64,000 bases of DNA from assembly GCF_004217135.1 (NCBI RefSeq), contig NZ_SHKK01000001.1, forward strand, positions 3,100,001 to 3,164,000, read 5' to 3'. Of the stretch, positions 1 to 64,000 are shown piece after piece. The notes under the pieces are model-generated. The model was not told where the DNA came from and did no database searches. It was given only the letters and a program-made list of their open reading frames with translations. The translations under genes and the position numbers were made by a program. This stretch comes from Micromonospora violae (GTDB lineage Bacteria; Actinomycetota; Actinomycetes; Mycobacteriales; Micromonosporaceae). Position 1 is the stretch's first letter, and the number at the start of each line of letters is the position of its first letter.

Positions 1-235
1 TGTCCCCGATGGGGGCTACCGGGCGGGCCGCGGTGCGGTACGTCCCGGCGCCGGGACGGGGTGCGATGAGTCCGCGCTGGGCGAGCAGCGCCAGCGCCGC
101 GGAGACGGTGGTGCCGCTCGCGGCGAAGCGCCGCACCAGCTCGCGGTGGGTCGCGATGCGGGTGCCCTCCGGCAGTAGCGCTATCTCCTGGGCGATGGAC
201 TCCGCCAGGAGTCGGGAACTGCTACTGTTTGACAT
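1..235 (-). CDS. MocR/GntR-type regulator, N-terminal part (cut by window edge)
   Basis: About 78 codons run off the left edge. The visible part is a winged helix-turn-helix of the GntR type (helix with THRELVRRFA, then TTVSAALALLAQRGLI and a wing with RPGAGTY). In this family that domain normally precedes an aminotransferase-like fold (MocR/PdxR) or another effector domain; the second half is not in the window, so the subgroup is inference. The ATG at 235 overlaps the ATG of the divergent transporter gene inside a CATG palindrome, so one of the two starts may be wrong or one mRNA may be leaderless. Divergence from a metabolite-exporter gene suggests local control of that gene. Confidence 0.7.
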   Translation of the reverse strand, partial: MSNSSSSRLLAESIAQEIALLPEGTRIATHRELVRRFAASGTTVSAALALLAQRGLIAPRPGAGTYRTAARPVAPIGD

Positions 236-1136
236 GAGTACGGAGAATAGCGCTATCACCCTGGTCCGGATATCACCACTCGCGAGCGGGACGGTGTTCG
301 CCGCGCTCGGCGTGCTGAGCTTCTCGTTCAGCTTCCCGGCGACGCACTGGGCGCTCGACGGGTTCGGGCCGTGGAGCGCCACGGGGGTTCGCGGTGTGCT
401 CGCCGCGGTCATCGCGCTCATCGCTCTCCTCGCCACCCGCGCGCCGTTGCCGGCCACCAGCGACTGGCCAGCCCTCGCCGTGGTGGCAGCCGGCTGCGTG
501 ATCGGCTTTCCGCTGCTCACCACGTTCGCTCTGCAGACCTCGACCACGGCCCACTCCGCCGTTGTCATCGGGGCGCTGCCCATGGCCACCGCGACGATCT
601 CCGCGCTGCGCACCGGGCGCCGCCCGTCGAAGCCGTTCTGGGTGGCGGCGTCGATCGGCGCGGCCACGGTCATCGCGTTCACCATCTCGCAGAACCACGG
701 CCGGCCCACGATCGCCGACCTCTACCTGTTCGGCGCGTTGCTGGTCTGCGCCGCGGGCTACGCCGAAGGCGGGCGGCTCTCCGCGCACATGCCCGGCTGG
801 CAGGTCATCGCGTGGGGCGTCGTCCTCGCGGCACCGGTCAGCCTCGCCGTGTGCGCCGTCGCGCTTCCGCACGAACCGGTGCGCCTGACGGCCGAGGCCA
901 TCGGCGGTATGGCGTACATCGCGGCCATCTCTCAGTTCGGCGGATTCGTGGTCTGGTATCGCGGCATGGGCCTCATCGGGGTAGCGCGCGCGAGCCAACT
1001 CCAACTCGCCCAGCCGCTGCTGACCCTGGTGTGGGCGGTCCTGCTGCTGGGCGAACACCTCAGCGCCATGGTGCCGCTGACCGCGGCCGTCGTTCTCTGC
1101 TGCATCGTCGTCACACAACGGGCCAGGACAGCATGA
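234..1136 (+). CDS. EamA/DMT-family membrane transporter
   Basis: Drug/metabolite transporter superfamily protein of 300 residues, close to the family norm for two EamA repeats with about ten membrane helices. Hydrophobic segments recur through the whole length, with the second-repeat signature near the end (GVARASQLQLAQPLLTLVWA). Family members export small metabolites or amino acids; the substrate cannot be read here. The ATG at 234 has no good Shine-Dalgarno and overlaps the divergent start. A GTG at 294, preceded by GAGCGGGA, would give 280 residues and is a serious alternative. A possible -35 TTGACA lies at 229-234, which would fit the downstream start better. Confidence 0.85.
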   Translation: MSTENSAITLVRISPLASGTVFAALGVLSFSFSFPATHWALDGFGPWSATGVRGVLAAVIALIALLATRAPLPATSDWPALAVVAAGCVIGFPLLTTFALQTSTTAHSAVVIGALPMATATISALRTGRRPSKPFWVAASIGAATVIAFTISQNHGRPTIADLYLFGALLVCAAGYAEGGRLSAHMPGWQVIAWGVVLAAPVSLAVCAVALPHEPVRLTAEAIGGMAYIAAISQFGGFVVWYRGMGLIGVARASQLQLAQPLLTLVWAVLLLGEHLSAMVPLTAAVVLCCIVVTQRARTA

Positions 1137-1513
1137 ATTCACTCAAGCAGACCAGACCGGAGCTCGTCCACCATCTCGTACCGGATGCGCTGTGGGAGCT
1201 GTTCCGGCAGATCGTCCCGGTCACGGTCGTACGCCGGCCGCAGGGTGGCGGCCGGCGCCGCGCGGACGACCGGCAGGTGCTGGCGGCGATCGTCTACGTC
1301 GCCCGCACCGACCGTGCGTGGCGGCAGATCCCCGAGAGCTTCGGGGTGTCCTGGCCGACCGTCTATCGGCGGTTCGCGGAATGGCGTCAGGCTCAGGTGT
1401 GGACCCGCCTGCTGCAGTTGGTGGCGGAGCGCCACCACGACAACGACGAATTCAACTGGGCGCGGCGGGTGATCGGGGCGGTGTACTCGCGAGCGGCACG
1501 GGACGGACGTTGA
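1133..1513 (+). pseudogene. IS5-family transposase N-terminal remnant (DUF4096-like)
   Basis: A 126-residue ORF matching only the N-terminal domain of IS5-family transposases: WELFRQIVPV, then RRRADDRQVLAAIVYV and WRQIPESFGVSWPTVYRRF. The DDE catalytic part of about 130 further residues is absent, and no continuing frame is seen after 1513, so this is most likely a dead fragment or orfA of a frameshifting element whose orfB is lost. Its ATG overlaps the stop of the upstream transporter (ATGA), so it would be translated with that gene. A 12-bp perfect palindrome (GGAGACGTCTCC, 1529-1540) follows. No terminal inverted repeats could be identified. Confidence 0.7.
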
Positions 1514-1598
1514 TGCGTGGCTCGGCCCGGAGACGTCTCCACGTGGCTATGGCGCTCATCCCGGACCAGAAGCGGCGACACGGTGGGCGGGCCGGGCA

Positions 1599-2321
1599 TC
1601 AGTGCGGGTCTGTCGGCTTGCGCGCGAGGATGAGCCGGCACCGAGGGCTGCCATCGCGGCGCTGTCCCAGAACGGTCAGGGCGGGTGTCGTCACGGTGAA
1701 GCCGGCCGCTGTCAGGTCGTCGCGGACGGCGGGCAGCGGGCTGGTGCGGTAGTACATGACGAACGGGGGTCGCCACACGGCGTTGCGGACCCGCATCGCC
1801 AGGTCGAATCCGAGCGTGGCCCAGTGCGCGGTCGAGGTCAGCGGCGGCGGCGCACCGATCGGGAAGGCGAAGATCCCGCCGGGCCGCAGCGCGCGGTAGA
1901 CCCCCTCGAAGAGCGCCGGTCGCTCGGTGGGCAGGAAATGCCCGAGCGCCCCGAAGCTGACCGCCAGGTCGAAGTGTTCGCTGAAGGGCAGGGCCCGAGC
2001 GTCGGCCTGGACCCACGTGGCGTCCGGCTGGGCGCTGCGCGCCTGCTCGAGCATGCCAGCGCTGAAGTCCACGCCCGTGATGCCTGCTCGGCACACGGAC
2101 TTCAGAACCATCAGGCCCGCGCCGGTGCCACAGCACACGTCCAGCCCTCGGTCGAACGGCCCGAGCTCGGACAGCGCGTCGGCGCTCGCGCCGAGGTAGC
2201 TGTCCGGCGTCCGGAAGGGCGTGTGGTCGAACTTCGGGGCCAGCAGGTCATAGCCGCGCTCGACCGAAGAGAACGCCTGGACGCAGAGTTCCCGCAGCGA
2301 CGGACCCTGAGGCGAAAACAC
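1599..2321 (-). CDS. Class I SAM-dependent methyltransferase
   Basis: A 240-residue Rossmann-fold methyltransferase. Motif I is LDVCCGTGAG, followed by the acidic residue of motif II (ITGVDFSAGML), motif III around VQADARALPF and motif IV near FDLAVSFGALGHF; this order is typical of UbiE-like Methyltransf_11/25 domains. Substrate unknown. The GTG at 2321 begins just before SPQGPSLRELC; the open frame extends further upstream only as antisense of the neighbouring GTPase gene, so the longer version was rejected. It lies 86 nt downstream of the TetM-like gene on the same strand and may be co-transcribed with it. Confidence 0.85.
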   Translation of the reverse strand: MFSPQGPSLRELCVQAFSSVERGYDLLAPKFDHTPFRTPDSYLGASADALSELGPFDRGLDVCCGTGAGLMVLKSVCRAGITGVDFSAGMLEQARSAQPDATWVQADARALPFSEHFDLAVSFGALGHFLPTERPALFEGVYRALRPGGIFAFPIGAPPPLTSTAHWATLGFDLAMRVRNAVWRPPFVMYYRTSPLPAVRDDLTAAGFTVTTPALTVLGQRRDGSPRCRLILARKPTDPH

Positions 2322-2407
2322 CAGCCGAGGGTACCCCCGGCCGGGCCCCGAACGCCGAGCGCGACCCTCGGGTGGATCGGCGGCCACGCCGTGACGCCCG
2401 GTCCGGC

Positions 2408-4363
2408 CTACCGGGGTACGGCGCGAAACCACGCCTCCCGGTCGCCCGGGTCGGGTCCGCGCCGGGGCAACGTCGGCGGGTCCTCGCCGCTCACCGGCGC
2501 GTGGTGGTCGAAGCTGGTGGTCAGGACGGCCTCGCCACCGGTGAGGTCGGGAAGGGCGGCGACGACCTGCGGCACCCGCGCGGACGGCAGCGTGCCGCTC
2601 ACCTCGAGGTACCCGCCGGCGACGGCGGTGGCGTCGACGACCGCGCCGAGCCGCCCCAGCGCCGCCATCACCGTCTCCACCGCGTACGAGGGGAGGTTCA
2701 CGTCGAACCGCTCGATCGGTTGGCACACCCGAGTGCCGGCCCGGCACAGGGCCGCGGCGACCACGACCGGGGCGAGGTTGCGGAAGTCCGCAGCTACCGT
2801 CGAGATGGACTTGTCGAACTTCTGGTGCGGCCTGCTCTGTCGCGGCCAGTACCGGGAGGCGGTCATGGTGACCGTGCAGTCGGTGACCGGCCACCCGTAC
2901 CGGCCCTGCCGCAGCGCCGCCCGTACCCCCTCCTCCGTGGCGGCGACGAAGGCCGGTGGGAGCCGACCGGGCTCGACGCCGGGGCGGAACTCGACGCCGT
3001 GCCCGACCGGGGCGGCATCGATGCGCAGTCCCAGCCCGGCGAGGTAGGGGTTGCCGCGCTCGCGCACCCGCTCCTCGGCGGTTCCGGACCCGGCCACCCG
3101 TTCGATGCAGGCCGTCAGCGTGCCGGAGAACCGCACCCGCACGCCGTACCGGTCCTCCATGAGCGCGGCCAGCACCTCCTTCTGCACCTCGCCGTGCAGG
3201 CGGACCACCGCCTCAGCCTGCTGCTCGTCGAGGCGCAGATCCACCAACGGGTCCTCGTCGGCCAACTCGGCCAGACCAGCGAACATCGCCAGACGCTGCG
3301 TCGGGTCCACCGGCTCGACGACCGCCTGCCTGGTCGGCGGCGGGAACCGGTAGACGTCCCGCCGCGGCGGGTCCCCGACGTGCTCGCCGATCCGGGCCGA
3401 CAGGCCGCGCACCGCGGCGATCTGCCCGGCGGACACCGACGGACGCACCTGGGCGCCCGCGGGCTCGACGACGGCGATCTGGGTCACCGTCTGAGGGTGG
3501 GCGTCGGCGAGGCGCACCCGGTCCCGCACGCTCAGCCGCCCGGACCACAACCGCAGCCAGGCTCGCCGGCCCTGCCCGTCCCGATCAACGGCGAAGACCG
3601 TCCCCGAGAGGGCGCCCTCCCGCTGCGGGGAATGCGGCAGCAGGTCGGCGAGCAGGTCGCACAGCTGCCGCACCCCGGCACCGGTGATCGCCGAGCCGCA
3701 CACGAGCGGGCTGAGTCGGGCGTGGCGTACCGCGTTGCGGAGCGCCCGCCGGGCGTCGCGGGCGCGGACCGGCTCGTCCGCCAGCCACCGCGTCGCCACC
3801 GCGTCGTCGACCTCCGCCACCGCCTGCACCACCGATTCGGCGTCGAGGCCCACCGCGCGCACCCGGGCGTCGCGCGTACCCTGGCCGACGACCGTGGTGA
3901 GCACGACCGGACGGACCCCGAGCCGGTGGCCCACCTGGGCCACCACCCGGTCGACGTCGGCACCGCGGCGGTCCACCTTGTTGAGAAAGAACACCGTCGG
4001 TACGCCGATGCGGCGCAGCGCCCGCCAGATCGCCACGGTCTGCGGCTGCACGCCCTCCACGCTCGACACCACGAGCACGGCGGCATCCAGCACGGCCAGC
4101 GACCGCTCGACCTCCGCGATGAAATCGGGGTGGCCGGGGGTGTCCAGCAGGTTGACGGTCAGATCACCGATCGCGATCGACGTGACGGCCGCCCGGATGG
4201 TGATGCCGCGCCGACGCTCCAACTCCATCGAATCGGTCCGCGTCGTGCCGGCGTCGACGCTGCCCAACCGGGACACGGCACCAGCCTCGTAGAGGAGGCG
4301 TTCGGTCAGGCTGGTCTTTCCGGCATCAACATGGGCGACGATTCCGAGGTTCACCAATGCCAC
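2408..4363 (-). CDS. TetM/OtrA-like ribosomal protection GTPase
   Basis: A translational GTPase of 651 residues, the length of TetM/OtrA-type proteins and shorter than EF-G. All G motifs are present: G1 AHVDAGKT near residue 12, G2 in RRRGITIRAA, G3 DTPGHPD, G4 NKVD. A C-terminal EF-G IV/V-like part follows. Family members bind the ribosome and release tetracycline; many actinomycete homologues are of untested function, so resistance is inference. The GTG at 4363 sits after GTGGAG and starts VALVNLGIVAH, matching the family N-terminus; a second GTG at 4354 is possible. No other resistance gene is adjacent. Confidence 0.88.
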   Translation of the reverse strand: MALVNLGIVAHVDAGKTSLTERLLYEAGAVSRLGSVDAGTTRTDSMELERRRGITIRAAVTSIAIGDLTVNLLDTPGHPDFIAEVERSLAVLDAAVLVVSSVEGVQPQTVAIWRALRRIGVPTVFFLNKVDRRGADVDRVVAQVGHRLGVRPVVLTTVVGQGTRDARVRAVGLDAESVVQAVAEVDDAVATRWLADEPVRARDARRALRNAVRHARLSPLVCGSAITGAGVRQLCDLLADLLPHSPQREGALSGTVFAVDRDGQGRRAWLRLWSGRLSVRDRVRLADAHPQTVTQIAVVEPAGAQVRPSVSAGQIAAVRGLSARIGEHVGDPPRRDVYRFPPPTRQAVVEPVDPTQRLAMFAGLAELADEDPLVDLRLDEQQAEAVVRLHGEVQKEVLAALMEDRYGVRVRFSGTLTACIERVAGSGTAEERVRERGNPYLAGLGLRIDAAPVGHGVEFRPGVEPGRLPPAFVAATEEGVRAALRQGRYGWPVTDCTVTMTASRYWPRQSRPHQKFDKSISTVAADFRNLAPVVVAAALCRAGTRVCQPIERFDVNLPSYAVETVMAALGRLGAVVDATAVAGGYLEVSGTLPSARVPQVVAALPDLTGGEAVLTTSFDHHAPVSGEDPPTLPRRGPDPGDREAWFRAVPR

Positions 4364-4535
4364 AGCAGAACTCCACGATAGGACGGTCAAGGGTCCGAAG
4401 CGTGGAAGCTGCTCGCATTGTCGCTCCTCGTCGTGGTCGCGGCGCCGACGCCGATGACGGACGTGCGGCGGTGAGCCGTCGCCAGGTTCGCACACCCGCC
4501 ACGACCGCCACCACCGAATTCGGTGTGCCGGGCAG

Positions 4536-5564
4536 TCAGCGTTCCGATGCCGCCGACCGGAGCCCGGCGCGACGACGCCGGAGAGCGGTCTCGAGCAAGG
4601 CCGGGGGCCGGTATTCCTGGTCGAGCGCGGTGACATCGGTGCCCGGCGCGACGATCTCGTCGATCCGGTCGAGGAGGTCGTCGGACAGTTCGACGTGGGC
4701 CCCGGCCAGAAGGTCGTCGAGGTGTTCCATGGTGCGCGGGCCGAGGAGCGCGGCGCTGACGCCCGGGTGGGCGGTGGTGAAGGCCATGGCCAGGTGGGTC
4801 ATGGGCAGGCCGGCCTCCTTCGCGAGCGGGACGAGCTGTTCGACGACGTCGATGCGGCGCTCGTCGGACAGGTGACGGGAGAACTGGACGCGCTTGAGGT
4901 CGTTGTCACCGCCCTTGCGCACCCGGCCGGTCAGCAGGCCCTGGCCGAACGGGCCCCACACCATGACCCCCATCCCGTACTCCTGCGCGAGCGGCAGGAC
5001 CTCCCGCTCGATGCCGCGGTTCAGGATCGAGTACGGCGGCTGCTCGGTGCGCAACCGCTGCAGCCCGGCGCGTTCGGCTACCCACTGGGCCTGGACGATC
5101 ATCGAGGCGGGTGTGGTCGACGAGCCGATGGCGCGCACCTTGCCGGCCCTGACGAGGTCGGTCAGGACGGACAGGGTCTCCTCCAGGTCGGTGTCCGGGT
5201 CGGGCCGTTGGAGCTGGTAGACGTCGATGTGGTCGGTGCCGAGCCGGCGCAGGGAGTTCTCGACGGCGGTGGTGATCCAGCGGCGGGAGGCGCCCTTCTG
5301 GTTGGGGCCCTCGCCCATGGGCAGGCCGACCTTGGTGGCCAGGACCACCTCGTCGCGGCGGCCCTTCAGGGCTTTTCCGACGATGTCCTCCGAGTCGGCG
5401 TAGCGGTCGGCGGTGTCGATGAGGTTGATCCCGGCGTCGATCGCCTTGTGAATGATCCGGACCGACTCGCCCGGGTCGTTGCCCATCTGGCTGGCGAACA
5501 TCAGCGTGCCGAGGCCGTAGGGGCTGACCTTGATCCCGGTCCGCCCGAGGTTGCGGTACTTCAT
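4536..5564 (-). CDS. Aldo/keto reductase
   Basis: A 342-residue NADPH-dependent oxidoreductase of the aldo/keto reductase superfamily, a TIM-barrel cytosolic enzyme. Seen: the N-terminal RNLGRTGIKVSPYGLGT, the catalytic Asp/Tyr region (LIDTADRYADSE), the catalytic Lys (LATKVG) and the cofactor-binding end (STTPASMI and later LLGPRT). The usual His of the tetrad is replaced by Gln in VYQLQRPDP, as in several AKR subfamilies such as AKR11/AKR13 (family recollection). ATG at 5564 is preceded by AAGGAG at good spacing. It is divergent from an XRE-type regulator, a common pairing in actinomycetes, so that regulator probably controls it. Confidence 0.92.
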   Translation of the reverse strand: MKYRNLGRTGIKVSPYGLGTLMFASQMGNDPGESVRIIHKAIDAGINLIDTADRYADSEDIVGKALKGRRDEVVLATKVGLPMGEGPNQKGASRRWITTAVENSLRRLGTDHIDVYQLQRPDPDTDLEETLSVLTDLVRAGKVRAIGSSTTPASMIVQAQWVAERAGLQRLRTEQPPYSILNRGIEREVLPLAQEYGMGVMVWGPFGQGLLTGRVRKGGDNDLKRVQFSRHLSDERRIDVVEQLVPLAKEAGLPMTHLAMAFTTAHPGVSAALLGPRTMEHLDDLLAGAHVELSDDLLDRIDEIVAPGTDVTALDQEYRPPALLETALRRRRAGLRSAASER

Positions 5565-5729
5565 GAACGTGCTCCTTCGGCGCTGAGCGGCGGGTGGGCC
5601 CCCGCCGGCCACCGGCCCTCGGCCGGTACACCCACCGTTCACGGCTGCGCGGGCATGGACCAGTACCCGCCGCAGCCGGTGGACCCGCAGTACCAGGATC
5701 GGACGCGGCCGATCGGCGATACTCGGGAG

Positions 5730-6587
5730 ATGACCGGAGCCACGGGTCTCGGTAGGGCTCTGCACGTCTGGCGGGATCGCACCAAACCGGCCGAGGTCGG
5801 CCTGCCGGACGGCGGAGGCCGGCGCGCACCCGGCCTGCGGCGTGAGGAACTCGCGCTGCTCGCCGGCTTGTCCGTCGACTACATCGTGCGGCTCGAACAG
5901 GGCAGGTCGACGAATCCGTCCCCGCAGGTCCTGTCCGCGTTGGCTCGGGCGTTGCGGCTGGCAACGGCGGAGCGTGAGCACCTTTTCGTGCTCGCCGGTC
6001 AGGCGGTGCCGAGCGCCGGGCAGGTTTCCGATCATGTGCCGGCAGGCGTCCAGCGCCTGCTCGATCGACTGACCAGCACACCGCTGAGTGTGTACGACGC
6101 CACCTGGAACCTCATCACGTGGAACCCGTTGTGGGCGGCACTGTTCGGTGACCCGCCACCGTCACGCGGCTTCGGCAGGAATGCGGTGTGGTGGTCCTTC
6201 GTCGCACCGCCCGCCGGATACCCTCAGGCGGTGAGCCGGGACACGGGTCACCGCGCGGCCTTCGTGTCCGACCTGCGAGCGGCGTCAGCCCGCTATCCGA
6301 AAGACGCTGGGCTGACCGCACTGGTCGATGAACTCCGTACCCGCAGCGCTGACTTCGCGGCCCTGTGGGATTCCGGCGTGGTGGGTGTGCACGAGTCCCT
6401 GACGAAAACGGTCCGGCACGCGAGCGTCGGTGAGCTCACCCTCGACTGCGACATCCTCGCCGCGCTCGGCACCGACCTGCGGATCCTGGCCTTCAGCGCG
6501 GCGGAGGGCAGCGAAACCGCCGAGCGGCTGCGGCTGCTGGACGTCATCGGCGTCCAGGCGCTGACGGGCGCCGGAACGGACAGGTGA
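5730..6587 (+). CDS. XRE-family regulator with MmyB-like ligand domain
   Basis: A 285-residue regulator. Residues about 30-85 form a Cro/C1-type helix-turn-helix (PGLRREELALLAGLSVDYIV, then LEQGR and QVLSALARAL). The rest matches the MmyB-like ligand-binding domain (WNLITWNPLWAALFGD; later RTRSADFAALWDS). Such proteins act as dimeric repressors or activators of an adjacent oxidoreductase gene. The ATG follows CGGGAG. The 165-bp gap to the divergent aldo/keto reductase gene presumably holds both promoters; no clear operator palindrome was picked out. Confidence 0.88.
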   Translation: MTGATGLGRALHVWRDRTKPAEVGLPDGGGRRAPGLRREELALLAGLSVDYIVRLEQGRSTNPSPQVLSALARALRLATAEREHLFVLAGQAVPSAGQVSDHVPAGVQRLLDRLTSTPLSVYDATWNLITWNPLWAALFGDPPPSRGFGRNAVWWSFVAPPAGYPQAVSRDTGHRAAFVSDLRAASARYPKDAGLTALVDELRTRSADFAALWDSGVVGVHESLTKTVRHASVGELTLDCDILAALGTDLRILAFSAAEGSETAERLRLLDVIGVQALTGAGTDR

Positions 6588-6643
6588 CGTCCGCGTCAAC
6601 ACCGACGTCAACCGCACCGACCGGAAGACCGACACGGCGTCAC

Positions 6644-6913
6644 TCAGTCACTCTCGTCGACGAACTTGTAGTAGCTCATCCGGAAGCGCTGCAGCAGAGC
6701 CCGCATGAAGTCCGGGCCGGCCTCCGGCGACACGCGCTCCGCGCCGGCCGGAACGCCGTTGTCGTAAAATTTCTGCGCCAGGGCACCCCATTTCGGATCG
6801 AAGATGTCCAGCGACACCGGCTGGCCCGGTTGCCAACGGAACTCGGCCACCCGATTGTTGGTGTGCCGGGCGAAGCTGTACAGCGCCACCCGGGTCGGTG
6901 CCTGCTCGGTCAT
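6644..6913 (-). CDS. Small acidic protein downstream of kinase-like effector
   Basis: An 89-residue protein with no recognised family. It contains aromatic patches (VALYSFARHTNN, FRWQPGQPVSLDIFDPKWG, FRMSYYKFVDESD) and no signal peptide or membrane segment. The ATG at 6913 has a strong GGGAGG 6 nt upstream. It follows the kinase-like secretion substrate by 44 nt on the same strand and is the last gene of that operon. In polymorphic-toxin loci this position is usual for an immunity protein; that role is inference from position only. It could instead be a structural partner or an unrelated small protein. Confidence 0.65.
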   Translation of the reverse strand: MTEQAPTRVALYSFARHTNNRVAEFRWQPGQPVSLDIFDPKWGALAQKFYDNGVPAGAERVSPEAGPDFMRALLQRFRMSYYKFVDESD

Positions 6914-6957
6914 GCCTGCCTCCCTTGTCGTACCACGGCGTCCTCGGTCGTCGCGGG

Positions 6958-8742
6958 CTAACGGAACGCCCGCCACGCCTCGCCGGTGATCATGCCGCGA
7001 CTGCGGACCTCGTTGAAGCGGTCCATGGCGCCCGCCACCGCCTGGTCGCTCAGCCCGGTGGCGCGCAGCCGGTCGGCCAGCACGGCCGGGTCGGTCGCCT
7101 GGATCCGGGCCATCGTCTCCGGGCTGAGCTGCTGGTTCGTCAGCTGCTGGACGAATTCCGAGCGCAGCGGTTCGGCGTTCGACTCGGGGAAAGAATAGCC
7201 GTGGTCGATGGCGACCAGACGACCGTCGGGGGCGGTCAGATAGTTACCCTCGTGCCGGTCGGTGTTGCCGCTGATGTAGTCGAGCACCGCCATCTGCTCT
7301 TGTTCGGAGACGGTGTAGTCGGTGATGGGAAGGTCCGGTTCAGCGTTGTCCACGAACTCCTGCATCGAGCCGGGCCCGTGCGGGCCGTCCCAGGCGGCGG
7401 TCGTGGGCACCAGGTCGAAGCCGAGCTCCTCGTTGAGTCGGGAGGCGGCGACCTCCCGGGCGGCGAGTTCGTTCTCGGGGATCGAAGAGCGCACCTGGAC
7501 GAACTCGTTCTCCGGCACGTTGGGCTTGTACACGCCGTGCGTGCCGTCGGTGAACGTGACGTCGTAGGCGTCGTTGACGTGCCTACCGGGGTCGAGCTCG
7601 ACCATGCTCTGCACCTCCCTGCCGAGCAGTCGCAGCTCGGCCTCGCTGGCATGATCGGGCACGCCCGGCTCGGTGTTGGAACCGCCCCCCGGCGCGTCGG
7701 AGCCGTCGGGCTCGGCCGGCTCGTCGGCGTGGTGCGCGGGGCCGGTGTCGGGGCTCGGATCCCCCGACGGTCCGCCGTGCGCGGGGCCGCCGGCCGGCAC
7801 GCCCGGCCCACCCGGCCCACCCGGCTCGCCTGGCCAACCTGGCCCGCCGGGCCCACCCGGCCCGGTGCGCGCCGGTGGCGGCCAGCCGCCACCGGCGGGA
7901 TCGGGATAACCGCCCGGGCGCGGGGTCGGCGTGGACGGGTCGGGGGTGTCGGCTCCGCCAGGGGTACGCCGCAGGCCGTGCAGCGCCGACCGCAGGGTGT
8001 CGAGCAGTTCGCCGAGCTTGGACAGGATGGGTCGCAGCCGCTCGATGCTGCGGGCCAGGGCGAGGAGCAGCTCGCCGATCCTCGTGGCCCACTTGGCGAC
8101 CAGTGCGGAGACCTGTGTGGCCACCCACGGAGTGGCCAGGCCCAGGGTGAGGCCGGCTTCGGCGAGCCACTCCCAGAGCCGCACGGCGAGGATCGAGACG
8201 AAGTCAGCGATCAGGTCCCGCACCAGTTCCCGGACCAGGGCGACCAGCAGGCCCGCGCCCTCGACGACGGTGCCGATGAGGTCGGCGGAGTCCGCCATGC
8301 CGGTGAGGTGGCGCAAGTGCTGCTCGCTGTAGCGGCGGTACGCCTCGGACGCGGGACCGGTCCAGGTGGCGAGCTCGGTGCGTACCGCCTCGGACAGGGC
8401 GGTGGCCTGAGCGGCGACGTGCCGGGAGACGTTGTGCCAGGTCTGCGCGTACGCGGTGATCTGGTCCGGGTCGCCGGCGAGCCAGTCCAGCGCGTCGGAG
8501 AGGGGTTTGACGTGCTCGATGAGCCAGGCGACCCCCCAGGAGACGATCGACCCGATCGGGTCGACGCAGGTCACCAGAACCTCCATCGACGTGCCGACGC
8601 CGCCGATGGTCAGGTCGATCCACGACCCGTTCACGATGCCGTTGCGCAGATCGACGATGCTCTCGACGATGCCGATGCCGCTGTACCCGGTGGTGGTGTC
8701 CTGTCGGGCCGCGATCAGCGGGTTCGCCGCGTCGGTGCTCAC
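6958..8742 (-). CDS. WXG100-type secretion substrate with PI3/4-kinase-like C-terminal domain
   Basis: A 594-residue modular protein without a Sec signal. Residues about 60-260 are helical and contain a WxG element (ATWTGPASEAYRRYSEQH), as in WXG100/PPE substrates of type VII secretion. Residues about 285-370 are a Pro/Gly-rich, collagen-like linker. The C-terminus resembles PI3/4-kinase-like (HipA-related) folds: K406 in GVYKPN, a helix with ELAAREVAASRLN, a catalytic loop D495-R-H-E-G-N500 and D513-H-G as metal-binding motif. Expected function is phosphoryl or nucleotidyl transfer to a target; whether toxic is unknown. The start overlaps the stop of the preceding gene by 4 nt. Confidence 0.8.
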   Translation of the reverse strand: MSTDAANPLIAARQDTTTGYSGIGIVESIVDLRNGIVNGSWIDLTIGGVGTSMEVLVTCVDPIGSIVSWGVAWLIEHVKPLSDALDWLAGDPDQITAYAQTWHNVSRHVAAQATALSEAVRTELATWTGPASEAYRRYSEQHLRHLTGMADSADLIGTVVEGAGLLVALVRELVRDLIADFVSILAVRLWEWLAEAGLTLGLATPWVATQVSALVAKWATRIGELLLALARSIERLRPILSKLGELLDTLRSALHGLRRTPGGADTPDPSTPTPRPGGYPDPAGGGWPPPARTGPGGPGGPGWPGEPGGPGGPGVPAGGPAHGGPSGDPSPDTGPAHHADEPAEPDGSDAPGGGSNTEPGVPDHASEAELRLLGREVQSMVELDPGRHVNDAYDVTFTDGTHGVYKPNVPENEFVQVRSSIPENELAAREVAASRLNEELGFDLVPTTAAWDGPHGPGSMQEFVDNAEPDLPITDYTVSEQEQMAVLDYISGNTDRHEGNYLTAPDGRLVAIDHGYSFPESNAEPLRSEFVQQLTNQQLSPETMARIQATDPAVLADRLRATGLSDQAVAGAMDRFNEVRSRGMITGEAWRAFR

Positions 8743-9095
8743 GCGTGCAGCCGATGGAAGGACGCGGACACCTTCGCCTCGGTCCGGTGGTAGGAATCCA
8801 CCGTGTCCTCGAGCGCTCGGGCGGCGCTGAGCAGCGCCTCCTGCGCGGCGGCCAGCGCCTGCACCGCCGGCTCCTGCAGGAAGTCCAGCAGGAACGGGAT
8901 CGCCCGGCAGACGGGCAACTGCCCGTACGCGTCGGCCCCCACCTGGACGTGGGCCGCCGCGTCGTGGGCGGTGCCGACTTCGGCGGCGATCCGGCCCACC
9001 GAGCGGGCGTGCCCGGTCAACGCCGTCGCGGTGACCTCGAAGCCGCGTGCCTCAGCGCCCACGGCCGCCCCAGCCGGCGTACCCGGGGTCGTCAT
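8739..9095 (-). CDS. EspC-like type VII secretion target protein
   Basis: A 118-residue alpha-helical protein resembling ESX-secreted EspC-type proteins: an N-terminal block (FEVTATALTGHARSVGRIA), a middle with CRAIPFLLDFLQEP and a C-terminal SYHRTEAKVSASFHRL, the last resembling the common Dxx-Y-x-x-x-E/T secretion tail. No signal peptide. It overlaps the upstream YbaB-like gene by 44 nt and the downstream kinase-like gene by 4 nt, so all three are translated together and probably act as a carrier set. No ESX membrane or ATPase gene is in the window, so export would rely on an apparatus encoded elsewhere. Confidence 0.75.
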   Translation of the reverse strand: MTTPGTPAGAAVGAEARGFEVTATALTGHARSVGRIAAEVGTAHDAAAHVQVGADAYGQLPVCRAIPFLLDFLQEPAVQALAAAQEALLSAARALEDTVDSYHRTEAKVSASFHRLHA

Positions 9096-9483
9096 CCTCG
9101 GGCACCTCAGGGAAGCGCGTCGCGTAGCTGCCGACGACGGCTCGGGCGGTCTCGGAGTCGGCGCCGACGGTCTCCGCTGCGGCCTCCGCCACCTGCGCGG
9201 CGAGCCGGCCCTGCGCCTGTCGCATCACCGCCAGCACGGTGGCGGCGATCTCGCCCGCCCGCCAGTGCAGCACCCGGTCGTCGAGCACCAGATCGGTCAT
9301 GGCACCGGTCGAGGCGACGGTCACCCGCACCGCGCCCTGCGCGCCGTCGGCGGTCGCCGACATCGACGCCACCCGCTCCGACAGTGCCTGCGTCCTGGCG
9401 GCATGCTCGGAGATGCCCGCCGCCCAGGACGCCACGAACTGCTCGGTGGACGCACCGAATTCACCCAACGGAAACTCTGCCAC
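9052..9483 (-). CDS. YbaB/EbfC-family protein of a type VII secretion locus
   Basis: A 143-residue protein with a YbaB/EbfC-like region: a long helix (HAARTQALSERVASMSATAD), then strands GAVRVTVASTGAMTDLVLDD and a second helix (AGEIAATVLAVMRQAQGRLA). Classical members bind DNA, but versions preceding WXG100 or EspC-like genes in actinobacteria are standard parts of secretion-substrate operons and their role is not settled. The GTG at 9483 has GGGGGAGG immediately upstream. It is first of a four-gene operon reading leftward to 6644. The acidic tail (EVPEDDDPGY) is usual for this variant. Confidence 0.8.
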   Translation of the reverse strand: MAEFPLGEFGASTEQFVASWAAGISEHAARTQALSERVASMSATADGAQGAVRVTVASTGAMTDLVLDDRVLHWRAGEIAATVLAVMRQAQGRLAAQVAEAAAETVGADSETARAVVGSYATRFPEVPEDDDPGYAGWGGRGR

Positions 9484-9652
9484 CAGACCTCCCCCGTGTG
9501 ATGGCCGCCGACCGCCGCCAGCGAATGTCGCAGGCGGTCGACGGAGCTACCGTACGTCATCGCCGTCCGACGATCGGCCCTGTGTCGTCGGTCAGACACG
9601 TCGCGGCGGTGCTTCGCGGCGGCATCCCCGACCCCGCTGGCCCGCCACCAGG

Positions 9653-10322
9653 TCAACCGATGGCGATGCTGTCCACATCCGGGGCCGGGTCGCCCTCCTG
9701 ATAGAACGTCAGCTCCGCCGGGCCGGCCGGCAGGTAGGTGGAGAACGAGAAGGTCGCCGGGGTCTCCCAATCGCCGCCGCCGTTGACCCAGCAGACCATC
9801 GGGGCGGCGTTGTTCACGCTGATCAACAGGGACCGGCGGCCGTCGCTTTCGTACGTGACGGTGACCGTGCGCAGCCCGGCGACCGGCATCGTCGCGCGTA
9901 CGACCAACTGGTTGGGTCCGCCGATGTAGCGGACCCGGGCCCCTGCGTCGCACTGCCCGCACGCGACCACCTGGGCACCGCCCCGCAGGGTCGTTGCGGG
10001 GATCCTCGGCCTGGATGACGATCGGGGTGAACGGCTGGGGCTGGGCCGGGTGGGTGGAGGTCGACTGAGCAGGGGCCACCACCGCACTGGCGGTGACCGT
10101 CGGACGGATCGTGGGCGAGGGGGTGCCGCTCAGCGACGGCGTTGGGGTTGGCGTCGGTGTGGCGCTCGTGCCGGGCGTGGACGAGGCGGAGGACCGCGTG
10201 TCGGACGGCACTCCGCCGGGACTCATCATGGCCTCAACCGGCTGATCGACGCCGGACCACGCCGGCGCCCCCTTCGGGTTCCACGGCACGACGGCTCGCG
10301 GGCCGACGCCGATGAGCAGCAC
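9653..10322 (-). pseudogene. Carbohydrate-binding (CBM6/35-like) protein, frameshifted
   Basis: Two frames together make one protein: a membrane segment (LLLACLLGAALVLLIGVG, codons upstream of 10322), a Ser/Thr/Pro linker, then the beta-sandwich start IVIQAEDPRNDPAG in one frame and GGAQVVACGQCDAGARVRYI through to the stop at 9653 in the next. One extra G near 10000 (in the run GCGGGGCGG) breaks the frame. The end (SFSTYLPAGPAELTFYQEGD, then VDSIAIG) is typical of CBM6/CBM35 modules. The frame is open upstream to about 10460 without a start codon. Either a true pseudogene or a base error. Confidence 0.65.
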
Positions 10323-10410
10323 CAGGGCCGCGCCGAGCAGGCAGGCCAGCAGCAGCCACCGCTCACGCCGTCCCAGCCGGTTCCGCGCCCGTCGGAAGCC
10401 ACGGTAGCGA

Positions 10411-10878
10411 TCAGGCTCGTGATCGTCCGCGTCGCCCGGGAACGCGTCGGCCGAGAACGGCCTCCTGGGCGGAGGCGGGCCGTTGCCGGACGAGTGTCCC
10501 GATCTTCGCCTGGAGCCCGCCCCACCTGTCCTGCGCCAACAGTTCGGTGCCGAGGCGGGCGTCGATCGCAGTCATCGCTGCGGCCGCCTCGTCGAGCGGT
10601 CCGGCCGGAACCGGCTTTCCGGTCACGACGGCGGACTGCGCGTCCACCAACGCCACGGTGACCTGGTTGAGAGCTTGCAGATACTCGACGCCGTGCCGTT
10701 CGCCCCGGACCAGCACCAGGTCCTCGTCAACGGTCGACCTGGCCTGCAGGAGCAGGACCGCGATCGGCGCCAGCAGCAGGACGGCGAAGAACGGGGGGAG
10801 GCTTCTGCTGAACGCCGCCACCCACCGTCGGCGTGGTCGGGAAGCCCGTGTTGTTGTCAATTGCTTATGGGTCGACAC
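10411..10878 (-). pseudogene. Membrane sensor N-terminal stub
   Basis: A 155-residue ORF with a basic N-terminus, one membrane helix (FFAVLLLAPIAVLLLQ) and a helical extracytoplasmic part (VEYLQALNQVTVALVDAQSA and ELLAQDRWGGLQAKIGTLV). This resembles the N-terminal sensor of histidine kinases or chemoreceptor-like proteins, but no second membrane helix, HAMP or signalling domain follows: the frame soon ends and a different frame with a new membrane protein (the CBM protein) begins within it. Probably a truncated gene fused by deletion to the CBM gene. It might alternatively be a short membrane protein of its own. Confidence 0.5.
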
Positions 10879-11447
10879 TGCGGTTCGATTGTCTCCGGTT
10901 CAAGCGGCAATTCGGGTAGCCGATGGTGGGTTTGGGTAAAGGCACGACACCCCGGACTGCACGACGCGCACGTCCTCGCTCCAGTTCAAAAGAAGCCGAC
11001 CCGTTCCCTGCGCGGGCTGGTCCGTGCCCTCGCCCCGCCGCGGCACCTCGATGCATCGTTGCCCCCGACCGGAGGTGGCGGTGGTGCCGGTGTCGCCGCC
11101 ACCGGCCGGGTGTCCGGCCGCGGCAGCGCCGCAACCATGGCCGCAGACGTCCCCGACGAGTCACGAGCCATTGATGCTCTTGACACACTCCGAACAGTGA
11201 CGTTAACATCACCGCAACATTGTTAGCGCTAACAGCCGCTCGATCGCTGACCCCCACTGGACGAACCGGGCCGGGGCACGCGCGCCTTGGATGCTCAACC
11301 GGTCGAGGACAAGCTTTCCTCCTTCGTGGCAACCCCGGATGGACGCCTCACACTCAGCAATCAACCTCGCCGGGCCGGTTGCCCCGGAAATCGCACGTTT
11401 CCGCCCTTTGTTAGCGCTAACGCTACCCAGACGGAAGGTAGGACCTG
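10879..11447 (+). promoter_or_regulatory. Promoter region with two LacI-type operators
   Basis: 569 bp without a gene. TTGACA at 11180-11185 and TAACAT at 11204-11209 (18-bp spacer) form a good promoter for the glycosidase gene. A perfect 14-bp palindrome TGTTAGCGCTAACA (11221-11234) covers the likely transcription start, and a second copy TGTTAGCGCTAACG lies at 11409-11422, 25 bp before the start codon. The spacing (188 bp) suits looping by a LacI/GalR-family repressor. The same element precedes the other GH43 gene (16308-16319). AAGGTAGGA at 11434-11442 is the ribosome-binding site. The repressor gene is not in the window. Nothing recognised in 10879-11179. Confidence 0.75.
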
Positions 11448-13211
11448 ATGGTCGTCGAGAGGACCGCCGGCAAACGACGTCGAGGTATAGCGAGTGTTGG
11501 CCTTGCGCTCTTGGTAGGAGTGGCAGTGGGCCAACTGACACCGATCGTGGCGGCCTCGGCAGAGAAGGCCCCGCCCCCGCCGCCCCCGGCAGCGCCGGGC
11601 GTCGGGCCGCAAACCCCCGCCGCCAAGGTGCCGCTGGCCGGTGTCGACATGACGCAGACCTATGTGAACCCGATCAACCTGCCCGGGATGGCTGTGCGCA
11701 ACATCGTCGGGACGATGCCGCCGACGGACGCGAACGTCGCCAACACCTCGCAGATCCCGGCCAGCTTGAACCTGGAGACGTGGACGGCAACGTCCGGGCG
11801 GACACTCGCGGGCCGATCCACCGTCGGTTTCACCAGGATCTCGGAGAACTCCGCCCGGACCGGGGCGGACTGGTCCGCGCTGAACGTCGACGGGACCATC
11901 TATCTCTACGCATCAGGCGCGATGCAGAACGCACCGAACAACAACCGCACCGTCTGGTCGACCACCGACTACCTGACCTGGACGCCGCATGAGATGAACC
12001 TGGGCCTGGTCGCACCGACGGTCGTGCAGATCGGCGACACGTTCTACATGGCCGGCAACAACACGCCGGTCTATCAATCGGACTCGCCCACCGGGCCGTG
12101 GACCAGCATGGGGAGTTTCCTGCGCCCGACCGGCCAGACCCTGAGCGTCGGCGACGTGCAGTTCTTCCTGGACACCGACGGTCGGCTGTACCTGACGTAC
12201 AACATCGGCTCACCGATCATGGGCGCCGAACTCGACCCGAACAATCCTCGGCAGCTCATCAGCGACCCGGTCGTGCTCTGGACCTTCGACCCGCGCCAGG
12301 AGTGGCAGCACATCGGCGACAACAAGGCGACCTACACGCATGGATACGTGGAGGGTTCGCAACTGTTCAAGGTGAAGGACACGTACTACCTCTCGGTCGC
12401 GTCCGGTGGCACGGAGTTCACCACGTACGCGACCGGCGTGATGACGTCGGATAAACCGCTCTCCGGCTTCAAGGTCACCCAGCAGAACCCCATCGGCTAC
12501 GGCAACAACCACCCGAGCGCGGTCTATCCGAACGCCGGGCACGGCAGTTTCGTCCTCGACAGGTCCGGCAACCTGGTGTTCTTCTACACCTACGTCATCG
12601 CGTACGAGGAGTTCTTCGAGCGGCGACTGGGCATGGACATCTGCAGCGTGGTCCCCGCCGGCCCGAAGAAGGGGGCCATCGACTGCGAGTTGTCCAACAC
12701 GCCACAACTGGCCCCGGGTCAGAAGATCTCAGGCCGGGACGACGTCGGGCTCTACAACGTGGCCACCAACAGCCAGGCCTACTGGACGAGCAGCTACGCC
12801 CCCGGGCGCAACCCGTACTACGGCGGGGACCGATCCCTGTCCACCTGGTGGGAGCCGGCTGACAGCGACACCGCGCCCACGTACATCAGGGGCTTCGGGA
12901 CCGTCTTCCACATCTCCGCCGCGCAGATCCAGTGGAAGGAACTCGGGCGCACGTTCACCAGGGACAACGCGGTGCGGTACACGCTGGAGTACAAGGACAT
13001 CCCCACCAACACGTGGCGGCCCCTGGTCGACAGGAGCACGAACACCACCGCGTACACGGCCGACTACGTCACCTTCGACCGGGTGCTGACGAACGCCGTG
13101 CGGCTGAAGGTCCTGGGTACGACCGAGAACGTCAAGGTCGGCGTCCACGAGCTCAACGTGTTCGGGGAGAACTACAACCTGGCCGTCGAGAAGGGCATGC
13201 TCACTCGGTAG
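11448..13211 (+). CDS. Secreted GH43-like glycosidase with C-terminal discoidin-type domain
   Basis: A 587-residue secreted protein. Residues 1-37 are a signal peptide (RRR, hydrophobic core, AASA). A Pro-rich stretch follows. The middle (about 110-420) reads like the five-bladed propeller of GH43: repeated blade motifs such as WSALNVDGTIYLYASG, WSTTDYLTWTPHEMNL, PTVVQIGDTFYMAGNN and HGYVEGSQLFKVKDTYYLS. The last about 140 residues (NSQAYWTSSYAPGRNPYYGG, then VRLKVLGTTENVKVGVHELN) fit an F5/8-type carbohydrate-binding domain. Expected to cut arabinose- or xylose-containing polymers; the linkage cannot be told. Controlled by the two palindromic operators upstream; the catalytic acid residues were not assigned. 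Confidence 0.82.
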   Translation: MVVERTAGKRRRGIASVGLALLVGVAVGQLTPIVAASAEKAPPPPPPAAPGVGPQTPAAKVPLAGVDMTQTYVNPINLPGMAVRNIVGTMPPTDANVANTSQIPASLNLETWTATSGRTLAGRSTVGFTRISENSARTGADWSALNVDGTIYLYASGAMQNAPNNNRTVWSTTDYLTWTPHEMNLGLVAPTVVQIGDTFYMAGNNTPVYQSDSPTGPWTSMGSFLRPTGQTLSVGDVQFFLDTDGRLYLTYNIGSPIMGAELDPNNPRQLISDPVVLWTFDPRQEWQHIGDNKATYTHGYVEGSQLFKVKDTYYLSVASGGTEFTTYATGVMTSDKPLSGFKVTQQNPIGYGNNHPSAVYPNAGHGSFVLDRSGNLVFFYTYVIAYEEFFERRLGMDICSVVPAGPKKGAIDCELSNTPQLAPGQKISGRDDVGLYNVATNSQAYWTSSYAPGRNPYYGGDRSLSTWWEPADSDTAPTYIRGFGTVFHISAAQIQWKELGRTFTRDNAVRYTLEYKDIPTNTWRPLVDRSTNTTAYTADYVTFDRVLTNAVRLKVLGTTENVKVGVHELNVFGENYNLAVEKGMLTR

Positions 13212-13236
13212 TGCCGCTTGCGGGGCCGTAGCGTCA

Positions 13237-13270
13237 AGAGCGGGCGAGATCACCGGATCTCGCCCGCTCT
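13237..13270. terminator. Bidirectional hairpin terminator between convergent GH43 genes
   Basis: A perfect 15-bp inverted repeat (arms 13237-13251 and 13256-13270, AGAGCGGGCGAGATC and its complement) with a 4-nt loop. It sits midway between the stops of the two convergent GH43 genes (13211 and 13288) and can end transcripts from both. There is no long T-run, as is usual in high-GC actinomycetes. Confidence 0.85.
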
Positions 13271-13287
13271 CTCCTGCGATCAAACGC

Positions 13288-16257
13288 CTATCGTCGCTTG
13301 CGCACCGTCAACGTCTGGTAGTTGGCGGCGTGGGGCCGGTAGGTCGGGTTGCCGGAGTAGGCGACGTGGACCCGGTAGTTCCCGGGTTGCAGGTCGGCGG
13401 TCGGCAGGTCGACGACGGCCTTACCGTCGGCCAGTGCCACGACCTGCACGGCACCGCCGAAGGTGACGGTGACCTCGCCGGTCGGGGTTGCCGCGTCGTG
13501 CTTGTGCCCACCAGCCGGCCGCACCGTCACGTTCAGTCGGAAGGTGTCCCCCTGGACCACCGACGCCGGCGCGGCCTTGGCGTGCACCTTGACGGCTGCC
13601 GAGCCGGAGGGCACCTCGAACGACGCCGTACCGTCCGACGCCTTCAGGTAGTCGAACCCGAGGTACTCGGCCTTCACCGTCCGGGTGCCCGCCGGCAGAC
13701 CCGCCGGCAGCGTGACCGTGGCCGCGCCGTCGCTCAGGTGGGCGAGCGTCGACCACGAGCCGACGCTGAAGCGCACCTGGCCGCCGGTCTCGAACCCGTC
13801 GGCCGCCGTGACCGTGGCGGTGGCCGTGGTCGTCCGGGCCCCGCCCGCGTACGGCTTGACAGCCACCTCGGTGGTGGTCGTGACGTCGCTGTTCGGGATC
13901 CCGCGGATGTCGTTCCACTCCCGGACGGTCAGCGGGATCACCGTGCCGTGGCGTGGACGGACCACACCCGCGTTGGTCATCGTGATCGCCTTGGCGTTCC
14001 AGGTCGGCGCCTCGATGTTCTCGTGGCACGCGGCCTGGTATCCCCCACCGTTGGTGTACCGGTCGCCCCAGAGATAGAACTGGCCGGGGCAGGAGGTGTC
14101 ACCGGGGTTGGCCTTGAAGATGACCGGACCCTCGTACCCCTGGTTGGCGACCCACGTCGTACGCCCCAGAGCCGGCGCGACCAACGTCCAGTTGTCGATG
14201 TTGCTGTCCAGGAAGTCGGTGTGCTTCTCCGAGAAGATGTCCGAGCCCTGGTTGCCGGCCTCGTTCTTGGTCACGCGGTAGTAGTGGTCACCGACCCGGA
14301 TCGCGGTCGTGTCGATCCGTGACAGTGGGGCCGGGTTCTGCCAGACCTGGGGAGCGGAGAACGTCTGGAAGTCGCGCGTTGTGGCGTACCACATCTGCGC
14401 GTTGCCCTGACCGGTGCGGTTCACCGGGTCGTTCCACAGCGACTGCGCCCAGAACACGACGTAGGCGCCGATCTCCTCGACCCACAGCGACTCGGGCGCG
14501 AAGGCGTTGCCCGCGTTGTCGGGCGCGACCTTGACGTGCCGCTGAGGGGTCCAGTGCACCAGGTCGTGCGACTCGAACACCTCGATGTACTGGGTGTCGT
14601 TGATGGCGTAGCCGCCCTGGTCGTACCAGTTCAGGTCGGTGGCGATCATGTAGAAGGTGTCGCCGTCGGGTGAACGGACGATGTGCGGGTCCCGGAGCCC
14701 CTGGTCGCCCAGCTGGGAGATGAGCGACGGCCGGCCTCCGGTCAGGCCGGTCCAGTCCAGAGCGGTGTTTCCGTTGGACGTGGCGAACATGATCTGCTCG
14801 CCGTCGGCGATTCCCTCGCCCTTGAAGTAGCCCATGAAGTACCGCTCGTACTCCTCGGAACGAGGCAGGGCGGTGACGGTCACCGGAAACGACTTCGTCT
14901 GCGAGGCGGATCCCTTGGTGATGGTCGCCGTCAGGGTGGCGGCGACATCCGCATGGCCGAAGCCCGGGCGGGTCACCTCACCCGTCGGGGTGACGAGGTC
15001 GGTGGTCGACCGCCAGGTGATCGTGGATCCGAACTCGCCGCGGGCCGGGAGGCTGAGGTTTCCGCGTACGTCGTCGGTGGCGTGCAGGATCAGGTCGAAG
15101 CTGTCCCGGTCGACGGCCTGGGCGTCGTCGAACTCGGCCTTCACCACGACGGGGATCTCCCGGGTGGTGACCTCCTGGGCGCCCTTGCGCACGGTCGCCG
15201 TGAGCGTGGCGGTCGCGTCTGGCTGCCCCTGCGCCGGTCGGGTGATCCTGCCGGTCACCGCAACCTTGCGTGCGCTGGGGAGGGCAGGCGGGGTGTAGAC
15301 CTCGACGACCGAAGGGTCCGAACTCGTCCATGTGATGGCCGAGCCCGCCACGGAGCCCACCTTGGGCAGGGTGATGTCGCGGACGACCGCACTGGTCAGG
15401 CCGAGGTCGATGGCGGCGGCGTCGGCACGAACGCCATCGGCGACGGTCCGCTGTGCCAGGGCGAGGGTCTCGTCGAGGCTCACCGCCCGGTCGTAGACCC
15501 GGAAGTCCCGGATCGTGCCGCGGAACGAGTAGTGGCCCGACGTCTGCGAGCGGCCGAGGAAGTTGCAGTTGGTCCCCGCCGCGTTCACCGACGGCGGTGT
15601 GGTCAGGTTCGCCGACGTCGCGTGCAGCACGCCGTCGAGGTAGAGCTGACCGGTCCAGCTCGTCCCGTTCGCGTTCAACGACTGGGTGTAGGTGACGTGC
15701 GTCCACGCCCCCTCGGTCATCCGCACCCGGTTCTGTTGCAGGTTCACGGAGCCCACCGCGACCCGGAACCGTTGGGTGTTCGACGCGAAGATGGAGCCCT
15801 GAGCGCCGCTGTCGACGTCGCACGAGCCGGACTTGCGACCGAAGCCCCACATCTGGTGCTCGCCGACGTTCGCCGGGTCGACCCACACGTCGTAGTCGAC
15901 AGTGAGGTTGGACATGCCGGCGGTGATGTCGTCCGGCAGTCTCACGTACGCGCCGTCGAGGGCACCCTCGTAGGAGTCGGGATTGAACCTGACCCCCTCG
16001 CCGGTCAAGGTCGCCTTTGCGGGATTCACGAGCGTGGCGTTCGCCGCCGCGCCCGCGCTACCCGAGTTGACCAGTGTCGTTCCGCTGGTCTCGTCGAGGG
16101 CGAAGTGGTGCACCAGACCCTCGGTGAGCTGCTCATCGGCAGCGTACGAGGGTGTCGCGGCGAAGGAGGCCGAGAGAAGCGCACCCAGTGCCACAACCGC
16201 GACACCTCTGCCCTTCCGACTCAGCCTGGGACGGGACCTTCGCTGTCGCAGTCTCAA
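13288..16257 (-). CDS. Large secreted multidomain GH43 glycosidase (LamG, Ig-like, GH43, Ig-like)
   Basis: A 989-residue exported protein. Signal peptide to about residue 40 (VAVVALGALLSASFA, then PSYAAD). A concanavalin A/LamG-like domain follows (GLVHHFALDETSGTTLVNSG to IRDFRVYDRAVSLDETLA), then two Ig-like repeats (SAITWTSSDPSVVEVY; STITWRSTTDLVTPTGEVTR). The catalytic GH43-like propeller is about 455-770 (LRDPHIVRSPDGDTFYMIAT, FAPESLWVEEIGAYVVFWAQ, NQGYEGPVIFKAN). Two C-terminal Ig-like 3 domains end the protein. Likely an arabinan- or xylan-degrading enzyme at the cell exterior. Start is TTG at 16257 with AGGAGG just upstream, the only well-placed start. Promoter and LacI-type operator lie at 16308-16340. 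Confidence 0.85.
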   Translation of the reverse strand: MRLRQRRSRPRLSRKGRGVAVVALGALLSASFAATPSYAADEQLTEGLVHHFALDETSGTTLVNSGSAGAAANATLVNPAKATLTGEGVRFNPDSYEGALDGAYVRLPDDITAGMSNLTVDYDVWVDPANVGEHQMWGFGRKSGSCDVDSGAQGSIFASNTQRFRVAVGSVNLQQNRVRMTEGAWTHVTYTQSLNANGTSWTGQLYLDGVLHATSANLTTPPSVNAAGTNCNFLGRSQTSGHYSFRGTIRDFRVYDRAVSLDETLALAQRTVADGVRADAAAIDLGLTSAVVRDITLPKVGSVAGSAITWTSSDPSVVEVYTPPALPSARKVAVTGRITRPAQGQPDATATLTATVRKGAQEVTTREIPVVVKAEFDDAQAVDRDSFDLILHATDDVRGNLSLPARGEFGSTITWRSTTDLVTPTGEVTRPGFGHADVAATLTATITKGSASQTKSFPVTVTALPRSEEYERYFMGYFKGEGIADGEQIMFATSNGNTALDWTGLTGGRPSLISQLGDQGLRDPHIVRSPDGDTFYMIATDLNWYDQGGYAINDTQYIEVFESHDLVHWTPQRHVKVAPDNAGNAFAPESLWVEEIGAYVVFWAQSLWNDPVNRTGQGNAQMWYATTRDFQTFSAPQVWQNPAPLSRIDTTAIRVGDHYYRVTKNEAGNQGSDIFSEKHTDFLDSNIDNWTLVAPALGRTTWVANQGYEGPVIFKANPGDTSCPGQFYLWGDRYTNGGGYQAACHENIEAPTWNAKAITMTNAGVVRPRHGTVIPLTVREWNDIRGIPNSDVTTTTEVAVKPYAGGARTTTATATVTAADGFETGGQVRFSVGSWSTLAHLSDGAATVTLPAGLPAGTRTVKAEYLGFDYLKASDGTASFEVPSGSAAVKVHAKAAPASVVQGDTFRLNVTVRPAGGHKHDAATPTGEVTVTFGGAVQVVALADGKAVVDLPTADLQPGNYRVHVAYSGNPTYRPHAANYQTLTVRKRR

Positions 16258-16307
16258 TTGATCCTCCTCGACCGGTGGTGGAACTCCTTCTGAAGTGGAC
16301 GGTGCTT

Positions 16308-16340
16308 GTTAACGCTAACTACGGCGTGCAGCAAGGTCAA
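16308..16340 (-). promoter_or_regulatory. Promoter overlapping LacI-type operator for the large GH43 gene
   Basis: On the minus strand TTGACC (16340-16335), a 17-bp spacer and TAGCGT (16317-16312). The -10 lies inside GTTAACGCTAAC (16308-16319), which differs by one base from the palindromes at 11221 and 11409. Repression by occupancy of the promoter is the natural reading. An imperfect inverted repeat with 8-bp arms (16327-16334 and 16350-16357) surrounds the -35. Confidence 0.7.
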
Positions 16341-16521
16341 CGCAGTGCGTTGCTGCACGCGAACTTGGAAAAGCTGGTCACCCGAGGCGGGTGTGCTCGC
16401 ACAACAGCGCGGACTGGCGGACACCCTGCCGACGTCGGCCATCAGGGCAACTGCGGCGTCGTCGCGAGAGAGCATCCTTGGTGGTACGCCGAGAGCACGC
16501 GTTCGCCGGGGCCGAAGTCGG

Positions 16522-16676
16522 GTATCCGGCAGCTCGGGGCCACCACCAGTGACACCACGTCACAGGCGGTCGTGACATGGCGCCACTGACGGGTCGGCGG
16601 CGCCCGCGCTGTCATGGGTACATGTCCATCACACCTGTCATCGAAGTCGACCGGCTGAACCTCCCCTACGGCGACT
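16522..16676 (+). repeat. Degenerate copy of the ABC-exporter promoter and 5' coding end
   Basis: About 155 bp closely matching 45471-45625: the GTGACACCACGTCAC box, TGACATGGCGCCACTGACGG, the -10-like TGTCAT and the first 20-odd codons of the ABC ATPase (ATG at 16622, then SITPVIEVDRLNLPYGDW). After GGCGACT the match stops abruptly and the frame becomes unrelated, so only the promoter and a gene stump remain. Differences are scattered substitutions, so the copy is not very recent. The remaining sequence between 16358 and 16881 shows no other gene. Confidence 0.8.
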
Positions 16677-16881
16677 GGCAACCCCGCCGATGTCCACCGC
16701 GCACCGTCGGACGAGCGCTGCGCCGTTCGTGAATCCCCCGCTGTCGAATGCTGCGGCGCCGCGCCTGACCCCGCTCCGGGGGCAGGATGTCCGCTGATAG
16801 GCGACGCGTCACTGTGTGCCCGCCAGTGAAGCGCTTCGCGCGAACATGTGTCGGTTCTGAATTCAGCAACAGGAGTGAAGA

Positions 16882-18771
16882 GTGGGAAGCGAGCAGCAAA
16901 AGCGCCCGATCGGGGCCGTCCGGGAGGGTGCCAGGTTTGGCGGGCCCCGACGGTTTGCGAGGTCTCTGCGCCCCAGGGTCCCCCTGTTCCCGCTGACGGC
17001 TGTCGCGTTCGTGCTCGCGTGGCTCAACCGGAGTCCGTGGTGGGGTTGGGTACTTGTCGTGGGGCTGCTCGTGGCGCTCGGTGCGACCGTGCGCTCGTGG
17101 GCCCGAGGACACGCGCTGCTCCGGATAGGTGCGTGGCTGCTCGCCGGGTCGCTCGTTCTCGCGGCGGCGGTGGTCGCCTATCCACCGCCGCAGACCCGCA
17201 TGGCGGGCGGCGAGGACCGCTCGCCGTCCGGCCCGGTGCAGACGCAGCAGGGCCCGATCACCGGCGTCTACAACGACGAGCGCACAGTCGAGGTCTTCGC
17301 GGGCATCCCGTACGCGCAGGCTCCGGTGGGGGATCTGCGTTGGCGTGCGCCTGAGCCGCTGAAGCCGCGCGAGGGCGTGTTCACCGCAGACCGGTTCTCC
17401 GCCGTTCCGGTTCAGGGCACCTCCACGTTCTCCACGCGGGCGCTCTCGCAGATCGTGCAGGTGCCTCTGGAAGGCACGCTCCTCAATCCGTATCCCGTGA
17501 GCGAGGACAGTCTCTCCCTCAACATCTGGCGGAGCACGACACCCGCCTCGGACGGCCTTCCCGTGCTCGTCTACATCCCGGGCGGCGGCTTCGCGACCGG
17601 CTCCGGCGCCCTCCCCCTCTACGATGGCGAGGCGCTCGCCTCCCGGGGCCAGGTGATCACCGTCACCATCAACTACCGGCTCGGGGTGCTCGGCTTCCTC
17701 TCCCATCCCGAACTGTCCGCCGAGGCCGCGTACGACGCGTCGGGCAACTACGGGATCCTCGACCAGATCGCCGCCCTGGCGTGGGTGCGCGACAACATCG
17801 CGGCATTCGGCGGCGACCCCGACCAGGTCACGATCGCGGGCGAATCCGCCGGGGGCGAGAGCGTCTGCATCCTCGGTGCGACACCGCTCGCCGAAGACCT
17901 CGTGGACGGCATCATCGCCGGCAGCGGAGCGTGCATGGGCACCACGGGGAACACTGAGCGCGGTGACCAGACTGACACGCGCGAGGCGGCAGAGGATGCC
18001 GGTCGCCGCCTGAGCGAGCGACTGGGAGGGGCGACCATCGAGGAGATGCGCGACATGCCCGTCGAGCGCGTCGTGGACGCGGCGGGCGCGCTCGATGCGC
18101 ACTGGCAGCCCTCGGTCGACGGCCACGTGCTCGAACGATCGCCGGCGGAGACCTACGCGTCCGGGCAGCAACTGGACGTGCCGACCCTGGTGGGCAGCAA
18201 CGCGGACGAGGCCTCGCTCGCGCTGGCCAGCCCACCGGACACGGACGTCGACGAGTACCGGTCGTCCGCACGCGAGACATACGGTGCGGATGCGGACCGG
18301 TTCCTCGATCTGTATCCAGGGGAGACAACGGAACAGGTTCTCGAGTCGCTCCTGCGAGCCGAGACCGACAGGATCATGACCCGAGCGGTGCGGCGCTGGG
18401 CTCAGTTGCAGACGCAGACGGGTGAGTCGGACGCCTACCTCTACTTCTTCGCACACATCCCTCCCGAGAAGGGGCTGGAGAAGTACGGCGCCTACCACGG
18501 CGCCGAGGTCGCGTACGCGTACGACAACCTCGGCGCCGACAGCGCCGCCGACTACACGGAGGCCGACTACCGGCTCCGTGACCAGATGAGCGCGTACTGG
18601 GTCAACTTCGTCCGCACCGGCGACCCCAACGCACCGGGCCTGCCGGCCTGGCCGACGGTCGAGCAAGCGCCCGACCAGGTCATGGAGTTCGCTGGCGGCA
18701 GCGGGATGGCACCCCGCCCACGCCCCGACGCCGTCGACTTCTGGATGGACTACGCCGGGCCGATCCCCTAG
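16882..18771 (+). CDS. Membrane-anchored type B carboxylesterase
   Basis: A 629-residue alpha/beta hydrolase of the carboxylesterase/type B lipase family. Residues about 35-105 hold three hydrophobic helices (FPLTAVAFVLAWL, WGWVLVVGLLVALGA, LLAGSLVLAAAVVAYP), anchoring the enzyme with the catalytic domain outside. The catalytic triad is Ser322 in GESAGG, Glu443 in NADEAS and His539 in YGAYHGAEVAY. The oxyanion-hole motif is YIPGGGF. N-terminal signature VFAGIPYAQAPVGDLRW is typical. Start GTG at 16882 follows AGGAGTGA. Physiological ester unknown. It stands alone between the relic repeat and a membrane hydrolase gene. Confidence 0.93.
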   Translation: MGSEQQKRPIGAVREGARFGGPRRFARSLRPRVPLFPLTAVAFVLAWLNRSPWWGWVLVVGLLVALGATVRSWARGHALLRIGAWLLAGSLVLAAAVVAYPPPQTRMAGGEDRSPSGPVQTQQGPITGVYNDERTVEVFAGIPYAQAPVGDLRWRAPEPLKPREGVFTADRFSAVPVQGTSTFSTRALSQIVQVPLEGTLLNPYPVSEDSLSLNIWRSTTPASDGLPVLVYIPGGGFATGSGALPLYDGEALASRGQVITVTINYRLGVLGFLSHPELSAEAAYDASGNYGILDQIAALAWVRDNIAAFGGDPDQVTIAGESAGGESVCILGATPLAEDLVDGIIAGSGACMGTTGNTERGDQTDTREAAEDAGRRLSERLGGATIEEMRDMPVERVVDAAGALDAHWQPSVDGHVLERSPAETYASGQQLDVPTLVGSNADEASLALASPPDTDVDEYRSSARETYGADADRFLDLYPGETTEQVLESLLRAETDRIMTRAVRRWAQLQTQTGESDAYLYFFAHIPPEKGLEKYGAYHGAEVAYAYDNLGADSAADYTEADYRLRDQMSAYWVNFVRTGDPNAPGLPAWPTVEQAPDQVMEFAGGSGMAPRPRPDAVDFWMDYAGPIP

Positions 18772-18923
18772 ACATCTCGTTAGCCCCAAGGTCGACGTCC
18801 TGCCCAAAGGACCACACCTGGTCAAACACGAAATCTAGGCGGTCCCGTCTGTAACGGGCTCGTTCGGGTATGCGCGGCTGGCCAGCGCTTCGCTCCGAGA
18901 ATGTCCCAGCCTGCGAGGTACGA

Positions 18924-21155
18924 ATGCCGGAATCATCGCGCTGCCGTGCGCGGGGTGGGTGCCACCCGCCCTCGCCGGGTGACGTCGTTGAGTTGCGGGT
19001 GCACGGCGTGATTGGTGCCAGCGCGGATGACATCCTGGATCGGCCGCACGTGCAGCGGGTCGCCGGCGATAGCAAGGGCGGCTTCTACCGGCCTCGCCGA
19101 GGCTATGGTGACTCCCGAGGCGCCTGCGGCGTGGTGCTGGAGACATACCGATGGAGCGATCTGCGGAGCGGAGCCGCCGCAAGGACGCTGTCGCTGGTGT
19201 TGCTGTTGCCGTTCATGGCATGCAACGCGGCGGCATGGATGCGGCCGCGGGCGAAGGTCAGCGGGGGTGTGGTCTGGGTAGGCTGCCGGCTGGTCGGCCT
19301 GAGCCTCACGGCCCTGTACGTCTTGTCTTTCGTCGGCGTGGCGTTGGACCTGCTCGCCTGCAAGTGCATGTCCCTGGATAGTTGCCTCGGGGGCCGGACG
19401 TGGCTGTCCTGGCTCGGCGGTCAACCGGTCGGACTGCGCATTGCGCTGCTGGCGCTGGTGCCCATCGCCGCGATCTGGGTGTTGTGGTTGGTGGGTTCCC
19501 GGTGCGGTCGCTGGTACGACAACTTCATACCACCTACGGGTGAGCCGGCCGACACCCCACTGGGCTCGATCGGGACACACAACGCCAAGCCGGGAGTGGT
19601 GCGACTTCGCTCCATCCATGTGGCGACCGGTCTCGCTGTGCTCGATCTCAGTCTGATCGCGGCATTGTGGGCTGGGCGTGGACCGAACCTCCTCACCGTC
19701 CTGCTCACGTTCTGCGCCGTGCTCACCCTTGTCGCCAGTGTGGTACTGCTGTGCGTACCTTCCGTAATCGACGCCGTCGCCGGCACCCCCGTGGTTGACG
19801 GGGTGGTCCATGCCCTGCGATCGACTGCCGTGGTGGTGACGATCGCCGTCATCGGGCGGGTCGCATTCGACCGCAACGAGTGGCCCGCCGAGAACGGACT
19901 GCCCGGTCACGACGTCGCGGTCGTCCTGCTCGTCGGGGCGCAGGTCGTCCTGCTCGCGCTGCTCGGGATCGCGGCAATGGTGGGCCGGGAGGGCAGCCTT
20001 GGGAGGCTGCGCTGGTCGGGTCCGCCGCTGTTCGCGTGTCTGGCGGTGGGACTGGGGGTCAGCTTCGCCACCGAATTCAACTACCGCGTATCGGACTACC
20101 TCGACCGCGACCTACCCACCGCCGATGTGCTGCCCACCAGCCCTGTTCTGGCGTACAAGTGGACGATGTTCGGCTTCTTCGTGTCGGTCATTGGCGCAGC
20201 GGTCGCGGGTGCGGTGATGGTGCTGTTCACGCGGAGGCACCGACGGCGGACAGCGGACGGCATCGTCGCGCGCGACTTTCCTGAGGTAGCTGCGAGGACG
20301 GCCCGACGGCGGGCACAAGTCCGCGACGCGATCGCACGGGCGCGATTCACGGAGCGACTGTGTCCACTCGCAGTGACCTACTGCTGCCTCGTCGCGCTGA
20401 GCCTGGGTTTCACAGCCCTGGCCCTGGACGAACTGCAGCCGAGCGTCGCCGTGGAGGGCCTGGTCAGCCTGCCATCCGATTTTGTCAGTGCGGGCACTCA
20501 GTTGGGCAGTTACCTGATGGCGTTGCTGTTCGTCGGTTTGTTCTTCGGAGGGCTGTTCGCCTACCGTATGACCGCTTTTCGTCGCTACATCGGTACGCTC
20601 TGGGACCTCGGGATGTTCTGGCCGCGTGCCGCTCACCCTTTCGCCCCACCGTGTTACGCCGAACGCGCCGTGCCCGAACTCGCGTGCCGTATCAGCATGC
20701 TGGTCCGGCAGGGGAAGTACGTGTTGGTAGCGGCGCACAGCCACGGGTCGATACTCGCTCTGGCGAGCGTCCTGCAACTAGAGCCGTCTGTGGTCTCGAG
20801 GGTTGCCCTGCTGACGCACGGGTCCCCGCTGAGACGCTTCTACAGCACGCTGTTCCCGGCGTACGTGGGCACGCATGTGCTGAGTGAGGCCGGCAGCCGG
20901 TTGGGCTGGCGCTGGGTGAACTTGTGGCGAGACACCGATCCCATCGGCAGTTGGATCTTCACGCCGGGACGCAAGGGTGACGACGCGCTGCGGCAGCGGT
21001 CCGCGGTGGACCGCCGGCTTCGGGATCCGCAGGATCTCGATGCCCGAGGCCGTGACACGGTCTGGCCCCCGATGTGCGGTCATCAGCCGTGCGTGACGGA
21101 CGACCGATACGAGGCGGCGGTCTGCGAGCTGTCCGAGCGGCTCCGGACCGGCTGA
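18924..21155 (+). CDS. Polytopic membrane protein with lipase-like HSHGS motif
   Basis: A 743-residue membrane protein with about eight to ten hydrophobic helices (for example TLSLVLLLPFMACNAAAW, LRIALLALVPIAAIWVLWLV, VVLLVGAQVVLLALLGIAAM, YLMALLFVGLFFGGLFAY). Near the start stands VVELRVHGVIGASADDIL and near the end a nucleophile-elbow-like AAHSHGSILALASVL, with a possible partner Asp in LWRDTDPIGSWIF; together they suggest a split alpha/beta hydrolase with an embedded membrane domain. Substrate unknown. I chose ATG 18924 (GAGG upstream); an in-frame ATG lies at 18870. Function is inference from the motifs. Confidence 0.75.
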   Translation: MPESSRCRARGGCHPPSPGDVVELRVHGVIGASADDILDRPHVQRVAGDSKGGFYRPRRGYGDSRGACGVVLETYRWSDLRSGAAARTLSLVLLLPFMACNAAAWMRPRAKVSGGVVWVGCRLVGLSLTALYVLSFVGVALDLLACKCMSLDSCLGGRTWLSWLGGQPVGLRIALLALVPIAAIWVLWLVGSRCGRWYDNFIPPTGEPADTPLGSIGTHNAKPGVVRLRSIHVATGLAVLDLSLIAALWAGRGPNLLTVLLTFCAVLTLVASVVLLCVPSVIDAVAGTPVVDGVVHALRSTAVVVTIAVIGRVAFDRNEWPAENGLPGHDVAVVLLVGAQVVLLALLGIAAMVGREGSLGRLRWSGPPLFACLAVGLGVSFATEFNYRVSDYLDRDLPTADVLPTSPVLAYKWTMFGFFVSVIGAAVAGAVMVLFTRRHRRRTADGIVARDFPEVAARTARRRAQVRDAIARARFTERLCPLAVTYCCLVALSLGFTALALDELQPSVAVEGLVSLPSDFVSAGTQLGSYLMALLFVGLFFGGLFAYRMTAFRRYIGTLWDLGMFWPRAAHPFAPPCYAERAVPELACRISMLVRQGKYVLVAAHSHGSILALASVLQLEPSVVSRVALLTHGSPLRRFYSTLFPAYVGTHVLSEAGSRLGWRWVNLWRDTDPIGSWIFTPGRKGDDALRQRSAVDRRLRDPQDLDARGRDTVWPPMCGHQPCVTDDRYEAAVCELSERLRTG

Positions 21156-21257
21156 GCCGGGACAGCCGTCGGCTCCCGCGGCACGGCGGGCCTGCGCGTC
21201 CCCACGGGCCGCGCAGACCTGGCCGCCGTGCCCGGTGCCTCCCGTCGACCTGCTTCG

Positions 21258-21965
21258 TCAGCTCGCCGAGGCGGCGGTGTAGAACGCGCTCGGGTCCCCG
21301 GCGAGGGATGCCTTGACGTAGGCGCTCCATTCGTCGGCAATGACCTCGAGTTTGCCGGCCTCGATGCCATCGAGTGCGGCACAGACCACGTCGGCGGGGG
21401 CCATCTTGTCGCCGTCGTAGCCGGCCGCCATGTCGGTGTCGGCAGCGCCCAGGTGCAGCCCGGTCACGAGGGTGCCCTGCCCGGCGAGTTCGATGCGGAT
21501 GCCGTTGGTCAGACTCCACGCGGCTGCCTTCGCCGCGCTGTAGGCGTTGGCCCCGTCGTAGGAGAACCATGAGAGAGCGGACAGGGTGTTGAGAATCCCC
21601 CCGCCGCCGTTGCTGGCGAGCACCGGCGCGAACGCCCGAACCATGCCGAGGGTGCCGTAGAAGTGTGTATCCATCTCCAACCGGATCTTGCTCAGGTCGC
21701 CGCTGACCAAGTTCGCCCCGGTGGCGAGCCCGGCGTTGTTGATCAGCAGGGTGACGTCGGGGGCGGCGGCCGCCGCGTCCGCGACCGACTGCGGGTCGGT
21801 GATGTCCAGGCGCAGCTTCTCAACGCCGGCGATGTCGATCAGTTCCGTATTACGGGCCGTGGCGTACACCTTGGTCGCGCCCCGCGCCAGCAATTGTTGG
21901 GTGAAGTGTTTGCCGAGTCCACGGTTGGCGCCGGTGACGAGCGCGACCGAACCAGAAATACGCAT
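21258..21965 (-). CDS. Short-chain dehydrogenase/reductase
   Basis: A 235-residue classical SDR. Seen: TGANRGLGKH nucleotide-binding motif near residue 12, LRLDITD (cofactor adenine pocket), NNAG, and the catalytic Tyr-x3-Lys in YSAAKAA, with the catalytic Ser in TLSALS. It reduces or oxidises a carbonyl/alcohol with NAD(P)H; substrate unknown. ATG 21965 has GGAGG at 5-nt spacing; an upstream ATG at 21977 lacks this. It is divergent from a MerR-family gene and its promoter has MerR-like spacing, so it is probably that regulator's target. Confidence 0.92.
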   Translation of the reverse strand: MRISGSVALVTGANRGLGKHFTQQLLARGATKVYATARNTELIDIAGVEKLRLDITDPQSVADAAAAAPDVTLLINNAGLATGANLVSGDLSKIRLEMDTHFYGTLGMVRAFAPVLASNGGGGILNTLSALSWFSYDGANAYSAAKAAAWSLTNGIRIELAGQGTLVTGLHLGAADTDMAAGYDGDKMAPADVVCAALDGIEAGKLEVIADEWSAYVKASLAGDPSAFYTAASAS

Positions 21966-22004
21966 GGGTGCCTCCACAGCTCAAGACGTTCCGTTGCCCG
22001 GGCT

Positions 22005-22036
22005 ACGCTAGAACCTGACGCTGACGTCAGAGGCAA
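22005..22036 (-). promoter_or_regulatory. MerR-type promoter/operator between SDR and MerR genes
   Basis: On the minus strand TTGCCT (22036-22031) and TAGCGT (22010-22005) are separated by 20 bp, the over-long spacing that MerR regulators correct by twisting DNA. The spacer holds an inverted repeat CCTGACG / CGTCAGAGG (about 22014-22033) with an inner palindrome CTGACGTCAG. It would serve the leftward SDR gene and autoregulate the rightward MerR gene. Confidence 0.6.
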
Positions 22037-22074
22037 ATGCTGTGTCTGGCATCACCAGCTGAGAGGGAGAAGTC

Positions 22075-22458
22075 GTGCGGATCGGTGAACTCGCCACCAG
22101 GACCGGGGTGTCGGTGCGAGCGCTGCGCTACTACGAGGAACAAGAACTACTGACCAGCACACGCAGCAGCGGCGGTCAGCGTCACTATGCCGACACGGCG
22201 GTCGACCGGGTGCACCTGATCCAGATGCTGTACGGCGCGGGCCTGTCCAGCAGAACCATCCTGGACCTCCTGCCCTGCATCGACGCGAAGGTCACCACAC
22301 CGCAGTCCCAAGCCATGTTGAACAGCGAGCGCGACCGCATCGACGCGCAGATCGCCCAACTCGTCGAAGTCCGGGACCGGCTCAACGCGGTCATTGCGCT
22401 CAGCCTGAACCCGGCCAGTGGCTGCACCACAGTGGACAGCGTCACCGCGACGCCATAG
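22075..22458 (+). CDS. MerR-family regulator
   Basis: A 127-residue regulator. The N-terminal winged helix is clear (RIGELATRTGVSVRALRYYE, then SGGQRHYADTAVDRVHLIQM), followed by a dimerisation coiled coil (QAMLNSERDRIDAQIAQLVE). The short C-terminus has a single Cys and no metal-binding pair, so the effector is probably organic or redox rather than heavy metal (inference). GTG start follows GAGAGGGAGAA. The divergent SDR gene is the probable target through the 20-bp-spacer promoter between them. Confidence 0.9.
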   Translation: MRIGELATRTGVSVRALRYYEEQELLTSTRSSGGQRHYADTAVDRVHLIQMLYGAGLSSRTILDLLPCIDAKVTTPQSQAMLNSERDRIDAQIAQLVEVRDRLNAVIALSLNPASGCTTVDSVTATP

Positions 22459-22491
22459 CGCAGAAGGTCCTCCCGGCGCCGTTGTCGCCAA

Positions 22492-22537
22492 CCGGTAGTG
22501 GCACGGTGTCATCACCGCATGTGACGCGGTGTCACTG
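22492..22537 (-). repeat. Third, inverted copy of the ABC-exporter promoter box
   Basis: Read on the minus strand, 46 bp match the region 45496-45541: CAGTGACACC then G or A, CGTCACA, CGGTGATGACA, GCCACT and CGG, with about six substitutions. No coding start follows it; it lies between the convergent-facing end of the MerR gene and the GNAT gene, so it drives nothing obvious. The remaining 22459-22754 contains no gene. Confidence 0.65.
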
Positions 22538-22754
22538 GTCGCGGCCCGTTGCTGACGCACACTGGATGGTGAGCGCGGGATCCCCGCGTTTCACCGAGAC
22601 GACGCGGAGATGGTCGCGCCCGCACAACGTGGCGACGTCCAGCCGCGCGTTGTCCACCAAGTCCTCGGCGCAAGAGGCCGGTGACACCAAGTGACGCATC
22701 AACTAGACCGCACCACCGTGGCTTGAGATCCACGGCACGACACCTGGAGGACAC

Positions 22755-23063
22755 ATGGCAGTACGAGTGAGTGACGTCCCCGAGGCCAGACGATACGAGG
22801 CCCGCGTCGACGGAGAGTCCATGGTCGCGGGCGTCGCGCAGTACATCCGTACCACCGAACTCATCGCGCTCGTACACACCGAGGTCTCACCGGAGTACGA
22901 GGGCAAGGGAGTAGGGGCAGCGCTGGCCCGCACCGCCCTCGACGAGGCACGCGCCGCGAACCTGCTGGTCCTGGCCACCTGCCCATTTATCGCGGGGTGG
23001 ATCGCCAGGCACCCCGAGTACCAGGACCTGGTGTACCAGGCCTACAGCCGGGTCAGTGACTGA
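22755..23063 (+). CDS. YjdJ-type GNAT acetyltransferase
   Basis: A 102-residue minimal GNAT domain of the short YjdJ class: strand IALVHTEVSPEYEGKGVGAA with the acetyl-CoA loop EGKGVGAAL, helix ARTALDEARAANLLVLATCP, and a C-terminal HPEYQDLV. These small enzymes are assumed to acetylate an amine using acetyl-CoA; natural substrate unknown. ATG 22755 has TGGAGG upstream. The next gene encodes the small iron-sulfur protein that accompanies yjdJ in E. coli (yjdI), so the pair is a conserved unit. Gap to the next gene is 31 nt. Confidence 0.88.
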   Translation: MAVRVSDVPEARRYEARVDGESMVAGVAQYIRTTELIALVHTEVSPEYEGKGVGAALARTALDEARAANLLVLATCPFIAGWIARHPEYQDLVYQAYSRVSD

Positions 23064-23094
23064 ACGGCCGAGCACGGCGACGACGGAGGCCGCG

Positions 23095-23364
23095 ATGACC
23101 AGCGAAACCAGAAAGAAGACGTACGAGGGCCAGAAGATCACCGTCACATTCGAGGCGGGGCGTTGCTGGCACGCCGCCGAGTGCGTTCGCGGCTTGCCGG
23201 AGGTCTTCGACACGGGCCAGCGTCCGTGGATCCGGCCCGACGGCGCCGAGGCCGAACGCCTGGCCGAAGTAGTGCGGCGCTGCCCCTCGGGGGCACTGCA
23301 GTACAAACTCGTGGACGGCGGGGCCGACACCCACCACCCTCATCTGGCCGACATCGAGGTGTGA
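23095..23364 (+). CDS. YjdI-type (4Fe-4S) mono-cluster small protein
   Basis: An 89-residue protein with the Fer4_19 pattern: KITVTFEAGRCWHAAECVRG, LPEVFDTGQRPWI and RCPSGALQYK, giving Cys-x5-Cys and a later Cys-Pro. Family members are small iron-sulfur or divergent CDGSH-like proteins of unknown role that partner YjdJ. ATG 23095 follows GGAGG; an in-frame GTG at 23056 overlaps the upstream gene and lacks a site. It directly precedes the DUF4260 gene (1-nt gap). Confidence 0.85.
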   Translation: MTSETRKKTYEGQKITVTFEAGRCWHAAECVRGLPEVFDTGQRPWIRPDGAEAERLAEVVRRCPSGALQYKLVDGGADTHHPHLADIEV

Positions 23365-23365
23365 C

Positions 23366-23797
23366 ATGCCGTATCTGAGTCCGGTCGTAGTACAGCGCGT
23401 CGAGGGCGTCGTCGTCGCGGCTCTCGCCGTCGTCGTGACCGTCACCGCCGGGTACCCGTGGTGGTCGCTGCTTGCCCTCTTCCTCGTCTTCGACCTGTCC
23501 ATGCTCGGCTACCTGCGCGGGCCACGCCTCGGGGCCTCCTGCTACAACCTGGCGCACTCCTACACGCTGCCGGTGGCGCTGGGCGCGGTGGCCGTGGCCG
23601 CGGCCGGGTTCGGCGACCGGATCGATTGGCTCGGAGTGCTGGCCCTCGCCTGGGTGTTCCACATCGCCGTCGATCGCGGCCTCGGCTACGGCCTCAAGAC
23701 GGCTGAAGGATTCGACCACACCCACCTCGGCTTGATCGGCAAGGCCCGCGCGCGAGTGGGCGGACCACCGGACCGACGGCCCCCAGTCAGCCCGTGA
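23366..23797 (+). CDS. DUF4260 membrane protein
   Basis: A 143-residue membrane protein with about four helices (VVVAALAVVVTVTAGYPWW, LLALFLVFDLSMLGYL, LPVALGAVAVAAAGFG, LALAWVFHIAVDRGLGYGL). The pattern DLSMLGYLRGPRLGASCYNL, AHSYTLP, DRGLGYGLK and FDHTHLG is that of the DUF4260 family, whose function is not established. It starts one base after the stop of the iron-sulfur protein, so the three genes from 22755 form one operon. Confidence 0.88.
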   Translation: MPYLSPVVVQRVEGVVVAALAVVVTVTAGYPWWSLLALFLVFDLSMLGYLRGPRLGASCYNLAHSYTLPVALGAVAVAAAGFGDRIDWLGVLALAWVFHIAVDRGLGYGLKTAEGFDHTHLGLIGKARARVGGPPDRRPPVSP

Positions 23798-23872
23798 GCC
23801 ATGCTCCGGGTGCACGCTCTCGTGATGTGGCCCGATGGTGAGTGCTTCGGCCGGTGGGAGGAGCACGTTCGG

Positions 23873-24595
23873 TCAGTCCGGCTGGCCGACAACGATGCGG
23901 TTGGCCTCGAAGCCGAGTAGTCCGCCTACCCAGCGGCCAATGCAGGTGACCAGCACGATCCGGTGGGGCCCGTACTGTCCGAACAGGTCTGGGGCACGGC
24001 GTGGCAGGTCGTTCTTCGCCACGGTGTGCACCTCGGTGATGCGATAACGGCGCAGACGTCCGTGCCGGTCGGTGACCTCGATGCGTTCGCCTTGTCCGGC
24101 CTGCCACAGTTCGGCGAACGGTCCGACTTGGCCCTGCCAGTTCACATGCCCGGCCAAGACCGCCGCTCCGCGTGCGGCGGGGAGCTCCGATCCCCACCAG
24201 GTCACCTCGGTGACCCCGTCGGGTACGGGCAGCGTGCCGTCGGCGCGGATATCTCGGCGGACGAGCCGGGCCGTGCCGCCCCGCGGCAGCCGGACGGATC
24301 CCGCCGCCAGCAGGACCGGCTGGGACGGCACGGTGACGGCCGTGCCGGCCGTAGCCACGGCCGTCGGTCCCGGACCGGCCGATGCGGTGGGCGTGACGGA
24401 CCCGGACGGTGTCGCCGTCGGGTCGATGGGCCTCGGTGTCGGCGGGCTGCCCGCTGTCAGCTGTTGGTGGGACAGCTCGGTGGTAGGCGATGGCGGTGCT
24501 TCGGGCGCGGAGACCACCAGGACGGCGGCGGTGACCATGCTGGCCACCGCCGCCGTCAGCAATCCGACACGGCGGATCGTGAACCGTGCGCCCAT
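23873..24595 (-). CDS. Class F sortase
   Basis: A 240-residue transpeptidase. N-terminal membrane anchor (GLLTAAVASMVTAAVLVV), a Thr/Pro-rich stem to about residue 90, then the sortase barrel: His150 in LAGHVNW, Cys218 in LVTCIGR and an Arg in FEANRIVV, the canonical triad. Class F sortases of actinomycetes attach or process surface proteins; targets often carry LPxTG-like motifs. The LPVTG protein at 48734-49954 is a possible client. Its ATG shares one base with the stop of the upstream HEXXH-protein gene (TGATG), implying coupled translation. Confidence 0.92.
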   Translation of the reverse strand: MGARFTIRRVGLLTAAVASMVTAAVLVVSAPEAPPSPTTELSHQQLTAGSPPTPRPIDPTATPSGSVTPTASAGPGPTAVATAGTAVTVPSQPVLLAAGSVRLPRGGTARLVRRDIRADGTLPVPDGVTEVTWWGSELPAARGAAVLAGHVNWQGQVGPFAELWQAGQGERIEVTDRHGRLRRYRITEVHTVAKNDLPRRAPDLFGQYGPHRIVLVTCIGRWVGGLLGFEANRIVVGQPD

Positions 24596-25824
24596 CAGGG
24601 CAGTCGGCGCGGCTCACTCGACGCCGGTTGACGGCGTCGCAGCCGCAGCAGGGCGAGCAGGGAGAGCACGGTCGCCGACGCCGCCAGGGGCGAGGCTGGA
24701 CCGCTCGCTGCTGGCCGTTCGGCAGGGCTGGCAGCGGTCGTGGCTTCGGCGGGCTGATCGCCGGCGGGAATCTGTGTGGGAACCGTCGGCTGCGGCCAGG
24801 GCGGGCAACCCTTGGGAAGTTTGAGTTGGAGCAGCTTGGCCACGCGCAACCGGCCCTCGGGCGGGGCCCAGAGCAGCCGGACGTCGAGGAGGTCGGCGGT
24901 GGCCTGGTCGAAGTTGGCGTTGCGTTGCCGGGTCTTCGTCATCGCACTGAGGAAGGCGTTCAGAGTCGGATTCCCGGGAGTAGCAGGGCCGAGGTTGGCG
25001 GGAAAGAGCGACCGAAAGTTGGCCAATGGCTTTCCTCCCGGGAACACGTTGCCCGGGTTCGCCGTCAGGCTCTGTCGGCCTTTCGCGTCCCGGGTGTTGA
25101 GCAGCGCCAACACCCGGGTGTTATACATCCGCGTCAGTTCCGTACCACTGACCCCCAGCTTCGGCTGCTCCAGCAGCACCTGCCCGTAGTACCCACTGTC
25201 GAGGGCCGCGCCGATGTACTCCTCCATCGCACTGATGGCAGGGTCCTGGTGCAGGGTTTCATGCGCCAGAACGCCCCCCAGCAAGCTGAAGTTTTCGAAC
25301 CGGAACCGCTCGTTGAACAGAATCCGCGGGCCCGGCGGCCGAACCTCGGCAGTGTTATTTCCCGGCAACTTCGCGAAAACAACCTCGGTGTACACACCGG
25401 AGCGGATCGTCTCGACGCTGACCTCGGACGGCCCGCCGACCAGTGATGCCAACGCCGCCCGCAGGTTCGGGTCCGGAATGATTTTCTTGATCTTCCGGTC
25501 GTCGAAGACAGCGAGACCTCGCGCCACCACCCCTGGATGCCGCTTCGCCCGCGGCGACAACGCCTTGGCCAACTGCACCCGCAACTGCGCCTCGGTGATC
25601 CGTCGCGGTGGCGCCGGCACCATCGGCGACGCCTGCGCATAGGTCTCCGGCGTGAACAGGTCCACGTTCGTCGGTGGGAACGGCGGTTGGGCCAGCACCC
25701 GCTCGGCAGGACAGGGTTTGCCGCCGCCACGCGGCTTACCGTCAGCGGCCGACACCGGTACAGGTACGCCGGCCGCCACCAGGGCGACCCCGACGGTGAT
25801 GAGCGTGCTCGCCACTCGGCGCAT
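24595..25824 (-). CDS. Secreted membrane-anchored protein with HEXXH motif
   Basis: A 409-residue exported protein: signal peptide (TLITVGVALVAAGVPVPVSA), a large soluble region and a C-terminal membrane helix (SATVLSLLALLRLRRR) followed by basic residues. Within the soluble part is a zincin-like HETLH at residues 188-192, followed by SAMEEYIGAALDSGYYGQ with a possible third-ligand Glu. A metallopeptidase role is plausible but not proven; no LPxTG motif was found before the C-terminal helix, which has only PLAASA there. Coupling with the class F sortase suggests that both act on the cell surface. RBS GAGGAG lies about 12 nt upstream. Confidence 0.75.
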   Translation of the reverse strand: MRRVASTLITVGVALVAAGVPVPVSAADGKPRGGGKPCPAERVLAQPPFPPTNVDLFTPETYAQASPMVPAPPRRITEAQLRVQLAKALSPRAKRHPGVVARGLAVFDDRKIKKIIPDPNLRAALASLVGGPSEVSVETIRSGVYTEVVFAKLPGNNTAEVRPPGPRILFNERFRFENFSLLGGVLAHETLHQDPAISAMEEYIGAALDSGYYGQVLLEQPKLGVSGTELTRMYNTRVLALLNTRDAKGRQSLTANPGNVFPGGKPLANFRSLFPANLGPATPGNPTLNAFLSAMTKTRQRNANFDQATADLLDVRLLWAPPEGRLRVAKLLQLKLPKGCPPWPQPTVPTQIPAGDQPAEATTAASPAERPAASGPASPLAASATVLSLLALLRLRRRQPASSEPRRLP

Positions 25825-26729
25825 GATCGAGTCACTCCTCTACGCGTGGAAGGCATCGGCGCCGGACCGCGTGACCGGCCGGCGATCCCTGCTCGGCACG
25901 CCGAGCGAAGGCAGTCGCAAGCAGTCAAGCAATGACAGCGGCCCCAAAACTGCACAAACACTCACTAATAACCCGAAAAGGCGAACAGTCGTACACACGT
26001 CACGTGCGAGCTGTCGCGCCGAGGCAAGAGCTCGGATCGATGGCGGGGCCTCCCCTGCCGCGCCGAGCCCGTCACACCGGGGACGTTCACGACTGCCGCC
26101 TGCCCACCTGCGGCGACCGGCTACCGATCGGGCCACGCTGCGGGCTCTGCCCCAGACCGGCCTTTACCCTGTCGATCATGAACCGACCTGGCCTGACAAG
26201 CCGAGCCGGGTCAGAGTGGCGCGCAGCACTCCGCGGGAAACAGGACGCCGCACCTGTCGGCTCCGCCTGAAAACTGGCGGCGTTGACATCGGGTAACTCT
26301 CTAGGATCTCGCGGCGGCCACGTCCACGGTGAAAACGCCCGTCAGCCGGCGCCCCCGGAACACCTCGCTGGACCCGTGTACGAGGCGGACCCCCAGCGCC
26401 GAGGCGCGTACCAGCGGCTTTGTCAGGTCCCGCATAAATCGGGATCCAACGTAGTTTTAGACATCGAGCGATCATCACCGCGGCACTTGGGCGCTGCACC
26501 GGCGCGACGACGGCCGCGTATGTGCTGGCCTCGTGGCAACCGGTGGCGACTTCCCGTGGCCGAACGCTCGTGTCGAGTCCGTCCCTCTCCAGCCTTCAAC
26601 AACGCGGCCGGCCGCACGAAGGTACGGCGCCGTGTGGATGCCAAGGAATGGCTCGACCGATAGGCCGGACTGTGGCTGGAGATCTAGCGCGGCTCTCAGC
26701 TCAGTGATTGAAATCCGCCGCTGACGGTC
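25825..26729. other. 0.9-kb region without a recognisable gene
   Basis: Short open frames occur on both strands but none has a family pattern, good start or consistent codon use. The part 25915-25990 is relatively A-rich and may hold the promoter of the leftward HEXXH-protein gene. I see no tRNA, repeat array or clear hairpin. Possibly decayed DNA at the border of the island that follows. Confidence 0.5.
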
Positions 26730-27434
26730 TCAGTCACCGACCGGATCGAGCGCACGATCCTTTGGAATTCGCCAACCCGCGGGAACCCGATCGTCAGCGA
26801 TACTCGGATTGGTGGGCGGCAGGTGCCGTTCCTCAATCTGCACTACGTAGCGGTACCACCCCGACTCTGCGTGAAACCTCGCCAACCAGAGATCCCATGC
26901 GCCCAGTGGTTGCTCACGATCCCGTCGTGCCCGGCCCCGGAACCAGATGTCCGAGATCCCCGGTGGGAGCACGATGTCATCGACGTGCTCAGCTTCTGCG
27001 CCGTCGTAAGAATCGGACAGTCGGTAGAAGTAGTTACCGTCCTGGTAAGCCCGCGCAAATAGGAAGAGGTGCCGCTCATCGGCCGCTTGGGCCAGGAGTT
27101 TGTCGACGTTCTCGCAAGCCCATTCCTCCGCGAGCATCTCGGAACACACCTGCGCGAGCTCGTTCAGACGCAGGGGGATCGACCCACTCTCAGCCTGAGG
27201 GCGCCCTGCCTTCTTGGCGCGAGCCCAATCAGCCATCAGGCTCGTGGCAGGGGGTGACGTAACCTCAACGACGCCCCGCCGCTCTTGACCATCGCCGTAC
27301 GCCCAGGAGCCATCAGGCATCTTGTCACCGGTGCCGGCATCCGCGAGCTTGATGTCGACCCCGAGCACCTGCTCCATAGCTAAGAAGGCGATCTCTTCTT
27401 CGCGGTTTGCCTTCGTCCCGGTCACGTTGCTCAT
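26730..27434 (-). CDS. Unrecognised 234-residue protein
   Basis: A soluble protein with no recognised family. It has a mixed acidic/basic N-terminus (NREEEIAFLAMEQVLGVDIK), then KMPDGSW, then GVVEVTSPPATSLMADWARA; the pattern PD followed by EVTS is reminiscent of a PD-(D/E)xK nuclease core, but no Lys follows in the expected place and this is weak. The C-terminal half is aromatic (FFARAYQDGN-type, WLARFHAESGWYRYVVQIE). Codon use is less GC-biased than that of its neighbours and it sits next to an ISL3 scar, so recent acquisition is likely. The ATG at 27434 lacks a strong ribosome-binding site. Confidence 0.55.
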   Translation of the reverse strand: MSNVTGTKANREEEIAFLAMEQVLGVDIKLADAGTGDKMPDGSWAYGDGQERRGVVEVTSPPATSLMADWARAKKAGRPQAESGSIPLRLNELAQVCSEMLAEEWACENVDKLLAQAADERHLFLFARAYQDGNYFYRLSDSYDGAEAEHVDDIVLPPGISDIWFRGRARRDREQPLGAWDLWLARFHAESGWYRYVVQIEERHLPPTNPSIADDRVPAGWRIPKDRALDPVGD

Positions 27435-27486
27435 GGCGCGGAGAGTAGCTGCCCGCAGGCAAGGTAGGCGCGTCGGACCGTTGTCG

Positions 27487-27724
27487 GCTCCGGACGCGTT
27501 TGCGGAGAAGGTCGAGGTTCGCGCGGCCGTACATTTGTCGCTTGATCGTCTTGATGCGGTTGACGTGGCGCTCGACCGGGCCTGAGCTCCAGGGTGGGGT
27601 GAGGCCGGCGACGACGGCGTCGCGGTCGCTGGTCAGGCCGGCGGCGAAGCCGCGGATCTCGGGGTATGCGGCATTGCGGGCGCGGTGGATCGAGGTGTCG
27701 AGGTGCTGTCCATCGACAGTGCAC
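27487..27724 (-). pseudogene. ISL3-family transposase C-terminal fragment
   Basis: Minus-strand reading gives YPEIRGFAAGLTSDRDAVVA and then WSSGPVERHVNRIKTIKRQM, YGRANLDLLRKRV, the C-terminal signature of ISL3 transposases. Only about 60-80 codons remain, with no start and no upstream domains. It lies between the unknown gene at 26730 and the last gene of the large conflict operon, marking an island border. Confidence 0.8.
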
Positions 27725-27751
27725 CCGACGGCCTCAGCTGACCGCTGCGAT

Positions 27752-29332
27752 TTACGGTTGAGCTTCCGCCGCCGCCCGTTCATACAGGCGGGCCGCACGC
27801 AGCGGGGATCCGTTCCCGCGATGCAGATCGGCCGCCTCCTTCAGGCGCCCGGCAAGTTCCGCTTCCATGGCGCGTTCGTGCCACGATGCCGCCTCGTCGT
27901 CCGGCGAGTGAGCACTGGGGCCCGGCTGGTCCTGGTCCAGCCGCAGATCGTCGAGCAACTGACGCAGGTCATCGTTCGCCGACTGGGGGACCAGTTCCGG
28001 CAGCTCGCCCACCCACAACGCCCAGACCGGAATCGCGGTGCCCGGATCGAAGACCCAGCAGCCGCGCGGAGTGAGCACCACTGCGCGACTCTGCCCGGCA
28101 TGGAACAGCTCGCGACGGGCTGACGGCGGCACCTGGGGGCGCAGCGAACAACCAAGAGGCAGATAGAGCGGGCCGGGCCCGAGGGCATACAGCGGCTGGC
28201 CGACCGGGATTCGCACCAGGATGCCGCCCGGCGCGATCAGCAGGTGCCGGTCGCGGCCCAGGAGGATCCGGGCGGTTTCGGCCAGCGGATCGCCCTCAAG
28301 TAGCAAACGGATGGTTGACAGCTCGGCATCGTCGACCAGCACGGCGTCCAGAGCCTGGCCCTCGGTGCGGCGCGGGACGATCCGTACCGCTGGCAGTTGC
28401 AGGTCTGGCAGCGCGGCCGGCGCTTCCTCCTCGATCAGCGGGTAGTCCTCGCCCAACTGGACCAGGCCGGCGCTGTCGGCGAACTCGCCGAGCGCGTCGA
28501 GGCGGCGACAGCCGAACGGCGAGGCGGCCAGGACCCACGTTCCGGCATCGACGAGACCGGCCAGCAGGTGGTCGTCGAGCGGGGCCGCAACGGTGTGTTC
28601 GATCAGCAGGTCGTCCTGGCTGCCCGCGATGCGGCAGGTGAGCGCGGCCGGATCCCGGGTCAGGGCGTTGACCAAGGACGGAGGCAGGTTGCCCCGATGC
28701 CCGGACACGGCCAGCTCGATCAGGGTTGTGGTGCCAGCCGGGCCGGGGAACAGCGGACTGAGGCGGACTGGCCGGTGGCGCACGTTCAGGCCCAGATCGA
28801 TGGCGCGCTGGATGATGTGCGCGGCGGCCGCACCGTCGAGCAGGATTCGGAGCCGTTCCACCGGACGGACCGGCACGCGGTGCACCCCCGCGGTCCGGAT
28901 CAGTGTCACGACGTCGCTGCTCACGAGAGTGTTCCGCGGTACGGCGGACTTCGTTTCGGAGACGCCCACCGGTGGCGGGCCGAAGCCGGGGTCGGGTAGC
29001 AGATGATCGCCGGCCGCCACGTACGCGGCAGCCGAGACCATCCGGGCGAGCTGCCGCCCGAGTTGCAGGTCAACCTCGGTGGTCACCCACCATCCGCCGG
29101 TCTCACCATCGCTCAGAACGGACAGGTCCGGCGCAGCATTGGTCGCCCGGAGGACGCCGACGAACGCCAGGGCGCCGGCGGCCGCCGGGAAGCAGCAGGC
29201 GAACAGGACGTCGTGGCGCTCCGGCGCGACCGGCTCTGGCGCCCGCTCGCTCGGCGACGGGACGCCCGGCTCGGTCGGTACCGGCTCCGGGCTCAAGGGC
29301 TCGATGCGTTGCATCGGTCGTGGACCGGTCAC
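27752..29332 (-). CDS. Conflict-system accessory protein (last gene of operon)
   Basis: A 526-residue cytosolic protein. N-terminal 35 residues are Pro/Glu-rich. The next about 130 (FACCFPAAAGALAFVGVLRA to ETKSAVPRNTLV) look like the accessory X-type domains that accompany MoxR/AAA/vWA ternary systems. The middle and C-terminus are beta-rich with repeats such as LLIAPGGILVRIPVGQPLYA and LPLGCSLRPQVPPSARRELF, as expected for a propeller- or sandwich-like platform. The last about 60 residues form helical, TPR-like repeats (ASWHERAMEAELAGRLKEAA). No catalytic motif was seen. GTG 29332 overlaps the stop of the preceding gene (GTGA). Confidence 0.7.
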   Translation of the reverse strand: MTGPRPMQRIEPLSPEPVPTEPGVPSPSERAPEPVAPERHDVLFACCFPAAAGALAFVGVLRATNAAPDLSVLSDGETGGWWVTTEVDLQLGRQLARMVSAAAYVAAGDHLLPDPGFGPPPVGVSETKSAVPRNTLVSSDVVTLIRTAGVHRVPVRPVERLRILLDGAAAAHIIQRAIDLGLNVRHRPVRLSPLFPGPAGTTTLIELAVSGHRGNLPPSLVNALTRDPAALTCRIAGSQDDLLIEHTVAAPLDDHLLAGLVDAGTWVLAASPFGCRRLDALGEFADSAGLVQLGEDYPLIEEEAPAALPDLQLPAVRIVPRRTEGQALDAVLVDDAELSTIRLLLEGDPLAETARILLGRDRHLLIAPGGILVRIPVGQPLYALGPGPLYLPLGCSLRPQVPPSARRELFHAGQSRAVVLTPRGCWVFDPGTAIPVWALWVGELPELVPQSANDDLRQLLDDLRLDQDQPGPSAHSPDDEAASWHERAMEAELAGRLKEAADLHRGNGSPLRAARLYERAAAEAQP

Positions 29333-29901
29333 TGGCCATTCCCTTCACCGAGTCCGGGCGGGAGCACGAGTTCTTCGCCGTACTCCCGTTTGAACCAGTC
29401 GCGCCAGCGCACCACCGCACCGGCGCTCCCCCCGCGCGCCGAGGCCGCGAAGATCAGGGCAGCCTGGTCGGGCCGGCGTAGGGCCGTCGCCACGGCGACC
29501 GCCCACTCCTCGATTGGATCGGCGGCGCCATCCGGCCAGGCCTGCAGACGCTGAACGTCACCGAGCACCAGGAGAATGCGTTCGGCGTGTATGTCCTGCG
29601 CTGCGTCGCATCGAGCTCGAACCAACTGCCAGCGGATGTCGTCCAACTGCCCGCGCTGCTCGACGAGCGCGCGAGCCGACTGGATGTCGTCGACCCGGTG
29701 TGCCAGGAGCCAAGCGGTCCAGAGGAACTGTCCTTCGGACAGGTATGCGTCGGCCGCCTCCCGGTACATCGCCTGCTCGACATAGGCGACGGCGGCACGT
29801 ATCGGCTCGCCCGCGGCGAGGAAGCAGCGTGCGGCATCCGCGGGGGCGGCGGCCTCCAGGTAGCACTCCGCCGCAGCCAGCATCAGAGCGCGGTCAGCCA
29901 T
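29329..29901 (-). CDS. TPR-like helical repeat protein of conflict operon
   Basis: A 190-residue all-helical protein with degenerate TPR-type repeats: ALMLAAAECYLEAAAPADAA, RCFLAAGEPIRAAVAYVEQA, MYREAADAYLSEGQFLWTAW. No enzymatic motif. The C-terminus (VVRWRDWFKREYGEELVLPP) is conserved-looking. It overlaps the end of the MoxR gene by 8 nt and the next gene by 4 nt. A scaffold or adaptor linking MoxR to its partner is the most natural role (inference). Confidence 0.7.
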   Translation of the reverse strand: MADRALMLAAAECYLEAAAPADAARCFLAAGEPIRAAVAYVEQAMYREAADAYLSEGQFLWTAWLLAHRVDDIQSARALVEQRGQLDDIRWQLVRARCDAAQDIHAERILLVLGDVQRLQAWPDGAADPIEEWAVAVATALRRPDQAALIFAASARGGSAGAVVRWRDWFKREYGEELVLPPGLGEGNGQ

Positions 29902-31081
29902 TCGGCTCGAAACGTTCGCGGTACGCCGCCACCGTCTCGCGCTGGGCCTGTTGCAGCTGCCCGAGCACCTCCTGCCCAGCGGGATGGTCCCGCTGCACCT
30001 CGGTGGTCAGGCGGTGCAGCCGCCGGATCACCTCGCGCCATTCGTCGGCCGTCTGCGCCGATTCCCGCAGCCGCATGATGTGGCGCACGTCGAGGCTGAT
30101 CTCCGTGATGTCCCGCACCTGACGGCCCCGCTCGAGCACCGACACCTGATGGTCGGCGAGGATGCGCCGGATCGAGACCTCGTCCTGCGGGAGTGTCCAC
30201 AGGTGCACCAGCTGCCCCAGGTCGGACAGCTCGGCCCGCGGACGGCCGGAGAGCAGCGCCGAGGCGGCGAACGTCTTCATGGCCTTGACCGCGCGGCGGT
30301 CCGAGAACACGACGCCCTCGGAGCGGAACGTCCGCAGGATCTCGGCGAAGGTGTCCCGGACGCCGCTGACGTCGACATCGGCCACCGCGTTCTGCAACTG
30401 GATGAGCTCGGTCAACGGAAATGTCACCTCGGTACGGGCGGTCACCGGCTCGACTTCGGCCGCCGCCGTGCGGATCCGGTCCCGTTCACCGCGCCAGCCA
30501 ATGTCGAGCACGTCCTCGATCAGGTCGTCGGCGACGTAGTCGAGGTTGCACCGCAGCAGGAACCGGTCGGAGAAGGCGGCAAGCAGCGGGTCGTCCGGGA
30601 TCTCGTTGGACGAGGCGAACAGCGAGATCAGGTCGAGCTCGACGGCTTCGCTGCCGTTGTAGAACCGCCGCTCGTTGACGATCGTGAGAAGCGAGTTGAG
30701 GATCGCGCTGCTGCCCTGGAAGACCTCGTCCAGGAAGGCGATGTGTGCGGTCGGCAGCATCCCGTCGGTGTTCACCCGGTAGCTTCCGCGCTGGAAGGCC
30801 GCCAGATCCAGCGGGCCGAACAACTCGGCCGGCTCGGTGAAGCGGGTCAACAGGTAGGCGAAATAGCGCACGTCGAGCAGCTTCCGCAGGCGGTCGATGA
30901 CGCTGCTCTTGGCGGTGCCCGGCGGCCCGATCAGCAGGGCATGCTCGCGGCACAGGGTGGCCATGGCGACGATGTCGATGACGTCGTCCCGGTCCACGAA
31001 CTGAGTTTTCACCTCGGCCAGCCGCGTCGCGTACGTCGCCGCCTTGATCCGGATGTCACGGTCGAGTTGGACCACGGTCAC
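29894..31081 (-). CDS. MoxR-type AAA+ ATPase
   Basis: A 395-residue MoxR/RavA-like AAA+ chaperone ATPase. Walker A GPPGTAKS at 52-59, Walker B-type AFLDEVFQGSSAILNSLLTI, sensor 1 in LFASSNEIPDDPLLAAF and arginine-finger region SDRFLLR. The lid follows (REVEVTF-like strand then SAVKAMKTFAASALLS-type helices). MoxR ATPases remodel targets together with vWA proteins; in NTP-driven conflict systems they form the ternary core with a second AAA ATPase. GTG 31081 lies 5 nt after the stop of the AAA gene. Neither partner is optional in known ternary loci, which supports this reading. Confidence 0.92.
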   Translation of the reverse strand: MTVVQLDRDIRIKAATYATRLAEVKTQFVDRDDVIDIVAMATLCREHALLIGPPGTAKSSVIDRLRKLLDVRYFAYLLTRFTEPAELFGPLDLAAFQRGSYRVNTDGMLPTAHIAFLDEVFQGSSAILNSLLTIVNERRFYNGSEAVELDLISLFASSNEIPDDPLLAAFSDRFLLRCNLDYVADDLIEDVLDIGWRGERDRIRTAAAEVEPVTARTEVTFPLTELIQLQNAVADVDVSGVRDTFAEILRTFRSEGVVFSDRRAVKAMKTFAASALLSGRPRAELSDLGQLVHLWTLPQDEVSIRRILADHQVSVLERGRQVRDITEISLDVRHIMRLRESAQTADEWREVIRRLHRLTTEVQRDHPAGQEVLGQLQQAQRETVAAYRERFEPNG

Positions 31082-31086
31082 GACGG

Positions 31087-33132
31087 TTACTCCTCTTCGG
31101 GGTCGGTGCTGGGCTCACTCGGCCGGATCACGGGAGCCGATCCGCCAGTCGGAACGGTTTCGATGACGGTCAGTTCGCGCTCGGGCGAGGAACGCCGGGC
31201 CGGTCGTCGTAACGGAGTGAGGACGGTGAAGGTTGCCCGCCGCCCCGGTCTGGTGCCCACTACCTCGGGGCTGTCAATTTCGTGTTCCTGTTGGCCGAGC
31301 CGGAGGGCGCCGACCAGTTCGCCGAGCCGGCGGGCGTCGGCTCGGCGGCGCGGCTCGCCGACCAGCTCGTCGGCGCGGGCGTCGCGGAAGATCGAGCGGA
31401 TCTCGTCGCCGTTCATCCGGTCCGTGGCGCGACTGATCCGGTCGAGCAGCCCGTCGGAGACCGGGATGCCGAAGTGCCGGGCGTGCACCTTGGCGATCTC
31501 CCGCCGGGCGAGCTCGTCCGGCAGGTCGATCCGGATCGGGCGGAATCGGCTCGGCCGCAGAAGAGCGTCGTCGATGATGTCGATCCGGTTCGTGGTGCCG
31601 ATGATCAGCACCGGCACTTCGGGACGGAAGCCGTCGAGCTCGGTCAGCAGCTGGGCGACGATCGCGTTGCCGGCCCGGCTGCCGCCGTCGCTACGGCCTG
31701 ACCGGCGCCCCGCGATGGAGTCGAACTCGTCGAAGACCACCACGGTCGGCGCGTTGCGGCGGGCCTCGGCGAACAGTTCGCGTACCTTGCGCTCGCTCTC
31801 ACCCACGTACATATCGGTAATCTCCGGCCCGGAGATCACCTGGATAGTGGCGTCCATCTTGTTCGCCACAGCCTTTGCGAACAGCGTCTTACCGGTGCCT
31901 GGCGGTCCGTGGAAGATGAACCCGCGCGGCACCAGGTCGTGTCGCAGGTCCTCGGGCAGGTCGACGGCGCCGCTGACGATCTTCAAGGCGCGTTTGAGCT
32001 CGTCCTTGACCGTGTCGTACCCGCCGATCTCCTCGAATGTCACCGTCGGCATCTCGAACGAGCTGGACGCCCGGGCCTTGAACACCCGCAACTCCTGTAC
32101 GAGGTCGGTGAAGCGGGGGCGCTCCGAACCGGCACCAGTCGTCGGCCGGTGCTGGTGGAAGGCGAAGCGCAGCGCATGCCGCAGCCGGACCGCGTTCATG
32201 CCGGCGATGTGCTTGTACAGCTCCGGTGCGTCGAACCCGTCGAACAGGTCTGCCTCCTCCCGGGTTACGAGGGCCTGGCCGATCGGGGTCCGGCCTCCGC
32301 CGGACGTCGTCACCTCGCGGGGCAGGATGTCGATCGGCATCTGCACGCCGAACCGGTTCGCCAGGACCTCGGGAACCATGAGCGACGGGTCGGTGAAGCC
32401 GAGCAGGATGCACTCACTGCGCGAATAGAGCACGTCGGTCAATTCCCGGCCCTCTAGCGTCAGCGCCGCGTCGCTGCCACCGGCCAGCAGGTCGAGATGC
32501 GGAACAACGACGACCTGGTGGTCTTTCGCCTCCCTGACCATGCGGGCCAGCGTGGCCAGCAGCGCGGCCCGGCGGCCGGTGCCCATGCTCATCACGTCGC
32601 CAACGGCCACGGCGGGCAGCTCGCCGAGCAGCGGCTCGCGCCCTGCCCGCCCCGGCACCTCGCGGACGAGGTGTTCGACCAGCAGTTTGTCACACCGGAT
32701 GAGCACCGACAGCCCGCTGTTGAGGTACGCAGCCGCTCGGTTGATCTCGACATGGTGGGCGGTGAGCACAGCCTCGCGCTCGCTGACTCGTTCCGGGTTG
32801 CCGTTCGGCAGAACACCCAGGGACGGTCCGGCCGCCGGCTGCGCCGAAGCGGAGGGGGCGACCTGCTCCGGTTCCGGCGCCGGTTCGGAGCTCGCGAGCG
32901 GCAGCGGGATGCCCGGCGGCAGGTACAGTGCGGCCGCGCCGAGCGGCTCGACGCGCAACGCCAGCGACTTCACCGGCACCTGCAGGTGTTCCTCGTCGAG
33001 GGGCTGCAGCCCGAATGCCGGATGCTCCCGCAGCAGGTCGCCAAGAGTGAGGTCCGGTTCGTCCATTCGCGCGATCGAGTACCGGTCGCTGAGGGCCTTG
33101 GGGTGAACTGCGGCTAAGGCGAGGGTAAGCAT
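31087..33132 (-). CDS. Cdc48/FtsH-like AAA ATPase with degenerate first AAA module
   Basis: A 681-residue protein. Residues 1-110 form an N-domain (LTLGDLLREHPAFGLQPLDE; LGAAALYLPPGIPLPL). Residues about 140-320 look like an AAA module that has lost Walker A and the DE pair (VVVVPHLDLLAGG). The active module has Walker A GPPGTGKT at 409-416, Walker B VVVFDEFD with D468-E469, sensor IIGTTNR and arginine finger LLRPSRF. It thus resembles proteasomal or Cdc48-type unfoldases, and could extract or unfold modified proteins. No protease domain (no HEXXH) follows, unlike FtsH. ATG 33132 starts 8 nt after the upstream stop. Confidence 0.88.
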   Translation of the reverse strand: MLTLALAAVHPKALSDRYSIARMDEPDLTLGDLLREHPAFGLQPLDEEHLQVPVKSLALRVEPLGAAALYLPPGIPLPLASSEPAPEPEQVAPSASAQPAAGPSLGVLPNGNPERVSEREAVLTAHHVEINRAAAYLNSGLSVLIRCDKLLVEHLVREVPGRAGREPLLGELPAVAVGDVMSMGTGRRAALLATLARMVREAKDHQVVVVPHLDLLAGGSDAALTLEGRELTDVLYSRSECILLGFTDPSLMVPEVLANRFGVQMPIDILPREVTTSGGGRTPIGQALVTREEADLFDGFDAPELYKHIAGMNAVRLRHALRFAFHQHRPTTGAGSERPRFTDLVQELRVFKARASSSFEMPTVTFEEIGGYDTVKDELKRALKIVSGAVDLPEDLRHDLVPRGFIFHGPPGTGKTLFAKAVANKMDATIQVISGPEITDMYVGESERKVRELFAEARRNAPTVVVFDEFDSIAGRRSGRSDGGSRAGNAIVAQLLTELDGFRPEVPVLIIGTTNRIDIIDDALLRPSRFRPIRIDLPDELARREIAKVHARHFGIPVSDGLLDRISRATDRMNGDEIRSIFRDARADELVGEPRRRADARRLGELVGALRLGQQEHEIDSPEVVGTRPGRRATFTVLTPLRRPARRSSPERELTVIETVPTGGSAPVIRPSEPSTDPEEE

Positions 33133-33140
33133 CGGCTGGG

Positions 33141-33995
33141 TTATCCCTTCGGCAGGAGGCCGAGACGCAGAATCGCGTCGAGGACCGGCCGGTGACCGTC
33201 CAGTAGCGGCCGCGACCGGAGCAGGTCGGGCTGGTCGCAGTCGAGCCGGGCGAGCGGGATCCAGAACCGCAGAACGGCGAGCGCATCCGACGGCCGGGCG
33301 CGCATTCGGCTCGCCTCGCGGATCGCGATGCGGATCCGCCGGTCCCAGGCCGGCCCGTGCCGCAGCCGGGCTAGAACGTAAAGGTCGAGAAGCCAGCCCG
33401 TACGGTTGGTGACCAGCCGGTCCAGCACCAGACTGCGCCATCGCAACGCGTCCGGGTCGGACGACGGTGCGGCCCAGGCGTGCCGGAGGACCCGCTCACC
33501 GCCGGGCCTGTCGAGGAGCTGGCCGGCGAGGGCCATCTCCGTCTCGTGGGATTCCGCCGCGAGGGCCTCCAGGGTGGGCCGGTGCAGGACCCGGGACAGC
33601 GGCGACACGGCAAGAAAGCTCTCCGCCAGTGGAGCCGCCTGCACCAGCGCGCGTTCGGTGATCGCGTGCCGGGCGAGCGCCGCCGACCAGCCGGCCGGCC
33701 CGGTGATCGGCAGCGGCTCGGCCAGACCGACCAGCCGCGTGGCGGCCTCGGCGCGGGCACCGAGCGCCGCGGCGAGCAGCACACCGCCGGTGTCGGCGGG
33801 CGTGTCGTCGCCGAACGGTGGTGAGCCGGCGCCAAGCCGGGCGGCGCAGGCAGCGGCCAGCACGGCGAGGCCGTGCCGGGTCTGTTCGCTGGGCGTAGCC
33901 AGGTCGCCCGCCGCCGTCAGGTCGCCGCTGGGGATCGGCCCCTCGGCGCGGATCGCCCAGCGCAGCACAGCCCGCGCTGTGGTCTCCGCGGTCAC
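33141..33995 (-). CDS. Helical protein of conflict operon, unknown
   Basis: A 284-residue, almost entirely helical soluble protein (ATTARAVLRWAIRAE at the start; VLRHAWAAPSSDPDALRWRS; IRIAIREASRMRARPSDALA; VLDAILRLGLLPKG at the end). I recognise no family. The GTG at 33995 overlaps the JAMM-peptidase stop (GTGA), and the AAA gene follows after 8 nt, so it is an integral part of the operon. HEAT/TPR-like adaptor function between the deconjugating peptidase and the ATPase is possible from position alone. Confidence 0.6.
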   Translation of the reverse strand: MTAETTARAVLRWAIRAEGPIPSGDLTAAGDLATPSEQTRHGLAVLAAACAARLGAGSPPFGDDTPADTGGVLLAAALGARAEAATRLVGLAEPLPITGPAGWSAALARHAITERALVQAAPLAESFLAVSPLSRVLHRPTLEALAAESHETEMALAGQLLDRPGGERVLRHAWAAPSSDPDALRWRSLVLDRLVTNRTGWLLDLYVLARLRHGPAWDRRIRIAIREASRMRARPSDALAVLRFWIPLARLDCDQPDLLRSRPLLDGHRPVLDAILRLGLLPKG

Positions 33996-34981
33996 GCGGC
34001 CTGCACCTGGTACGGCGCCGAGCCGATGACGCCCTGCTGGTCGGCGTAGAACCGCAGCACGCGCTTGTCTCCGTGCAGGTTGATCAGGCCGGCGATCTGC
34101 CAGTGGCGCCGGAAGGTGGAGGCGTGCAGTTCCAGGTCGATCGTGGACAACCCCATCTCGACCGTCGCCGGAAACAGGTGGGTATGGAACCAGCCGACCA
34201 GCTTCTCAGACTGACGTCGGGCCGCCACGGTTTCGCTGACCCGGACGAAGCTGTCGCCGGTGAACGTGAAGTGCAACAGCGAGGCGCCGGTCCGTTCGGC
34301 CGTGAGCACGGCGGTGATCAGCACGATGTGACGGTCGGGATGCTCGGAGTCGCGGTACGGGCGGCCGACGAGAAACCCCCCCTCTTCCACCTCGCGGGAC
34401 AATTCCATGTCGTAAAGCAACTGGTCGCGTACCTCTCGGGTGAGAATGACTCCCACCCGCCCGGAGGCGTCATCCTCGGGCGCGCCCAGACTTGCCGCCG
34501 TCGCCGAAGGCGGAGGTTCGGCGATCTCCTCGAGGTGGAACACCGGTTGCCGCCGCCGCGCCTGGATTTCGATACTTCCCTCGTTGGCCGGTGTGGGGCG
34601 GCTCAGTGACAGCCCGGCCAGGCCGTCCGCGATGATTCCGAAGCCCATTTCGTGCTCCTCAGGAAAGCTCTTGCCGAGCAGCTGCTGCAGCGGGTAGCCG
34701 ACGATTTCGCGTACCGAGTGCGGGTGCTGGTAGACCACCGTGGCACCGTGCCGGATCCGGACCTGTAGGTACCCGTGGCTGCCGCGCAGGTTGACGAGCG
34801 TCGGATTGCCACGCAAGGTGGTTCGGTCCTGGATCGGCAGCAGCGTCAGGTGGAATTCCGCCCCGTCCAGCGGCCGGCCCAGCAGGGCTTCAAAGACCGG
34901 TGTCAGCAGGTCGGTCAGCCCGACACTGCCGAACTTGGTGAGCGTGTCGGTCCGGTAGAGCTCCACCGCGGCGTGGGTCAT
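33992..34981 (-). CDS. JAMM/JAB metallo-isopeptidase
   Basis: A 329-residue protein. Residues 1-160 are an N-terminal beta-rich region (VELYRTDTLTKFGSVGLTDL; YLQVRIRHGATVVYQHPHSV) of no recognised family. Residues about 175-320 are an MPN+/JAMM domain: Glu199/Glu200 in VEEGGFLVG, His266-Thr-His268 and, ten residues on, Ser279-x-x-Asp282 (GLSTIDLELH). These zinc ligands are those of deubiquitinases such as Rpn11; the loop is three residues longer than the usual seven. It would cleave ubiquitin-like conjugates or process the modifier. Its ATG shares a base with the stop of the E2 gene. Confidence 0.88.
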   Translation of the reverse strand: MTHAAVELYRTDTLTKFGSVGLTDLLTPVFEALLGRPLDGAEFHLTLLPIQDRTTLRGNPTLVNLRGSHGYLQVRIRHGATVVYQHPHSVREIVGYPLQQLLGKSFPEEHEMGFGIIADGLAGLSLSRPTPANEGSIEIQARRRQPVFHLEEIAEPPPSATAASLGAPEDDASGRVGVILTREVRDQLLYDMELSREVEEGGFLVGRPYRDSEHPDRHIVLITAVLTAERTGASLLHFTFTGDSFVRVSETVAARRQSEKLVGWFHTHLFPATVEMGLSTIDLELHASTFRRHWQIAGLINLHGDKRVLRFYADQQGVIGSAPYQVQAA

Positions 34982-36537
34982 CAGAGAGCCTCGATGACGT
35001 TGCGGTAGGCCGTCTTGGCCGGCCTGTCGGGTCGCACCGGGCGGCCGCCCATCGCCACGATGAGGTTCTGGTTGGCCAGCACCCACCGGGCGGCCGCAGC
35101 GTCGTAAAAGTCGCCGAGCAGCTCGGGCCGTCCGTCCGGGCCAACGTCTCCGCTGGGCTGGAACACGGCGTAGTTGCGAAAGGCGACCATGTCGATCAGA
35201 GTTTCGAGAAGCTTTCCGAAGTGCAGACCCGGTGTGTACGCCTCGGCAAGCTCACCGAGGCAGACCAGTCCGCGCTGGTAGGGGCGTTCTCGGGCGGCGT
35301 CGCTGTCATAGTTCGGGTAGATGTTCGGGTGGAAGATCGGCGTCAGCCAGTAGGCGACCGGGGCGATCTCGGGAAAGTCGGGACGCAACCGAATCAGGAC
35401 GACGTGGTCCGACTGCGGGCGTGGCTCGCCGCCCGCGACATCAGGTGGCCCGAAGCTCGGTTGCTGAAACTCGATCTGGTACTCGGTCGGCAGGGTGATC
35501 GGCGCCGCGCCGACGACCATGTCGGGCCGACTCTCGGCGGCCTCCAAGATCTCGTTGCGGGCCCGGCTGAGCGCGTCCTGCCGGATCAGCGGGTTGACCG
35601 CACCCGCCGTGGCCTGGAAACCCACCCGCAGGTAACTGCGCTCGCTGACACCGGCGTCGTGCAGGGTCTGCTCCGGATCCAGCCGCCGGCCCTTGCCATC
35701 CACCTCGACGTGATCGACGACGGTCGGCCGAGCCCGGTCGGCGAAGCTGATGCCGTACTGGTTGACAACCTCCTGCGCGACGTTGCCGACTGTCTGTTGA
35801 GCGGGGGCGTCGACCAGCCGGAACCGGCGGCCGTCTGGCCCGTCCACGAACAGCTCACCGATCAGATAATCGCGGGCCGTCGGCGGCACCACGGTCCAGC
35901 CGATGTCCGTACGATCGAGAAGGCGCCGCAGGGCGCTCACTTCGGCCGTGTTGACCCGGAACGACACCGCGTGCGCGGTTGCCCAGACATCCTCTGGATC
36001 CAGGCCCAGTTGCTGCAGCGCCTTGGTCGCCTCGGCCCGGTCATCCTCGGAACTGGCCCGCACGATCACGTGGCAGGTGGCCGGCTCAGTCGCGCTCGAT
36101 GATTCGGGCGCGGTCTCGGCGGGCGCGGAGGTGGCCTCGGAAGCCGCGGGATCAGCCGCCGGCGGCGACGCGGGCTGGCCGCCGGTGGCGATGAGGCCGT
36201 AGCGCACGGCGAGGCCGCGGAACACCGGGTTGTACGCGTACACCCGCAGCGCCGCCTCGATCAGCCGCCGGTTCGGGTTGTGCACCACGCCAAGCCGCAG
36301 TTGCTGCCCGATCAGGGCCCAGTACTGGTTGGGCGTGTGCGCGGCGAAGTTGGGGCGCTGGGCTCGGGGGAAGCCGATCAGGTTGAGGACGCTTCCGGCA
36401 CCCGCCTCGTCGCTGAACGCCTCCGCGATCTCCCGCAGAAGATCCTCACGCTCGCCCTCGTTCAGTGGGATCTCCACGCCGCTCTCCGTGGGATCCGGTT
36501 GTCCGCCCGGTTCCCTCAGGAACTCAGCCTCATCCAC
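34981..36537 (-). CDS. EAD1 - ubiquitin-like - E2 (UBC-fold) fusion protein
   Basis: A 518-residue fusion. Residues about 25-108 form an effector-associated domain 1 (EAD1) (GEREDLLREIAEAFS; LNLIGFPRA; LRLGVVHNPNRRLIEAALRV). Residues about 222-310 look like a beta-grasp, ubiquitin-like domain (YLIGELFVDGPDGRRFRLVD; EVDGKGRRLDPEQTLHDAGV). Residues about 345-500 are E2-like: FPEIAPVAYWLTPIFHPNIY with HPN at 403-405 and catalytic Cys426 in GLVCLGEL. So it could receive a modifier from the adjacent E1 and transfer it. The GTG at 36537 overlaps the E1 gene by 22 nt. The fused UBL has no free diglycine tail. Confidence 0.85.
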   Translation of the reverse strand: MDEAEFLREPGGQPDPTESGVEIPLNEGEREDLLREIAEAFSDEAGAGSVLNLIGFPRAQRPNFAAHTPNQYWALIGQQLRLGVVHNPNRRLIEAALRVYAYNPVFRGLAVRYGLIATGGQPASPPAADPAASEATSAPAETAPESSSATEPATCHVIVRASSEDDRAEATKALQQLGLDPEDVWATAHAVSFRVNTAEVSALRRLLDRTDIGWTVVPPTARDYLIGELFVDGPDGRRFRLVDAPAQQTVGNVAQEVVNQYGISFADRARPTVVDHVEVDGKGRRLDPEQTLHDAGVSERSYLRVGFQATAGAVNPLIRQDALSRARNEILEAAESRPDMVVGAAPITLPTEYQIEFQQPSFGPPDVAGGEPRPQSDHVVLIRLRPDFPEIAPVAYWLTPIFHPNIYPNYDSDAARERPYQRGLVCLGELAEAYTPGLHFGKLLETLIDMVAFRNYAVFQPSGDVGPDGRPELLGDFYDAAAARWVLANQNLIVAMGGRPVRPDRPAKTAYRNVIEAL

Positions 36538-37529
36538 CGGTAATCCCCTTCTGTCGTACGGACGGGCAGAACCTCTGCTGGTGCGATGCCCAGGTCACAT
36601 AGCCGAGTGTCGCCAGCGGCGTCGAGGATCCGGCTGGTCGTCCGGGGCCGTTCACCGGGCGCGCCGGGCACGATGAACTCCGTCCAGGCCTGTGGTTCCG
36701 CGCCTGGCGGCAGCTCAGCGGCGAGTTCGGCCACCGTGGACCGACTGCCCGCCACGACCGGCTCCCGCGTGCCGAGCGGCCGGTGATGCAGGCATCCCGG
36801 GTCTCGGGTGACCTCCACCCGCCGGGTCTGCCCCGTGCCGCCGTCGAAGACAATGATTCCTGAATCCGCCGGCCGGCCGACGACCTCGCCCAGCACGGCG
36901 AGGCTGAGTTGGGCAGCGATCAGGGCGGTGGTGGCCACCATTGCTGCCGCCGCATGGTCGCCGGTGGCGTCGGCGCAGCTCCACGGCACATCGCTGCGGC
37001 CACGCTCGCGGGTTGTCAGTGTGCACGCGTAGCAGCCCTCTACGGTCGTCCGGCGGATTCGCACCTCACCGCCCCAGGACCCGGTGCCACCGTCAACCAG
37101 CAGCGCCTCGACCAGCGCGCAACGACTGAGGAGGTCCAGGCGGGCCCGGACACTGTCCAGGCAGCCCACCACCACGTCGGCGTCCGCCAGCTCGCCCAGG
37201 CCGATACCGGTGGTCAGGTCGCGGGTACGACCGGTCACCCGGGTTTGCGGAGCGAGCCGGTGCAGCACCTCGGTCGCGACCTGGACCTTGCCCCGGCCGA
37301 CCGGATCACCAGACGCGGCGCTGAACAGCACGCAGCGGCTGAGGTTGGACGGTGCGACGGTGTCCGGGTCGCAGAGCAGCAGATGGCCCACGCCGGCCAA
37401 CGCGAGGTTCTTGGCGACCTCGTTACCGAGTGCGCCGACTCCGGCGATGACCACGGTGGCCGCGGCGAGCCGGTCCTGGTCCCAGCCGGGGATCAGACGC
37501 TGCCGGGCGTACCGGTCGTCGCCGGTCAC
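36516..37529 (-). CDS. ThiF/E1-like adenylating enzyme
   Basis: A 337-residue E1-type enzyme. The N-terminus YARQRLIPGWDQDRLAAA is the standard ThiF/MoeB opening. ATP-binding: GVGALG at 30-35, Asp54 in LLLCDPDTV, Arg65 in SNLSRC and GRGKVQVA with the adenylation Lys. A candidate thioester Cys is in PWSCADATGDH. A C-terminal about 100-residue extension (AELPPGAEPQAWTEFIVPG) may recruit the E2. The GTG at 37529 overlaps the RING-like gene's stop. It adenylates and hands over a ubiquitin-like protein; which protein is not certain, since no separate UBL gene is present. Confidence 0.9.
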   Translation of the reverse strand: MTGDDRYARQRLIPGWDQDRLAAATVVIAGVGALGNEVAKNLALAGVGHLLLCDPDTVAPSNLSRCVLFSAASGDPVGRGKVQVATEVLHRLAPQTRVTGRTRDLTTGIGLGELADADVVVGCLDSVRARLDLLSRCALVEALLVDGGTGSWGGEVRIRRTTVEGCYACTLTTRERGRSDVPWSCADATGDHAAAAMVATTALIAAQLSLAVLGEVVGRPADSGIIVFDGGTGQTRRVEVTRDPGCLHHRPLGTREPVVAGSRSTVAELAAELPPGAEPQAWTEFIVPGAPGERPRTTSRILDAAGDTRLCDLGIAPAEVLPVRTTEGDYRWMRLSS

Positions 37530-38233
37530 GGGCGCACGCCTGCCCGGCGGGCCATGGTGATGGGGCAGGCACCGACAACTCCGTTCGGACGCCACGTCTC
37601 CCAGCACGTCAGGCCGGCGGCCGGGTCACGGTGGACGGTCGCGGCGCACTCCGGCCGTTGTGGGCTGCACGGACAGACCACGACGCGCTCGCCGACCCGC
37701 AGGGTGTGGGCGCAGACCAGGCAACGGGTGCGCTGCAAGGGCGCCGGTGGGCGGGCAACCCGCCAGTCGCCGGGCGCGAGCCGGAGCACGGTGTGGCCGG
37801 CCGGCCAGGCCGTTTCCACTCCATCGGCGAATTCGGCGACGTCGGTGTCCAGCAGTTCGACGGACGCCTCGCCGCCGGCCGGTCTGGGGCACTCGCCAGG
37901 CAGGTCGGCGTGGTACGCGGCGCGGGGTGTGACGGACACCTTTACGCGCTCGCCCCGGCGGAAGCTGTGCCCGCAACCATCGCACGACAGGTGGTTCCAC
38001 CACGAGTGCAGTCCGGTGACGGCCAGTCCGCTGACGTCACCCTGAAGGTATCGCTGTGGGTCGACGGCAGCCGCCACACCGGCCTCGAAGTCCGCTTCCT
38101 CATCATGCGAGTTCAGGGCCCACCCCACTCGGTTGTCCGCAACGGTATATGACTTCAAGCCATCGTCGAATGACGGAGGGTGAAACTCATCAACCGTCCG
38201 TCCTGTTGAGACTCGTCCTCCTCGGCAGCGCAA
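37526..38233 (-). CDS. RING-like zinc-binding protein, candidate E3
   Basis: About 205-235 residues with two Cys modules: CDGCGHSFRRGERVKVSV near the middle, and CLVCAHTLRVGERVVVCPC, then PEC, VH and C-W-E-T-W near the end, i.e. C-x2-C, C-x-C, C, H, C. This spacing fits a treble-clef/RING-like zinc fold such as the prokaryotic RING families found with E1/E2 genes. Directly followed by the E1 gene (GTGA overlap), so an E3-like role is the best guess. The start is unsure: TTG 38233 overlaps the CHAT gene by 44 nt; TTG 38158 and GTG 38128 are alternatives, none with a good ribosome-binding site. Confidence 0.75.
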   Translation of the reverse strand: MRCRGGRVSTGRTVDEFHPPSFDDGLKSYTVADNRVGWALNSHDEEADFEAGVAAAVDPQRYLQGDVSGLAVTGLHSWWNHLSCDGCGHSFRRGERVKVSVTPRAAYHADLPGECPRPAGGEASVELLDTDVAEFADGVETAWPAGHTVLRLAPGDWRVARPPAPLQRTRCLVCAHTLRVGERVVVCPCSPQRPECAATVHRDPAAGLTCWETWRPNGVVGACPITMARRAGVRP

Positions 38234-39029
38234 TCAAGCGGTTCGCCAGCCATCGGCACGACGGCTGGACCGAGGTCATCCGGTCGAGTGCGAGGCCGGC
38301 CGCCTCGTGCAGGTCTTTGGCGGTGATCAGCGCGCGATACAGGTGGGCGGTGAACGCCGGCGCGCACCCGTCGGCAAGCTCCCCGGCGAACGCGACCACC
38401 CGATCGGCGACGGACAGGAACCGTTGTGCCTGGGCCGCGCCGTCACACGAGGCCAAGTAGATGCCGCGCAGCCGATGCCGGCTGGTCCGCGCATACCCGT
38501 CAAGCAGACCGAGGAGGTCGTCGATGGCAACGGGCCGAGGACCGGACGGCCCTTCGAAGATCAGGAACTCGCCGTCGCCGTGGCAGGCGAGGTGCAGCAG
38601 GTGGGGCCGCTCGACCCCGAGGACGTCGAGGTCGGTGACGTCGGCGGCGAGACGGTAGGTCACTGAGATCCCAGCGCGCTCGACGGCCCGCACCGCCTCG
38701 GCGAGATCCCGGTCCGGCCGCATCGCGGGCAGGCCGTCGGGTGCGGCGCCGACCAGCATGACGCGGCGGATTCCGGTCGATCCGAAGATCGGGCTCGCCG
38801 GATACTGCGCCTCGGCGATCTTCAGGATGCGCTCGCTCCCGTTCTCCAGCACACCGGCGGCGATTTCGGCGTTGACGAGCCGCCAGAAGACTGCGGCGGA
38901 CACGCCGATCATGCTGGGGACATGGGCTCGGGGGAAGCCGGCCCGCTCCAGCAGGACGGTGGCGGGCGGCCCCAGCGGGTAGGCCTCGGCGAGCGCGGCC
39001 AGCTCCAGTTCGCTGAATGCCTCGTTCAT
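38190..39029 (-). CDS. EAD1-CHAT caspase-like protease
   Basis: A 279-residue protein. Residues 1-80 are an EAD1 adaptor (LELAALAEAYPLGPPATVLL; RAGFPRAHVP; GVLENGSERILKIAEAQ), related to the one on the E2 protein. Residues about 88-255 are a CHAT (caspase HetF-associated) domain with His150 in HLACHGDGEF and Cys195 in YLASCDGAA, the catalytic dyad. CHAT proteases act as executioners in conflict and defence systems. ATG 39029 overlaps the stop of the membrane-protein gene (ATGA) and follows GGAGGG. The shared adaptor suggests recruitment to the E2 complex. Confidence 0.88.
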   Translation of the reverse strand: MNEAFSELELAALAEAYPLGPPATVLLERAGFPRAHVPSMIGVSAAVFWRLVNAEIAAGVLENGSERILKIAEAQYPASPIFGSTGIRRVMLVGAAPDGLPAMRPDRDLAEAVRAVERAGISVTYRLAADVTDLDVLGVERPHLLHLACHGDGEFLIFEGPSGPRPVAIDDLLGLLDGYARTSRHRLRGIYLASCDGAAQAQRFLSVADRVVAFAGELADGCAPAFTAHLYRALITAKDLHEAAGLALDRMTSVQPSCRWLANRLIALPRRTSLNRTDG

Positions 39030-40495
39030 GCGGCCCTCCGGTGGTGTCGGGTGATCGCGGTTATCGCGGCAACCGCCACGCCGACCCCGAAGGCAAGCGC
39101 CGTGAACCGGCCCGGCAGCACCGTGCCGAACGCCTGGCGGGAAATCCAGGCGGCGGCCAGCCACAGCACCGACCCGGACACGAGCGCGAGCGCCGCGTCC
39201 GCCAGCCAGGCGCCCGCCGGCAGCACCAGCCGGATCGAGATCGCCGCCAGGTAGAGGGCGAACGCGCCGAGCGACGCGACCAGAGCCGGCTTCGCCGAGT
39301 TCGGCATCGGTACGGCGTACTGGAGCGACTGAATCGCGGTCAATCCCATCAGGACGGCACCGATCAGGGCCGCCTGGAGCAGCCCGAAACGTTCCATGCG
39401 CCGCCGGCTCGCCTCCTGCCGCTCCTCCAGCCGGCTTGCCAACACGCTGCCGGCCAGGTCGGTGAGCTGCTGCGCCCGGTCCCGGGTGATGGTGAGGTGG
39501 ATCAGGTCGTCGTCGAGGTGTGCCCGCAGGCTCTCGGCCAAGGCCAGGTCGTCGGCGAACGGCCCAGCCGGCGCAGCACCGTCCAGATGAGCACCGCGGG
39601 CCGCCGTCAGGTTCGCGGCGGCCGCCGTCGCGGCCTGCCCGGCGCGGCGGACCCAGGCGAGTGTGTCGACAGTCCCGGCCGATTCCGCCTGGGTGATCAC
39701 CACCTTCCCCCGTGCGGCCCGCAGTTCCTCTTCCGTCGCGGCCGGGCCCAGCACGTCGAGCAGCCGGTCGATCCCGTTGTCCGCGCGGGCCAGCAGATCG
39801 ATCGTGCGGCGCTCGTCGCGCCACACACGCGCCAATGCGTGTACCTTCGCCGCGTCGACGAGGTATCGGGTGAGCGGTGCGCGGGCGCCAGCCCCGGGAC
39901 TGAACAGCCACGCGCTCAGCGTCTCGTCGGTGCCGATCGGTGCCGCCACCACCAGGGTCCGGTCGGCCCGCCCGTCCTCGCCCGCGCCGCTCTCCCACAC
40001 CAGCCGATGTTTGGCGACCCGTGTCGGCGCCGGCCACCGATGGCATGCCTCCGGCAGGGCCTCCCGCGCTGCGGCCCCGATCGACGACTCGGTCACTCCC
40101 AACGGATAAAAACCCACATAAAGTCGCACAGTGCCCAACAGTCCCGCGTCGACGCCGGTCAGGAGGTCGTCCCACACGACGGCCAGATCCGCCCACGGGC
40201 TGGCCGGAAACTGCGGCGCGTTCGCCACCGACAGGCATAGAACCCCGGCTTCGCACCCGACAAACGCCTGGATGACCCCCGGTCCAGGGCCAGACGCGGC
40301 GGCAAGGGGGCCAGTCACGAGCCGGGGGACCTCCGGCGGCAGACCGGCGGGCAGGCCGAGAGCAGGCTCGGTGATGTCCAACGTGGTGGCGCACCGCTGC
40401 CACACCGTGCCCACCTGTCGGTAGGCCTCGGCCGCGTCCGGGCCGTCAAGCGGCGCGAACAGCTGAAGCACTGCTTGCCGTTCAGTCATTTCCAT
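39026..40495 (-). CDS. CATRA-like protein with C-terminal membrane domain
   Basis: A 489-residue protein. The N-terminal about 330 residues are soluble (RQAVLQLFAPLDGPDAAEAY; VWQRCATTLDITEPALGL; SLSAWLFSPGAGARAPLTRY-like). The C-terminus carries about four membrane helices (LLQAALIGAVLMGLTAIQSL; ALVASLGAFALYLAAISI; AALALVSGSVLWLAAAWI; ALAFGVGVAVAAITAI). This layout resembles the CATRA proteins annotated as partners of caspase-like and TPR proteins in actinobacterial conflict systems. It would place the complex at the membrane. ATG 40495 (GGAA upstream) or ATG 40489; both overlap the preceding small gene. Confidence 0.72.
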   Translation of the reverse strand: MEMTERQAVLQLFAPLDGPDAAEAYRQVGTVWQRCATTLDITEPALGLPAGLPPEVPRLVTGPLAAASGPGPGVIQAFVGCEAGVLCLSVANAPQFPASPWADLAVVWDDLLTGVDAGLLGTVRLYVGFYPLGVTESSIGAAAREALPEACHRWPAPTRVAKHRLVWESGAGEDGRADRTLVVAAPIGTDETLSAWLFSPGAGARAPLTRYLVDAAKVHALARVWRDERRTIDLLARADNGIDRLLDVLGPAATEEELRAARGKVVITQAESAGTVDTLAWVRRAGQAATAAAANLTAARGAHLDGAAPAGPFADDLALAESLRAHLDDDLIHLTITRDRAQQLTDLAGSVLASRLEERQEASRRRMERFGLLQAALIGAVLMGLTAIQSLQYAVPMPNSAKPALVASLGAFALYLAAISIRLVLPAGAWLADAALALVSGSVLWLAAAWISRQAFGTVLPGRFTALAFGVGVAVAAITAITRHHRRAA

Positions 40496-40820
40496 CGGAT
40501 TCCGATTCGGGCGAGGGAGGAGGCGGTTCGCTACGACGGTGCGCGATCCGAACGATCCGATCACGTATCGGCGGTGGTGGACCTTGTGGCGGCTCCGCGC
40601 CGAGCCGGGTGATGCGTCCGGGCCCGGTGGACTCGAGCAACGCGGCCGCGCTCCGCAGAGCGGCCGCGTCGCCGGCCGCCATCGCGCCGGCCACCTCGGC
40701 GAGCGCGGCGTCGACGGCCGGCCATCGGTCCGGCGGCAGCTGCCAGGTCTCAACCCTGGAGAGCAGCAGGTCGGTCTCCTCGGCAACCGCCCGGAAGATG
40801 ATCTCGCGCGCTGTCGTCAT
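40482..40820 (-). CDS. CATRA-associated small protein
   Basis: A 112-residue protein with a helical core: AVAEETDLLLSRVETWQLPP, DRWPAVDAALAEVAGAMAAG, DAAALRSAAALLESTGPGRI, then a Pro-rich tail. The W-x-LPP-x-RW and GD-x-x-AL pattern matches small proteins that are annotated as CATRA-system-associated (family recollection, not searched). No catalytic motif. It begins at an ATGA overlap with the Clp_N/vWA gene and ends 14 nt inside the membrane-protein gene, so stoichiometric coupled synthesis is likely. Confidence 0.7.
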   Translation of the reverse strand: MTTAREIIFRAVAEETDLLLSRVETWQLPPDRWPAVDAALAEVAGAMAAGDAAALRSAAALLESTGPGRITRLGAEPPQGPPPPIRDRIVRIAHRRSEPPPPSPESESDGND

Positions 40821-43555
40821 CGGGTTTCCAGGGCGAGGGCTGTACAGACGGCGGCGGCGAGCTCGGTCTCGCTGGGCTGATCGCTGAGGTGGGTGTGGAA
40901 CGGCCGGACGGCCGGATTCGCCGGCGCGTCTCCGGGCAGCTGCGCGGTGATCAGCCGCAACCAGGGCGTGCCGGTGATCGCGTGGTCAGCCACCAGGTGG
41001 TGCTGAGTGAGTAGTACCGACGGGCGGTCCGCACGCTGGCAGGACGCAAGCGCCGCGGACACGTCGGCCGGGTCCAGGCTGTAATGGGCCCAGGCGTTGC
41101 CCAGGTCCGACGGCTTGTGCACGGTAATCTCGACGGCCGGCTGGTCGAGAAAGACCAGCGTCGGCACCTGGCGCGCCGACCAGAGCGTCGAGACGACCGC
41201 GTGCACCACGATACGGAGCACCACGCCGACGGACCCAAACGTCGGCGGGCTGGTGTCCAGCACGATCCGCACCGAGCCGAGCGGCGGTTCGGTCTGCGTT
41301 TCGTGCAGCCGATAGAGCAGGCTGCGTTCGGCGAACCGGTGCACCAGCAGCTCCGGCGGCAGCGCCAGCTGCGAAGGAAGCAGGTTGGTGAGCTGCCCGC
41401 GCCGGCTGACCCCGGTCATCCCGGGCCCCCGGGCGGTGGACCCGCTCCGGGAGCGGGCCTCGACCGCCGGACGGGCACCGGACCATTCGAGGAGGCTCCG
41501 TTGCGGTCCGGTGAGAGCGGGCAGCGCGACCGAGTCCTGCCGCATCCGCAGCGGCAAGGCGGGATCCACCGCGACCGAGCCCGGCCCGACCACCAGCAGG
41601 CCGGTGACCGTGCCATCGGTGACGCGACGGCCGGCGTTCAGGATGACGCCGGTGTCCGGTAGCACGGGTTCCAGGTCCGATTCGGGCAGGCTGATGGCGC
41701 GGATGAGCGACGACCGCAGTTCGGCCGCCGAGACCGGCGGAGGGACATCGCCGGGATCGGGCGGAGCGTCGGCCCCGAGCAGCGCGGCGAAGCCGACCCG
41801 TGCCGCCGGCGGCCAGTTCAATTCGCGGAGCCGCCGGATGTCCGGGAGCGCGTGTACGGCAGCGAGGCGCTCGTCGGGCCGGGATGCGCAGTGGGTGAGC
41901 CGCACCACGTCGGCAACGAAGCCGAGCGGAAGGTACACGCCGGACTGCCCGAGCAATACCAGCCCCGACACGACCGCGAAGATGTCGGCGAACTGGTCAG
42001 GGCCGCGCGCCACCGAGCCGGCCTGCCGTCGCGCCCACTTCTCGACGGCGTCGCCGCACGTCGCGGCCGTCTCCGCGGGCTCAGCCGGCGCTATCCCCTG
42101 GTTCTGAGCGAGGGTTTGCATGACCTGTCGGCGGATGCGCTGGTAGTCGACACCGAGTCGGAGCAGCGCGGGAAGTGCTATGTCGTCGCCGACGTGGGTC
42201 ACTCCGAGGAGGAGATGCTCGGTGTCGATGTGCTCGACGCCGAGTTGCTGTACCTCGTCCTCGGCAGCGAACAGCGCGTCTTTCGTGCCGGAGTGAAACG
42301 GGATGTGCCCGGTCGGCTCGGTGGGGCCGCGGTCGGTGACCTCGTCAATCTGAAGCCGGAAGTTTTCCAGCGTGACGCCCAGGCTGATCAGGCTGCGGGC
42401 ACCGACGCCTTGGCCCTCGTGGAGCAGGCCGAGCAGCAGGTGTTCCACGCCGATGTGGGTGTGGTGGAGAAGCCGAGCCTCTTCCTGGGCCAGGACGATA
42501 ACCCGGCGTGCGCCGGCGGTATACCGCTCGAAATGACCGCTCCTGAAGCTCCGCGGACTCGGGATTGTCTCCCGAGCCCCGGTCTCAGCCTCGTCGAGCA
42601 GCTGTGATGCCGCCGAACGTGTGGCGTCCCGAGTAACGCCGAAGCGGGTCAGCAGCAGCGCGGCCACGCCCTCTCCCTCGCTGATCAGCCCGGCCAGGAT
42701 GTGCTGGGTCCCGATATAGGTGTCGCCCAGCTCAAGTGACTCACGCAGGGAGAGCTCGAGCACCTTCTTCGAGCGGGGTGTGAACGGGATATGACCGCTC
42801 ACCTGACTCTGCCCCCGGCCGATGATCTCCTCGATGTGCATCCGTAGGGACTCCAGGGCGACGTTCTGGCGAACAATCGCGGTGGCCCCGAGGCCTTCGC
42901 GCTCACCGATCACGCCAAGGAGGAGATGCTCGGTGCCGATGTAGTCGTGGTTGCGCATCCTGGCCTCTTCCTGGGCCAGGACGATGACCCGCCGCGCTCG
43001 GTCGGTGAACCGCTCGAACACGCCACCAGTCGTCACGGACCGCGGCGGGGCGCCCGGCGTCCGCTCGGCGGCCGGAGGCTGCTGAGCAGGCGTGGAACGC
43101 TGCTCGCCGGTGCCAGACTCACGCTCGTCGAGAAGCTCGATCACCTCGAGGCGGAGCCGGCGCAGATCGACGCCATGCCGGGCTATGACTTGGACGCCGA
43201 CGTCCTCCCCATCGCGGATCAGACCCAGTAGGAGGTGTTCGGTGCCGATATAGGAATGTCTCAGATGGAGTGCCTCACGCAGGGCGAGTTCAAGCACCCT
43301 TCTGTTACGCGGCGTGAACGGGATGTGCCCGCCTGGTGATACCACACCGATTCCGATCATCTCCTCGATCCACCTACGGGCTGACTCCAGGGACACCCCG
43401 CAGCGCGCCAGAGCCATCCCGGCGACGCCTTCGGTATCGTGGAGCAGACCGAGCAGGAGGTGTTCCGTCCCGATGTAGTTGTGGTTGAGCCCTCTGGCCT
43501 CTTCCTGGGCCAGGACGACGACCCGCCGCGCTCGGTCGGTGAACCGCTCGAACAT
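40817..43555 (-). CDS. Triple Clp_N array fused to a vWA-like domain
   Basis: A 912-residue first gene of the operon. Residues 1-146, about 178-322 and about 338-480 are three complete Clp N domains, each starting like ClpC (FERFTDRARRVVVLAQEEAR) and each with two TEHLLLG-type repeats; such domains bind substrates and adaptors of Clp unfoldases. No Clp AAA module follows. The C-terminal about 420 residues include a vWA-like part with a MIDAS-type D767-T-S-P-P-T and later TLVFLDQPAVEITV. ATG 43555 is chosen over the longer frame to 43648 because GGAGG precedes it and it matches the ClpC start. Confidence 0.85.
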   Translation of the reverse strand: MFERFTDRARRVVVLAQEEARGLNHNYIGTEHLLLGLLHDTEGVAGMALARCGVSLESARRWIEEMIGIGVVSPGGHIPFTPRNRRVLELALREALHLRHSYIGTEHLLLGLIRDGEDVGVQVIARHGVDLRRLRLEVIELLDERESGTGEQRSTPAQQPPAAERTPGAPPRSVTTGGVFERFTDRARRVIVLAQEEARMRNHDYIGTEHLLLGVIGEREGLGATAIVRQNVALESLRMHIEEIIGRGQSQVSGHIPFTPRSKKVLELSLRESLELGDTYIGTQHILAGLISEGEGVAALLLTRFGVTRDATRSAASQLLDEAETGARETIPSPRSFRSGHFERYTAGARRVIVLAQEEARLLHHTHIGVEHLLLGLLHEGQGVGARSLISLGVTLENFRLQIDEVTDRGPTEPTGHIPFHSGTKDALFAAEDEVQQLGVEHIDTEHLLLGVTHVGDDIALPALLRLGVDYQRIRRQVMQTLAQNQGIAPAEPAETAATCGDAVEKWARRQAGSVARGPDQFADIFAVVSGLVLLGQSGVYLPLGFVADVVRLTHCASRPDERLAAVHALPDIRRLRELNWPPAARVGFAALLGADAPPDPGDVPPPVSAAELRSSLIRAISLPESDLEPVLPDTGVILNAGRRVTDGTVTGLLVVGPGSVAVDPALPLRMRQDSVALPALTGPQRSLLEWSGARPAVEARSRSGSTARGPGMTGVSRRGQLTNLLPSQLALPPELLVHRFAERSLLYRLHETQTEPPLGSVRIVLDTSPPTFGSVGVVLRIVVHAVVSTLWSARQVPTLVFLDQPAVEITVHKPSDLGNAWAHYSLDPADVSAALASCQRADRPSVLLTQHHLVADHAITGTPWLRLITAQLPGDAPANPAVRPFHTHLSDQPSETELAAAVCTALALETR

Positions 43556-43642
43556 CCTGCCGACCTCCGGATCCTCGCGAACATGCTCCGCAGTGGACGC
43601 CACCCAAGCCCGTTCCACGGATGGTAGTTGGGTAACGACACC

Positions 43643-43680
43643 GTGCACTCCTCCGATGGGCCGGTCCCTTCTGAGTGCAC
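43643..43680 (-). promoter_or_regulatory. Inverted repeat upstream of the conflict operon
   Basis: Arms GTGCACTC (43643-43650) and GAGTGCAC (43673-43680) flank 22 bp containing GGGCCGGTCCC. It lies 88-125 nt before the operon's first ATG and just after the stop of the response-regulator gene, so it could be an operator for the operon or a loose terminator for the regulator gene. No -10/-35 pair was convincing. Confidence 0.5.
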
Positions 43681-43721
43681 AGCCGGGGCCGACATGCCGA
43701 ATGCACCTGACGACCTACTGG

Positions 43722-44324
43722 TCACAGCCAGTCGTGTTCGCGGGCGTAGCGGGCCGCTTCATGGCGGGTCCGAGTCTGGGTCTTGCGCATCGCGTTGGAG
43801 AGGTAGTTGCGGACGGTGCCCGGCGCGAGGTGCAGGCGCGCGGCGATGTCGGCGACCGAGTAGCCCTCGCCGGTGACCCGCAGGACGTCGGCCTCACGGT
43901 CGGTGAGGGGGTTGTCCTCGGTGACGGCGAGCGCGGACACGTCCGGGTCGATCCAGCGTTTGCCCGCGTGCAGGGTGGCGATGACGGACGAGATGTGCGC
44001 CGGCTCGGCGGATTTGCTGACGAAGCCCTGAACGCCGAGCTTCAGCGCCTTGCGCAGCACACCGGGACGGGCGTGCCGGGTCAGCATGAGGACCACCTGC
44101 TCCGGGCGCGTGCGGCGGATCTCGGCGACCGCGCCGAGACCGTCCACGCCTGGCATCTCCAGGTCGATGACCAGCACGTCGGGCTCGTGCCGCAGGGTGG
44201 CCTCGACCGCTGTCGCACCGTCGGACGCCTCGGCGAGAACGGTGACATCGCCCTCCATCGGCAGCAGCGCGGCTAAAGCGGTACGCAGCAGCGCTTCGTC
44301 GTCAGCAAGCACGATGGTGGTCAT
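43722..44324 (-). CDS. NarL/DesR-type response regulator
   Basis: A 200-residue regulator: receiver domain with phosphoacceptor Asp54 in VIDLEMPG and acidic pair DDE near residue 8, then a LuxR-type helix-turn-helix (LTDREADVLRVTGEGYSVAD, GTVRNYLSNAMRKTQTRTR). It overlaps the histidine-kinase gene by 4 nt. The probable target is the divergent ABC exporter, whose promoter carries GTGAC-N5-GTCAC. The pair resembles DesKR-like systems linked to ABC-2 exporters. Confidence 0.93.
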   Translation of the reverse strand: MTTIVLADDEALLRTALAALLPMEGDVTVLAEASDGATAVEATLRHEPDVLVIDLEMPGVDGLGAVAEIRRTRPEQVVLMLTRHARPGVLRKALKLGVQGFVSKSAEPAHISSVIATLHAGKRWIDPDVSALAVTEDNPLTDREADVLRVTGEGYSVADIAARLHLAPGTVRNYLSNAMRKTQTRTRHEAARYAREHDWL

Positions 44325-45466
44325 CGGCCGTCACTCCGTTCCGCGCTGGCACGCACGGCGGGGAACGTCGCCGCCGTCCGGAAGCGTCCCTGCTGCTGTT
44401 CCACGGTCAGCTCTCCTCCGTCGCCCGCCACCCGTTGCCGGAGTGCCGCCAGTCCCCGTAGCTCGGGCGGCGTGGTGGCGGTGACGCCGTCGTTGACGAT
44501 GGTGATGCTCGACTCGGAGAGCGTGATGTGCACCTGGGTGGCCTGCGCGTGCCGCAGGATGTTGGTGGTCGTCTCGCGAAGCACCTGACCGAGCAGTTCG
44601 TTGGCGCGTGCATCGACCTCGGCCTCCCGGGTCACCCGGACCCGGATGCCGGCGGCCTCGAACAGGTTCTTCGCGTTCTCGATCTCCGCGGTGAGGTTGA
44701 GCCGCCGTTGCGCGTAGGCCAGCTCCTTGGTCTGCGCGATGGTGTCGCTGACCAGCGCGTACGTCTCCCGCAGCTCCTTCTCCGCCCGAGCGGTGTCGCG
44801 GAGCAGCAGTCGCTGCGCCAGGGCGATCTTCAGCTTCACCACGTGCAGGGTGTGGCCCTGGATGTCGTGCAGGTCGCTGGCGAAGCGGACGCGCTCGCGG
44901 ATCACGGCCAGTTCCGCCGCACGCTCCCGGGTCTGTTCGAGTTCCCGGATGAGGTCGAAGAACCGCTCGCCCACGATGGTGAAGACCGTCACGACGATGG
45001 TGAGGACGGTCGGGATGAGAACGTAGGTGACCAGGACGTGGCCGATGTCGTCCCGCTGCACCAGCAACCGCGCCGCGCCGACGACGGCGACGTAGGTGAA
45101 GAGCCCGGCCAGCGCCAGCTTCCGGTGCCGTCGCACCTCGCGCATGGCGAGGGAGCCCACCGCGCAGAACCCCCAGTAGGCGTTGGGGCTGCCGGTCACC
45201 AGGACCCCCAGTGGCCACACCACTCCCGCCACGACCAGGCACGGCAGCGCCACCCGAGCCAGGTCGTTGGCCGTCCACCGTTCGAAGGCCACCACGCCCG
45301 CCACGGCCCCCGGCGCCAGGACGACAAGGTGCCACCAGGTATCCGCGTCGGTGTAGACCAGGATCACCGCGGCGAACACGACCGGCGGTAAGGACGTGGC
45401 GAGGTTGAGCCGGCGCAGCCTTCCCTGCGTCGACTCGGTGAAGCGCGGCGATCTCGCGGTCACCAC
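44321..45466 (-). CDS. DesK-type sensor histidine kinase
   Basis: A 381-residue membrane kinase. About five to six helices occupy residues 20-165 (for example SLPPVVFAAVILVYTDADTW, LVVAGVVWPLGVLVTG, VLIPTVLTIVVTVFTIV). The HisKA_3 dimerisation domain has phosphoacceptor His200 in SDLHDIQGHTLHVVKL. The ATP-binding domain has ETTTNILRHAQATQVHI (N-box) and a short G-box end (GLAALRQRVAGDGGELTV). It senses a membrane or envelope signal and phosphorylates the adjacent regulator. The GTG at 45466 lies 105 bp from the divergent exporter start. Confidence 0.92.
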   Translation of the reverse strand: MVTARSPRFTESTQGRLRRLNLATSLPPVVFAAVILVYTDADTWWHLVVLAPGAVAGVVAFERWTANDLARVALPCLVVAGVVWPLGVLVTGSPNAYWGFCAVGSLAMREVRRHRKLALAGLFTYVAVVGAARLLVQRDDIGHVLVTYVLIPTVLTIVVTVFTIVGERFFDLIRELEQTRERAAELAVIRERVRFASDLHDIQGHTLHVVKLKIALAQRLLLRDTARAEKELRETYALVSDTIAQTKELAYAQRRLNLTAEIENAKNLFEAAGIRVRVTREAEVDARANELLGQVLRETTTNILRHAQATQVHITLSESSITIVNDGVTATTPPELRGLAALRQRVAGDGGELTVEQQQGRFRTAATFPAVRASAERSDGR

Positions 45467-45470
45467 ACCA

Positions 45471-45570
45471 GTATCGGGCAGTTGGGGATCACGAACAGTG
45501 ACACCACGTCACATCCGGTGATGACATGGCGCCACTGACGGGTCGGCCGTGTCCGCGCTGTCATTGGTGC
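45471..45570 (+). promoter_or_regulatory. Exporter promoter with GTGAC-N5-GTCAC box, leaderless layout
   Basis: The perfect inverted repeat GTGAC-ACCAC-GTCAC (about 45498-45512) is followed by CGGTGATGACATGGCGCC and CTGACG, an 18-bp spacer and TGTCAT ending 6 nt before the ATG at 45571. There is no Shine-Dalgarno, so the mRNA is probably leaderless. The whole block recurs at 16522-16676 and, in part and inverted, at 22492-22537. The response regulator encoded next door is the obvious candidate to bind the box. Confidence 0.65.
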
Positions 45571-46452
45571 ATGTCCACCACACCCGTCATCGAAGTCGAA
45601 CGGCTGAACCTCACCTACGGCGACTTCCACGCCGTGAAGGACCTCTCCTTCGAGGTACGACCCGGAGAGCTCTACGCACTGCTCGGCACCAACGGAGCCG
45701 GCAAGACCTCGACCCTGGAAGTCGTCGAGGGCCACCGGCAGCCGACCTCCGGCTCGGTACGCGTCTTCGGGCACAGGCCCGACGACCGGCCGGCGACACG
45801 TCCCCGAATGGGCGTCATGCTCCAGGAGAGCGGTTTCTCCCCGGACCTCACCGTCCGTGAGTCCGTCGGCCTGATCGGCCGGCTCACCCGACGCGCCGAC
45901 GACGTCGACCGGGTGCTCGACCTGGTCGACCTCACCGGCCGGGCCGGACGCAAGGTCTCGCAGCTGTCCGGCGGGGAGAAGCGGCGGCTGGACTTCGCCA
46001 CCGCGGTCTACGGCACCCCGGAGCTGATCTTCCTGGACGAGCCGACCACCGGCCTCGACATCCAGTCCCGCGACGCCGTCTGGGCAACCGTGGACCGGCT
46101 TCGGGAGAACGGCTCGACCATCGTGCTCACCACGCACTACCTGGAGGAGGCGCAACAGCGCGCCGACCGGATCGGCCTCATGCACCAGGGTGTCCTCCAC
46201 CGCGAGGGCACCGTCTCCGAGCTGACCCGCACCCTCCCCGGCGTGATCCGCTTCTCCCTTGCCGCGCCGGTTCCGCCGCTACCGCTGCAAGCGGCCGTCG
46301 ACGCCGACGGGAACGTCACTGTCGAATCCTTCGAACTGCAGAAGGACCTGCACCTCCTGCTCGGCTGGGCGCAGGCCCACGCCGTGGAGCTGCGCGACCT
46401 GGCGGCCGGGCCGACCCGGCTCGACGACGTGTTCCGCGCCATCAGCAACTGA
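45571..46452 (+). CDS. ABC-2 exporter ATP-binding protein (DrrA-like)
   Basis: A 293-residue ATPase: Walker A GTNGAGKT at 39-46, Q-loop MLQESGF, signature LSGGEKRR, Walker B LIFLDEPTTGLD, H-loop TTHYLEE. Length and the C-terminal helper domain (VDADGNVTVESFELQKDLHL) match the DrrA/CcmA group of drug or lipid exporters. It works with the permease encoded 28 nt downstream. Expression is likely set by the divergent DesKR-type pair. ATG 45571 is preferred to upstream in-frame starts since it matches the conserved N-terminus and the leaderless promoter. Confidence 0.94.
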   Translation: MSTTPVIEVERLNLTYGDFHAVKDLSFEVRPGELYALLGTNGAGKTSTLEVVEGHRQPTSGSVRVFGHRPDDRPATRPRMGVMLQESGFSPDLTVRESVGLIGRLTRRADDVDRVLDLVDLTGRAGRKVSQLSGGEKRRLDFATAVYGTPELIFLDEPTTGLDIQSRDAVWATVDRLRENGSTIVLTTHYLEEAQQRADRIGLMHQGVLHREGTVSELTRTLPGVIRFSLAAPVPPLPLQAAVDADGNVTVESFELQKDLHLLLGWAQAHAVELRDLAAGPTRLDDVFRAISN

Positions 46453-46480
46453 TCCGCGCATCCCAAAGGAGCCTCACCCC

Positions 46481-47200
46481 GTGTTGTCCATCGCGTCCAG
46501 CGAACTGATCCAGATCTTCCGCAACCGGCTGGTGCTGATCACCAGCCTCATCATCCCGGCGGCGGTGTCCGCGTTCTTCGTGCGTCAGCACGAGACCTAC
46601 GCCGCCCTCGGGAGCCTCGGCTACATCGCCGCGATCGTGCTGTTCACCGTGGCCGCGTTCGGGCTCTACGCCACGGCCGTCACCACCCTGGCCTCCCGGC
46701 GGCAGAATCTCTTCCTCAAGCGGCTGCGCTCCACCGCCGAAGGCGACGCCGGCATCCTCGCCGGCCTGCTGCTGCCCGTACTCCTGCTCACCGTGGTGCA
46801 GGTGACAGCGATCCTGACCGCCCTGGCCGTGGTCGCCGGCGGGCCGGACAACATCGCCCTGCTGGTGGTGGCGATTCTCGCGACCGTGGCCATGATGATC
46901 GGGTTGGCGCTGGCCACGGCCGGGCTGACGAACTCCCCCGAACACGCCCAGGTCACCACCCTGCCCGTTACCCTCGGTGTGATCGCCGTGGCCAGTTGGA
47001 TCGGCATCTCCGGCACCGAGAACCTCGCCTGGCTCAAGCGGCTGCTGCCCGGCGGAGCGGCCACCGAGTTGACGATGAACGCCTGGAACGGCGGCGTCGC
47101 CGTGATCGACTCCCTGCTCCTGCTCGCGCCCACGCTCGCCTGGGTCGCTGTCGCCGTCACCCTCGCTACCCGCCTCTTCCGCTGGGAGCCCCGCCGATGA
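46481..47200 (+). CDS. ABC-2 type permease
   Basis: A 239-residue membrane protein with six helices: ITSLIIPAAVSAFFV, YIAAIVLFTVAAFGLYATAV, ILAGLLLPVLLLTVVQVTAI, LLVVAILATVAMMIGLALAT, TLPVTLGVIAVASWIGI and SLLLLAPTLAWVAVAVTL. Cytoplasmic basic stretch SRRQNLFLKRLRST is characteristic of ABC2_membrane proteins. The GTG at 46481 has AAAGGAG 10 nt upstream. Partner of the ATPase encoded before it; substrate unknown. Confidence 0.92.
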   Translation: MLSIASSELIQIFRNRLVLITSLIIPAAVSAFFVRQHETYAALGSLGYIAAIVLFTVAAFGLYATAVTTLASRRQNLFLKRLRSTAEGDAGILAGLLLPVLLLTVVQVTAILTALAVVAGGPDNIALLVVAILATVAMMIGLALATAGLTNSPEHAQVTTLPVTLGVIAVASWIGISGTENLAWLKRLLPGGAATELTMNAWNGGVAVIDSLLLLAPTLAWVAVAVTLATRLFRWEPRR

Positions 47201-47877
47201 CCACCGAACCGCGGTCGGACGCACCGACCCTCGTCGAGGATCTCCTCCTGCTTCTGTTCCAACCCGCATCCGGGACCATCGCCGGCGAGAACACCCTCTT
47301 CTACGTCCTCGGCGGAGCCGTCCTCGCGGACCTCGCCCTCGGCGGCCACCTGACCACGTCGGACCGGGGGCGGGTCAGCAGCGTGGCGGATCACCCGCCG
47401 TCGGACGGCCTCCTGCGCCCGGCGTGGGACTACCTCGCCGAGAAACCCCGAGGGGCGCAGACGGCACTGGCCGCGATCGGTCCCCCGCTGCGGGGGCCGG
47501 TTCTGGAGCGGCTCATCGCGCGCAGCGACATCGACAAGGAGCCCCGTAAGGTGCTCGGCCTGTTCCGGACGACCGCCCTGCGCGAGGGCAGAACCGAACG
47601 GCGGTCCCGCCTGCTCGCCGACGTTCGGCGGGTCCTCGTGGACGGTGCGGAGCCGCAAGCCCGGGTCGCCGCGCTCGCGGCGCTGCTCTCGGCGAGCGGA
47701 ACACTCCCGCAGTTTCACCGCGAGATCCCGTGGACCTCACCGGTGATCAGCCGAGCCAAGGAACTCGAGCAGGGCAACTGGGGCGCCGACGCCGCGGGGG
47801 CAGCCGTGACCCGCACCGTGACGGCCACCGTCGTCAACAGCGCCACCGCGGCCATCACCGTGCTCCCGCGAGGTTAG
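47197..47877 (+). CDS. GPP34 (Golgi phosphoprotein 3-like) protein
   Basis: A 226-residue protein of the GPP34 family: LVEDLLLLLFQPASGTIAGE, VLGGAVLADLALGGHL, GRVSSVADHPPSDGLLRPAW, and the later PRKVLGLFRTTALREGRTER-type segment. Eukaryotic GOLPH3 binds phosphatidylinositol 4-phosphate; bacterial versions are common in actinomycetes and associated with membrane lipids, with no settled role. ATG 47197 overlaps the permease stop (ATGA), placing it in the exporter operon. Confidence 0.92.
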   Translation: MTTEPRSDAPTLVEDLLLLLFQPASGTIAGENTLFYVLGGAVLADLALGGHLTTSDRGRVSSVADHPPSDGLLRPAWDYLAEKPRGAQTALAAIGPPLRGPVLERLIARSDIDKEPRKVLGLFRTTALREGRTERRSRLLADVRRVLVDGAEPQARVAALAALLSASGTLPQFHREIPWTSPVISRAKELEQGNWGADAAGAAVTRTVTATVVNSATAAITVLPRG

Positions 47878-47881
47878 CCCG

Positions 47882-48133
47882 GTGGTCGTACCCACAGGAC
47901 TTTGGTACGAACCGGCACCGTTCGTGCTCATGCTGCGATCGGCCCGCAAGAACCCCGACCGGGCCGACGCCCCGGCCATCCTCACCGAGACCGGGGCCCA
48001 TCTGCGCGATTTCGGCGACCTCGCCGCCCGCACCACGACGGCCGAGGAACTGTACGCCACGATGCTCGAGAGGTATCCGCGCCGCGTGAACCCGGGATCG
48101 CTCTGGGGAGCCGCCAAGAAGACGAAGAGCTGA
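47882..48133 (+). pseudogene. C-terminal gene fragment (MBL-fold hydrolase-like)
   Basis: An 83-residue frame (WYEPAPFVLMLRSARKNPD; TTTAEELYATMLERYPRRVN; PGSLWGAAKKTKS) that reads like the C-terminus of a metallo-beta-lactamase-fold hydrolase of actinomycetes, judged from memory. No catalytic HxHxDH region precedes it, and the GTG start has no ribosome-binding site; it begins 5 nt after the GPP34 stop. Probably a remnant left by deletion, although expression from the exporter operon is possible. Confidence 0.45.
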
Positions 48134-48208
48134 TGCGGGCGGACGCCCATGGATCGCCCGCCCGCACCGGCTGCGGTACCCCGCTCCTAGCGGTCACCGC
48201 AGCAGGGG

Positions 48209-48574
48209 TCAGCAGCCCTGGGTGCCGCTGTTGATCCAGTACGTGGTGCCGTTCCAGTCCATCTCGCCGTACGCCGCCACACAGTAGTTGGCGGTGCCGG
48301 TGACACCGCGCGGACCGGCGTAGTACGCGTAGCTCGCGTTGTCAACGGTGGACGACACGGCGGGCGTGCAAGTCTTGTTCTCACCCGACTTCTGGGTGCA
48401 GCGGTAAGCCTGAACGGACGTACGTGCGGCCTTCCCGTACGCCGCACCACGGTGGTACAGACAGGCGCTATTGGTGCCACCGTTCGTGCTGTTGTAGTAA
48501 ATGCGAAGCGTCGAGACCTCACCGGTTGACGGACGCCGTACCCACTCTGAACTGTGGGAATCTGGAGCCGCACC
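48209..48574 (-). pseudogene. Secreted spore-associated-type small protein, start lost
   Basis: A 121-codon open frame lacking any ATG, GTG or TTG start. The reading includes RIYYNSTNGGTNSACLYHR, QAYRCTQKSGENKTCTPAVS, NASYAYYAGPRGVTG and YCVAAYGEMDWNGTTYW, then NSGTQGC and a TGA. The Cys spacing and AGP...CV...W pattern resemble SapA-like spore-associated secreted proteins of actinomycetes. The signal-peptide part is missing, so this is a truncated gene unless an unusual start or frameshift supplies the N-terminus. Confidence 0.5.
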
Positions 48575-48687
48575 TCATCGGCGGAACGCGACTACAGGGG
48601 CCGGGCCAGGTGGGCAACGGCAGGCTTCAGACGTCGCCCCAACAGGTGCAGCGGAGCGCCCGAGACCAAGTCGAACACCAGCAACCA

Positions 48688-48718
48688 TGCCGCCTCCGTG
48701 GGCATCGCGGAGGCGGCA
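48688..48718 (-). terminator. Hairpin downstream of the LPVTG protein gene
   Basis: An 11-bp perfect inverted repeat (arms TGCCGCCTCCG 48688-48698 and its complement 48708-48718) with a 9-nt loop, 16 nt past the stop of the leftward gene. No T-run. Confidence 0.7.
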
Positions 48719-48733
48719 CGGTCGCCTGGTGTC

Positions 48734-49954
48734 TCAGCTACGGGTGGACCCGGCGTCCTCTGGCGGCACCAGGATCATCCGGCGACGCCAGGCAGCGAGG
48801 ATCAACACGCCTCCGGCCGCCAACGCCGTGATGCCGATCCCGCCGAGCAACACGGCCTGCGGTCCGGTGACCGGCAACCCGCCGTCACCGCCACCGCTAC
48901 CGCCGCCCTTCGCGGCCAGCACCACGGCGAACCCGTCCTGATTGTCACCGGGGTCCACGTCGGCTACCCGGACGGCGACGGCGTTCGCGGGCAGGTCCGT
49001 TCGCGCAGGCGTGGAGCGGTTGGTCGTCGCCTGCTCGGCGAGGCCCTGCACCCGCACAGTGCCGCCCCGCAACGTCGCCGGCGCGCTGGCGGATGACGCA
49101 GTCGTCACCAGGTTGTACAGCTCGACCGCCGAGTAGATCGTGTCGTTCGGGTCGGTGTCCTCGGCGGCCGGAACGAGTGTGAGGCGCTGGTAGGTGCAGA
49201 CGGCCGATCTCCCGGCGTCGGAGAGCACACACTGTTCCGGCTGCCTGGTGAAGGTCACACCCTCGGGCAGACGCAGCGTGACCCGCACTCCGCTGACCGT
49301 TCTCCGGCCCTGGTTGGCGACGGTGTGCCACACGGCGCCCGTGTCGCCCGGGTGCAGCGTCCCGGTGGGCGTCGGCATGCCGTCGGCACCGACCCGCACG
49401 GACTGCTGCACGTCTCGAGCGACCAACGAGAGGTCCGCCTCGGGCTCGTCGACCAGCGTCAGCGGGAAAGACCTGGTGTTGTCGGCCACGTTCGCGTCCT
49501 CGTCCGGCCGGATGCTGACCGATGCTTCGAACGTGCCCTCGTAGGGCATCGTCCCATAGACGAGCGCGTCGATGGGAACGTCGACGGTCTCGCCCGGCCC
49601 CGGAATCAACTCCGGCGACAGTCGGCAGTAGAACCCGCCGACATCACCGTCGCACTCCCCCACGCCACCCCCGGAATGCCACAGCAGAGAGACCGGCATG
49701 AGATCAGGGCCCTGCGGTGGCTGACGGACATTGACCACAACGTCGCTCGGGGTCTCGTCCCCCAGGTTGCTGATCTTCAGATAGACAACCTTCCTTTCGA
49801 CCCCCAGCGCGATCCGTGTCCCGGACGCGGCCACCGCGAGGTCTGGACCTTTCTTCGCCGCCTCGGCGGGGGCGGCGAAGACAGCCAACCCGGCGACGAG
49901 GAACAGCGCGGCGGCAACAGTTCGCAACAGCCGCCGACGATGATCACAGCTCAT
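48734..49954 (-). CDS. LPVTG cell-wall protein with DUF11/CARDB-like repeats
   Basis: A 406-residue surface protein. Signal peptide (TVAAALFLVAGLAVFAAPAE, cleaved near AEA). Two or three Ig-like DUF11/CARDB-type repeats (DLAVAASGTRIALGVERKVV; DLSLVARDVQQSVRVGADGM; GVRVTLRLPEGVTFTRQPEQ). A Gly-rich spacer precedes the sorting signal LPVTG at 360-364, a hydrophobic helix (AVLLGGIGITALAAGGVLIL) and a basic tail. It should be linked to peptidoglycan by a sortase; the window's class F enzyme is a candidate. ATG 49954 has AAAGGG upstream. Confidence 0.88.
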   Translation of the reverse strand: MSCDHRRRLLRTVAAALFLVAGLAVFAAPAEAAKKGPDLAVAASGTRIALGVERKVVYLKISNLGDETPSDVVVNVRQPPQGPDLMPVSLLWHSGGGVGECDGDVGGFYCRLSPELIPGPGETVDVPIDALVYGTMPYEGTFEASVSIRPDEDANVADNTRSFPLTLVDEPEADLSLVARDVQQSVRVGADGMPTPTGTLHPGDTGAVWHTVANQGRRTVSGVRVTLRLPEGVTFTRQPEQCVLSDAGRSAVCTYQRLTLVPAAEDTDPNDTIYSAVELYNLVTTASSASAPATLRGGTVRVQGLAEQATTNRSTPARTDLPANAVAVRVADVDPGDNQDGFAVVLAAKGGGSGGGDGGLPVTGPQAVLLGGIGITALAAGGVLILAAWRRRMILVPPEDAGSTRS

Positions 49955-50430
49955 GCCAGCACCCTTTCAGTAAGCGCGGACAGCGCGGTTGGGAACACTA
50001 TCGGCAATCGACCCTGACCACTTCGACGCCGCGCATTTTGCCGTGCCGGTGCGGCTGACCTTCACTTGCCAGCCGAATGCGGCAACGGCTTGAGGCGTGC
50101 GCCGCAGGCCCCGGGGGCTACCACCGGACGTTCATACCCAGCCCTCGGCTTCCGCCTCCGAAAAGTGCCTCCGATACGACGCACGGCGGCGGTAAGTCCA
50201 GGACGGCCAGACGCGCTGTCGTCGGCGAGCTGACTGGTGGGGTCGCTCTTTCTACGGCTGTCACCGACGTCATGTGTGACTCACTCATGGCATGCGTCCC
50301 GCCGGTCACCGTGGCAGGTAAGGTCTTCGCTCAGCTGAGACGAGCTGCGACGGTGGCGCTGCACCCTGCCGGCAAGTCGCCTCGTGATCGACGCGGCCCT
50401 CCTCTTCGCGCGGGTGCCATACTCGCCGAC
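49955..50430. other. 476-bp intergenic region
   Basis: Holds the upstream regions of the leftward wall-protein gene and the rightward unknown gene. The frame of the latter is open back to 50077, but the residues there have no consistent character, so I treat it as non-coding. CATACT at 50418-50423, 7 nt before the GTG at 50431, could be the -10 of a leaderless transcript. No repeat or hairpin noticed. Confidence 0.45.
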
Positions 50431-51714
50431 GTGAGTTCGCCGCTGGAAACCTTCGCCGGGCTGCTCGATCGCTCCATCCGGGAGATCGCCGCCCTCGCCA
50501 CGGACGCGCGGAGCTTCGACGCGACTCGCATTGGCCGCATCGCCGACATCTGGGACAACAACACTCTGCCTCTGGTGGGCGCCGCATGCGCTCCCTGGCC
50601 ACTTCGATCCAGACGAGCCAGCAGCGGCCTCCGCTGGATGACTGACCTCGGGGCCGACCGACGCAGGCTGATGGTCGACCTGGACCCGAGCCTGGACCGG
50701 GTGCTTCCCACCGCACGGCCGCAACGTTCCGTACACCGGGACTACCAAGGGCGCGTCTTCCCGGGTGCCTTCAGGCTGACCGCGGAAGTTGTCGATGCGC
50801 TGGCGAAGGACTATGACCTCGCCAACGGCAGCGTGCGCTCGCTCACGGCACGACCCTCGGATGAGGGATTGCAGATACACCTGATTCTGGCCACTCCACG
50901 ACGGTTCACACCCAGTACCGGACGAGTCTCGCGGGACGGGTCCGAAATGCCATGGCCAGCCGCGCCGTTAAGGTTCACCTTCAATGGGGTCAGCGACTTG
51001 CAGTTCGACGCCGAGGACCGGATTGGGATGGCCGTAATCCGCACTAGCGCCGGTTCGACCGTGGTGATCGGGCGCAGCGGTCGCCTGCAGGCCAACGAGG
51101 CTTCAGTCTGGCCTTACGATTCACTATGGCACGAATCGACGGCCGGCCAGGCGGCCGACCTCACCACGCCACACGAAAGGCCGCAACGGCGGAAGCCGAT
51201 ACCGACGCCGACCCTGACCGCATCGCAGCGGGCCGCCGCTCGATCGCTCGTCATGTTGATGAGCCACGCTCGGCTTGTCCATCACTATCCGAACCTGGCC
51301 GCCGGCGTCCCGATCCTCGACATCTGCCGTGTCATGGCCGATGCGGGCAGCGCCATTCTCGCCGCGAGCGCGCGCCGTGGAGCGGCGCGCCAGACGGCGT
51401 TCGCGGAGCTGGAACAACGGTGGCGTCACGTACCACCCAAGGTGCCGCCCGAGGCGATCCGCTCCGGCCCGGCCATGCTGCGTCACGTCCGGTACGACGA
51501 ACCCCACGACGACCGCGACGTCCCACACCACGGCAGTGCCGTCCTACTCGCTGCTGCGCCGGGCACACACCCCGCAGCGCCCTGGACTCTCGCCAGCGAG
51601 GAGATCACCCAACCCTCGCAGTTCCGAATAACCAACACCGCGTTCGACGACGGTCAGCACATTCACCACGATGGCAGGTTTCTACGCATCGGCGACGTGC
51701 TCATCGTTCGTTGA
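50431..51714 (+). CDS. Unrecognised 427-residue protein
   Basis: A soluble protein of no recognised family. N-terminal helices (PLETFAGLLDRSIREIAALA), a central beta-rich part (PLRFTFNGVSDLQFDAEDRI; TVVIGRSGRLQANEASVWPY), a basic Pro-rich hinge (RPQRRKPIPTPTLTASQ), then helices (VPILDICRVMADAGSAILAA) and a C-terminal strand set ending FRITNTAFDDGQHIHHDGRF. The GTG 50431 is chosen because a -10-like CATACT is 7 nt upstream, suggesting a leaderless message; longer starts up to 50077 exist. Isolated gene; no function proposed. Confidence 0.65.
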   Translation: MSSPLETFAGLLDRSIREIAALATDARSFDATRIGRIADIWDNNTLPLVGAACAPWPLRSRRASSGLRWMTDLGADRRRLMVDLDPSLDRVLPTARPQRSVHRDYQGRVFPGAFRLTAEVVDALAKDYDLANGSVRSLTARPSDEGLQIHLILATPRRFTPSTGRVSRDGSEMPWPAAPLRFTFNGVSDLQFDAEDRIGMAVIRTSAGSTVVIGRSGRLQANEASVWPYDSLWHESTAGQAADLTTPHERPQRRKPIPTPTLTASQRAAARSLVMLMSHARLVHHYPNLAAGVPILDICRVMADAGSAILAASARRGAARQTAFAELEQRWRHVPPKVPPEAIRSGPAMLRHVRYDEPHDDRDVPHHGSAVLLAAAPGTHPAAPWTLASEEITQPSQFRITNTAFDDGQHIHHDGRFLRIGDVLIVR

Positions 51715-51949
51715 ACCGCGAACACCTACGTGAACCTGCGCGCCACTAACGGCTGCACGCAGCCCAGGGCGGACCCACGTATCGCATCGACGCCAGCTAC
51801 CGACGGGCGTGACGCCGCTGCCGACAGTACGTCCGACCCGAGCGGGCGCCAGCAGTGGACCGTGGGATCGGAGGACCCTGCGATGCGTGAGAGGCGATGG
51901 CACCCTTGGTCCCAGCTCTGTGTGCGCCGAAGACCCGGCCGGCGACCCG

Positions 51950-52714
51950 TCAGGCGGCGGTCAGGCCGCCGTCGATCGCGAGCGCGGCTCCGGTGACGAA
52001 CGGGGCTTCGTCGCTGAGGAGGAAGGCCGCGAACGCGGCGATCTCCTCGGGCCTTCCGATCCGGCCCACGGGGTGCATGGCACCAGCAGCTCGGAGGGCC
52101 TCTTCCGGGTTCGGGCCCATGTTGCCGCGCAGCAGAGGGGTGTCGACACCACCGGTGACGAGGGCGTTGATCCGCACACCCGTCGCGGCCACGTCGAGTG
52201 CCGCCGACCGGGTGAGCCCGACAACGCCGTGCTTGGCCGCACTGTAGGCGGCCATGCCCGCCATGCCGGTGACACCGGCGTTGGAGGCGTTGTTCACGAT
52301 CGAACCGCCGCCGGAGGCCTGCAGTGCGGGAATCTGGTGCTTCAGACCGTGGAAGACGCTGTTGAGGTTGAGTGCCAGTTCGGCACCCCAGGCGTCACCA
52401 TTGATTTCGGTTACTGGCCCGTACGCGGTGGCCGCGCCGACGTTGTTGAAGGCGCCGTCGAGCCGGCCGTAGTGGTCGACCGCCTGCTGGACCAGCCGCG
52501 CCATCTCGACCTCGACCGTCACGTCGGTCGGCACGAAGAGGGCGTCACGCCCGGCGGAACGCAGTTCGGCGGCGAACGCCTCGCCGGCGTCCTTGCTGCG
52601 GGCCGCCAGGACGACCTTCGCTCCCTCGGCGGCGACCCGCTGGGCGGTGGCCCTGCCCATGCCAGATGTGGCACCGGTGATCAGAATGACCTTGTCTGCG
52701 AATCGGGTGGACAC
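51950..52714 (-). CDS. Short-chain dehydrogenase/reductase
   Basis: A 254-residue classical SDR: ITGATSGMGRA cofactor motif, PTDVTVE, FNNVG, catalytic Ser in NNASNAG, Tyr-x3-Lys in YSAAKHG and a C-terminal GAALAIDGGLTA typical of glucose-1-dehydrogenase-like/3-oxoacyl reductase-like enzymes. Substrate unknown. GTG 52714 follows AAGGA. It is the last of four same-strand genes beginning with the TetR regulator at 55252, and 69 nt behind the medium-chain reductase gene. Confidence 0.92.
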   Translation of the reverse strand: MSTRFADKVILITGATSGMGRATAQRVAAEGAKVVLAARSKDAGEAFAAELRSAGRDALFVPTDVTVEVEMARLVQQAVDHYGRLDGAFNNVGAATAYGPVTEINGDAWGAELALNLNSVFHGLKHQIPALQASGGGSIVNNASNAGVTGMAGMAAYSAAKHGVVGLTRSAALDVAATGVRINALVTGGVDTPLLRGNMGPNPEEALRAAGAMHPVGRIGRPEEIAAFAAFLLSDEAPFVTGAALAIDGGLTAA

Positions 52715-52783
52715 AGTTGATCCTTGTTCCTTGTCAATGGAGTGTTTGAGTGGTTAGTTCAGGTCGGGTGGTCGGTGCGTGGT

Positions 52784-53767
52784 TCAGAAGGTGAGCACGA
52801 GTCGGCCGCGGACACCGCCGGCGGCGAATCGGCGGTGCGCGTCGGGTGCCTCGGCGGCGGTCAGGGTCTTCGCCACCCGCGGAATGAGGACACCCGCCTC
52901 GGCGAGCCGACGGATCTCGTCCAGCTTGTCCGTCCGGCCGGCGTAGTCGGGCACGAACGGCGTCAACACCCTGATGTCCCGGGTGCTCTCGGCCTGGTAG
53001 CCGCCGGGCTCGTCCGCATGGCGGATCCGGAGCAGGGTGCCACCGTCACGTACGACATCGAACAGCGCCGGTCCGAGCAGCGCCACATCGGCGACGGCGT
53101 CCACACCGTCCGGGAAGTGCGCCTGGATACCCTTGACGACCTCGGATCCCCTGGCCACCACGATGGCTGCACCGGACTCCCGGACCAGGGCCTCGTCGGC
53201 CGGGGCGGCGTCGGCGACCACGGTCAGCCCGGCGTTGCTGGCCATCTGGACCAGGTAGCTGCCGAGCGCCCCGGCGGCTCCGACCACGGCCAGGGTCGAC
53301 CCTGGCGCGAGCGCCAGTTGGTCGAGTGCGAGCAGTGCGGTGAGTCCGTTCATCGGCAGCGTCGCCGCCGCCTCATGACTGACGCCGGCGGGCGCGCGCA
53401 CGACCCAGCTAGCCGGACGCACCACGTACTCCACGTAACCGCCACCGCTGTTCTCCAGGGTGCCTTCGGGAGTCGGGGTCACCGGGAGGAGCATCGCCAT
53501 CACCTGGTCACCGACGGACAGATCGGTGACCGTACGCGGCCCGATCTCGTCGATGACGCCCGCGACGTCCATTCCGGGCACGTAGGGCCCTGGCACCCCG
53601 GCCAGGGCCGACGCGTGCACGCCCGAGCGCAGCAGGGTGTCGGACGGATTCACCGCCGCCGCGTGTACGCGTACCCGAACCTCGCCGGGGCCCGCATGCG
53701 GTTCCGGCAGCTCGATGACGCGCAGCACCTCCGGCCCGCCGAATTCATGTAGACCAACTGCTCGCAT
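52784..53767 (-). CDS. Zinc-independent medium-chain oxidoreductase (quinone reductase type)
   Basis: A 327-residue MDR-superfamily enzyme: N-terminal GroES-like barrel (VRVRVHAAAVNPSDTLLRSG), MDVAGVIDEIG, and the Rossmann motif LAVVGAAGALGSYLVQMA. The zinc-ligand Cys residues of alcohol dehydrogenases are absent, as in quinone oxidoreductases. It reduces a quinone or enone using NADPH; natural substrate unknown. ATG 53767 has AGAGGAAG upstream; GTG 53770 is in frame. It follows the DsbA-like gene by 22 nt and belongs to the TetR operon. Confidence 0.92.
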   Translation of the reverse strand: MRAVGLHEFGGPEVLRVIELPEPHAGPGEVRVRVHAAAVNPSDTLLRSGVHASALAGVPGPYVPGMDVAGVIDEIGPRTVTDLSVGDQVMAMLLPVTPTPEGTLENSGGGYVEYVVRPASWVVRAPAGVSHEAAATLPMNGLTALLALDQLALAPGSTLAVVGAAGALGSYLVQMASNAGLTVVADAAPADEALVRESGAAIVVARGSEVVKGIQAHFPDGVDAVADVALLGPALFDVVRDGGTLLRIRHADEPGGYQAESTRDIRVLTPFVPDYAGRTDKLDEIRRLAEAGVLIPRVAKTLTAAEAPDAHRRFAAGGVRGRLVLTF

Positions 53768-53789
53768 CACATCTTCCTCTCGTGGTTCA

Positions 53790-54527
53790 TCAGATAGCTG
53801 GTGTTCTGGTTCCGCCGGTGCTCCCCACGTTCGGCAGTTCGCACCCGCGCGCGTCGCACCCGGCTTCGTCGCCCGTACCGAGGACTGTCAGCTCCGGTTG
53901 GCGTTCAGCCCAGGCCCGCTTCAGGACCTCGGAGAAGGCCTCGACCGACTGGGCGCCGGAGACGCCGTACTTCCGGTCGATCACGAAGAACGGCACGCTG
54001 GTGATGCCCAGCTGCGCGGCCTCGTCCTCGTCCCTGCGCACCTCGTCGGCGTACGCCCGCCTGTCGGCTAGCACGGCGCGGATCTCGGCCTCGTCGAGTC
54101 CGGCGCGGATGGCGATCTCCACCTGGTGCTCGGAGTCGTAGATGCTCCGTTCCGCGGCGAAGTTGCCCTGATAGAACAGCGTCAGCAGCTCATCGTGCAG
54201 ACCCCGGGCCGCGGCCAGGTGCAGCAGCCGGTGCAGGTCGAAGGTGTTGCCGTGGTCCCGGAAGTCGACGAGGTAGTCGAGGCCTTCCTCCCTGGCGATG
54301 CCCGCGAGGTTCTCCTCTGCCGCCCGGGCCTCGGCCGGAGTCAAGCCGTACTTGTTCGCGTGTTCCGCGCCAGTCGTCGGGCCGGTCTGGGCAAGCTGGG
54401 GATCGAGTTCGAAGGAGCGGTGCGTCAGCTCGACGCGGTGCGGAAAGGCGGCAAGCGCCTGATCGAACCGGGCTTTGCCGATGTAGCACCATGGGCAGGA
54501 TAGGTCGGACCAGATTTCGACATGCAT
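53790..54527 (-). CDS. FrnE-like DsbA-family oxidoreductase
   Basis: A 245-residue DsbA-fold protein of the FrnE group with active-site CPWC in WSDLSCPWCYIGK, the inserted helical domain and the cis-Pro loop GITSVPFFVI. No signal peptide, so it acts in the cytoplasm, as FrnE proteins do, likely on thiols or as an isomerase in polyketide-type chemistry or oxidative stress. A short C-terminal extension (CDARGCELPNVG) adds two Cys. ATG 54527 follows GGAAGAAG. It lies between the TetR gene and the MDR gene. Confidence 0.93.
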   Translation of the reverse strand: MHVEIWSDLSCPWCYIGKARFDQALAAFPHRVELTHRSFELDPQLAQTGPTTGAEHANKYGLTPAEARAAEENLAGIAREEGLDYLVDFRDHGNTFDLHRLLHLAAARGLHDELLTLFYQGNFAAERSIYDSEHQVEIAIRAGLDEAEIRAVLADRRAYADEVRRDEDEAAQLGITSVPFFVIDRKYGVSGAQSVEAFSEVLKRAWAERQPELTVLGTGDEAGCDARGCELPNVGSTGGTRTPAI

Positions 54528-54598
54528 GATCTTCTTCCGTCCGGTGAGGGGCTTGTCTCGATTGGGAGGTTGCCGCTCCGGCTCCGAGGAGTGCGGAG

Positions 54599-55252
54599 CT
54601 ACCTCGTGGGCGACGTTTCCGATGATCCTGCTGGGCTGACCTGTGGCCCGGGCCCGTGAAGGGGTGTTCGCCCGGGTGCGCGCAGGCCGTCGAGCAGGAT
54701 GGTGACGACTCGACGCCATCCGTCGGGTCCCGCGTCGACACCGAGGCAGTGGTCGGTGTCCAGCGGTGCGCGTGAGCAGATCATGATGTCCTGCCAGGTC
54801 ACGTCGGCACGTAGCTCGCCGGCGGCGTGCGCCCGCTCGGTCAGACGGATGACGGCGTCCTGCAGTGCGGCGGTCCGCTGCGCCAGTTCGGGTGACGGCG
54901 GCCGTTCGCACGCTGCGGTGACCTCGGCCAGGCCGCGACTGTCCCGGTGTGCCCCCGCCAACTCCATGACGAACTCGGCCAGCCCGTTCCATGGGTCCGG
55001 GCGGTCGATGCAGATCTGTGCGGTCTCGCACAGCTCGTCATAGAGGCCGAGGACCACGGCGTCGAGCAGTGCTTCTTTGGTGCCGAAGCGGCGGTACAGT
55101 GTGCCCACTCCCAGGCCCGCGGCCGTGGCGATGTCTAGAGCCGACACGTCGAGTCCACGGGCGGCGATCGCCTCCCGTGTCGCGACGATCAGTTGGCGTC
55201 GGTTTCGGCGAGCGTCCGCCCGGACGTCAGACATGGGGCCGAGGCCAGACAT
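54599..55252 (-). CDS. TetR-family regulator
   Basis: A 217-residue regulator: helix-turn-helix (RGLDVSALDIATAAGLGVGT, LYRRFGTKEALL) and a SbtR-like C-terminal ligand domain. It heads a four-gene operon (TetR, DsbA-like, MDR, SDR). Two operator copies lie upstream of its start and two upstream of the divergent SnoaL-like gene, so it is very likely autoregulated and controls both units. ATG 55252 chosen; ATG 55234 is nearly as good. Ligand unknown; the redox enzymes suggest a quinone or electrophile (inference). Confidence 0.92.
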   Translation of the reverse strand: MSGLGPMSDVRADARRNRRQLIVATREAIAARGLDVSALDIATAAGLGVGTLYRRFGTKEALLDAVVLGLYDELCETAQICIDRPDPWNGLAEFVMELAGAHRDSRGLAEVTAACERPPSPELAQRTAALQDAVIRLTERAHAAGELRADVTWQDIMICSRAPLDTDHCLGVDAGPDGWRRVVTILLDGLRAPGRTPLHGPGPQVSPAGSSETSPTR

Positions 55253-55791
55253 GTGGAATCCGGCGCTCGTCACTGCTTCCGATCGCCTCCGACGCGTCCC
55301 GCAGACGGAGAGTTTCATTGAATTGACTCACAGAGCCTCCCTGCGCATCCATCACTCAAATCGAGCACCAGTAGGCGGACGAACATCGTCCGCATCTGAC
55401 TCTAACGCAACAGGACGGACGTCGTCCGCTTCTTAGGCCTGCGGCAACGTGACCCTGGCCACCCTCTCGCCAAGAGCGGCGCTTCGGCTGCGGCGGCCCG
55501 ACCTCGCCCCCCACTGCCTGCTGCCCCTCGGCCGAAGGTCGCCGCATCAACGACCGGCGACCCGCTCCGGTGCCTCAACCAGGGGTGGCCAGGGTCACCT
55601 GGTCGACCGCCAGCAGAAGCGGACGACCGTCGTCCCGTTGAGCTAGGCTCACTGTCAGGCAGAAGCGGACGCATCTCGTCCGTATACAGGTTGTGGCGCA
55701 ACGCGCGGACTGTCCGGTCTTGGGCCTTCGCCTTACGGAGCACAAGATCCGAGCCGTCCGAGACCGTCACCGAGACGAAAGGAACCACGTC
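55253..55791. promoter_or_regulatory. Divergent regulatory region with four TetR-type operators
   Basis: Four copies of an inverted repeat with consensus GCGGACGA-N3-TCGTCCGC: 55375-55393 (perfect), 55411-55429 (right half perfect, left half degenerate), 55619-55637 (one mismatch), 55665-55683 (two mismatches). The first pair lies toward the TetR operon, the second pair toward the SnoaL-like gene. Three copies are flanked by AGAAGCGGACG. Between them, 55430-55618, nothing else is recognised. AAAGGA at 55778-55783 is the ribosome-binding site of the rightward gene. Confidence 0.8.
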
Positions 55792-56448
55792 ATGAGCAAG
55801 CAAGAAGCCCGTCGGGAAGCGACGCTGCTTTTGCGGGTCAGCGCGGCGGCCGCGGCGGCTGCGTTGCTGGTCGGCGGTGGGGTGGGCGCAGCAGCCCTCA
55901 CCTCCCAGGCGGCGAGCGCGCACGACCACTCGACGAGTGCCTCCTCCACGTCACTGGCTGATCGGGTGCAGCGCTTGGAGGACATCGAGGAAATCCACCA
56001 GCTCAAGGCCCGCTACTTCCGCTTTGTGGACGAGAAGAAGCACGATGACCTGGCCGCGCTGTTCACGCCCGATGCCAAGCTCGTGACCGACGGGATCACC
56101 TGGAAATCACCGAAGGAGTTCGCCACCACGATCCGCGACCTCACCGGCGCAGCCCCGTCAGCTCACTCGGGAGCTATGCCAGAGATCACGATCACGGGAC
56201 CGGACACGGCGTCCGGAATCTGGTCGATGGAAGACATCCTTACCTTCCCGGCCGGCCCAAACGCTCCCGAGGGGCACAACGGCTACGGGCAGTACCGCGA
56301 GACCTACAAGAAGGTCAACGGTAAGTGGCTTATCGACTCGGTACTGCTGACCCGCTTCTGGATGGATCCGCTGCCCGCCTGGACTCCTCCGGCGACCACG
56401 ACCCCTTCGGGCCCCAGCACCCAGCCAGCAAACACGAACGGCAGGTGA
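55792..56448 (+). CDS. Exported SnoaL-like (NTF2-fold) protein
   Basis: A 218-residue protein with a basic start, a hydrophobic segment (VSAAAAAAALLVGGGVGAAA) and cleavage-like AASA, so secreted or membrane-anchored. Residues about 58-185 form an NTF2-like SnoaL_4 domain (RLEDIEEIHQLKARYFRFVD; DLAALFTPDAKLVTDGITWK; GYGQYRETYKKVNGKWLIDS), the fold of small dehydratases, cyclases and isomerases; a Thr/Pro-rich tail follows. Substrate unknown. Its promoter carries two TetR-type operators, so it is co-regulated with the divergent redox operon. Confidence 0.88.
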   Translation: MSKQEARREATLLLRVSAAAAAAALLVGGGVGAAALTSQAASAHDHSTSASSTSLADRVQRLEDIEEIHQLKARYFRFVDEKKHDDLAALFTPDAKLVTDGITWKSPKEFATTIRDLTGAAPSAHSGAMPEITITGPDTASGIWSMEDILTFPAGPNAPEGHNGYGQYRETYKKVNGKWLIDSVLLTRFWMDPLPAWTPPATTTPSGPSTQPANTNGR

Positions 56449-56551
56449 GACACGTGGCCGTGTCGGGTTGCGTGAGGCGACACGACCCTTCGCCCCGCCG
56501 CCGTTGACGCTCGGCGCAACTCTGAAGCTCACGCAAACCTAGCTGCGGTGG

Positions 56552-56580
56552 TGACCTCTTCGGATCTGCCAAAGAGGTCA
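56552..56580. terminator. Hairpin after the SnoaL-like gene
   Basis: TGACCTCTT at 56552-56560 pairs with AAGAGGTCA at 56572-56580; with the inner GG/CC the stem reaches 11 pairs around one mismatch. About 104 nt past the stop. The arms match those of the hairpin at 63404-63446 (GACCTCTTCGG), so this may be a dispersed repeat as well as a terminator. Confidence 0.6.
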
Positions 56581-56636
56581 TCGCAGAGGATCAAGCGGGC
56601 GGGACCGCTCGTCGCCTCCGAAGCACTGAGCGCGGC

Positions 56637-56667
56637 TTGCTTTCAAGCGCGCTCGAAGCTCTAGCGT
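56637..56667 (+). promoter_or_regulatory. MerR-type 19-bp-spacer promoter, leaderless
   Basis: TTGCTT (56637-56642), a 19-bp spacer with the imperfect inverted repeat TTCAAGCGCGCTCGAA, and TAGCGT (56662-56667). The ATG follows 7 nt after the -10, and no Shine-Dalgarno exists, so the transcript should begin at or next to the start codon. The MerR-family gene downstream of the SDR gene is the expected activator. Confidence 0.7.
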
Positions 56668-56674
56668 CGGCGCC

Positions 56675-57547
56675 ATGACTGCGGCGAACAAGACGAAGAC
56701 ATGGATTATCACGGGTGCGAGTTCAGGCCTCGGTCTGGGGCTCGCCGAGGCGGCACTCGAGGCTGGCGAGCAGGTGATCGGGACCGCGCGGCGGGCCGAC
56801 CGCTTCGACGGGCTCAAGGCGCGGTACGGGGATGGGCTCCTCGCCATCGAGCACGATGTGCGCGACACGGCCGGAGCGGCCGGGGTCGTGCAGCGGGCGC
56901 TGGAGGTGTTCGGGCGCGTCGACGTGCTCGTCAACAATGCCGGCGCCGGACAGGTCGGCGCCGCCGAAGAGATCACGGACGCTGCTCTACGGGCCATGCT
57001 CGAGCAGCATCTGCTCGGCCCGGCCGCCTATGTGCGTGCCGTGCTGCCCCACCTGCGGGAGCGTCGCTCTGGTGCGATCGTGCAGATGAGCAGCCAAGGC
57101 GGGCGGATGTCGTTTCCCGCCGTCGGTAGCTACTCAGCCGGCAAGTTCGCGCTCGAGGGCTGGTCGGAGGCGCTGGCGGGCGAGGTCGCACCGTTCGGCA
57201 TCCGCGTCCTCATCGTCGAACCCAGTCGCTTCCGCACCGCGTTCAACGCCGCCGACGTGCTCAACACAGCGCGGCAGAGCTCGATCTACGACGAGGTCAC
57301 CGGTGCCGTGCGCGCGAACATGGTCGAGGCAGACGGCATCCAGGAGGGCGACCCGGCACGCGCCGCCCGGGTGATCCGCGACATGCTCGACACACCCGAC
57401 GCGCCGCTCCGGCTCCCGCTCGGTGCCGAGGCGGTAGGCAACCTCACCCGCGTCTACCGTGGGGCGCTCGACGACGTCGAGAAGTGGGCGTCGGTGAGCG
57501 AGTCGGCGGACTTCCCAGGCATGCCACCCGCGGTTCGCGCGTTCTGA
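56675..57547 (+). CDS. Short-chain dehydrogenase/reductase
   Basis: A 290-residue SDR: ITGASSGLGLG motif, EHDVRD, NNAGAG, catalytic Ser in QMSSQGG and Tyr-x3-Lys in YSAGKFA. The C-terminal extension (VYRGALDDVEKWASVSESAD) is typical of the longer SDRs next to regulators in actinomycetes. Substrate unknown. Promoter with 19-bp spacing and leaderless start points to control by the MerR protein encoded 13 nt downstream, so regulator and target share an operon. Confidence 0.92.
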   Translation: MTAANKTKTWIITGASSGLGLGLAEAALEAGEQVIGTARRADRFDGLKARYGDGLLAIEHDVRDTAGAAGVVQRALEVFGRVDVLVNNAGAGQVGAAEEITDAALRAMLEQHLLGPAAYVRAVLPHLRERRSGAIVQMSSQGGRMSFPAVGSYSAGKFALEGWSEALAGEVAPFGIRVLIVEPSRFRTAFNAADVLNTARQSSIYDEVTGAVRANMVEADGIQEGDPARAARVIRDMLDTPDAPLRLPLGAEAVGNLTRVYRGALDDVEKWASVSESADFPGMPPAVRAF

Positions 57548-57560
57548 TCGCCGTACGCTG

Positions 57561-58040
57561 ATGGCCATGGCCACCGAAGCGCTGATCGAACGCATCCTCG
57601 CTGCCAGCGACGGGTCGTCCTCGTCGACGATCGACGCGCTGCACGAGCTGCTCGACGACGCCGCCATCGAGGCCTCGACGGTGCCCAGGGGTGTCGCCGA
57701 GGCGGCCCGGCTCGTCGGCCTGTCGACGCACACCCTCCGGTACTACGAGCAGGAGGGACTCGTGCGGCCCGCCCGCAACGCCTCCGGTTACCGCGAGTAC
57801 TCCGCATCCGACCTGCGCCGCCTCGTCTTCCTCACCCGGATGCGCCTGTCCGGCATGACCATGACCGACCTCAAGCGCTACATCTCGCTTGTCGAGCAGG
57901 GCCCGAGCACCGTCACGGAACGCCGACGCATCATGCGCGACCAGCACGACCGGATCACGCGGCAGATCCGTGAGCTCAGCCTGGCGCTGGAGACCACCGA
58001 GTACAAGATCCGCGTCTACAACGGGCACCCGGAAGGCTGA
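57561..58040 (+). CDS. MerR-family regulator with N-terminal extension
   Basis: A 159-residue regulator. About 45 residues (EALIERILAASDGSSSSTID, ALHELLDDAA) precede the winged helix (GVAEAARLVGLSTHTLRYYE, SGYREYSASDLRRLVFLTRM). A dimerisation helix follows (RRRIMRDQHDRITRQIRELS). No Cys for metal sensing. It likely activates the SDR gene before it through the 19-bp-spacer promoter at 56637. ATG 57561 or 57567 could start it. Confidence 0.88.
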   Translation: MAMATEALIERILAASDGSSSSTIDALHELLDDAAIEASTVPRGVAEAARLVGLSTHTLRYYEQEGLVRPARNASGYREYSASDLRRLVFLTRMRLSGMTMTDLKRYISLVEQGPSTVTERRRIMRDQHDRITRQIRELSLALETTEYKIRVYNGHPEG

Positions 58041-58051
58041 CGCACCCATGA

Positions 58052-58303
58052 TCAGAGTGGCGGTTGATCTGCGGTCGGGCTGACCTGGTCCGGTAGTTCC
58101 GGGCCGGACGCCCGGTCGTCGCCGTCTCGCAGCCGGATGGAATGCCATGCCGCGCGTACGTGGCTGCGCATGACCGACTCCGCCCAGTCGGGGTCGGGCG
58201 CGGCCAGGGCCGCCACCAGTTCGTGATGGTGAGCCAGGCTACGGCGCAGCGCGGCCGGGCTGTAGCGGGAGAAGGTACGCCAGACGAGCGGCAGCTGGAT
58301 CAC
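58052..58303 (-). pseudogene. FCD-domain (GntR/FadR-type) regulator, C-terminal remnant
   Basis: An 83-residue frame containing SPAALRRSLAHHHELVAALA, PDPDWAESVMRSHVRAAWHS, the end of an FCD ligand-binding domain. The winged-helix part and most of the FCD domain are missing; the frame begins abruptly near 58303 at a GTG without a ribosome-binding site. A truncated gene left by rearrangement. Confidence 0.65.
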
Positions 58304-58535
58304 GGTGGTTTCCCCGCCTGATCCTGGCCCGAACGGTGAAGTCTGGCACCCGCCCCGTCGGGGGAGTCATCCGACATGTCGGTCTGATGGCTGCTTCGGA
58401 CGCCGCGTGCCCCGGTGGTGGTGATCCCGGTCACCTCCGCCATCAGGCCATTGGCGGTGGCCGAGGTCGGGCGGCAGGGTCGGGGGTCGGCGTCATCTCG
58501 CCGACCTCGTCGTTCGAGCAGGTCAGGAGCGTTCG

Positions 58536-59153
58536 TTGCCCGCCCACCGGCGTCCCCGCCAACCCCGTTCGGCCGCGCTGCCCGTCGCGACCGGAGCCCT
58601 CGCCGCCCTGCTGCTCGGTGCGGCGGGCGTCGGTTTCGCGGTGCTCGGCGACGCCGGGACCGATTCCGGCGGGGCGCTGCCGGCGCGGGCCGCCGACAGG
58701 CAGGAACGGTGGTCGGCACCGACCACGTCCACGCCGGGGCTTCCGGCGACATCCAGCGCGGACGTCGTCTCCGGCCGGTCTCCCGTCGACATCGCCCCAC
58801 CGGCCGTTCCGGTGGCCCAGACCGAGTCGCTGCCCCGGTCGAGCACCGACCCTACGACCGCCCACCCCGCGACCGGCGCACCGAAGCCGACAGCCACCCG
58901 CCCGACCACCAGGCCACCGACCGCGACACCGACGGTGCGCCCGACGCCCGGAGCCACCGGCACCCCCTCGCCGCCGCCGACCACCACTCCCAGCCCGTCC
59001 GGCAGCCCCACCACACCCCCGTCCACACCTGATCCGACCCCGTCGGGCGGCACGCCGGAGCCGAGCAGTCCGACGCCCAGCGGCTCCCCCTCGACCAGGC
59101 CGGCGTCGCCACCGGCAAGCCCCACGGACACGCCGACGCCGGACGCCTCCTGA
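58536..59153 (+). CDS. Thr/Pro-rich exported protein
   Basis: A 205-residue protein: basic N-terminus, one hydrophobic helix (LPVATGALAALLLGAAGVGF), then about 150 residues of Thr/Pro/Ser repeats with no folded domain (for example PTATRPTTRPPTATPTVRPT). Such sequences are wall-spanning stems or glycosylated surface proteins; no sorting motif ends it. The TTG at 58536 follows AGGAG at 7 nt. Some risk that this is a biased non-coding frame, but the signal-anchor and ribosome-binding site support it. Confidence 0.6.
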   Translation: MPAHRRPRQPRSAALPVATGALAALLLGAAGVGFAVLGDAGTDSGGALPARAADRQERWSAPTTSTPGLPATSSADVVSGRSPVDIAPPAVPVAQTESLPRSSTDPTTAHPATGAPKPTATRPTTRPPTATPTVRPTPGATGTPSPPPTTTPSPSGSPTTPPSTPDPTPSGGTPEPSSPTPSGSPSTRPASPPASPTDTPTPDAS

Positions 59154-59465
59154 CGGTCAGCGCTGGCGGAGCGGGGCCTTCCGTTCGGTGTGGTGGCGCA
59201 GCGCGGGAGGTCGCCGGGGAGACAGGCTTCGAGATCGGCCCCGGCCGACGAAAAATTGTGCGGCGAAAATGGTAATCCGATCGCGGAGAAAACGTCGCGG
59301 AGATGGCGCAGCGGGGTTTCGGCGACATTCAGCCGACCCGTTCGGCGCGCTCTCTTAAAGAACGATTAAAGGCCTGTCAGGCGCGAGGAAAAAGCACCTA
59401 ACATACCTGGGCCGTTGCCGTCCGGCCGGCTTTGTCGTGCCTTGCGCTTCCCCTGGGAGAGTTCC
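59154..59465 (+). promoter_or_regulatory. Upstream region of the DUF1996 gene
   Basis: 312 bp, unusually A-rich at 59250-59405 (AAAAATTG, GGAGAAAACG, TCTTAAAGAACGATTAAAGG, GGAAAAAGC). TAACAT at 59399-59404 is a fair -10, with the ribosome-binding site GGGAGAG before the GTG at 59466. No clear operator palindrome or gene. Confidence 0.45.
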
Positions 59466-60689
59466 GTGTCGTACCCCTCGTCGGGTCAACCCGCCGCGAG
59501 CCCGCCGCCGTCACGCCCGGGTCTTCTGGCACGGGCCGTCCGAAGCTGGTGGGGCGTGGCCGCCGGCGCGGCGCTCGCCGTGACGGTCGTCGCGGGCACG
59601 GCCGTGTACCTGGCCGACGCTCCCACCGGGCAGCAGGCGACGAACGCCGTGGGCGCGCTCGCCGACGGCGCGCCGCCGACGGCACTGACGGGGCCGGTCG
59701 GCTCGCCGGCGGCCACGTCCGCGACGCCGTCACCCGCCGCTTCCCCGTCCGGGAAGCCGTCGACCTCGGCGGGCCCGACCGGTGCCGCGAAGCCGATCGC
59801 CAAGGGCGGCTGGATTCCGGTCGACCCGGCGGCCTGGAAGGCGCAGGCCGCCGCGTACAAGGCCATGAAGACCGACCCCGTTCCGGCCGGCGTGGGCAAT
59901 CTTCCGGAGTTCCGGGCGGACTGCCAGTACAGTCACCGACGGCCGGACGACCCGATCGTCGCCCCCGGCCTGCCGGGGGCATCGCACATGCACTCCTTCG
60001 TCGGCAACAAGGGTGTGGACGCGGACACCGTGGCCGAGGATCTGATGATGTTCACGGCCAGCACCTGCAAGCCAGCGCAGGACCACTCCGCCTACTGGGT
60101 GCCGACGCTCTACGACAACGCCACCGGCAAGCCGGTGGAGACCACCGGATTCCGGGTCTACTACCGCTCCCTGCGGAACAACTCGAGCGGCCAGATGCCG
60201 ATGCCCAACGGCATGCGGATGATCAGTGGTGACGCCAAGAAGAAGGCGCCGACGCCGCGGGGCGCGAGCGGCCAGTTCTACTGCGCCCACTACGGGCCCG
60301 GTGACCTCGACGGCATCGCCCGCAGCACCAACGGCAACTGGCCGATCTGCGGTGGAAACGCCACGCTGCACTTCATGATGCAGTTTCCGGACTGCTGGGA
60401 CGGCAAGCACCTGGACAGCCCCAATCACAAAACCCACGTGGCGTACGGCAGCAACGAGGGCTGCCCGTCCAGCCACCCGGTGCGGATCCCGGCGATCACC
60501 TTCGACATCCAGTACGGGGTGAAGGGCACCCCGGCGGGCTATTACCTCTCCTCGGACAAGCAGGGGAAGAGCGCGTCGTCGATGCACGGTGACGCCTTCG
60601 TGATGTGGGACGTCCGCACGATGAACAAGCAGACCAAGAACTGCATTCTGCAGCGCAAGACCTGCGACAACGACGGCTACGACGGGTAG
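59466..60689 (+). CDS. DUF1996 exported protein
   Basis: A 407-residue protein: N-terminal membrane anchor (WWGVAAGAALAVTVVAGTAV), a Ser/Thr/Pro linker to about residue 120, then the DUF1996 domain with its conserved features: FRADCQYSHRRPDDPIV, HMHSFVGNKG, SAYWVPTLYD, a Cys-containing FPDCWDGKHLDSPNH, HVAYGSNEGCPSSHPVRIP and SSMHGDAFVMWD. Family members in fungi and actinomycetes are secreted and of unestablished function, often suspected to act on polysaccharides. The GTG 59466 follows GGGAGAG. Paired with the Thr/Pro-rich gene upstream only by proximity. Confidence 0.9.
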   Translation: MSYPSSGQPAASPPPSRPGLLARAVRSWWGVAAGAALAVTVVAGTAVYLADAPTGQQATNAVGALADGAPPTALTGPVGSPAATSATPSPAASPSGKPSTSAGPTGAAKPIAKGGWIPVDPAAWKAQAAAYKAMKTDPVPAGVGNLPEFRADCQYSHRRPDDPIVAPGLPGASHMHSFVGNKGVDADTVAEDLMMFTASTCKPAQDHSAYWVPTLYDNATGKPVETTGFRVYYRSLRNNSSGQMPMPNGMRMISGDAKKKAPTPRGASGQFYCAHYGPGDLDGIARSTNGNWPICGGNATLHFMMQFPDCWDGKHLDSPNHKTHVAYGSNEGCPSSHPVRIPAITFDIQYGVKGTPAGYYLSSDKQGKSASSMHGDAFVMWDVRTMNKQTKNCILQRKTCDNDGYDG

Positions 60690-60692
60690 CCG

Positions 60693-60734
60693 GAACGGGG
60701 GCGCGCCCGGCCGTGTGCCGAGCCCGCCCCGTTC
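60693..60734 (+). terminator. Hairpin after the DUF1996 gene
   Basis: Arms GAACGGGG (60693-60700) and CCCCGTTC (60727-60734), extendable by a few pairs, begin 4 nt past the stop. Loop of 26 nt is itself GC-rich. Rest of 60735-60912 shows no gene. Confidence 0.6.
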
Positions 60735-60912
60735 GCCGCGCTGGTTCGGGTGTCCCGCCCCGTCAGCGCTGCGGTGTGAGCAGGCCCGGTCGGCCGCTCC
60801 GGTCGACCGACCGCAGGCCACCGGCGCACGTCCATGACTGTGTGGCCAGCCGGAAACGCGGTTCTCCGATTGGCGTTCGATGCGTAGGATCTCCGGCGAT
60901 CAGGGGGGATGA

Positions 60913-62925
60913 ATGATGGGCGATTTTCATCAGTTCGTGAAGGATGTGACTTCGCGGCTGTCGACGATGTCCAGTGGTGAGTTGTACGCCGTCGGCGACG
61001 GTCTCGACCGGGACTCGCTCTGGCTCACCTTCCTCGATTCCTTCCCTGCCGGAACCAATCTGCGGTTCCGTGAGCGATCCCAGTACGACTGCTCGACCTG
61101 CCGCGGCTTCATCAAGCACTTCGGCAACGTCGTCGAGATCCACAATGGTCGGGTCCGCACCGTCTGGTCCGGGGTGTCGCCATCCGACCCGGTCTTCTCC
61201 GTCGTCGCTGCCGCTCTGGACGAGTTCGTTCTCTCGCTGCCGTTGTCCACCATCTTTCGGTCCACTCAGGCGCAGTACGGGACGAAGACCACCCGAACGC
61301 TGCGCGACGGGCAGGTCGAGGTGTGGCAGCACCTGCACGGTCGGGTGGAGGAGCGGCATCGCACCGAGGACGTCGGCGCGGCACAGGGCAGATTTGACGC
61401 TGCGGTACAGGTCTTCCAGCGTGGCCTGGCCGAGCTGACCCGGCACGCTCTGGACACCGTCGTCGGCCTCGTCGACGACAATGCCCTCTACCGTGGCGCT
61501 GAGCATCGCCAGGCGGTGACCGAGTTCCGCTCGCTGCAGAACCGGTGGACCCAGGCGACCGACCGACGTGCCTTCGTCTTCGCCAACGCCATGAGCCCTG
61601 CGGCCCGGTTGCGCAACACGGTGATCGGCACCCTCGTCCAGGATCTCTCCGTGGGCGTCGACCTGGAACAGGCGGTCCGGTCGTTCGAGGCGAAGGTGGC
61701 GCCGCAGAATTACCAGCGCCCCACGGCGTTGATCACCCCGGGCATGGTCAAGGCCGCCATGCGGACCATTGCCGACCTGGGCATCGAGGAGTCGTTGCAG
61801 CGAAGGTTCGCCCGGCTGTCCGACGTGTCGGTCACCAACGTGCTGTGGGTCGACAACGACGCCCAGGCACGGATGAAGGACGGCATCGAAGGGCTGCTCA
61901 TGCAGGCGGCCACGACCCGGTCGTCAGGTGCGCTCCTTCGCGACGCCAAGCCGGAGGAGGTTCCCGTGGTCTCCTTCATGAAGGACATCCTGCCCGGTGC
62001 CGCCAGCATCGACCTGTGGGTCGCCAACACCCACGAGCCGCACCTCGTCAGCCTCACCACCGGCCGGCACCCGGCTGCTCCGCGCTTGTTCAAGTGGGAC
62101 AACGACTTCGGCTGGTCGTACGGCGGCAACGTCACCGACTCGATCAGGGAGAAGGTCAAGCGGGCCGGCGGCAACGTCACCGGCAAGCTGCGGGTGAGCC
62201 TGTCCTGGTTCAACCACGACGACCTGGACCTGCATGTGTACGAACCCAACGGCGACCACATCTGGTACCAGGAGAAGCGCAACAAGCTGGACGTCGACAT
62301 GAACGCCGGCGGGACGCTCTCCCGCGAGCCCGTGGAGAACGTCACCTGGACCGACCGTGTCCCCGACGGTGAGTACCGGATCGAGGTGAACCAGTACCGC
62401 AAGCGGGACAGCACCCAGGTCGGCTTCGTGATCGAGACCGAGAGCAACGGGAAGATCGAGCATTACAGCCACGAGCGCGCGGTCGGCCACAAGGAGACCG
62501 TCGAGGTGGGCCGGATGACGGTTGCCGGCGGGATGATCACCGCTTTCCGGCCGGGTAAGGACGTGCAGCCGGGCAGTGCGGGCAAGGAGTTGTGGGGCAT
62601 CACCACCGAACAGTTCGTAGCGGTGTCCACCATCATGTACTCGCCGAACTACTTCGACGACAACGAGGTCGGCAACCGGCACTACCTCTTCATGCTGAAG
62701 GGGTGCGTGAACGACCAGCCGACGCGGGGAATCTACAACGAGTTCCTCCGCAGCGACCTGCAACCGCACCGCAAGGTGTTCGAGGTTCTCGGCGACCGTA
62801 CCAAGTGCGAGCCGTCTCCGGATCAGCTCTCCGGCCTCGGCTTCAGCTCCACGGTCCGCAGCTCAGTGGTCGCCAAGGTGACCATGACAGGCGGCCGGCG
62901 CCGCCTCATCAGCATTCAGTTCTGA
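60913..62925 (+). CDS. Large protein with YfaP-like (DUF2135) domain
   Basis: A 670-residue cytosolic-looking protein without signal peptide. Residues 1-160 contain a CxxC pair in DCSTCRGFIKHFGNVVEIHN. Residues about 270-370 form an alpha/beta region (VLWVDNDAQARMKDGIEGLL). Residues about 418-525 are a beta-sandwich like YfaP/DUF2135 (VSLSWFNHDDLDLHVYEPNG; WTDRVPDGEYRIEVNQYRKR), which likely binds calcium or carbohydrate. The C-terminal about 130 residues (ELWGITTEQFVAVSTIMYSP) resemble proteins of mobile elements or TerD-type systems. ATG 60913 has a GGGGGG ribosome-binding site. Function unknown. Co-transcribed with the next gene (31-nt gap). Confidence 0.7.
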   Translation: MMGDFHQFVKDVTSRLSTMSSGELYAVGDGLDRDSLWLTFLDSFPAGTNLRFRERSQYDCSTCRGFIKHFGNVVEIHNGRVRTVWSGVSPSDPVFSVVAAALDEFVLSLPLSTIFRSTQAQYGTKTTRTLRDGQVEVWQHLHGRVEERHRTEDVGAAQGRFDAAVQVFQRGLAELTRHALDTVVGLVDDNALYRGAEHRQAVTEFRSLQNRWTQATDRRAFVFANAMSPAARLRNTVIGTLVQDLSVGVDLEQAVRSFEAKVAPQNYQRPTALITPGMVKAAMRTIADLGIEESLQRRFARLSDVSVTNVLWVDNDAQARMKDGIEGLLMQAATTRSSGALLRDAKPEEVPVVSFMKDILPGAASIDLWVANTHEPHLVSLTTGRHPAAPRLFKWDNDFGWSYGGNVTDSIREKVKRAGGNVTGKLRVSLSWFNHDDLDLHVYEPNGDHIWYQEKRNKLDVDMNAGGTLSREPVENVTWTDRVPDGEYRIEVNQYRKRDSTQVGFVIETESNGKIEHYSHERAVGHKETVEVGRMTVAGGMITAFRPGKDVQPGSAGKELWGITTEQFVAVSTIMYSPNYFDDNEVGNRHYLFMLKGCVNDQPTRGIYNEFLRSDLQPHRKVFEVLGDRTKCEPSPDQLSGLGFSSTVRSSVVAKVTMTGGRRRLISIQF

Positions 62926-62956
62926 TTCCCTGTCCAGCTATCCCAGAGAGGCGACT

Positions 62957-63352
62957 GTGACCATTTTCGAGAGGGCCACACGGGAGAAGTTCCGCTATCC
63001 GTCGGCCAAGGGACTGCTGACCACGGAACAGCTGTGGGAGCTTCCGCTGACCGCCAGGTCCGGCTTCAGCCTCGATGATGTGGCCAAGGCGGTCAACGCC
63101 GAACTCAAGGCCGTCGACACTGAGTCGTTCGTGTCCACCGAGGCAAATCCGGCCAAGGCAACCTTGGAGACCAAGCTGGAGGTCGTCAAGCACGTCATAG
63201 CCGTCCGCCTCACCGAGGACCAGGCGGCGAAGGCCGCGGCGGCCAAGAAGCTGGAGAAGGAGAAGCTGCTGGCGGTCCTGGGCCGCAAGCAGGACGCGGC
63301 CCTGGAAAACCTGACCGAGGCGGACCTGTTGGCCCGAATCAACAACCTGTAG
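62957..63352 (+). CDS. Small charged helical partner protein
   Basis: A 131-residue protein: FERATREKFRYPSAKGLLTT, EQLWELPLTARSGFSLDDVA, then a Lys/Ala-rich coiled coil (AAKAAAAKKLEKEKLLAVLG) and a SAP-like end (ALENLTEADLLARINNL). The opening resembles small proteins encoded next to the same type of large protein in phages and other bacteria, as far as I recall. GTG 62957 follows AGAGGCG. Presumed partner of the 670-residue protein. Confidence 0.7.
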   Translation: MTIFERATREKFRYPSAKGLLTTEQLWELPLTARSGFSLDDVAKAVNAELKAVDTESFVSTEANPAKATLETKLEVVKHVIAVRLTEDQAAKAAAAKKLEKEKLLAVLGRKQDAALENLTEADLLARINNL

Positions 63353-63403
63353 CCAGTCGCCACGCAGGGCCTGTGCGGCCAGGCCGGGGCTCAGCCAGTC
63401 GGG

Positions 63404-63446
63404 AGGCTGGAGACCTCTTCGGGCTCGCCGAAGAGGTCTCCAGCCT
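63404..63446 (+). terminator. Strong hairpin terminator
   Basis: A perfect 19-bp stem (63404-63422 with 63428-63446) and 5-nt loop, 52 nt after the small partner gene. The longest perfect stem seen in the window. It interrupts the IS630 remnant that follows, and its arms share GACCTCTTCGG with the hairpin at 56552. Confidence 0.85.
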
Positions 63447-63720
63447 GAAGGGCCTCAAGGTCCAGCTCTGCTTCACGCCGACCTACGCGTCCTGGGCCGA
63501 CCCGATCGAGGCCCACTTCGGGCCGCTACGCACGTTCGTGATCGCCGGATCCGACCACCGAAACCTCGTCACACTTGGCCGTCACCTGCACCGATACCTG
63601 CGCTGGCGCAAGGCCAACGCCCGCCACCCCGACGTCCTGGCCGCTCATCGCCGCGAACGCGCACGCGTGCGCAGCGAACGACGACACCGCCGGGGCCACC
63701 CCGCAGCCAAGGCCGCCTAA
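63444..63720 (+). pseudogene. IS630-family transposase C-terminal remnant
   Basis: About 90 codons: VQLCFTPTYASWADPIEAHF, GPLRTFVIAGSDHRN, LHRYLRWRKANARHPDVLAA and RRERARVRSERRHRR, the conserved end of IS630-type DDE transposases including the last catalytic acid (in DPIEAHF). The frame is open back to 63373 through the hairpin, but no N-terminal or first Asp region exists. A dead fragment. Confidence 0.8.
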
Positions 63721-63750
63721 CCAACCCGGCGAACGTTTGTGGTCCGGGCA

Positions 63751-64000
63751 CTAGATGGGTCCTGCACCCCTGGGCGGGCGCTCACCGAGCAGCTTGGTTG
63801 CCAGCACCGCAGCCTGGGTGCGGCGTTCCAGACCGAGTTTGGCGAGCAGGCTGGACACGTAGTTCTTGACGGTCTTCTCGGCGAGGAACATCCGGCCGGC
63901 GATTTCCCGGTTGGTCAGGCCCTCGGCCACGTACTGCAAGATCCGGCGTTCCTGGTCGGTCAGACCGGCGAGTTCGCGCGGCTGCTCGACGCCGTTGCGA
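63751..64000 (-). CDS. LuxR/NarL-type response regulator, C-terminal part (cut by window edge)
   Basis: The visible 82 codons form a LuxR-type helix-turn-helix: [58 protein letters not shown], ending GAGPI and TAG. It closely resembles the DevR/DosR type of response regulators, whose receiver domain would lie beyond 64000. The kinase partner is not in view. Confidence 0.88.

What the first reader, a model, noticed from the sequence alone, without database searches (positions are those of the whole stretch)
27752..43555. One operon joins a MoxR/AAA/vWA machine to a full ubiquitin-like conjugation set and a caspase-like protease
Seen: thirteen same-strand genes with 1-22 nt overlaps or gaps of at most about 8 nt, plus one start of uncertain position (the RING-like gene). 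They encode a Clp_N array with vWA-like end, two CATRA-like proteins, EAD1-CHAT, RING-like, E1, EAD1-UBL-E2, JAMM, a Cdc48/FtsH-like ATPase, MoxR and three helical or beta-rich partners. Known: MoxR-vWA-AAA ternary systems, CHAT/EAD1 modules and bacterial E1-E2-JAB operons are each described in comparative genomics. Inference: here they form one pathway: detect, tag (E1-E2-RING), untag (JAMM), unfold (AAA) and execute (CHAT), a bacterial analogue of the ubiquitin-proteasome-Cdc48 logic, probably anti-phage or programmed death.
Basis: partly seen in the sequence, partly recalled or inferred. Interest (0 to 1): 0.95.

Follow-up and report, generated by a model that had tools for sequence, protein, structure and literature searches.

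The report
Bacterial ubiquitin-like tagging and execution operon
This bacterial gene cluster encodes a ubiquitin-like tagging set beside predicted protein-remodelling motors and a caspase-like protease, a type of predicted defence system already described in 2020, and its relatives show where the tag is likely cut free from its own carrier enzyme.

Summary
In detail: thirteen minus-strand genes (27752-43555) with overlaps of 1-22 nt or gaps of 5-8 nt, apart from the uncertain RING start. Eleven products have a Pfam match over the curated cut-off; the RING rests on conserved ligands and a moderate model, the 190-aa protein on its place in relatives. The combination is not new. Kaur et al. 2020 (eLife, PMC7159879) describe it as the complex form of the "FtsH ternary system", rare Clp_N variant included, and Pfam names several of its domains (fvmJAB_N, fvmX1, fvmX7).

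What I add is a comparative test of their proposal that JAB frees the tag. Residue 312, just after the UBL's last strand, is Gly (79) or Ala (42) in 121 aligned sequences. A Frankia relative stops exactly at that Gly. In 41 of 41 sister loci the UBL is a separate gene ending at Ala-Gly (28) or 1-11 residues later (13). The predicted E2 domain starts just after it. Published CBASS conjugation also uses a single C-terminal Gly or Ala.

The window differs from its kin: no fvmX2 (found in 30 of 34 related loci), and an inserted CATASP-CATRA pair. Cleavage, conjugation, execution and anti-phage function are untested.

The parts
40817..43555 (-). G1: Clp_N array (about residues 1-505) plus a C-terminal domain (about 528-912) homologous to the C-terminal 'vWA' position of FtsH-ternary proteins; ATG 43555
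   Evidence: Clp_N E 1.4e-80, 6 stretches; C-terminal homology to L011, L012, L014, L016, L017, L018, L021
40482..40820 (-). G2: CATASP, 112 aa
   Evidence: PF20271 E 5.2e-23
39026..40489 (-). G3: CATRA-N/CATRA-C protein, 487 aa
   Evidence: PF20269 E 2.2e-41, PF20270 E 2e-19; NCBIfam BN6_48550 E 7.7e-84
38190..39029 (-). G4: EAD1-CHAT caspase-like protein, 279 aa; His146/His150 and Cys195 (codon 38445-38447)
   Evidence: EAD1 E 1.6e-10, CHAT E 2.8e-5, 24.2 bits against a cut-off of 24; H146, H150, C195 in 17 of 17 rows
37526..38233 (-). G5: RING-like zinc protein; start uncertain (TTG 38233)
   Evidence: Prok-RING_1 only E 0.089; C164, C167, C180, C182, C189, H194, C203, C216 (numbered from 38212) in 34 of 34 rows; model pLDDT 77.3, best PDB rows RING-H2
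36516..37529 (-). G6: E1 (ThiF family), 337 aa, conserved Cys185
   Evidence: ThiF E 8.4e-39; Cys185 in 37 of 38 rows, a gap in the other
34981..36537 (-). G7: EAD1 - alpha/beta domain - UBL - E2, 518 aa
35617..35865 (-). UBL domain (residues 225-307) inside G7
   Evidence: strand/helix order of the model; weak YukD match
35602..35607 (-). Codons of Ala311-Gly312, predicted C-terminus of the released EAD1-UBL
   Evidence: A311 121/121; residue 312 G 79, A 42 of 121; L030 stops exactly here; 41 sister UBLs
35044..35592 (-). E2 domain (residues 316-498) inside G7; Cys426 codon 35260-35262
33992..34981 (-). G8: fvmJAB_N-JAMM metalloprotease, 329 aa
   Evidence: PF20011 E 3.4e-36; E199, H266, H268, S279, D282 in 38 of 38 rows
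33141..33995 (-). G9: fvmX1, 284 aa
   Evidence: PF19998 E 8.6e-53
31087..33132 (-). G10: AAA ATPase (FtsH/PAN/Cdc48-like) with one P-loop, in the C-terminal half (residues 409-416)
   Evidence: AAA E 1.4e-41; single GxxxxGKT; conservation
29894..31081 (-). G11: MoxR ATPase
   Evidence: bpMoxR E 1.9e-73; RavA E 1.8e-35
29329..29901 (-). G12: 190 aa protein with matches near this place in related loci
   Evidence: no Pfam match; BLAST match in 26 of 34 FtsH-type loci
27752..29332 (-). G13: fvmX7, 526 aa
   Evidence: PF20005 E 1.8e-45

Best explanation
The operon is a member of the published FtsH-type MoxR-vWA ternary systems, in which the EAD1-UBL tag is likely cut from its own E2 after Ala311-Gly312 by the neighbouring JAMM protease, is predicted to be attached to target proteins by E1, E2 and RING, and would then recruit the EAD1-CHAT protease through EAD1-EAD1 contact. 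Shown by sequence or model: the gene set and its neighbourhood in relatives, conserved catalytic residues, the E2 fold, and the sharp UBL/E2 boundary at residue 312. Inferred: the cut itself, the conjugation, the EAD1 pairing, remodelling by the two ATPases, sensing by the Clp_N array, and defence or cell death as the outcome. The CATASP-CATRA-EAD1-CHAT stretch is read as an effector cassette that elsewhere stands apart and here sits inside the operon.
For: The published description matches nearly part by part (PMC7159879, section 21). Family matches to fvmJAB_N, fvmX1, fvmX7, EAD1, CATRA, CATASP. Shared neighbourhood in 34 loci. Cleavage point: residue 311 is Ala in 121/121 and 312 is Gly or Ala in 121/121; in the 40 rows, 312 is Gly in 38, Ala in 1, gap in 1; the Ala group needs 2 changes on the tree; a second Frankia locus (L030) has EAD1-UBL as an ORF stopping exactly at this Gly and E2 in another ORF whose match begins at residue 312; 28 of 41 planctomycete/Chloroflexi sister UBL genes end exactly at Ala-Gly and 13 a few residues later; the model has a loop at 308-315 between the last UBL strand and the E2 helix and PDB E2s align from about 312-320 on. 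JAMM residues 38/38; UBL, E2 and JAMM in one polypeptide in L043 and L044. In CBASS the C-terminal residue of cGAS is highly conserved as Gly or Ala, and Gly-to-Ala reduces but does not abolish conjugation (PMC10097602 passages). EAD1s of UBL-E2 and CHAT match better within than between loci (89.7 v 69.7; 0 of 10,000 shuffles). CATRA has an EAD1 match beside it in 14 of 29 fetched loci.
Confidence: 0.55

Rival explanations
1. The UBL is never released: EAD1-UBL-E2 acts as one scaffold in which the UBL only docks E1 or RING, and JAMM acts on some other substrate.
For: Residues on both sides of the bond are conserved (A313 110/121, N315 106/121, P316 120/121), which would also fit a structural hinge; 42 of 121 have Ala-Ala there; all 121 aligned rows are fused across the junction, although the length filter of that search would miss a short free UBL.
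Against: Independent genes stop at exactly this residue, linker length varies right after it in distant relatives, JAMM residues are invariant, and CBASS tolerates a C-terminal Ala.
Confidence: 0.25
2. The window copy is a decaying or partly disabled system that lost fvmX2 and keeps conserved active sites only because the loss is recent.
For: fvmX2 has no match in the window or the whole single-contig genome while three of the other four genomes searched give strong matches; the E2 protein has no match in the two same-genus genomes sampled.
Against: All thirteen frames are open with coding bias; Frankia QA3 (L012/G591) also lacks fvmX2 and keeps the tagging genes, AAA and MoxR; a near copy of the E2 protein (96% identity) exists in another source.
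Confidence: 0.12
3. The system works mainly in regulated protein remodelling or turnover (a Cdc48/proteasome-like housekeeping route), not in defence.
For: The AAA half resembles PAN/CDC48/FtsH; Kaur et al. mention a related Ubl system beside Pup conjugation and possible routing to degradation.
Against: Sporadic distribution (a match covering the E2 half in 5 of 394 class genomes; 25 of 394 at E 1e-8, the other 20 matching about the EAD1 part only), a caspase-like effector with EAD1, and kin described as conflict systems.
Confidence: 0.15

Closest known systems
FtsH ternary systems, complex variant (vWA-MoxR subsystem 3, Kaur et al. 2020, PMC7159879)
   Same: MoxR, FtsH-like AAA, JAB, E1, RING, EAD1-Ubl-E2, EAD1-caspase, system-specific helical proteins; a rare form with ClpN repeats on the vWA protein is named there
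   Different: This copy lacks fvmX2 and carries a CATASP-CATRA pair inside the operon; vWA identity and the FxSxx peptide link were not confirmed here
TERNS3 systems with E1, EAD1-Ubl and EAD1-E2 (Kaur et al. 2021, PMC8195603, passages)
   Same: Ubl with EAD1, and E1, in a MoxR-vWA-related system; Frankia L030 resembles it by eye
   Different: There Ubl and E2 are separate components, each with EAD1; in L030 no match to AAA, fvmX1, fvmX7 or RING
CBASS with Cap2/Cap3 (PMC10097602, passages)
   Same: bacterial E1/E2 conjugation and a Cap3 isopeptidase; C-terminal Gly or Ala
   Different: the conjugated protein is a cGAS-like enzyme without the beta-grasp fold; none was matched among these thirteen genes
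BilABCD (review PMC11354881, passages)
   Same: UBL, E1, E2 and JAB/JAMM genes together
   Different: BilA has two UBL domains and is separate from the E2 BilB; here one UBL is fused to EAD1 and E2

Membership tests
FtsH ternary system (complex) | MoxR AAA+ ATPase | tested here: met
   bpMoxR E 1.9e-73, RavA E 1.8e-35
FtsH ternary system (complex) | FtsH-type protein with two AAA domains, the first lacking P-loop and Walker B | tested here: inconclusive
   C-terminal AAA and its P-loop met; no P-loop in the N-terminal half; the fold of that half was not tested
FtsH ternary system (complex) | divergent vWA domain fused to beta-propeller or, rarely, ClpN repeats | tested here: inconclusive
   Clp_N array met; C-terminal domain shared with a protein in L018 that has weak propeller matches; no vWA match in Pfam or PDB sequences
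FtsH ternary system (complex) | JAB peptidase with intact metal site | tested here: met
   fvmJAB_N E 3.4e-36; E/H/H/S/D 38 of 38
FtsH ternary system (complex) | E1 | tested here: met
   ThiF E 8.4e-39
FtsH ternary system (complex) | prokaryotic RING-type E3 | tested here: inconclusive
FtsH ternary system (complex) | EAD1-Ubl-E2 in one protein | tested here: met
   the UBL rests on the model's strand order and an under-cut-off YukD match
FtsH ternary system (complex) | EAD1-caspase effector in the operon | tested here: met
   EAD1 and CHAT; His/Cys 17/17
FtsH ternary system (complex) | link to FxSxx-COOH peptide-processing genes (stated for most) | tested here: inconclusive
   TIGR04268 none in own genome, but no control rang
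FtsH ternary system (complex) | fvmX2 protein (Pfam name; common in relatives, not named as defining in the text) | tested here: not met
   found in 30 of 34 related loci; no match in window or genome G000, with positive controls
BilABCD | separate modifier with two UBL domains | tested here: not met
   one UBL fused to EAD1 and E2 in the model
CBASS type II | CD-NTase as conjugated protein | tested here: inconclusive
   none among Pfam matches of the thirteen genes; the rest of the genome was not searched for one

The most novel reading that the evidence does not exclude
The modifier is not a bare ubiquitin-like protein but EAD1-UBL: a tag made with its own executioner-docking handle, cut from its E2 by JAMM at a single C-terminal Gly (or Ala, in one branch of the family), so that marking a protein also delivers a caspase to it. 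The Gly-or-Ala ending would then be a rule shared by bacterial immune conjugation systems with and without the ubiquitin fold.
Probability: 0.45. Interest if true: 0.75.

Novelty: new member of a known kind. Interest (0 to 1): 0.5.

Why it matters
The system class was predicted in 2020; the listings of my paper searches (a library that lacks most subscription papers and bioRxiv) showed no experimental study of it. The comparative result gives a precise, cheap test: which bond JAMM should cut (after residue 312), which fragment should be found on targets (EAD1-UBL), and why Ala-Ala relatives could still work. If true, it is a bacterial case where the tag itself carries the recruitment domain for the protease, a compact parallel to ubiquitin-driven cell death.

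Tried and rejected
Mobile origin: no relative of the E2 protein in plasmids, phages or viral contigs; fvmX1 gave none in viral contigs; the AAA in plasmids gave 1328 records, none covering 80% of the query and all under 60% identity, the listed ones generic AAA ATPases.

The two-component pair upstream (43722-45466) as part of the system: dropped, since its matches among the 79 loci are scattered (L067, L068, L079) and none is in an FtsH-type locus.

vWA by profile against PDB sequences: nothing up to E 10. JAMM and CHAT proteins against PDB sequences: nothing up to E 0.1 and 1. The listed rows of the fold search with the whole E2 protein are E2 rows, so the EAD1, alpha/beta and UBL parts were barely tested by fold search.

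FxSxx search uninformative. Phylum-wide fvmX1 sample too thin: over the cut-off only in the own genome, 1 of 396 (3 of 396 at E 0.001). CATRA loci held only about 1.5 kb of flank, so a link of CATRA to FtsH-ternary genes elsewhere could not be judged from them. Promoter/terminator scan: nothing above chance. A diglycine end for the UBL was expected and not found.

Rows dropped before counts: 120 of 173 E2 homologues were listed and aligned. The 34 FtsH-type loci are L011-L029, L031-L042, L045, L047, L049; L030, L043, L044, L046, L048 and the sister loci L050-L089 are left out. Only CHAT rows matching past residue 200 were used (16 plus window). The genome scan kept the best 80 of 216 confirmed stretches. 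The sister UBLs (L048, L050-L089) were counted by the motif PE.[VTI]AG anywhere in the locus, smallest extension taken; 38 of 41 were read directly upstream of E2 and the other three (L062, L084, L088); L074 and L088 are cut by the contig end. L049 holds the motif too but is fused and not in the 41. The fvmX2 count uses a profile built from 28 of these same loci; Pfam confirmed the two tested.

Full report
What was checked. The thirteen genes are present on the minus strand between 43555 and 27752, in the order Clp_N array, CATASP, CATRA, EAD1-CHAT, RING-like, E1, EAD1-UBL-E2, JAMM, fvmX1, AAA, MoxR, G12, fvmX7. GC at codon position 3 is 0.77-0.92 in all.

Identity. Pfam recognises system-specific domains by name: fvmJAB_N (E 3.4e-36), fvmX1 (8.6e-53), fvmX7 (1.8e-45), with EAD1 twice, CATRA-N/-C, CATASP, bpMoxR, ThiF, AAA, Clp_N and CHAT, all over the curated cut-off (CHAT barely: 24.2 against 24 bits). 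UBL (YukD), E2 (UQ_con) and the JAMM core (Prok-JAB) are under the cut-off, RING is not significant (E 0.089), and G12 has no match. PADLOC, with 10 of 13 proteins scanned, matched only E1 (E1-E2 and BilD models among the 25 shown of 32) and the AAA (IetA, TRIP13).

Active sites. E2 His403-Pro-Asn and Cys426 are in 121 of 121. JAMM Glu199, His266, His268, Ser279 and Asp282 are in 38 of 38. CHAT His146, His150 and Cys195 are in 17 of 17. E1 Cys185 is in 37 of 38, with a gap in the other. The AAA has one P-loop, in its C-terminal half. Which of these are catalytic is read from known families, not tested.

Relatives. A scan of genome contigs with the E2 alignment kept the best 80 of 216 stretches, 79 loci. 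Thirty-four are FtsH-type (listed under Tried and rejected). Beside E2 they hold RING in 33, E1 in 33, JAMM in 34, fvmX1 in 30, AAA in 33, MoxR in 32, G12 in 26 and fvmX7 in 26 by BLAST, and fvmX2 in 30 by profile; contig ends and weak similarity explain some gaps. A separate EAD1-CHAT-like ORF was found in 16. They come from actinobacteria but also Nostoc, Thiohalocapsa, an acidobacterium, a Saprospiraceae and a Desulfobacterales record. E2 is there by construction, so I also anchored on the AAA: 5 of 394 class genomes match at E 1e-80; four have E2 and JAMM beside it (G410 without E1 or RING on its 15.7-kb contig) and one, G658, has X1-AAA-MoxR-X2-G12-X7 matches but no JAMM, E2, E1 or RING in the 19.9 kb read.

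Where the tag ends. Kaur et al. proposed that the JAB peptidase cleaves EAD1-Ubl from the larger polypeptide; a search of their main text for glycine and diglycine finds no site. Three kinds of natural evidence point to the bond after residue 312. First, residue 311 is Ala in 121 of 121 and residue 312 is Gly in 79 and Ala in 42; on a tree built without the tail columns the Ala group needs only two changes. Second, Frankia sp. QA3 has a second locus (L030) in which EAD1-UBL is an ORF stopping exactly at this Gly; E2 lies in another ORF about 6 kb upstream whose match starts at residue 312, its true start unknown (that G591 is this genome is inferred from matching coordinates). Third, in 41 of 41 planctomycete and Chloroflexi sister loci the UBL is its own frame: 28 stop exactly at Ala-Gly and 13 carry 1-11 more residues. 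In distant fused relatives length changes begin right after the Gly. In L043 and L044 UBL, E2 and JAMM are one polypeptide.

The Ala-Ala branch counts against a simple Gly rule. It is made milder by published CBASS work: in an alignment of 1,583 cGAS proteins from operons with Cap2 and Cap3 the C-terminal residue is highly conserved as Gly or Ala, and Gly-to-Ala reduces but does not abolish conjugation (PMC10097602, passages). Whether this JAMM cuts after Ala is unknown.

EAD1 pairing. By Pfam search EAD1 occurs twice in the whole genome, both in this operon. In 17 loci the EAD1 of UBL-E2 matches the EAD1 of its own CHAT partner better than those of other loci (mean score 89.7 v 69.7; 0 of 10,000 shuffles), though the partner ranks first in only 4 of 17 and shared ancestry can explain this.

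What is particular here. (1) fvmX2, next to MoxR in most relatives, has no match in the window or the single-contig genome, with positive controls in three of five genomes searched; Frankia QA3 lacks it too. (2) A CATASP-CATRA pair sits inside the operon before EAD1-CHAT; 14 of 29 fetched CATRA loci have an EAD1 match beside it, so this looks like an effector cassette brought in. Among the 79 loci only L033 also has CATRA and CATASP matches, on the other strand. (3) A Clp_N array on the vWA-like protein is shared, among these loci, only with L011, which also has a Clp_N-fvmX7 fusion; Kaur et al. call the ClpN form rare.

Mechanism, with status. Sensing by the Clp_N array: inferred. Release of EAD1-UBL by JAMM: likely, on comparative grounds. 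Conjugation by E1, E2 and RING: predicted from conserved sites. Recruitment of CHAT by EAD1: predicted, as published. Remodelling by MoxR and AAA: inferred. Anti-phage or cell-death outcome: inferred.

Literature seen: PMC7159879 (abstract and outline, sections 21 and 30, passages), PMC8195603 (passages), PMC10097602 (passages), PMC11153139 (term search only, no passage returned), PMC11354881 (passages), PMC1779556 (passages); others only in listings. The library lacks most subscription papers and bioRxiv.

Noticed in passing
L043:9758-11194 and L044:8239-9774: UBL, E2 and JAMM in one polypeptide beside E1, with no AAA or MoxR match in the stretch held.
   Followed up: partly
L046:9212-10852: A UBL-E2 protein whose N-terminal sequence looks like a helix-turn-helix domain (read by eye, no family search).
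   Followed up: no
L030 (Frankia QA3, second locus): EAD1-UBL and E2 in separate ORFs with a MoxR-like ORF (read by eye) between them and E1 on the other strand.
   Followed up: partly
L158 (G658): fvmX1-AAA-MoxR-fvmX2-G12-fvmX7 matches without JAMM, E2, E1 or RING nearby; the fvmX1 match is partial, so loss by erosion is possible.
   Followed up: partly
window 43722-45466: A LuxR-type response regulator and a histidine kinase lie just upstream on the same strand, 166 nt from the Clp_N start; no match to them in the FtsH-type loci.
   Followed up: partly
L011:4982-7147: Clp_N repeats fused to fvmX7, suggesting Clp_N is a swappable sensor domain in these systems.
   Followed up: no
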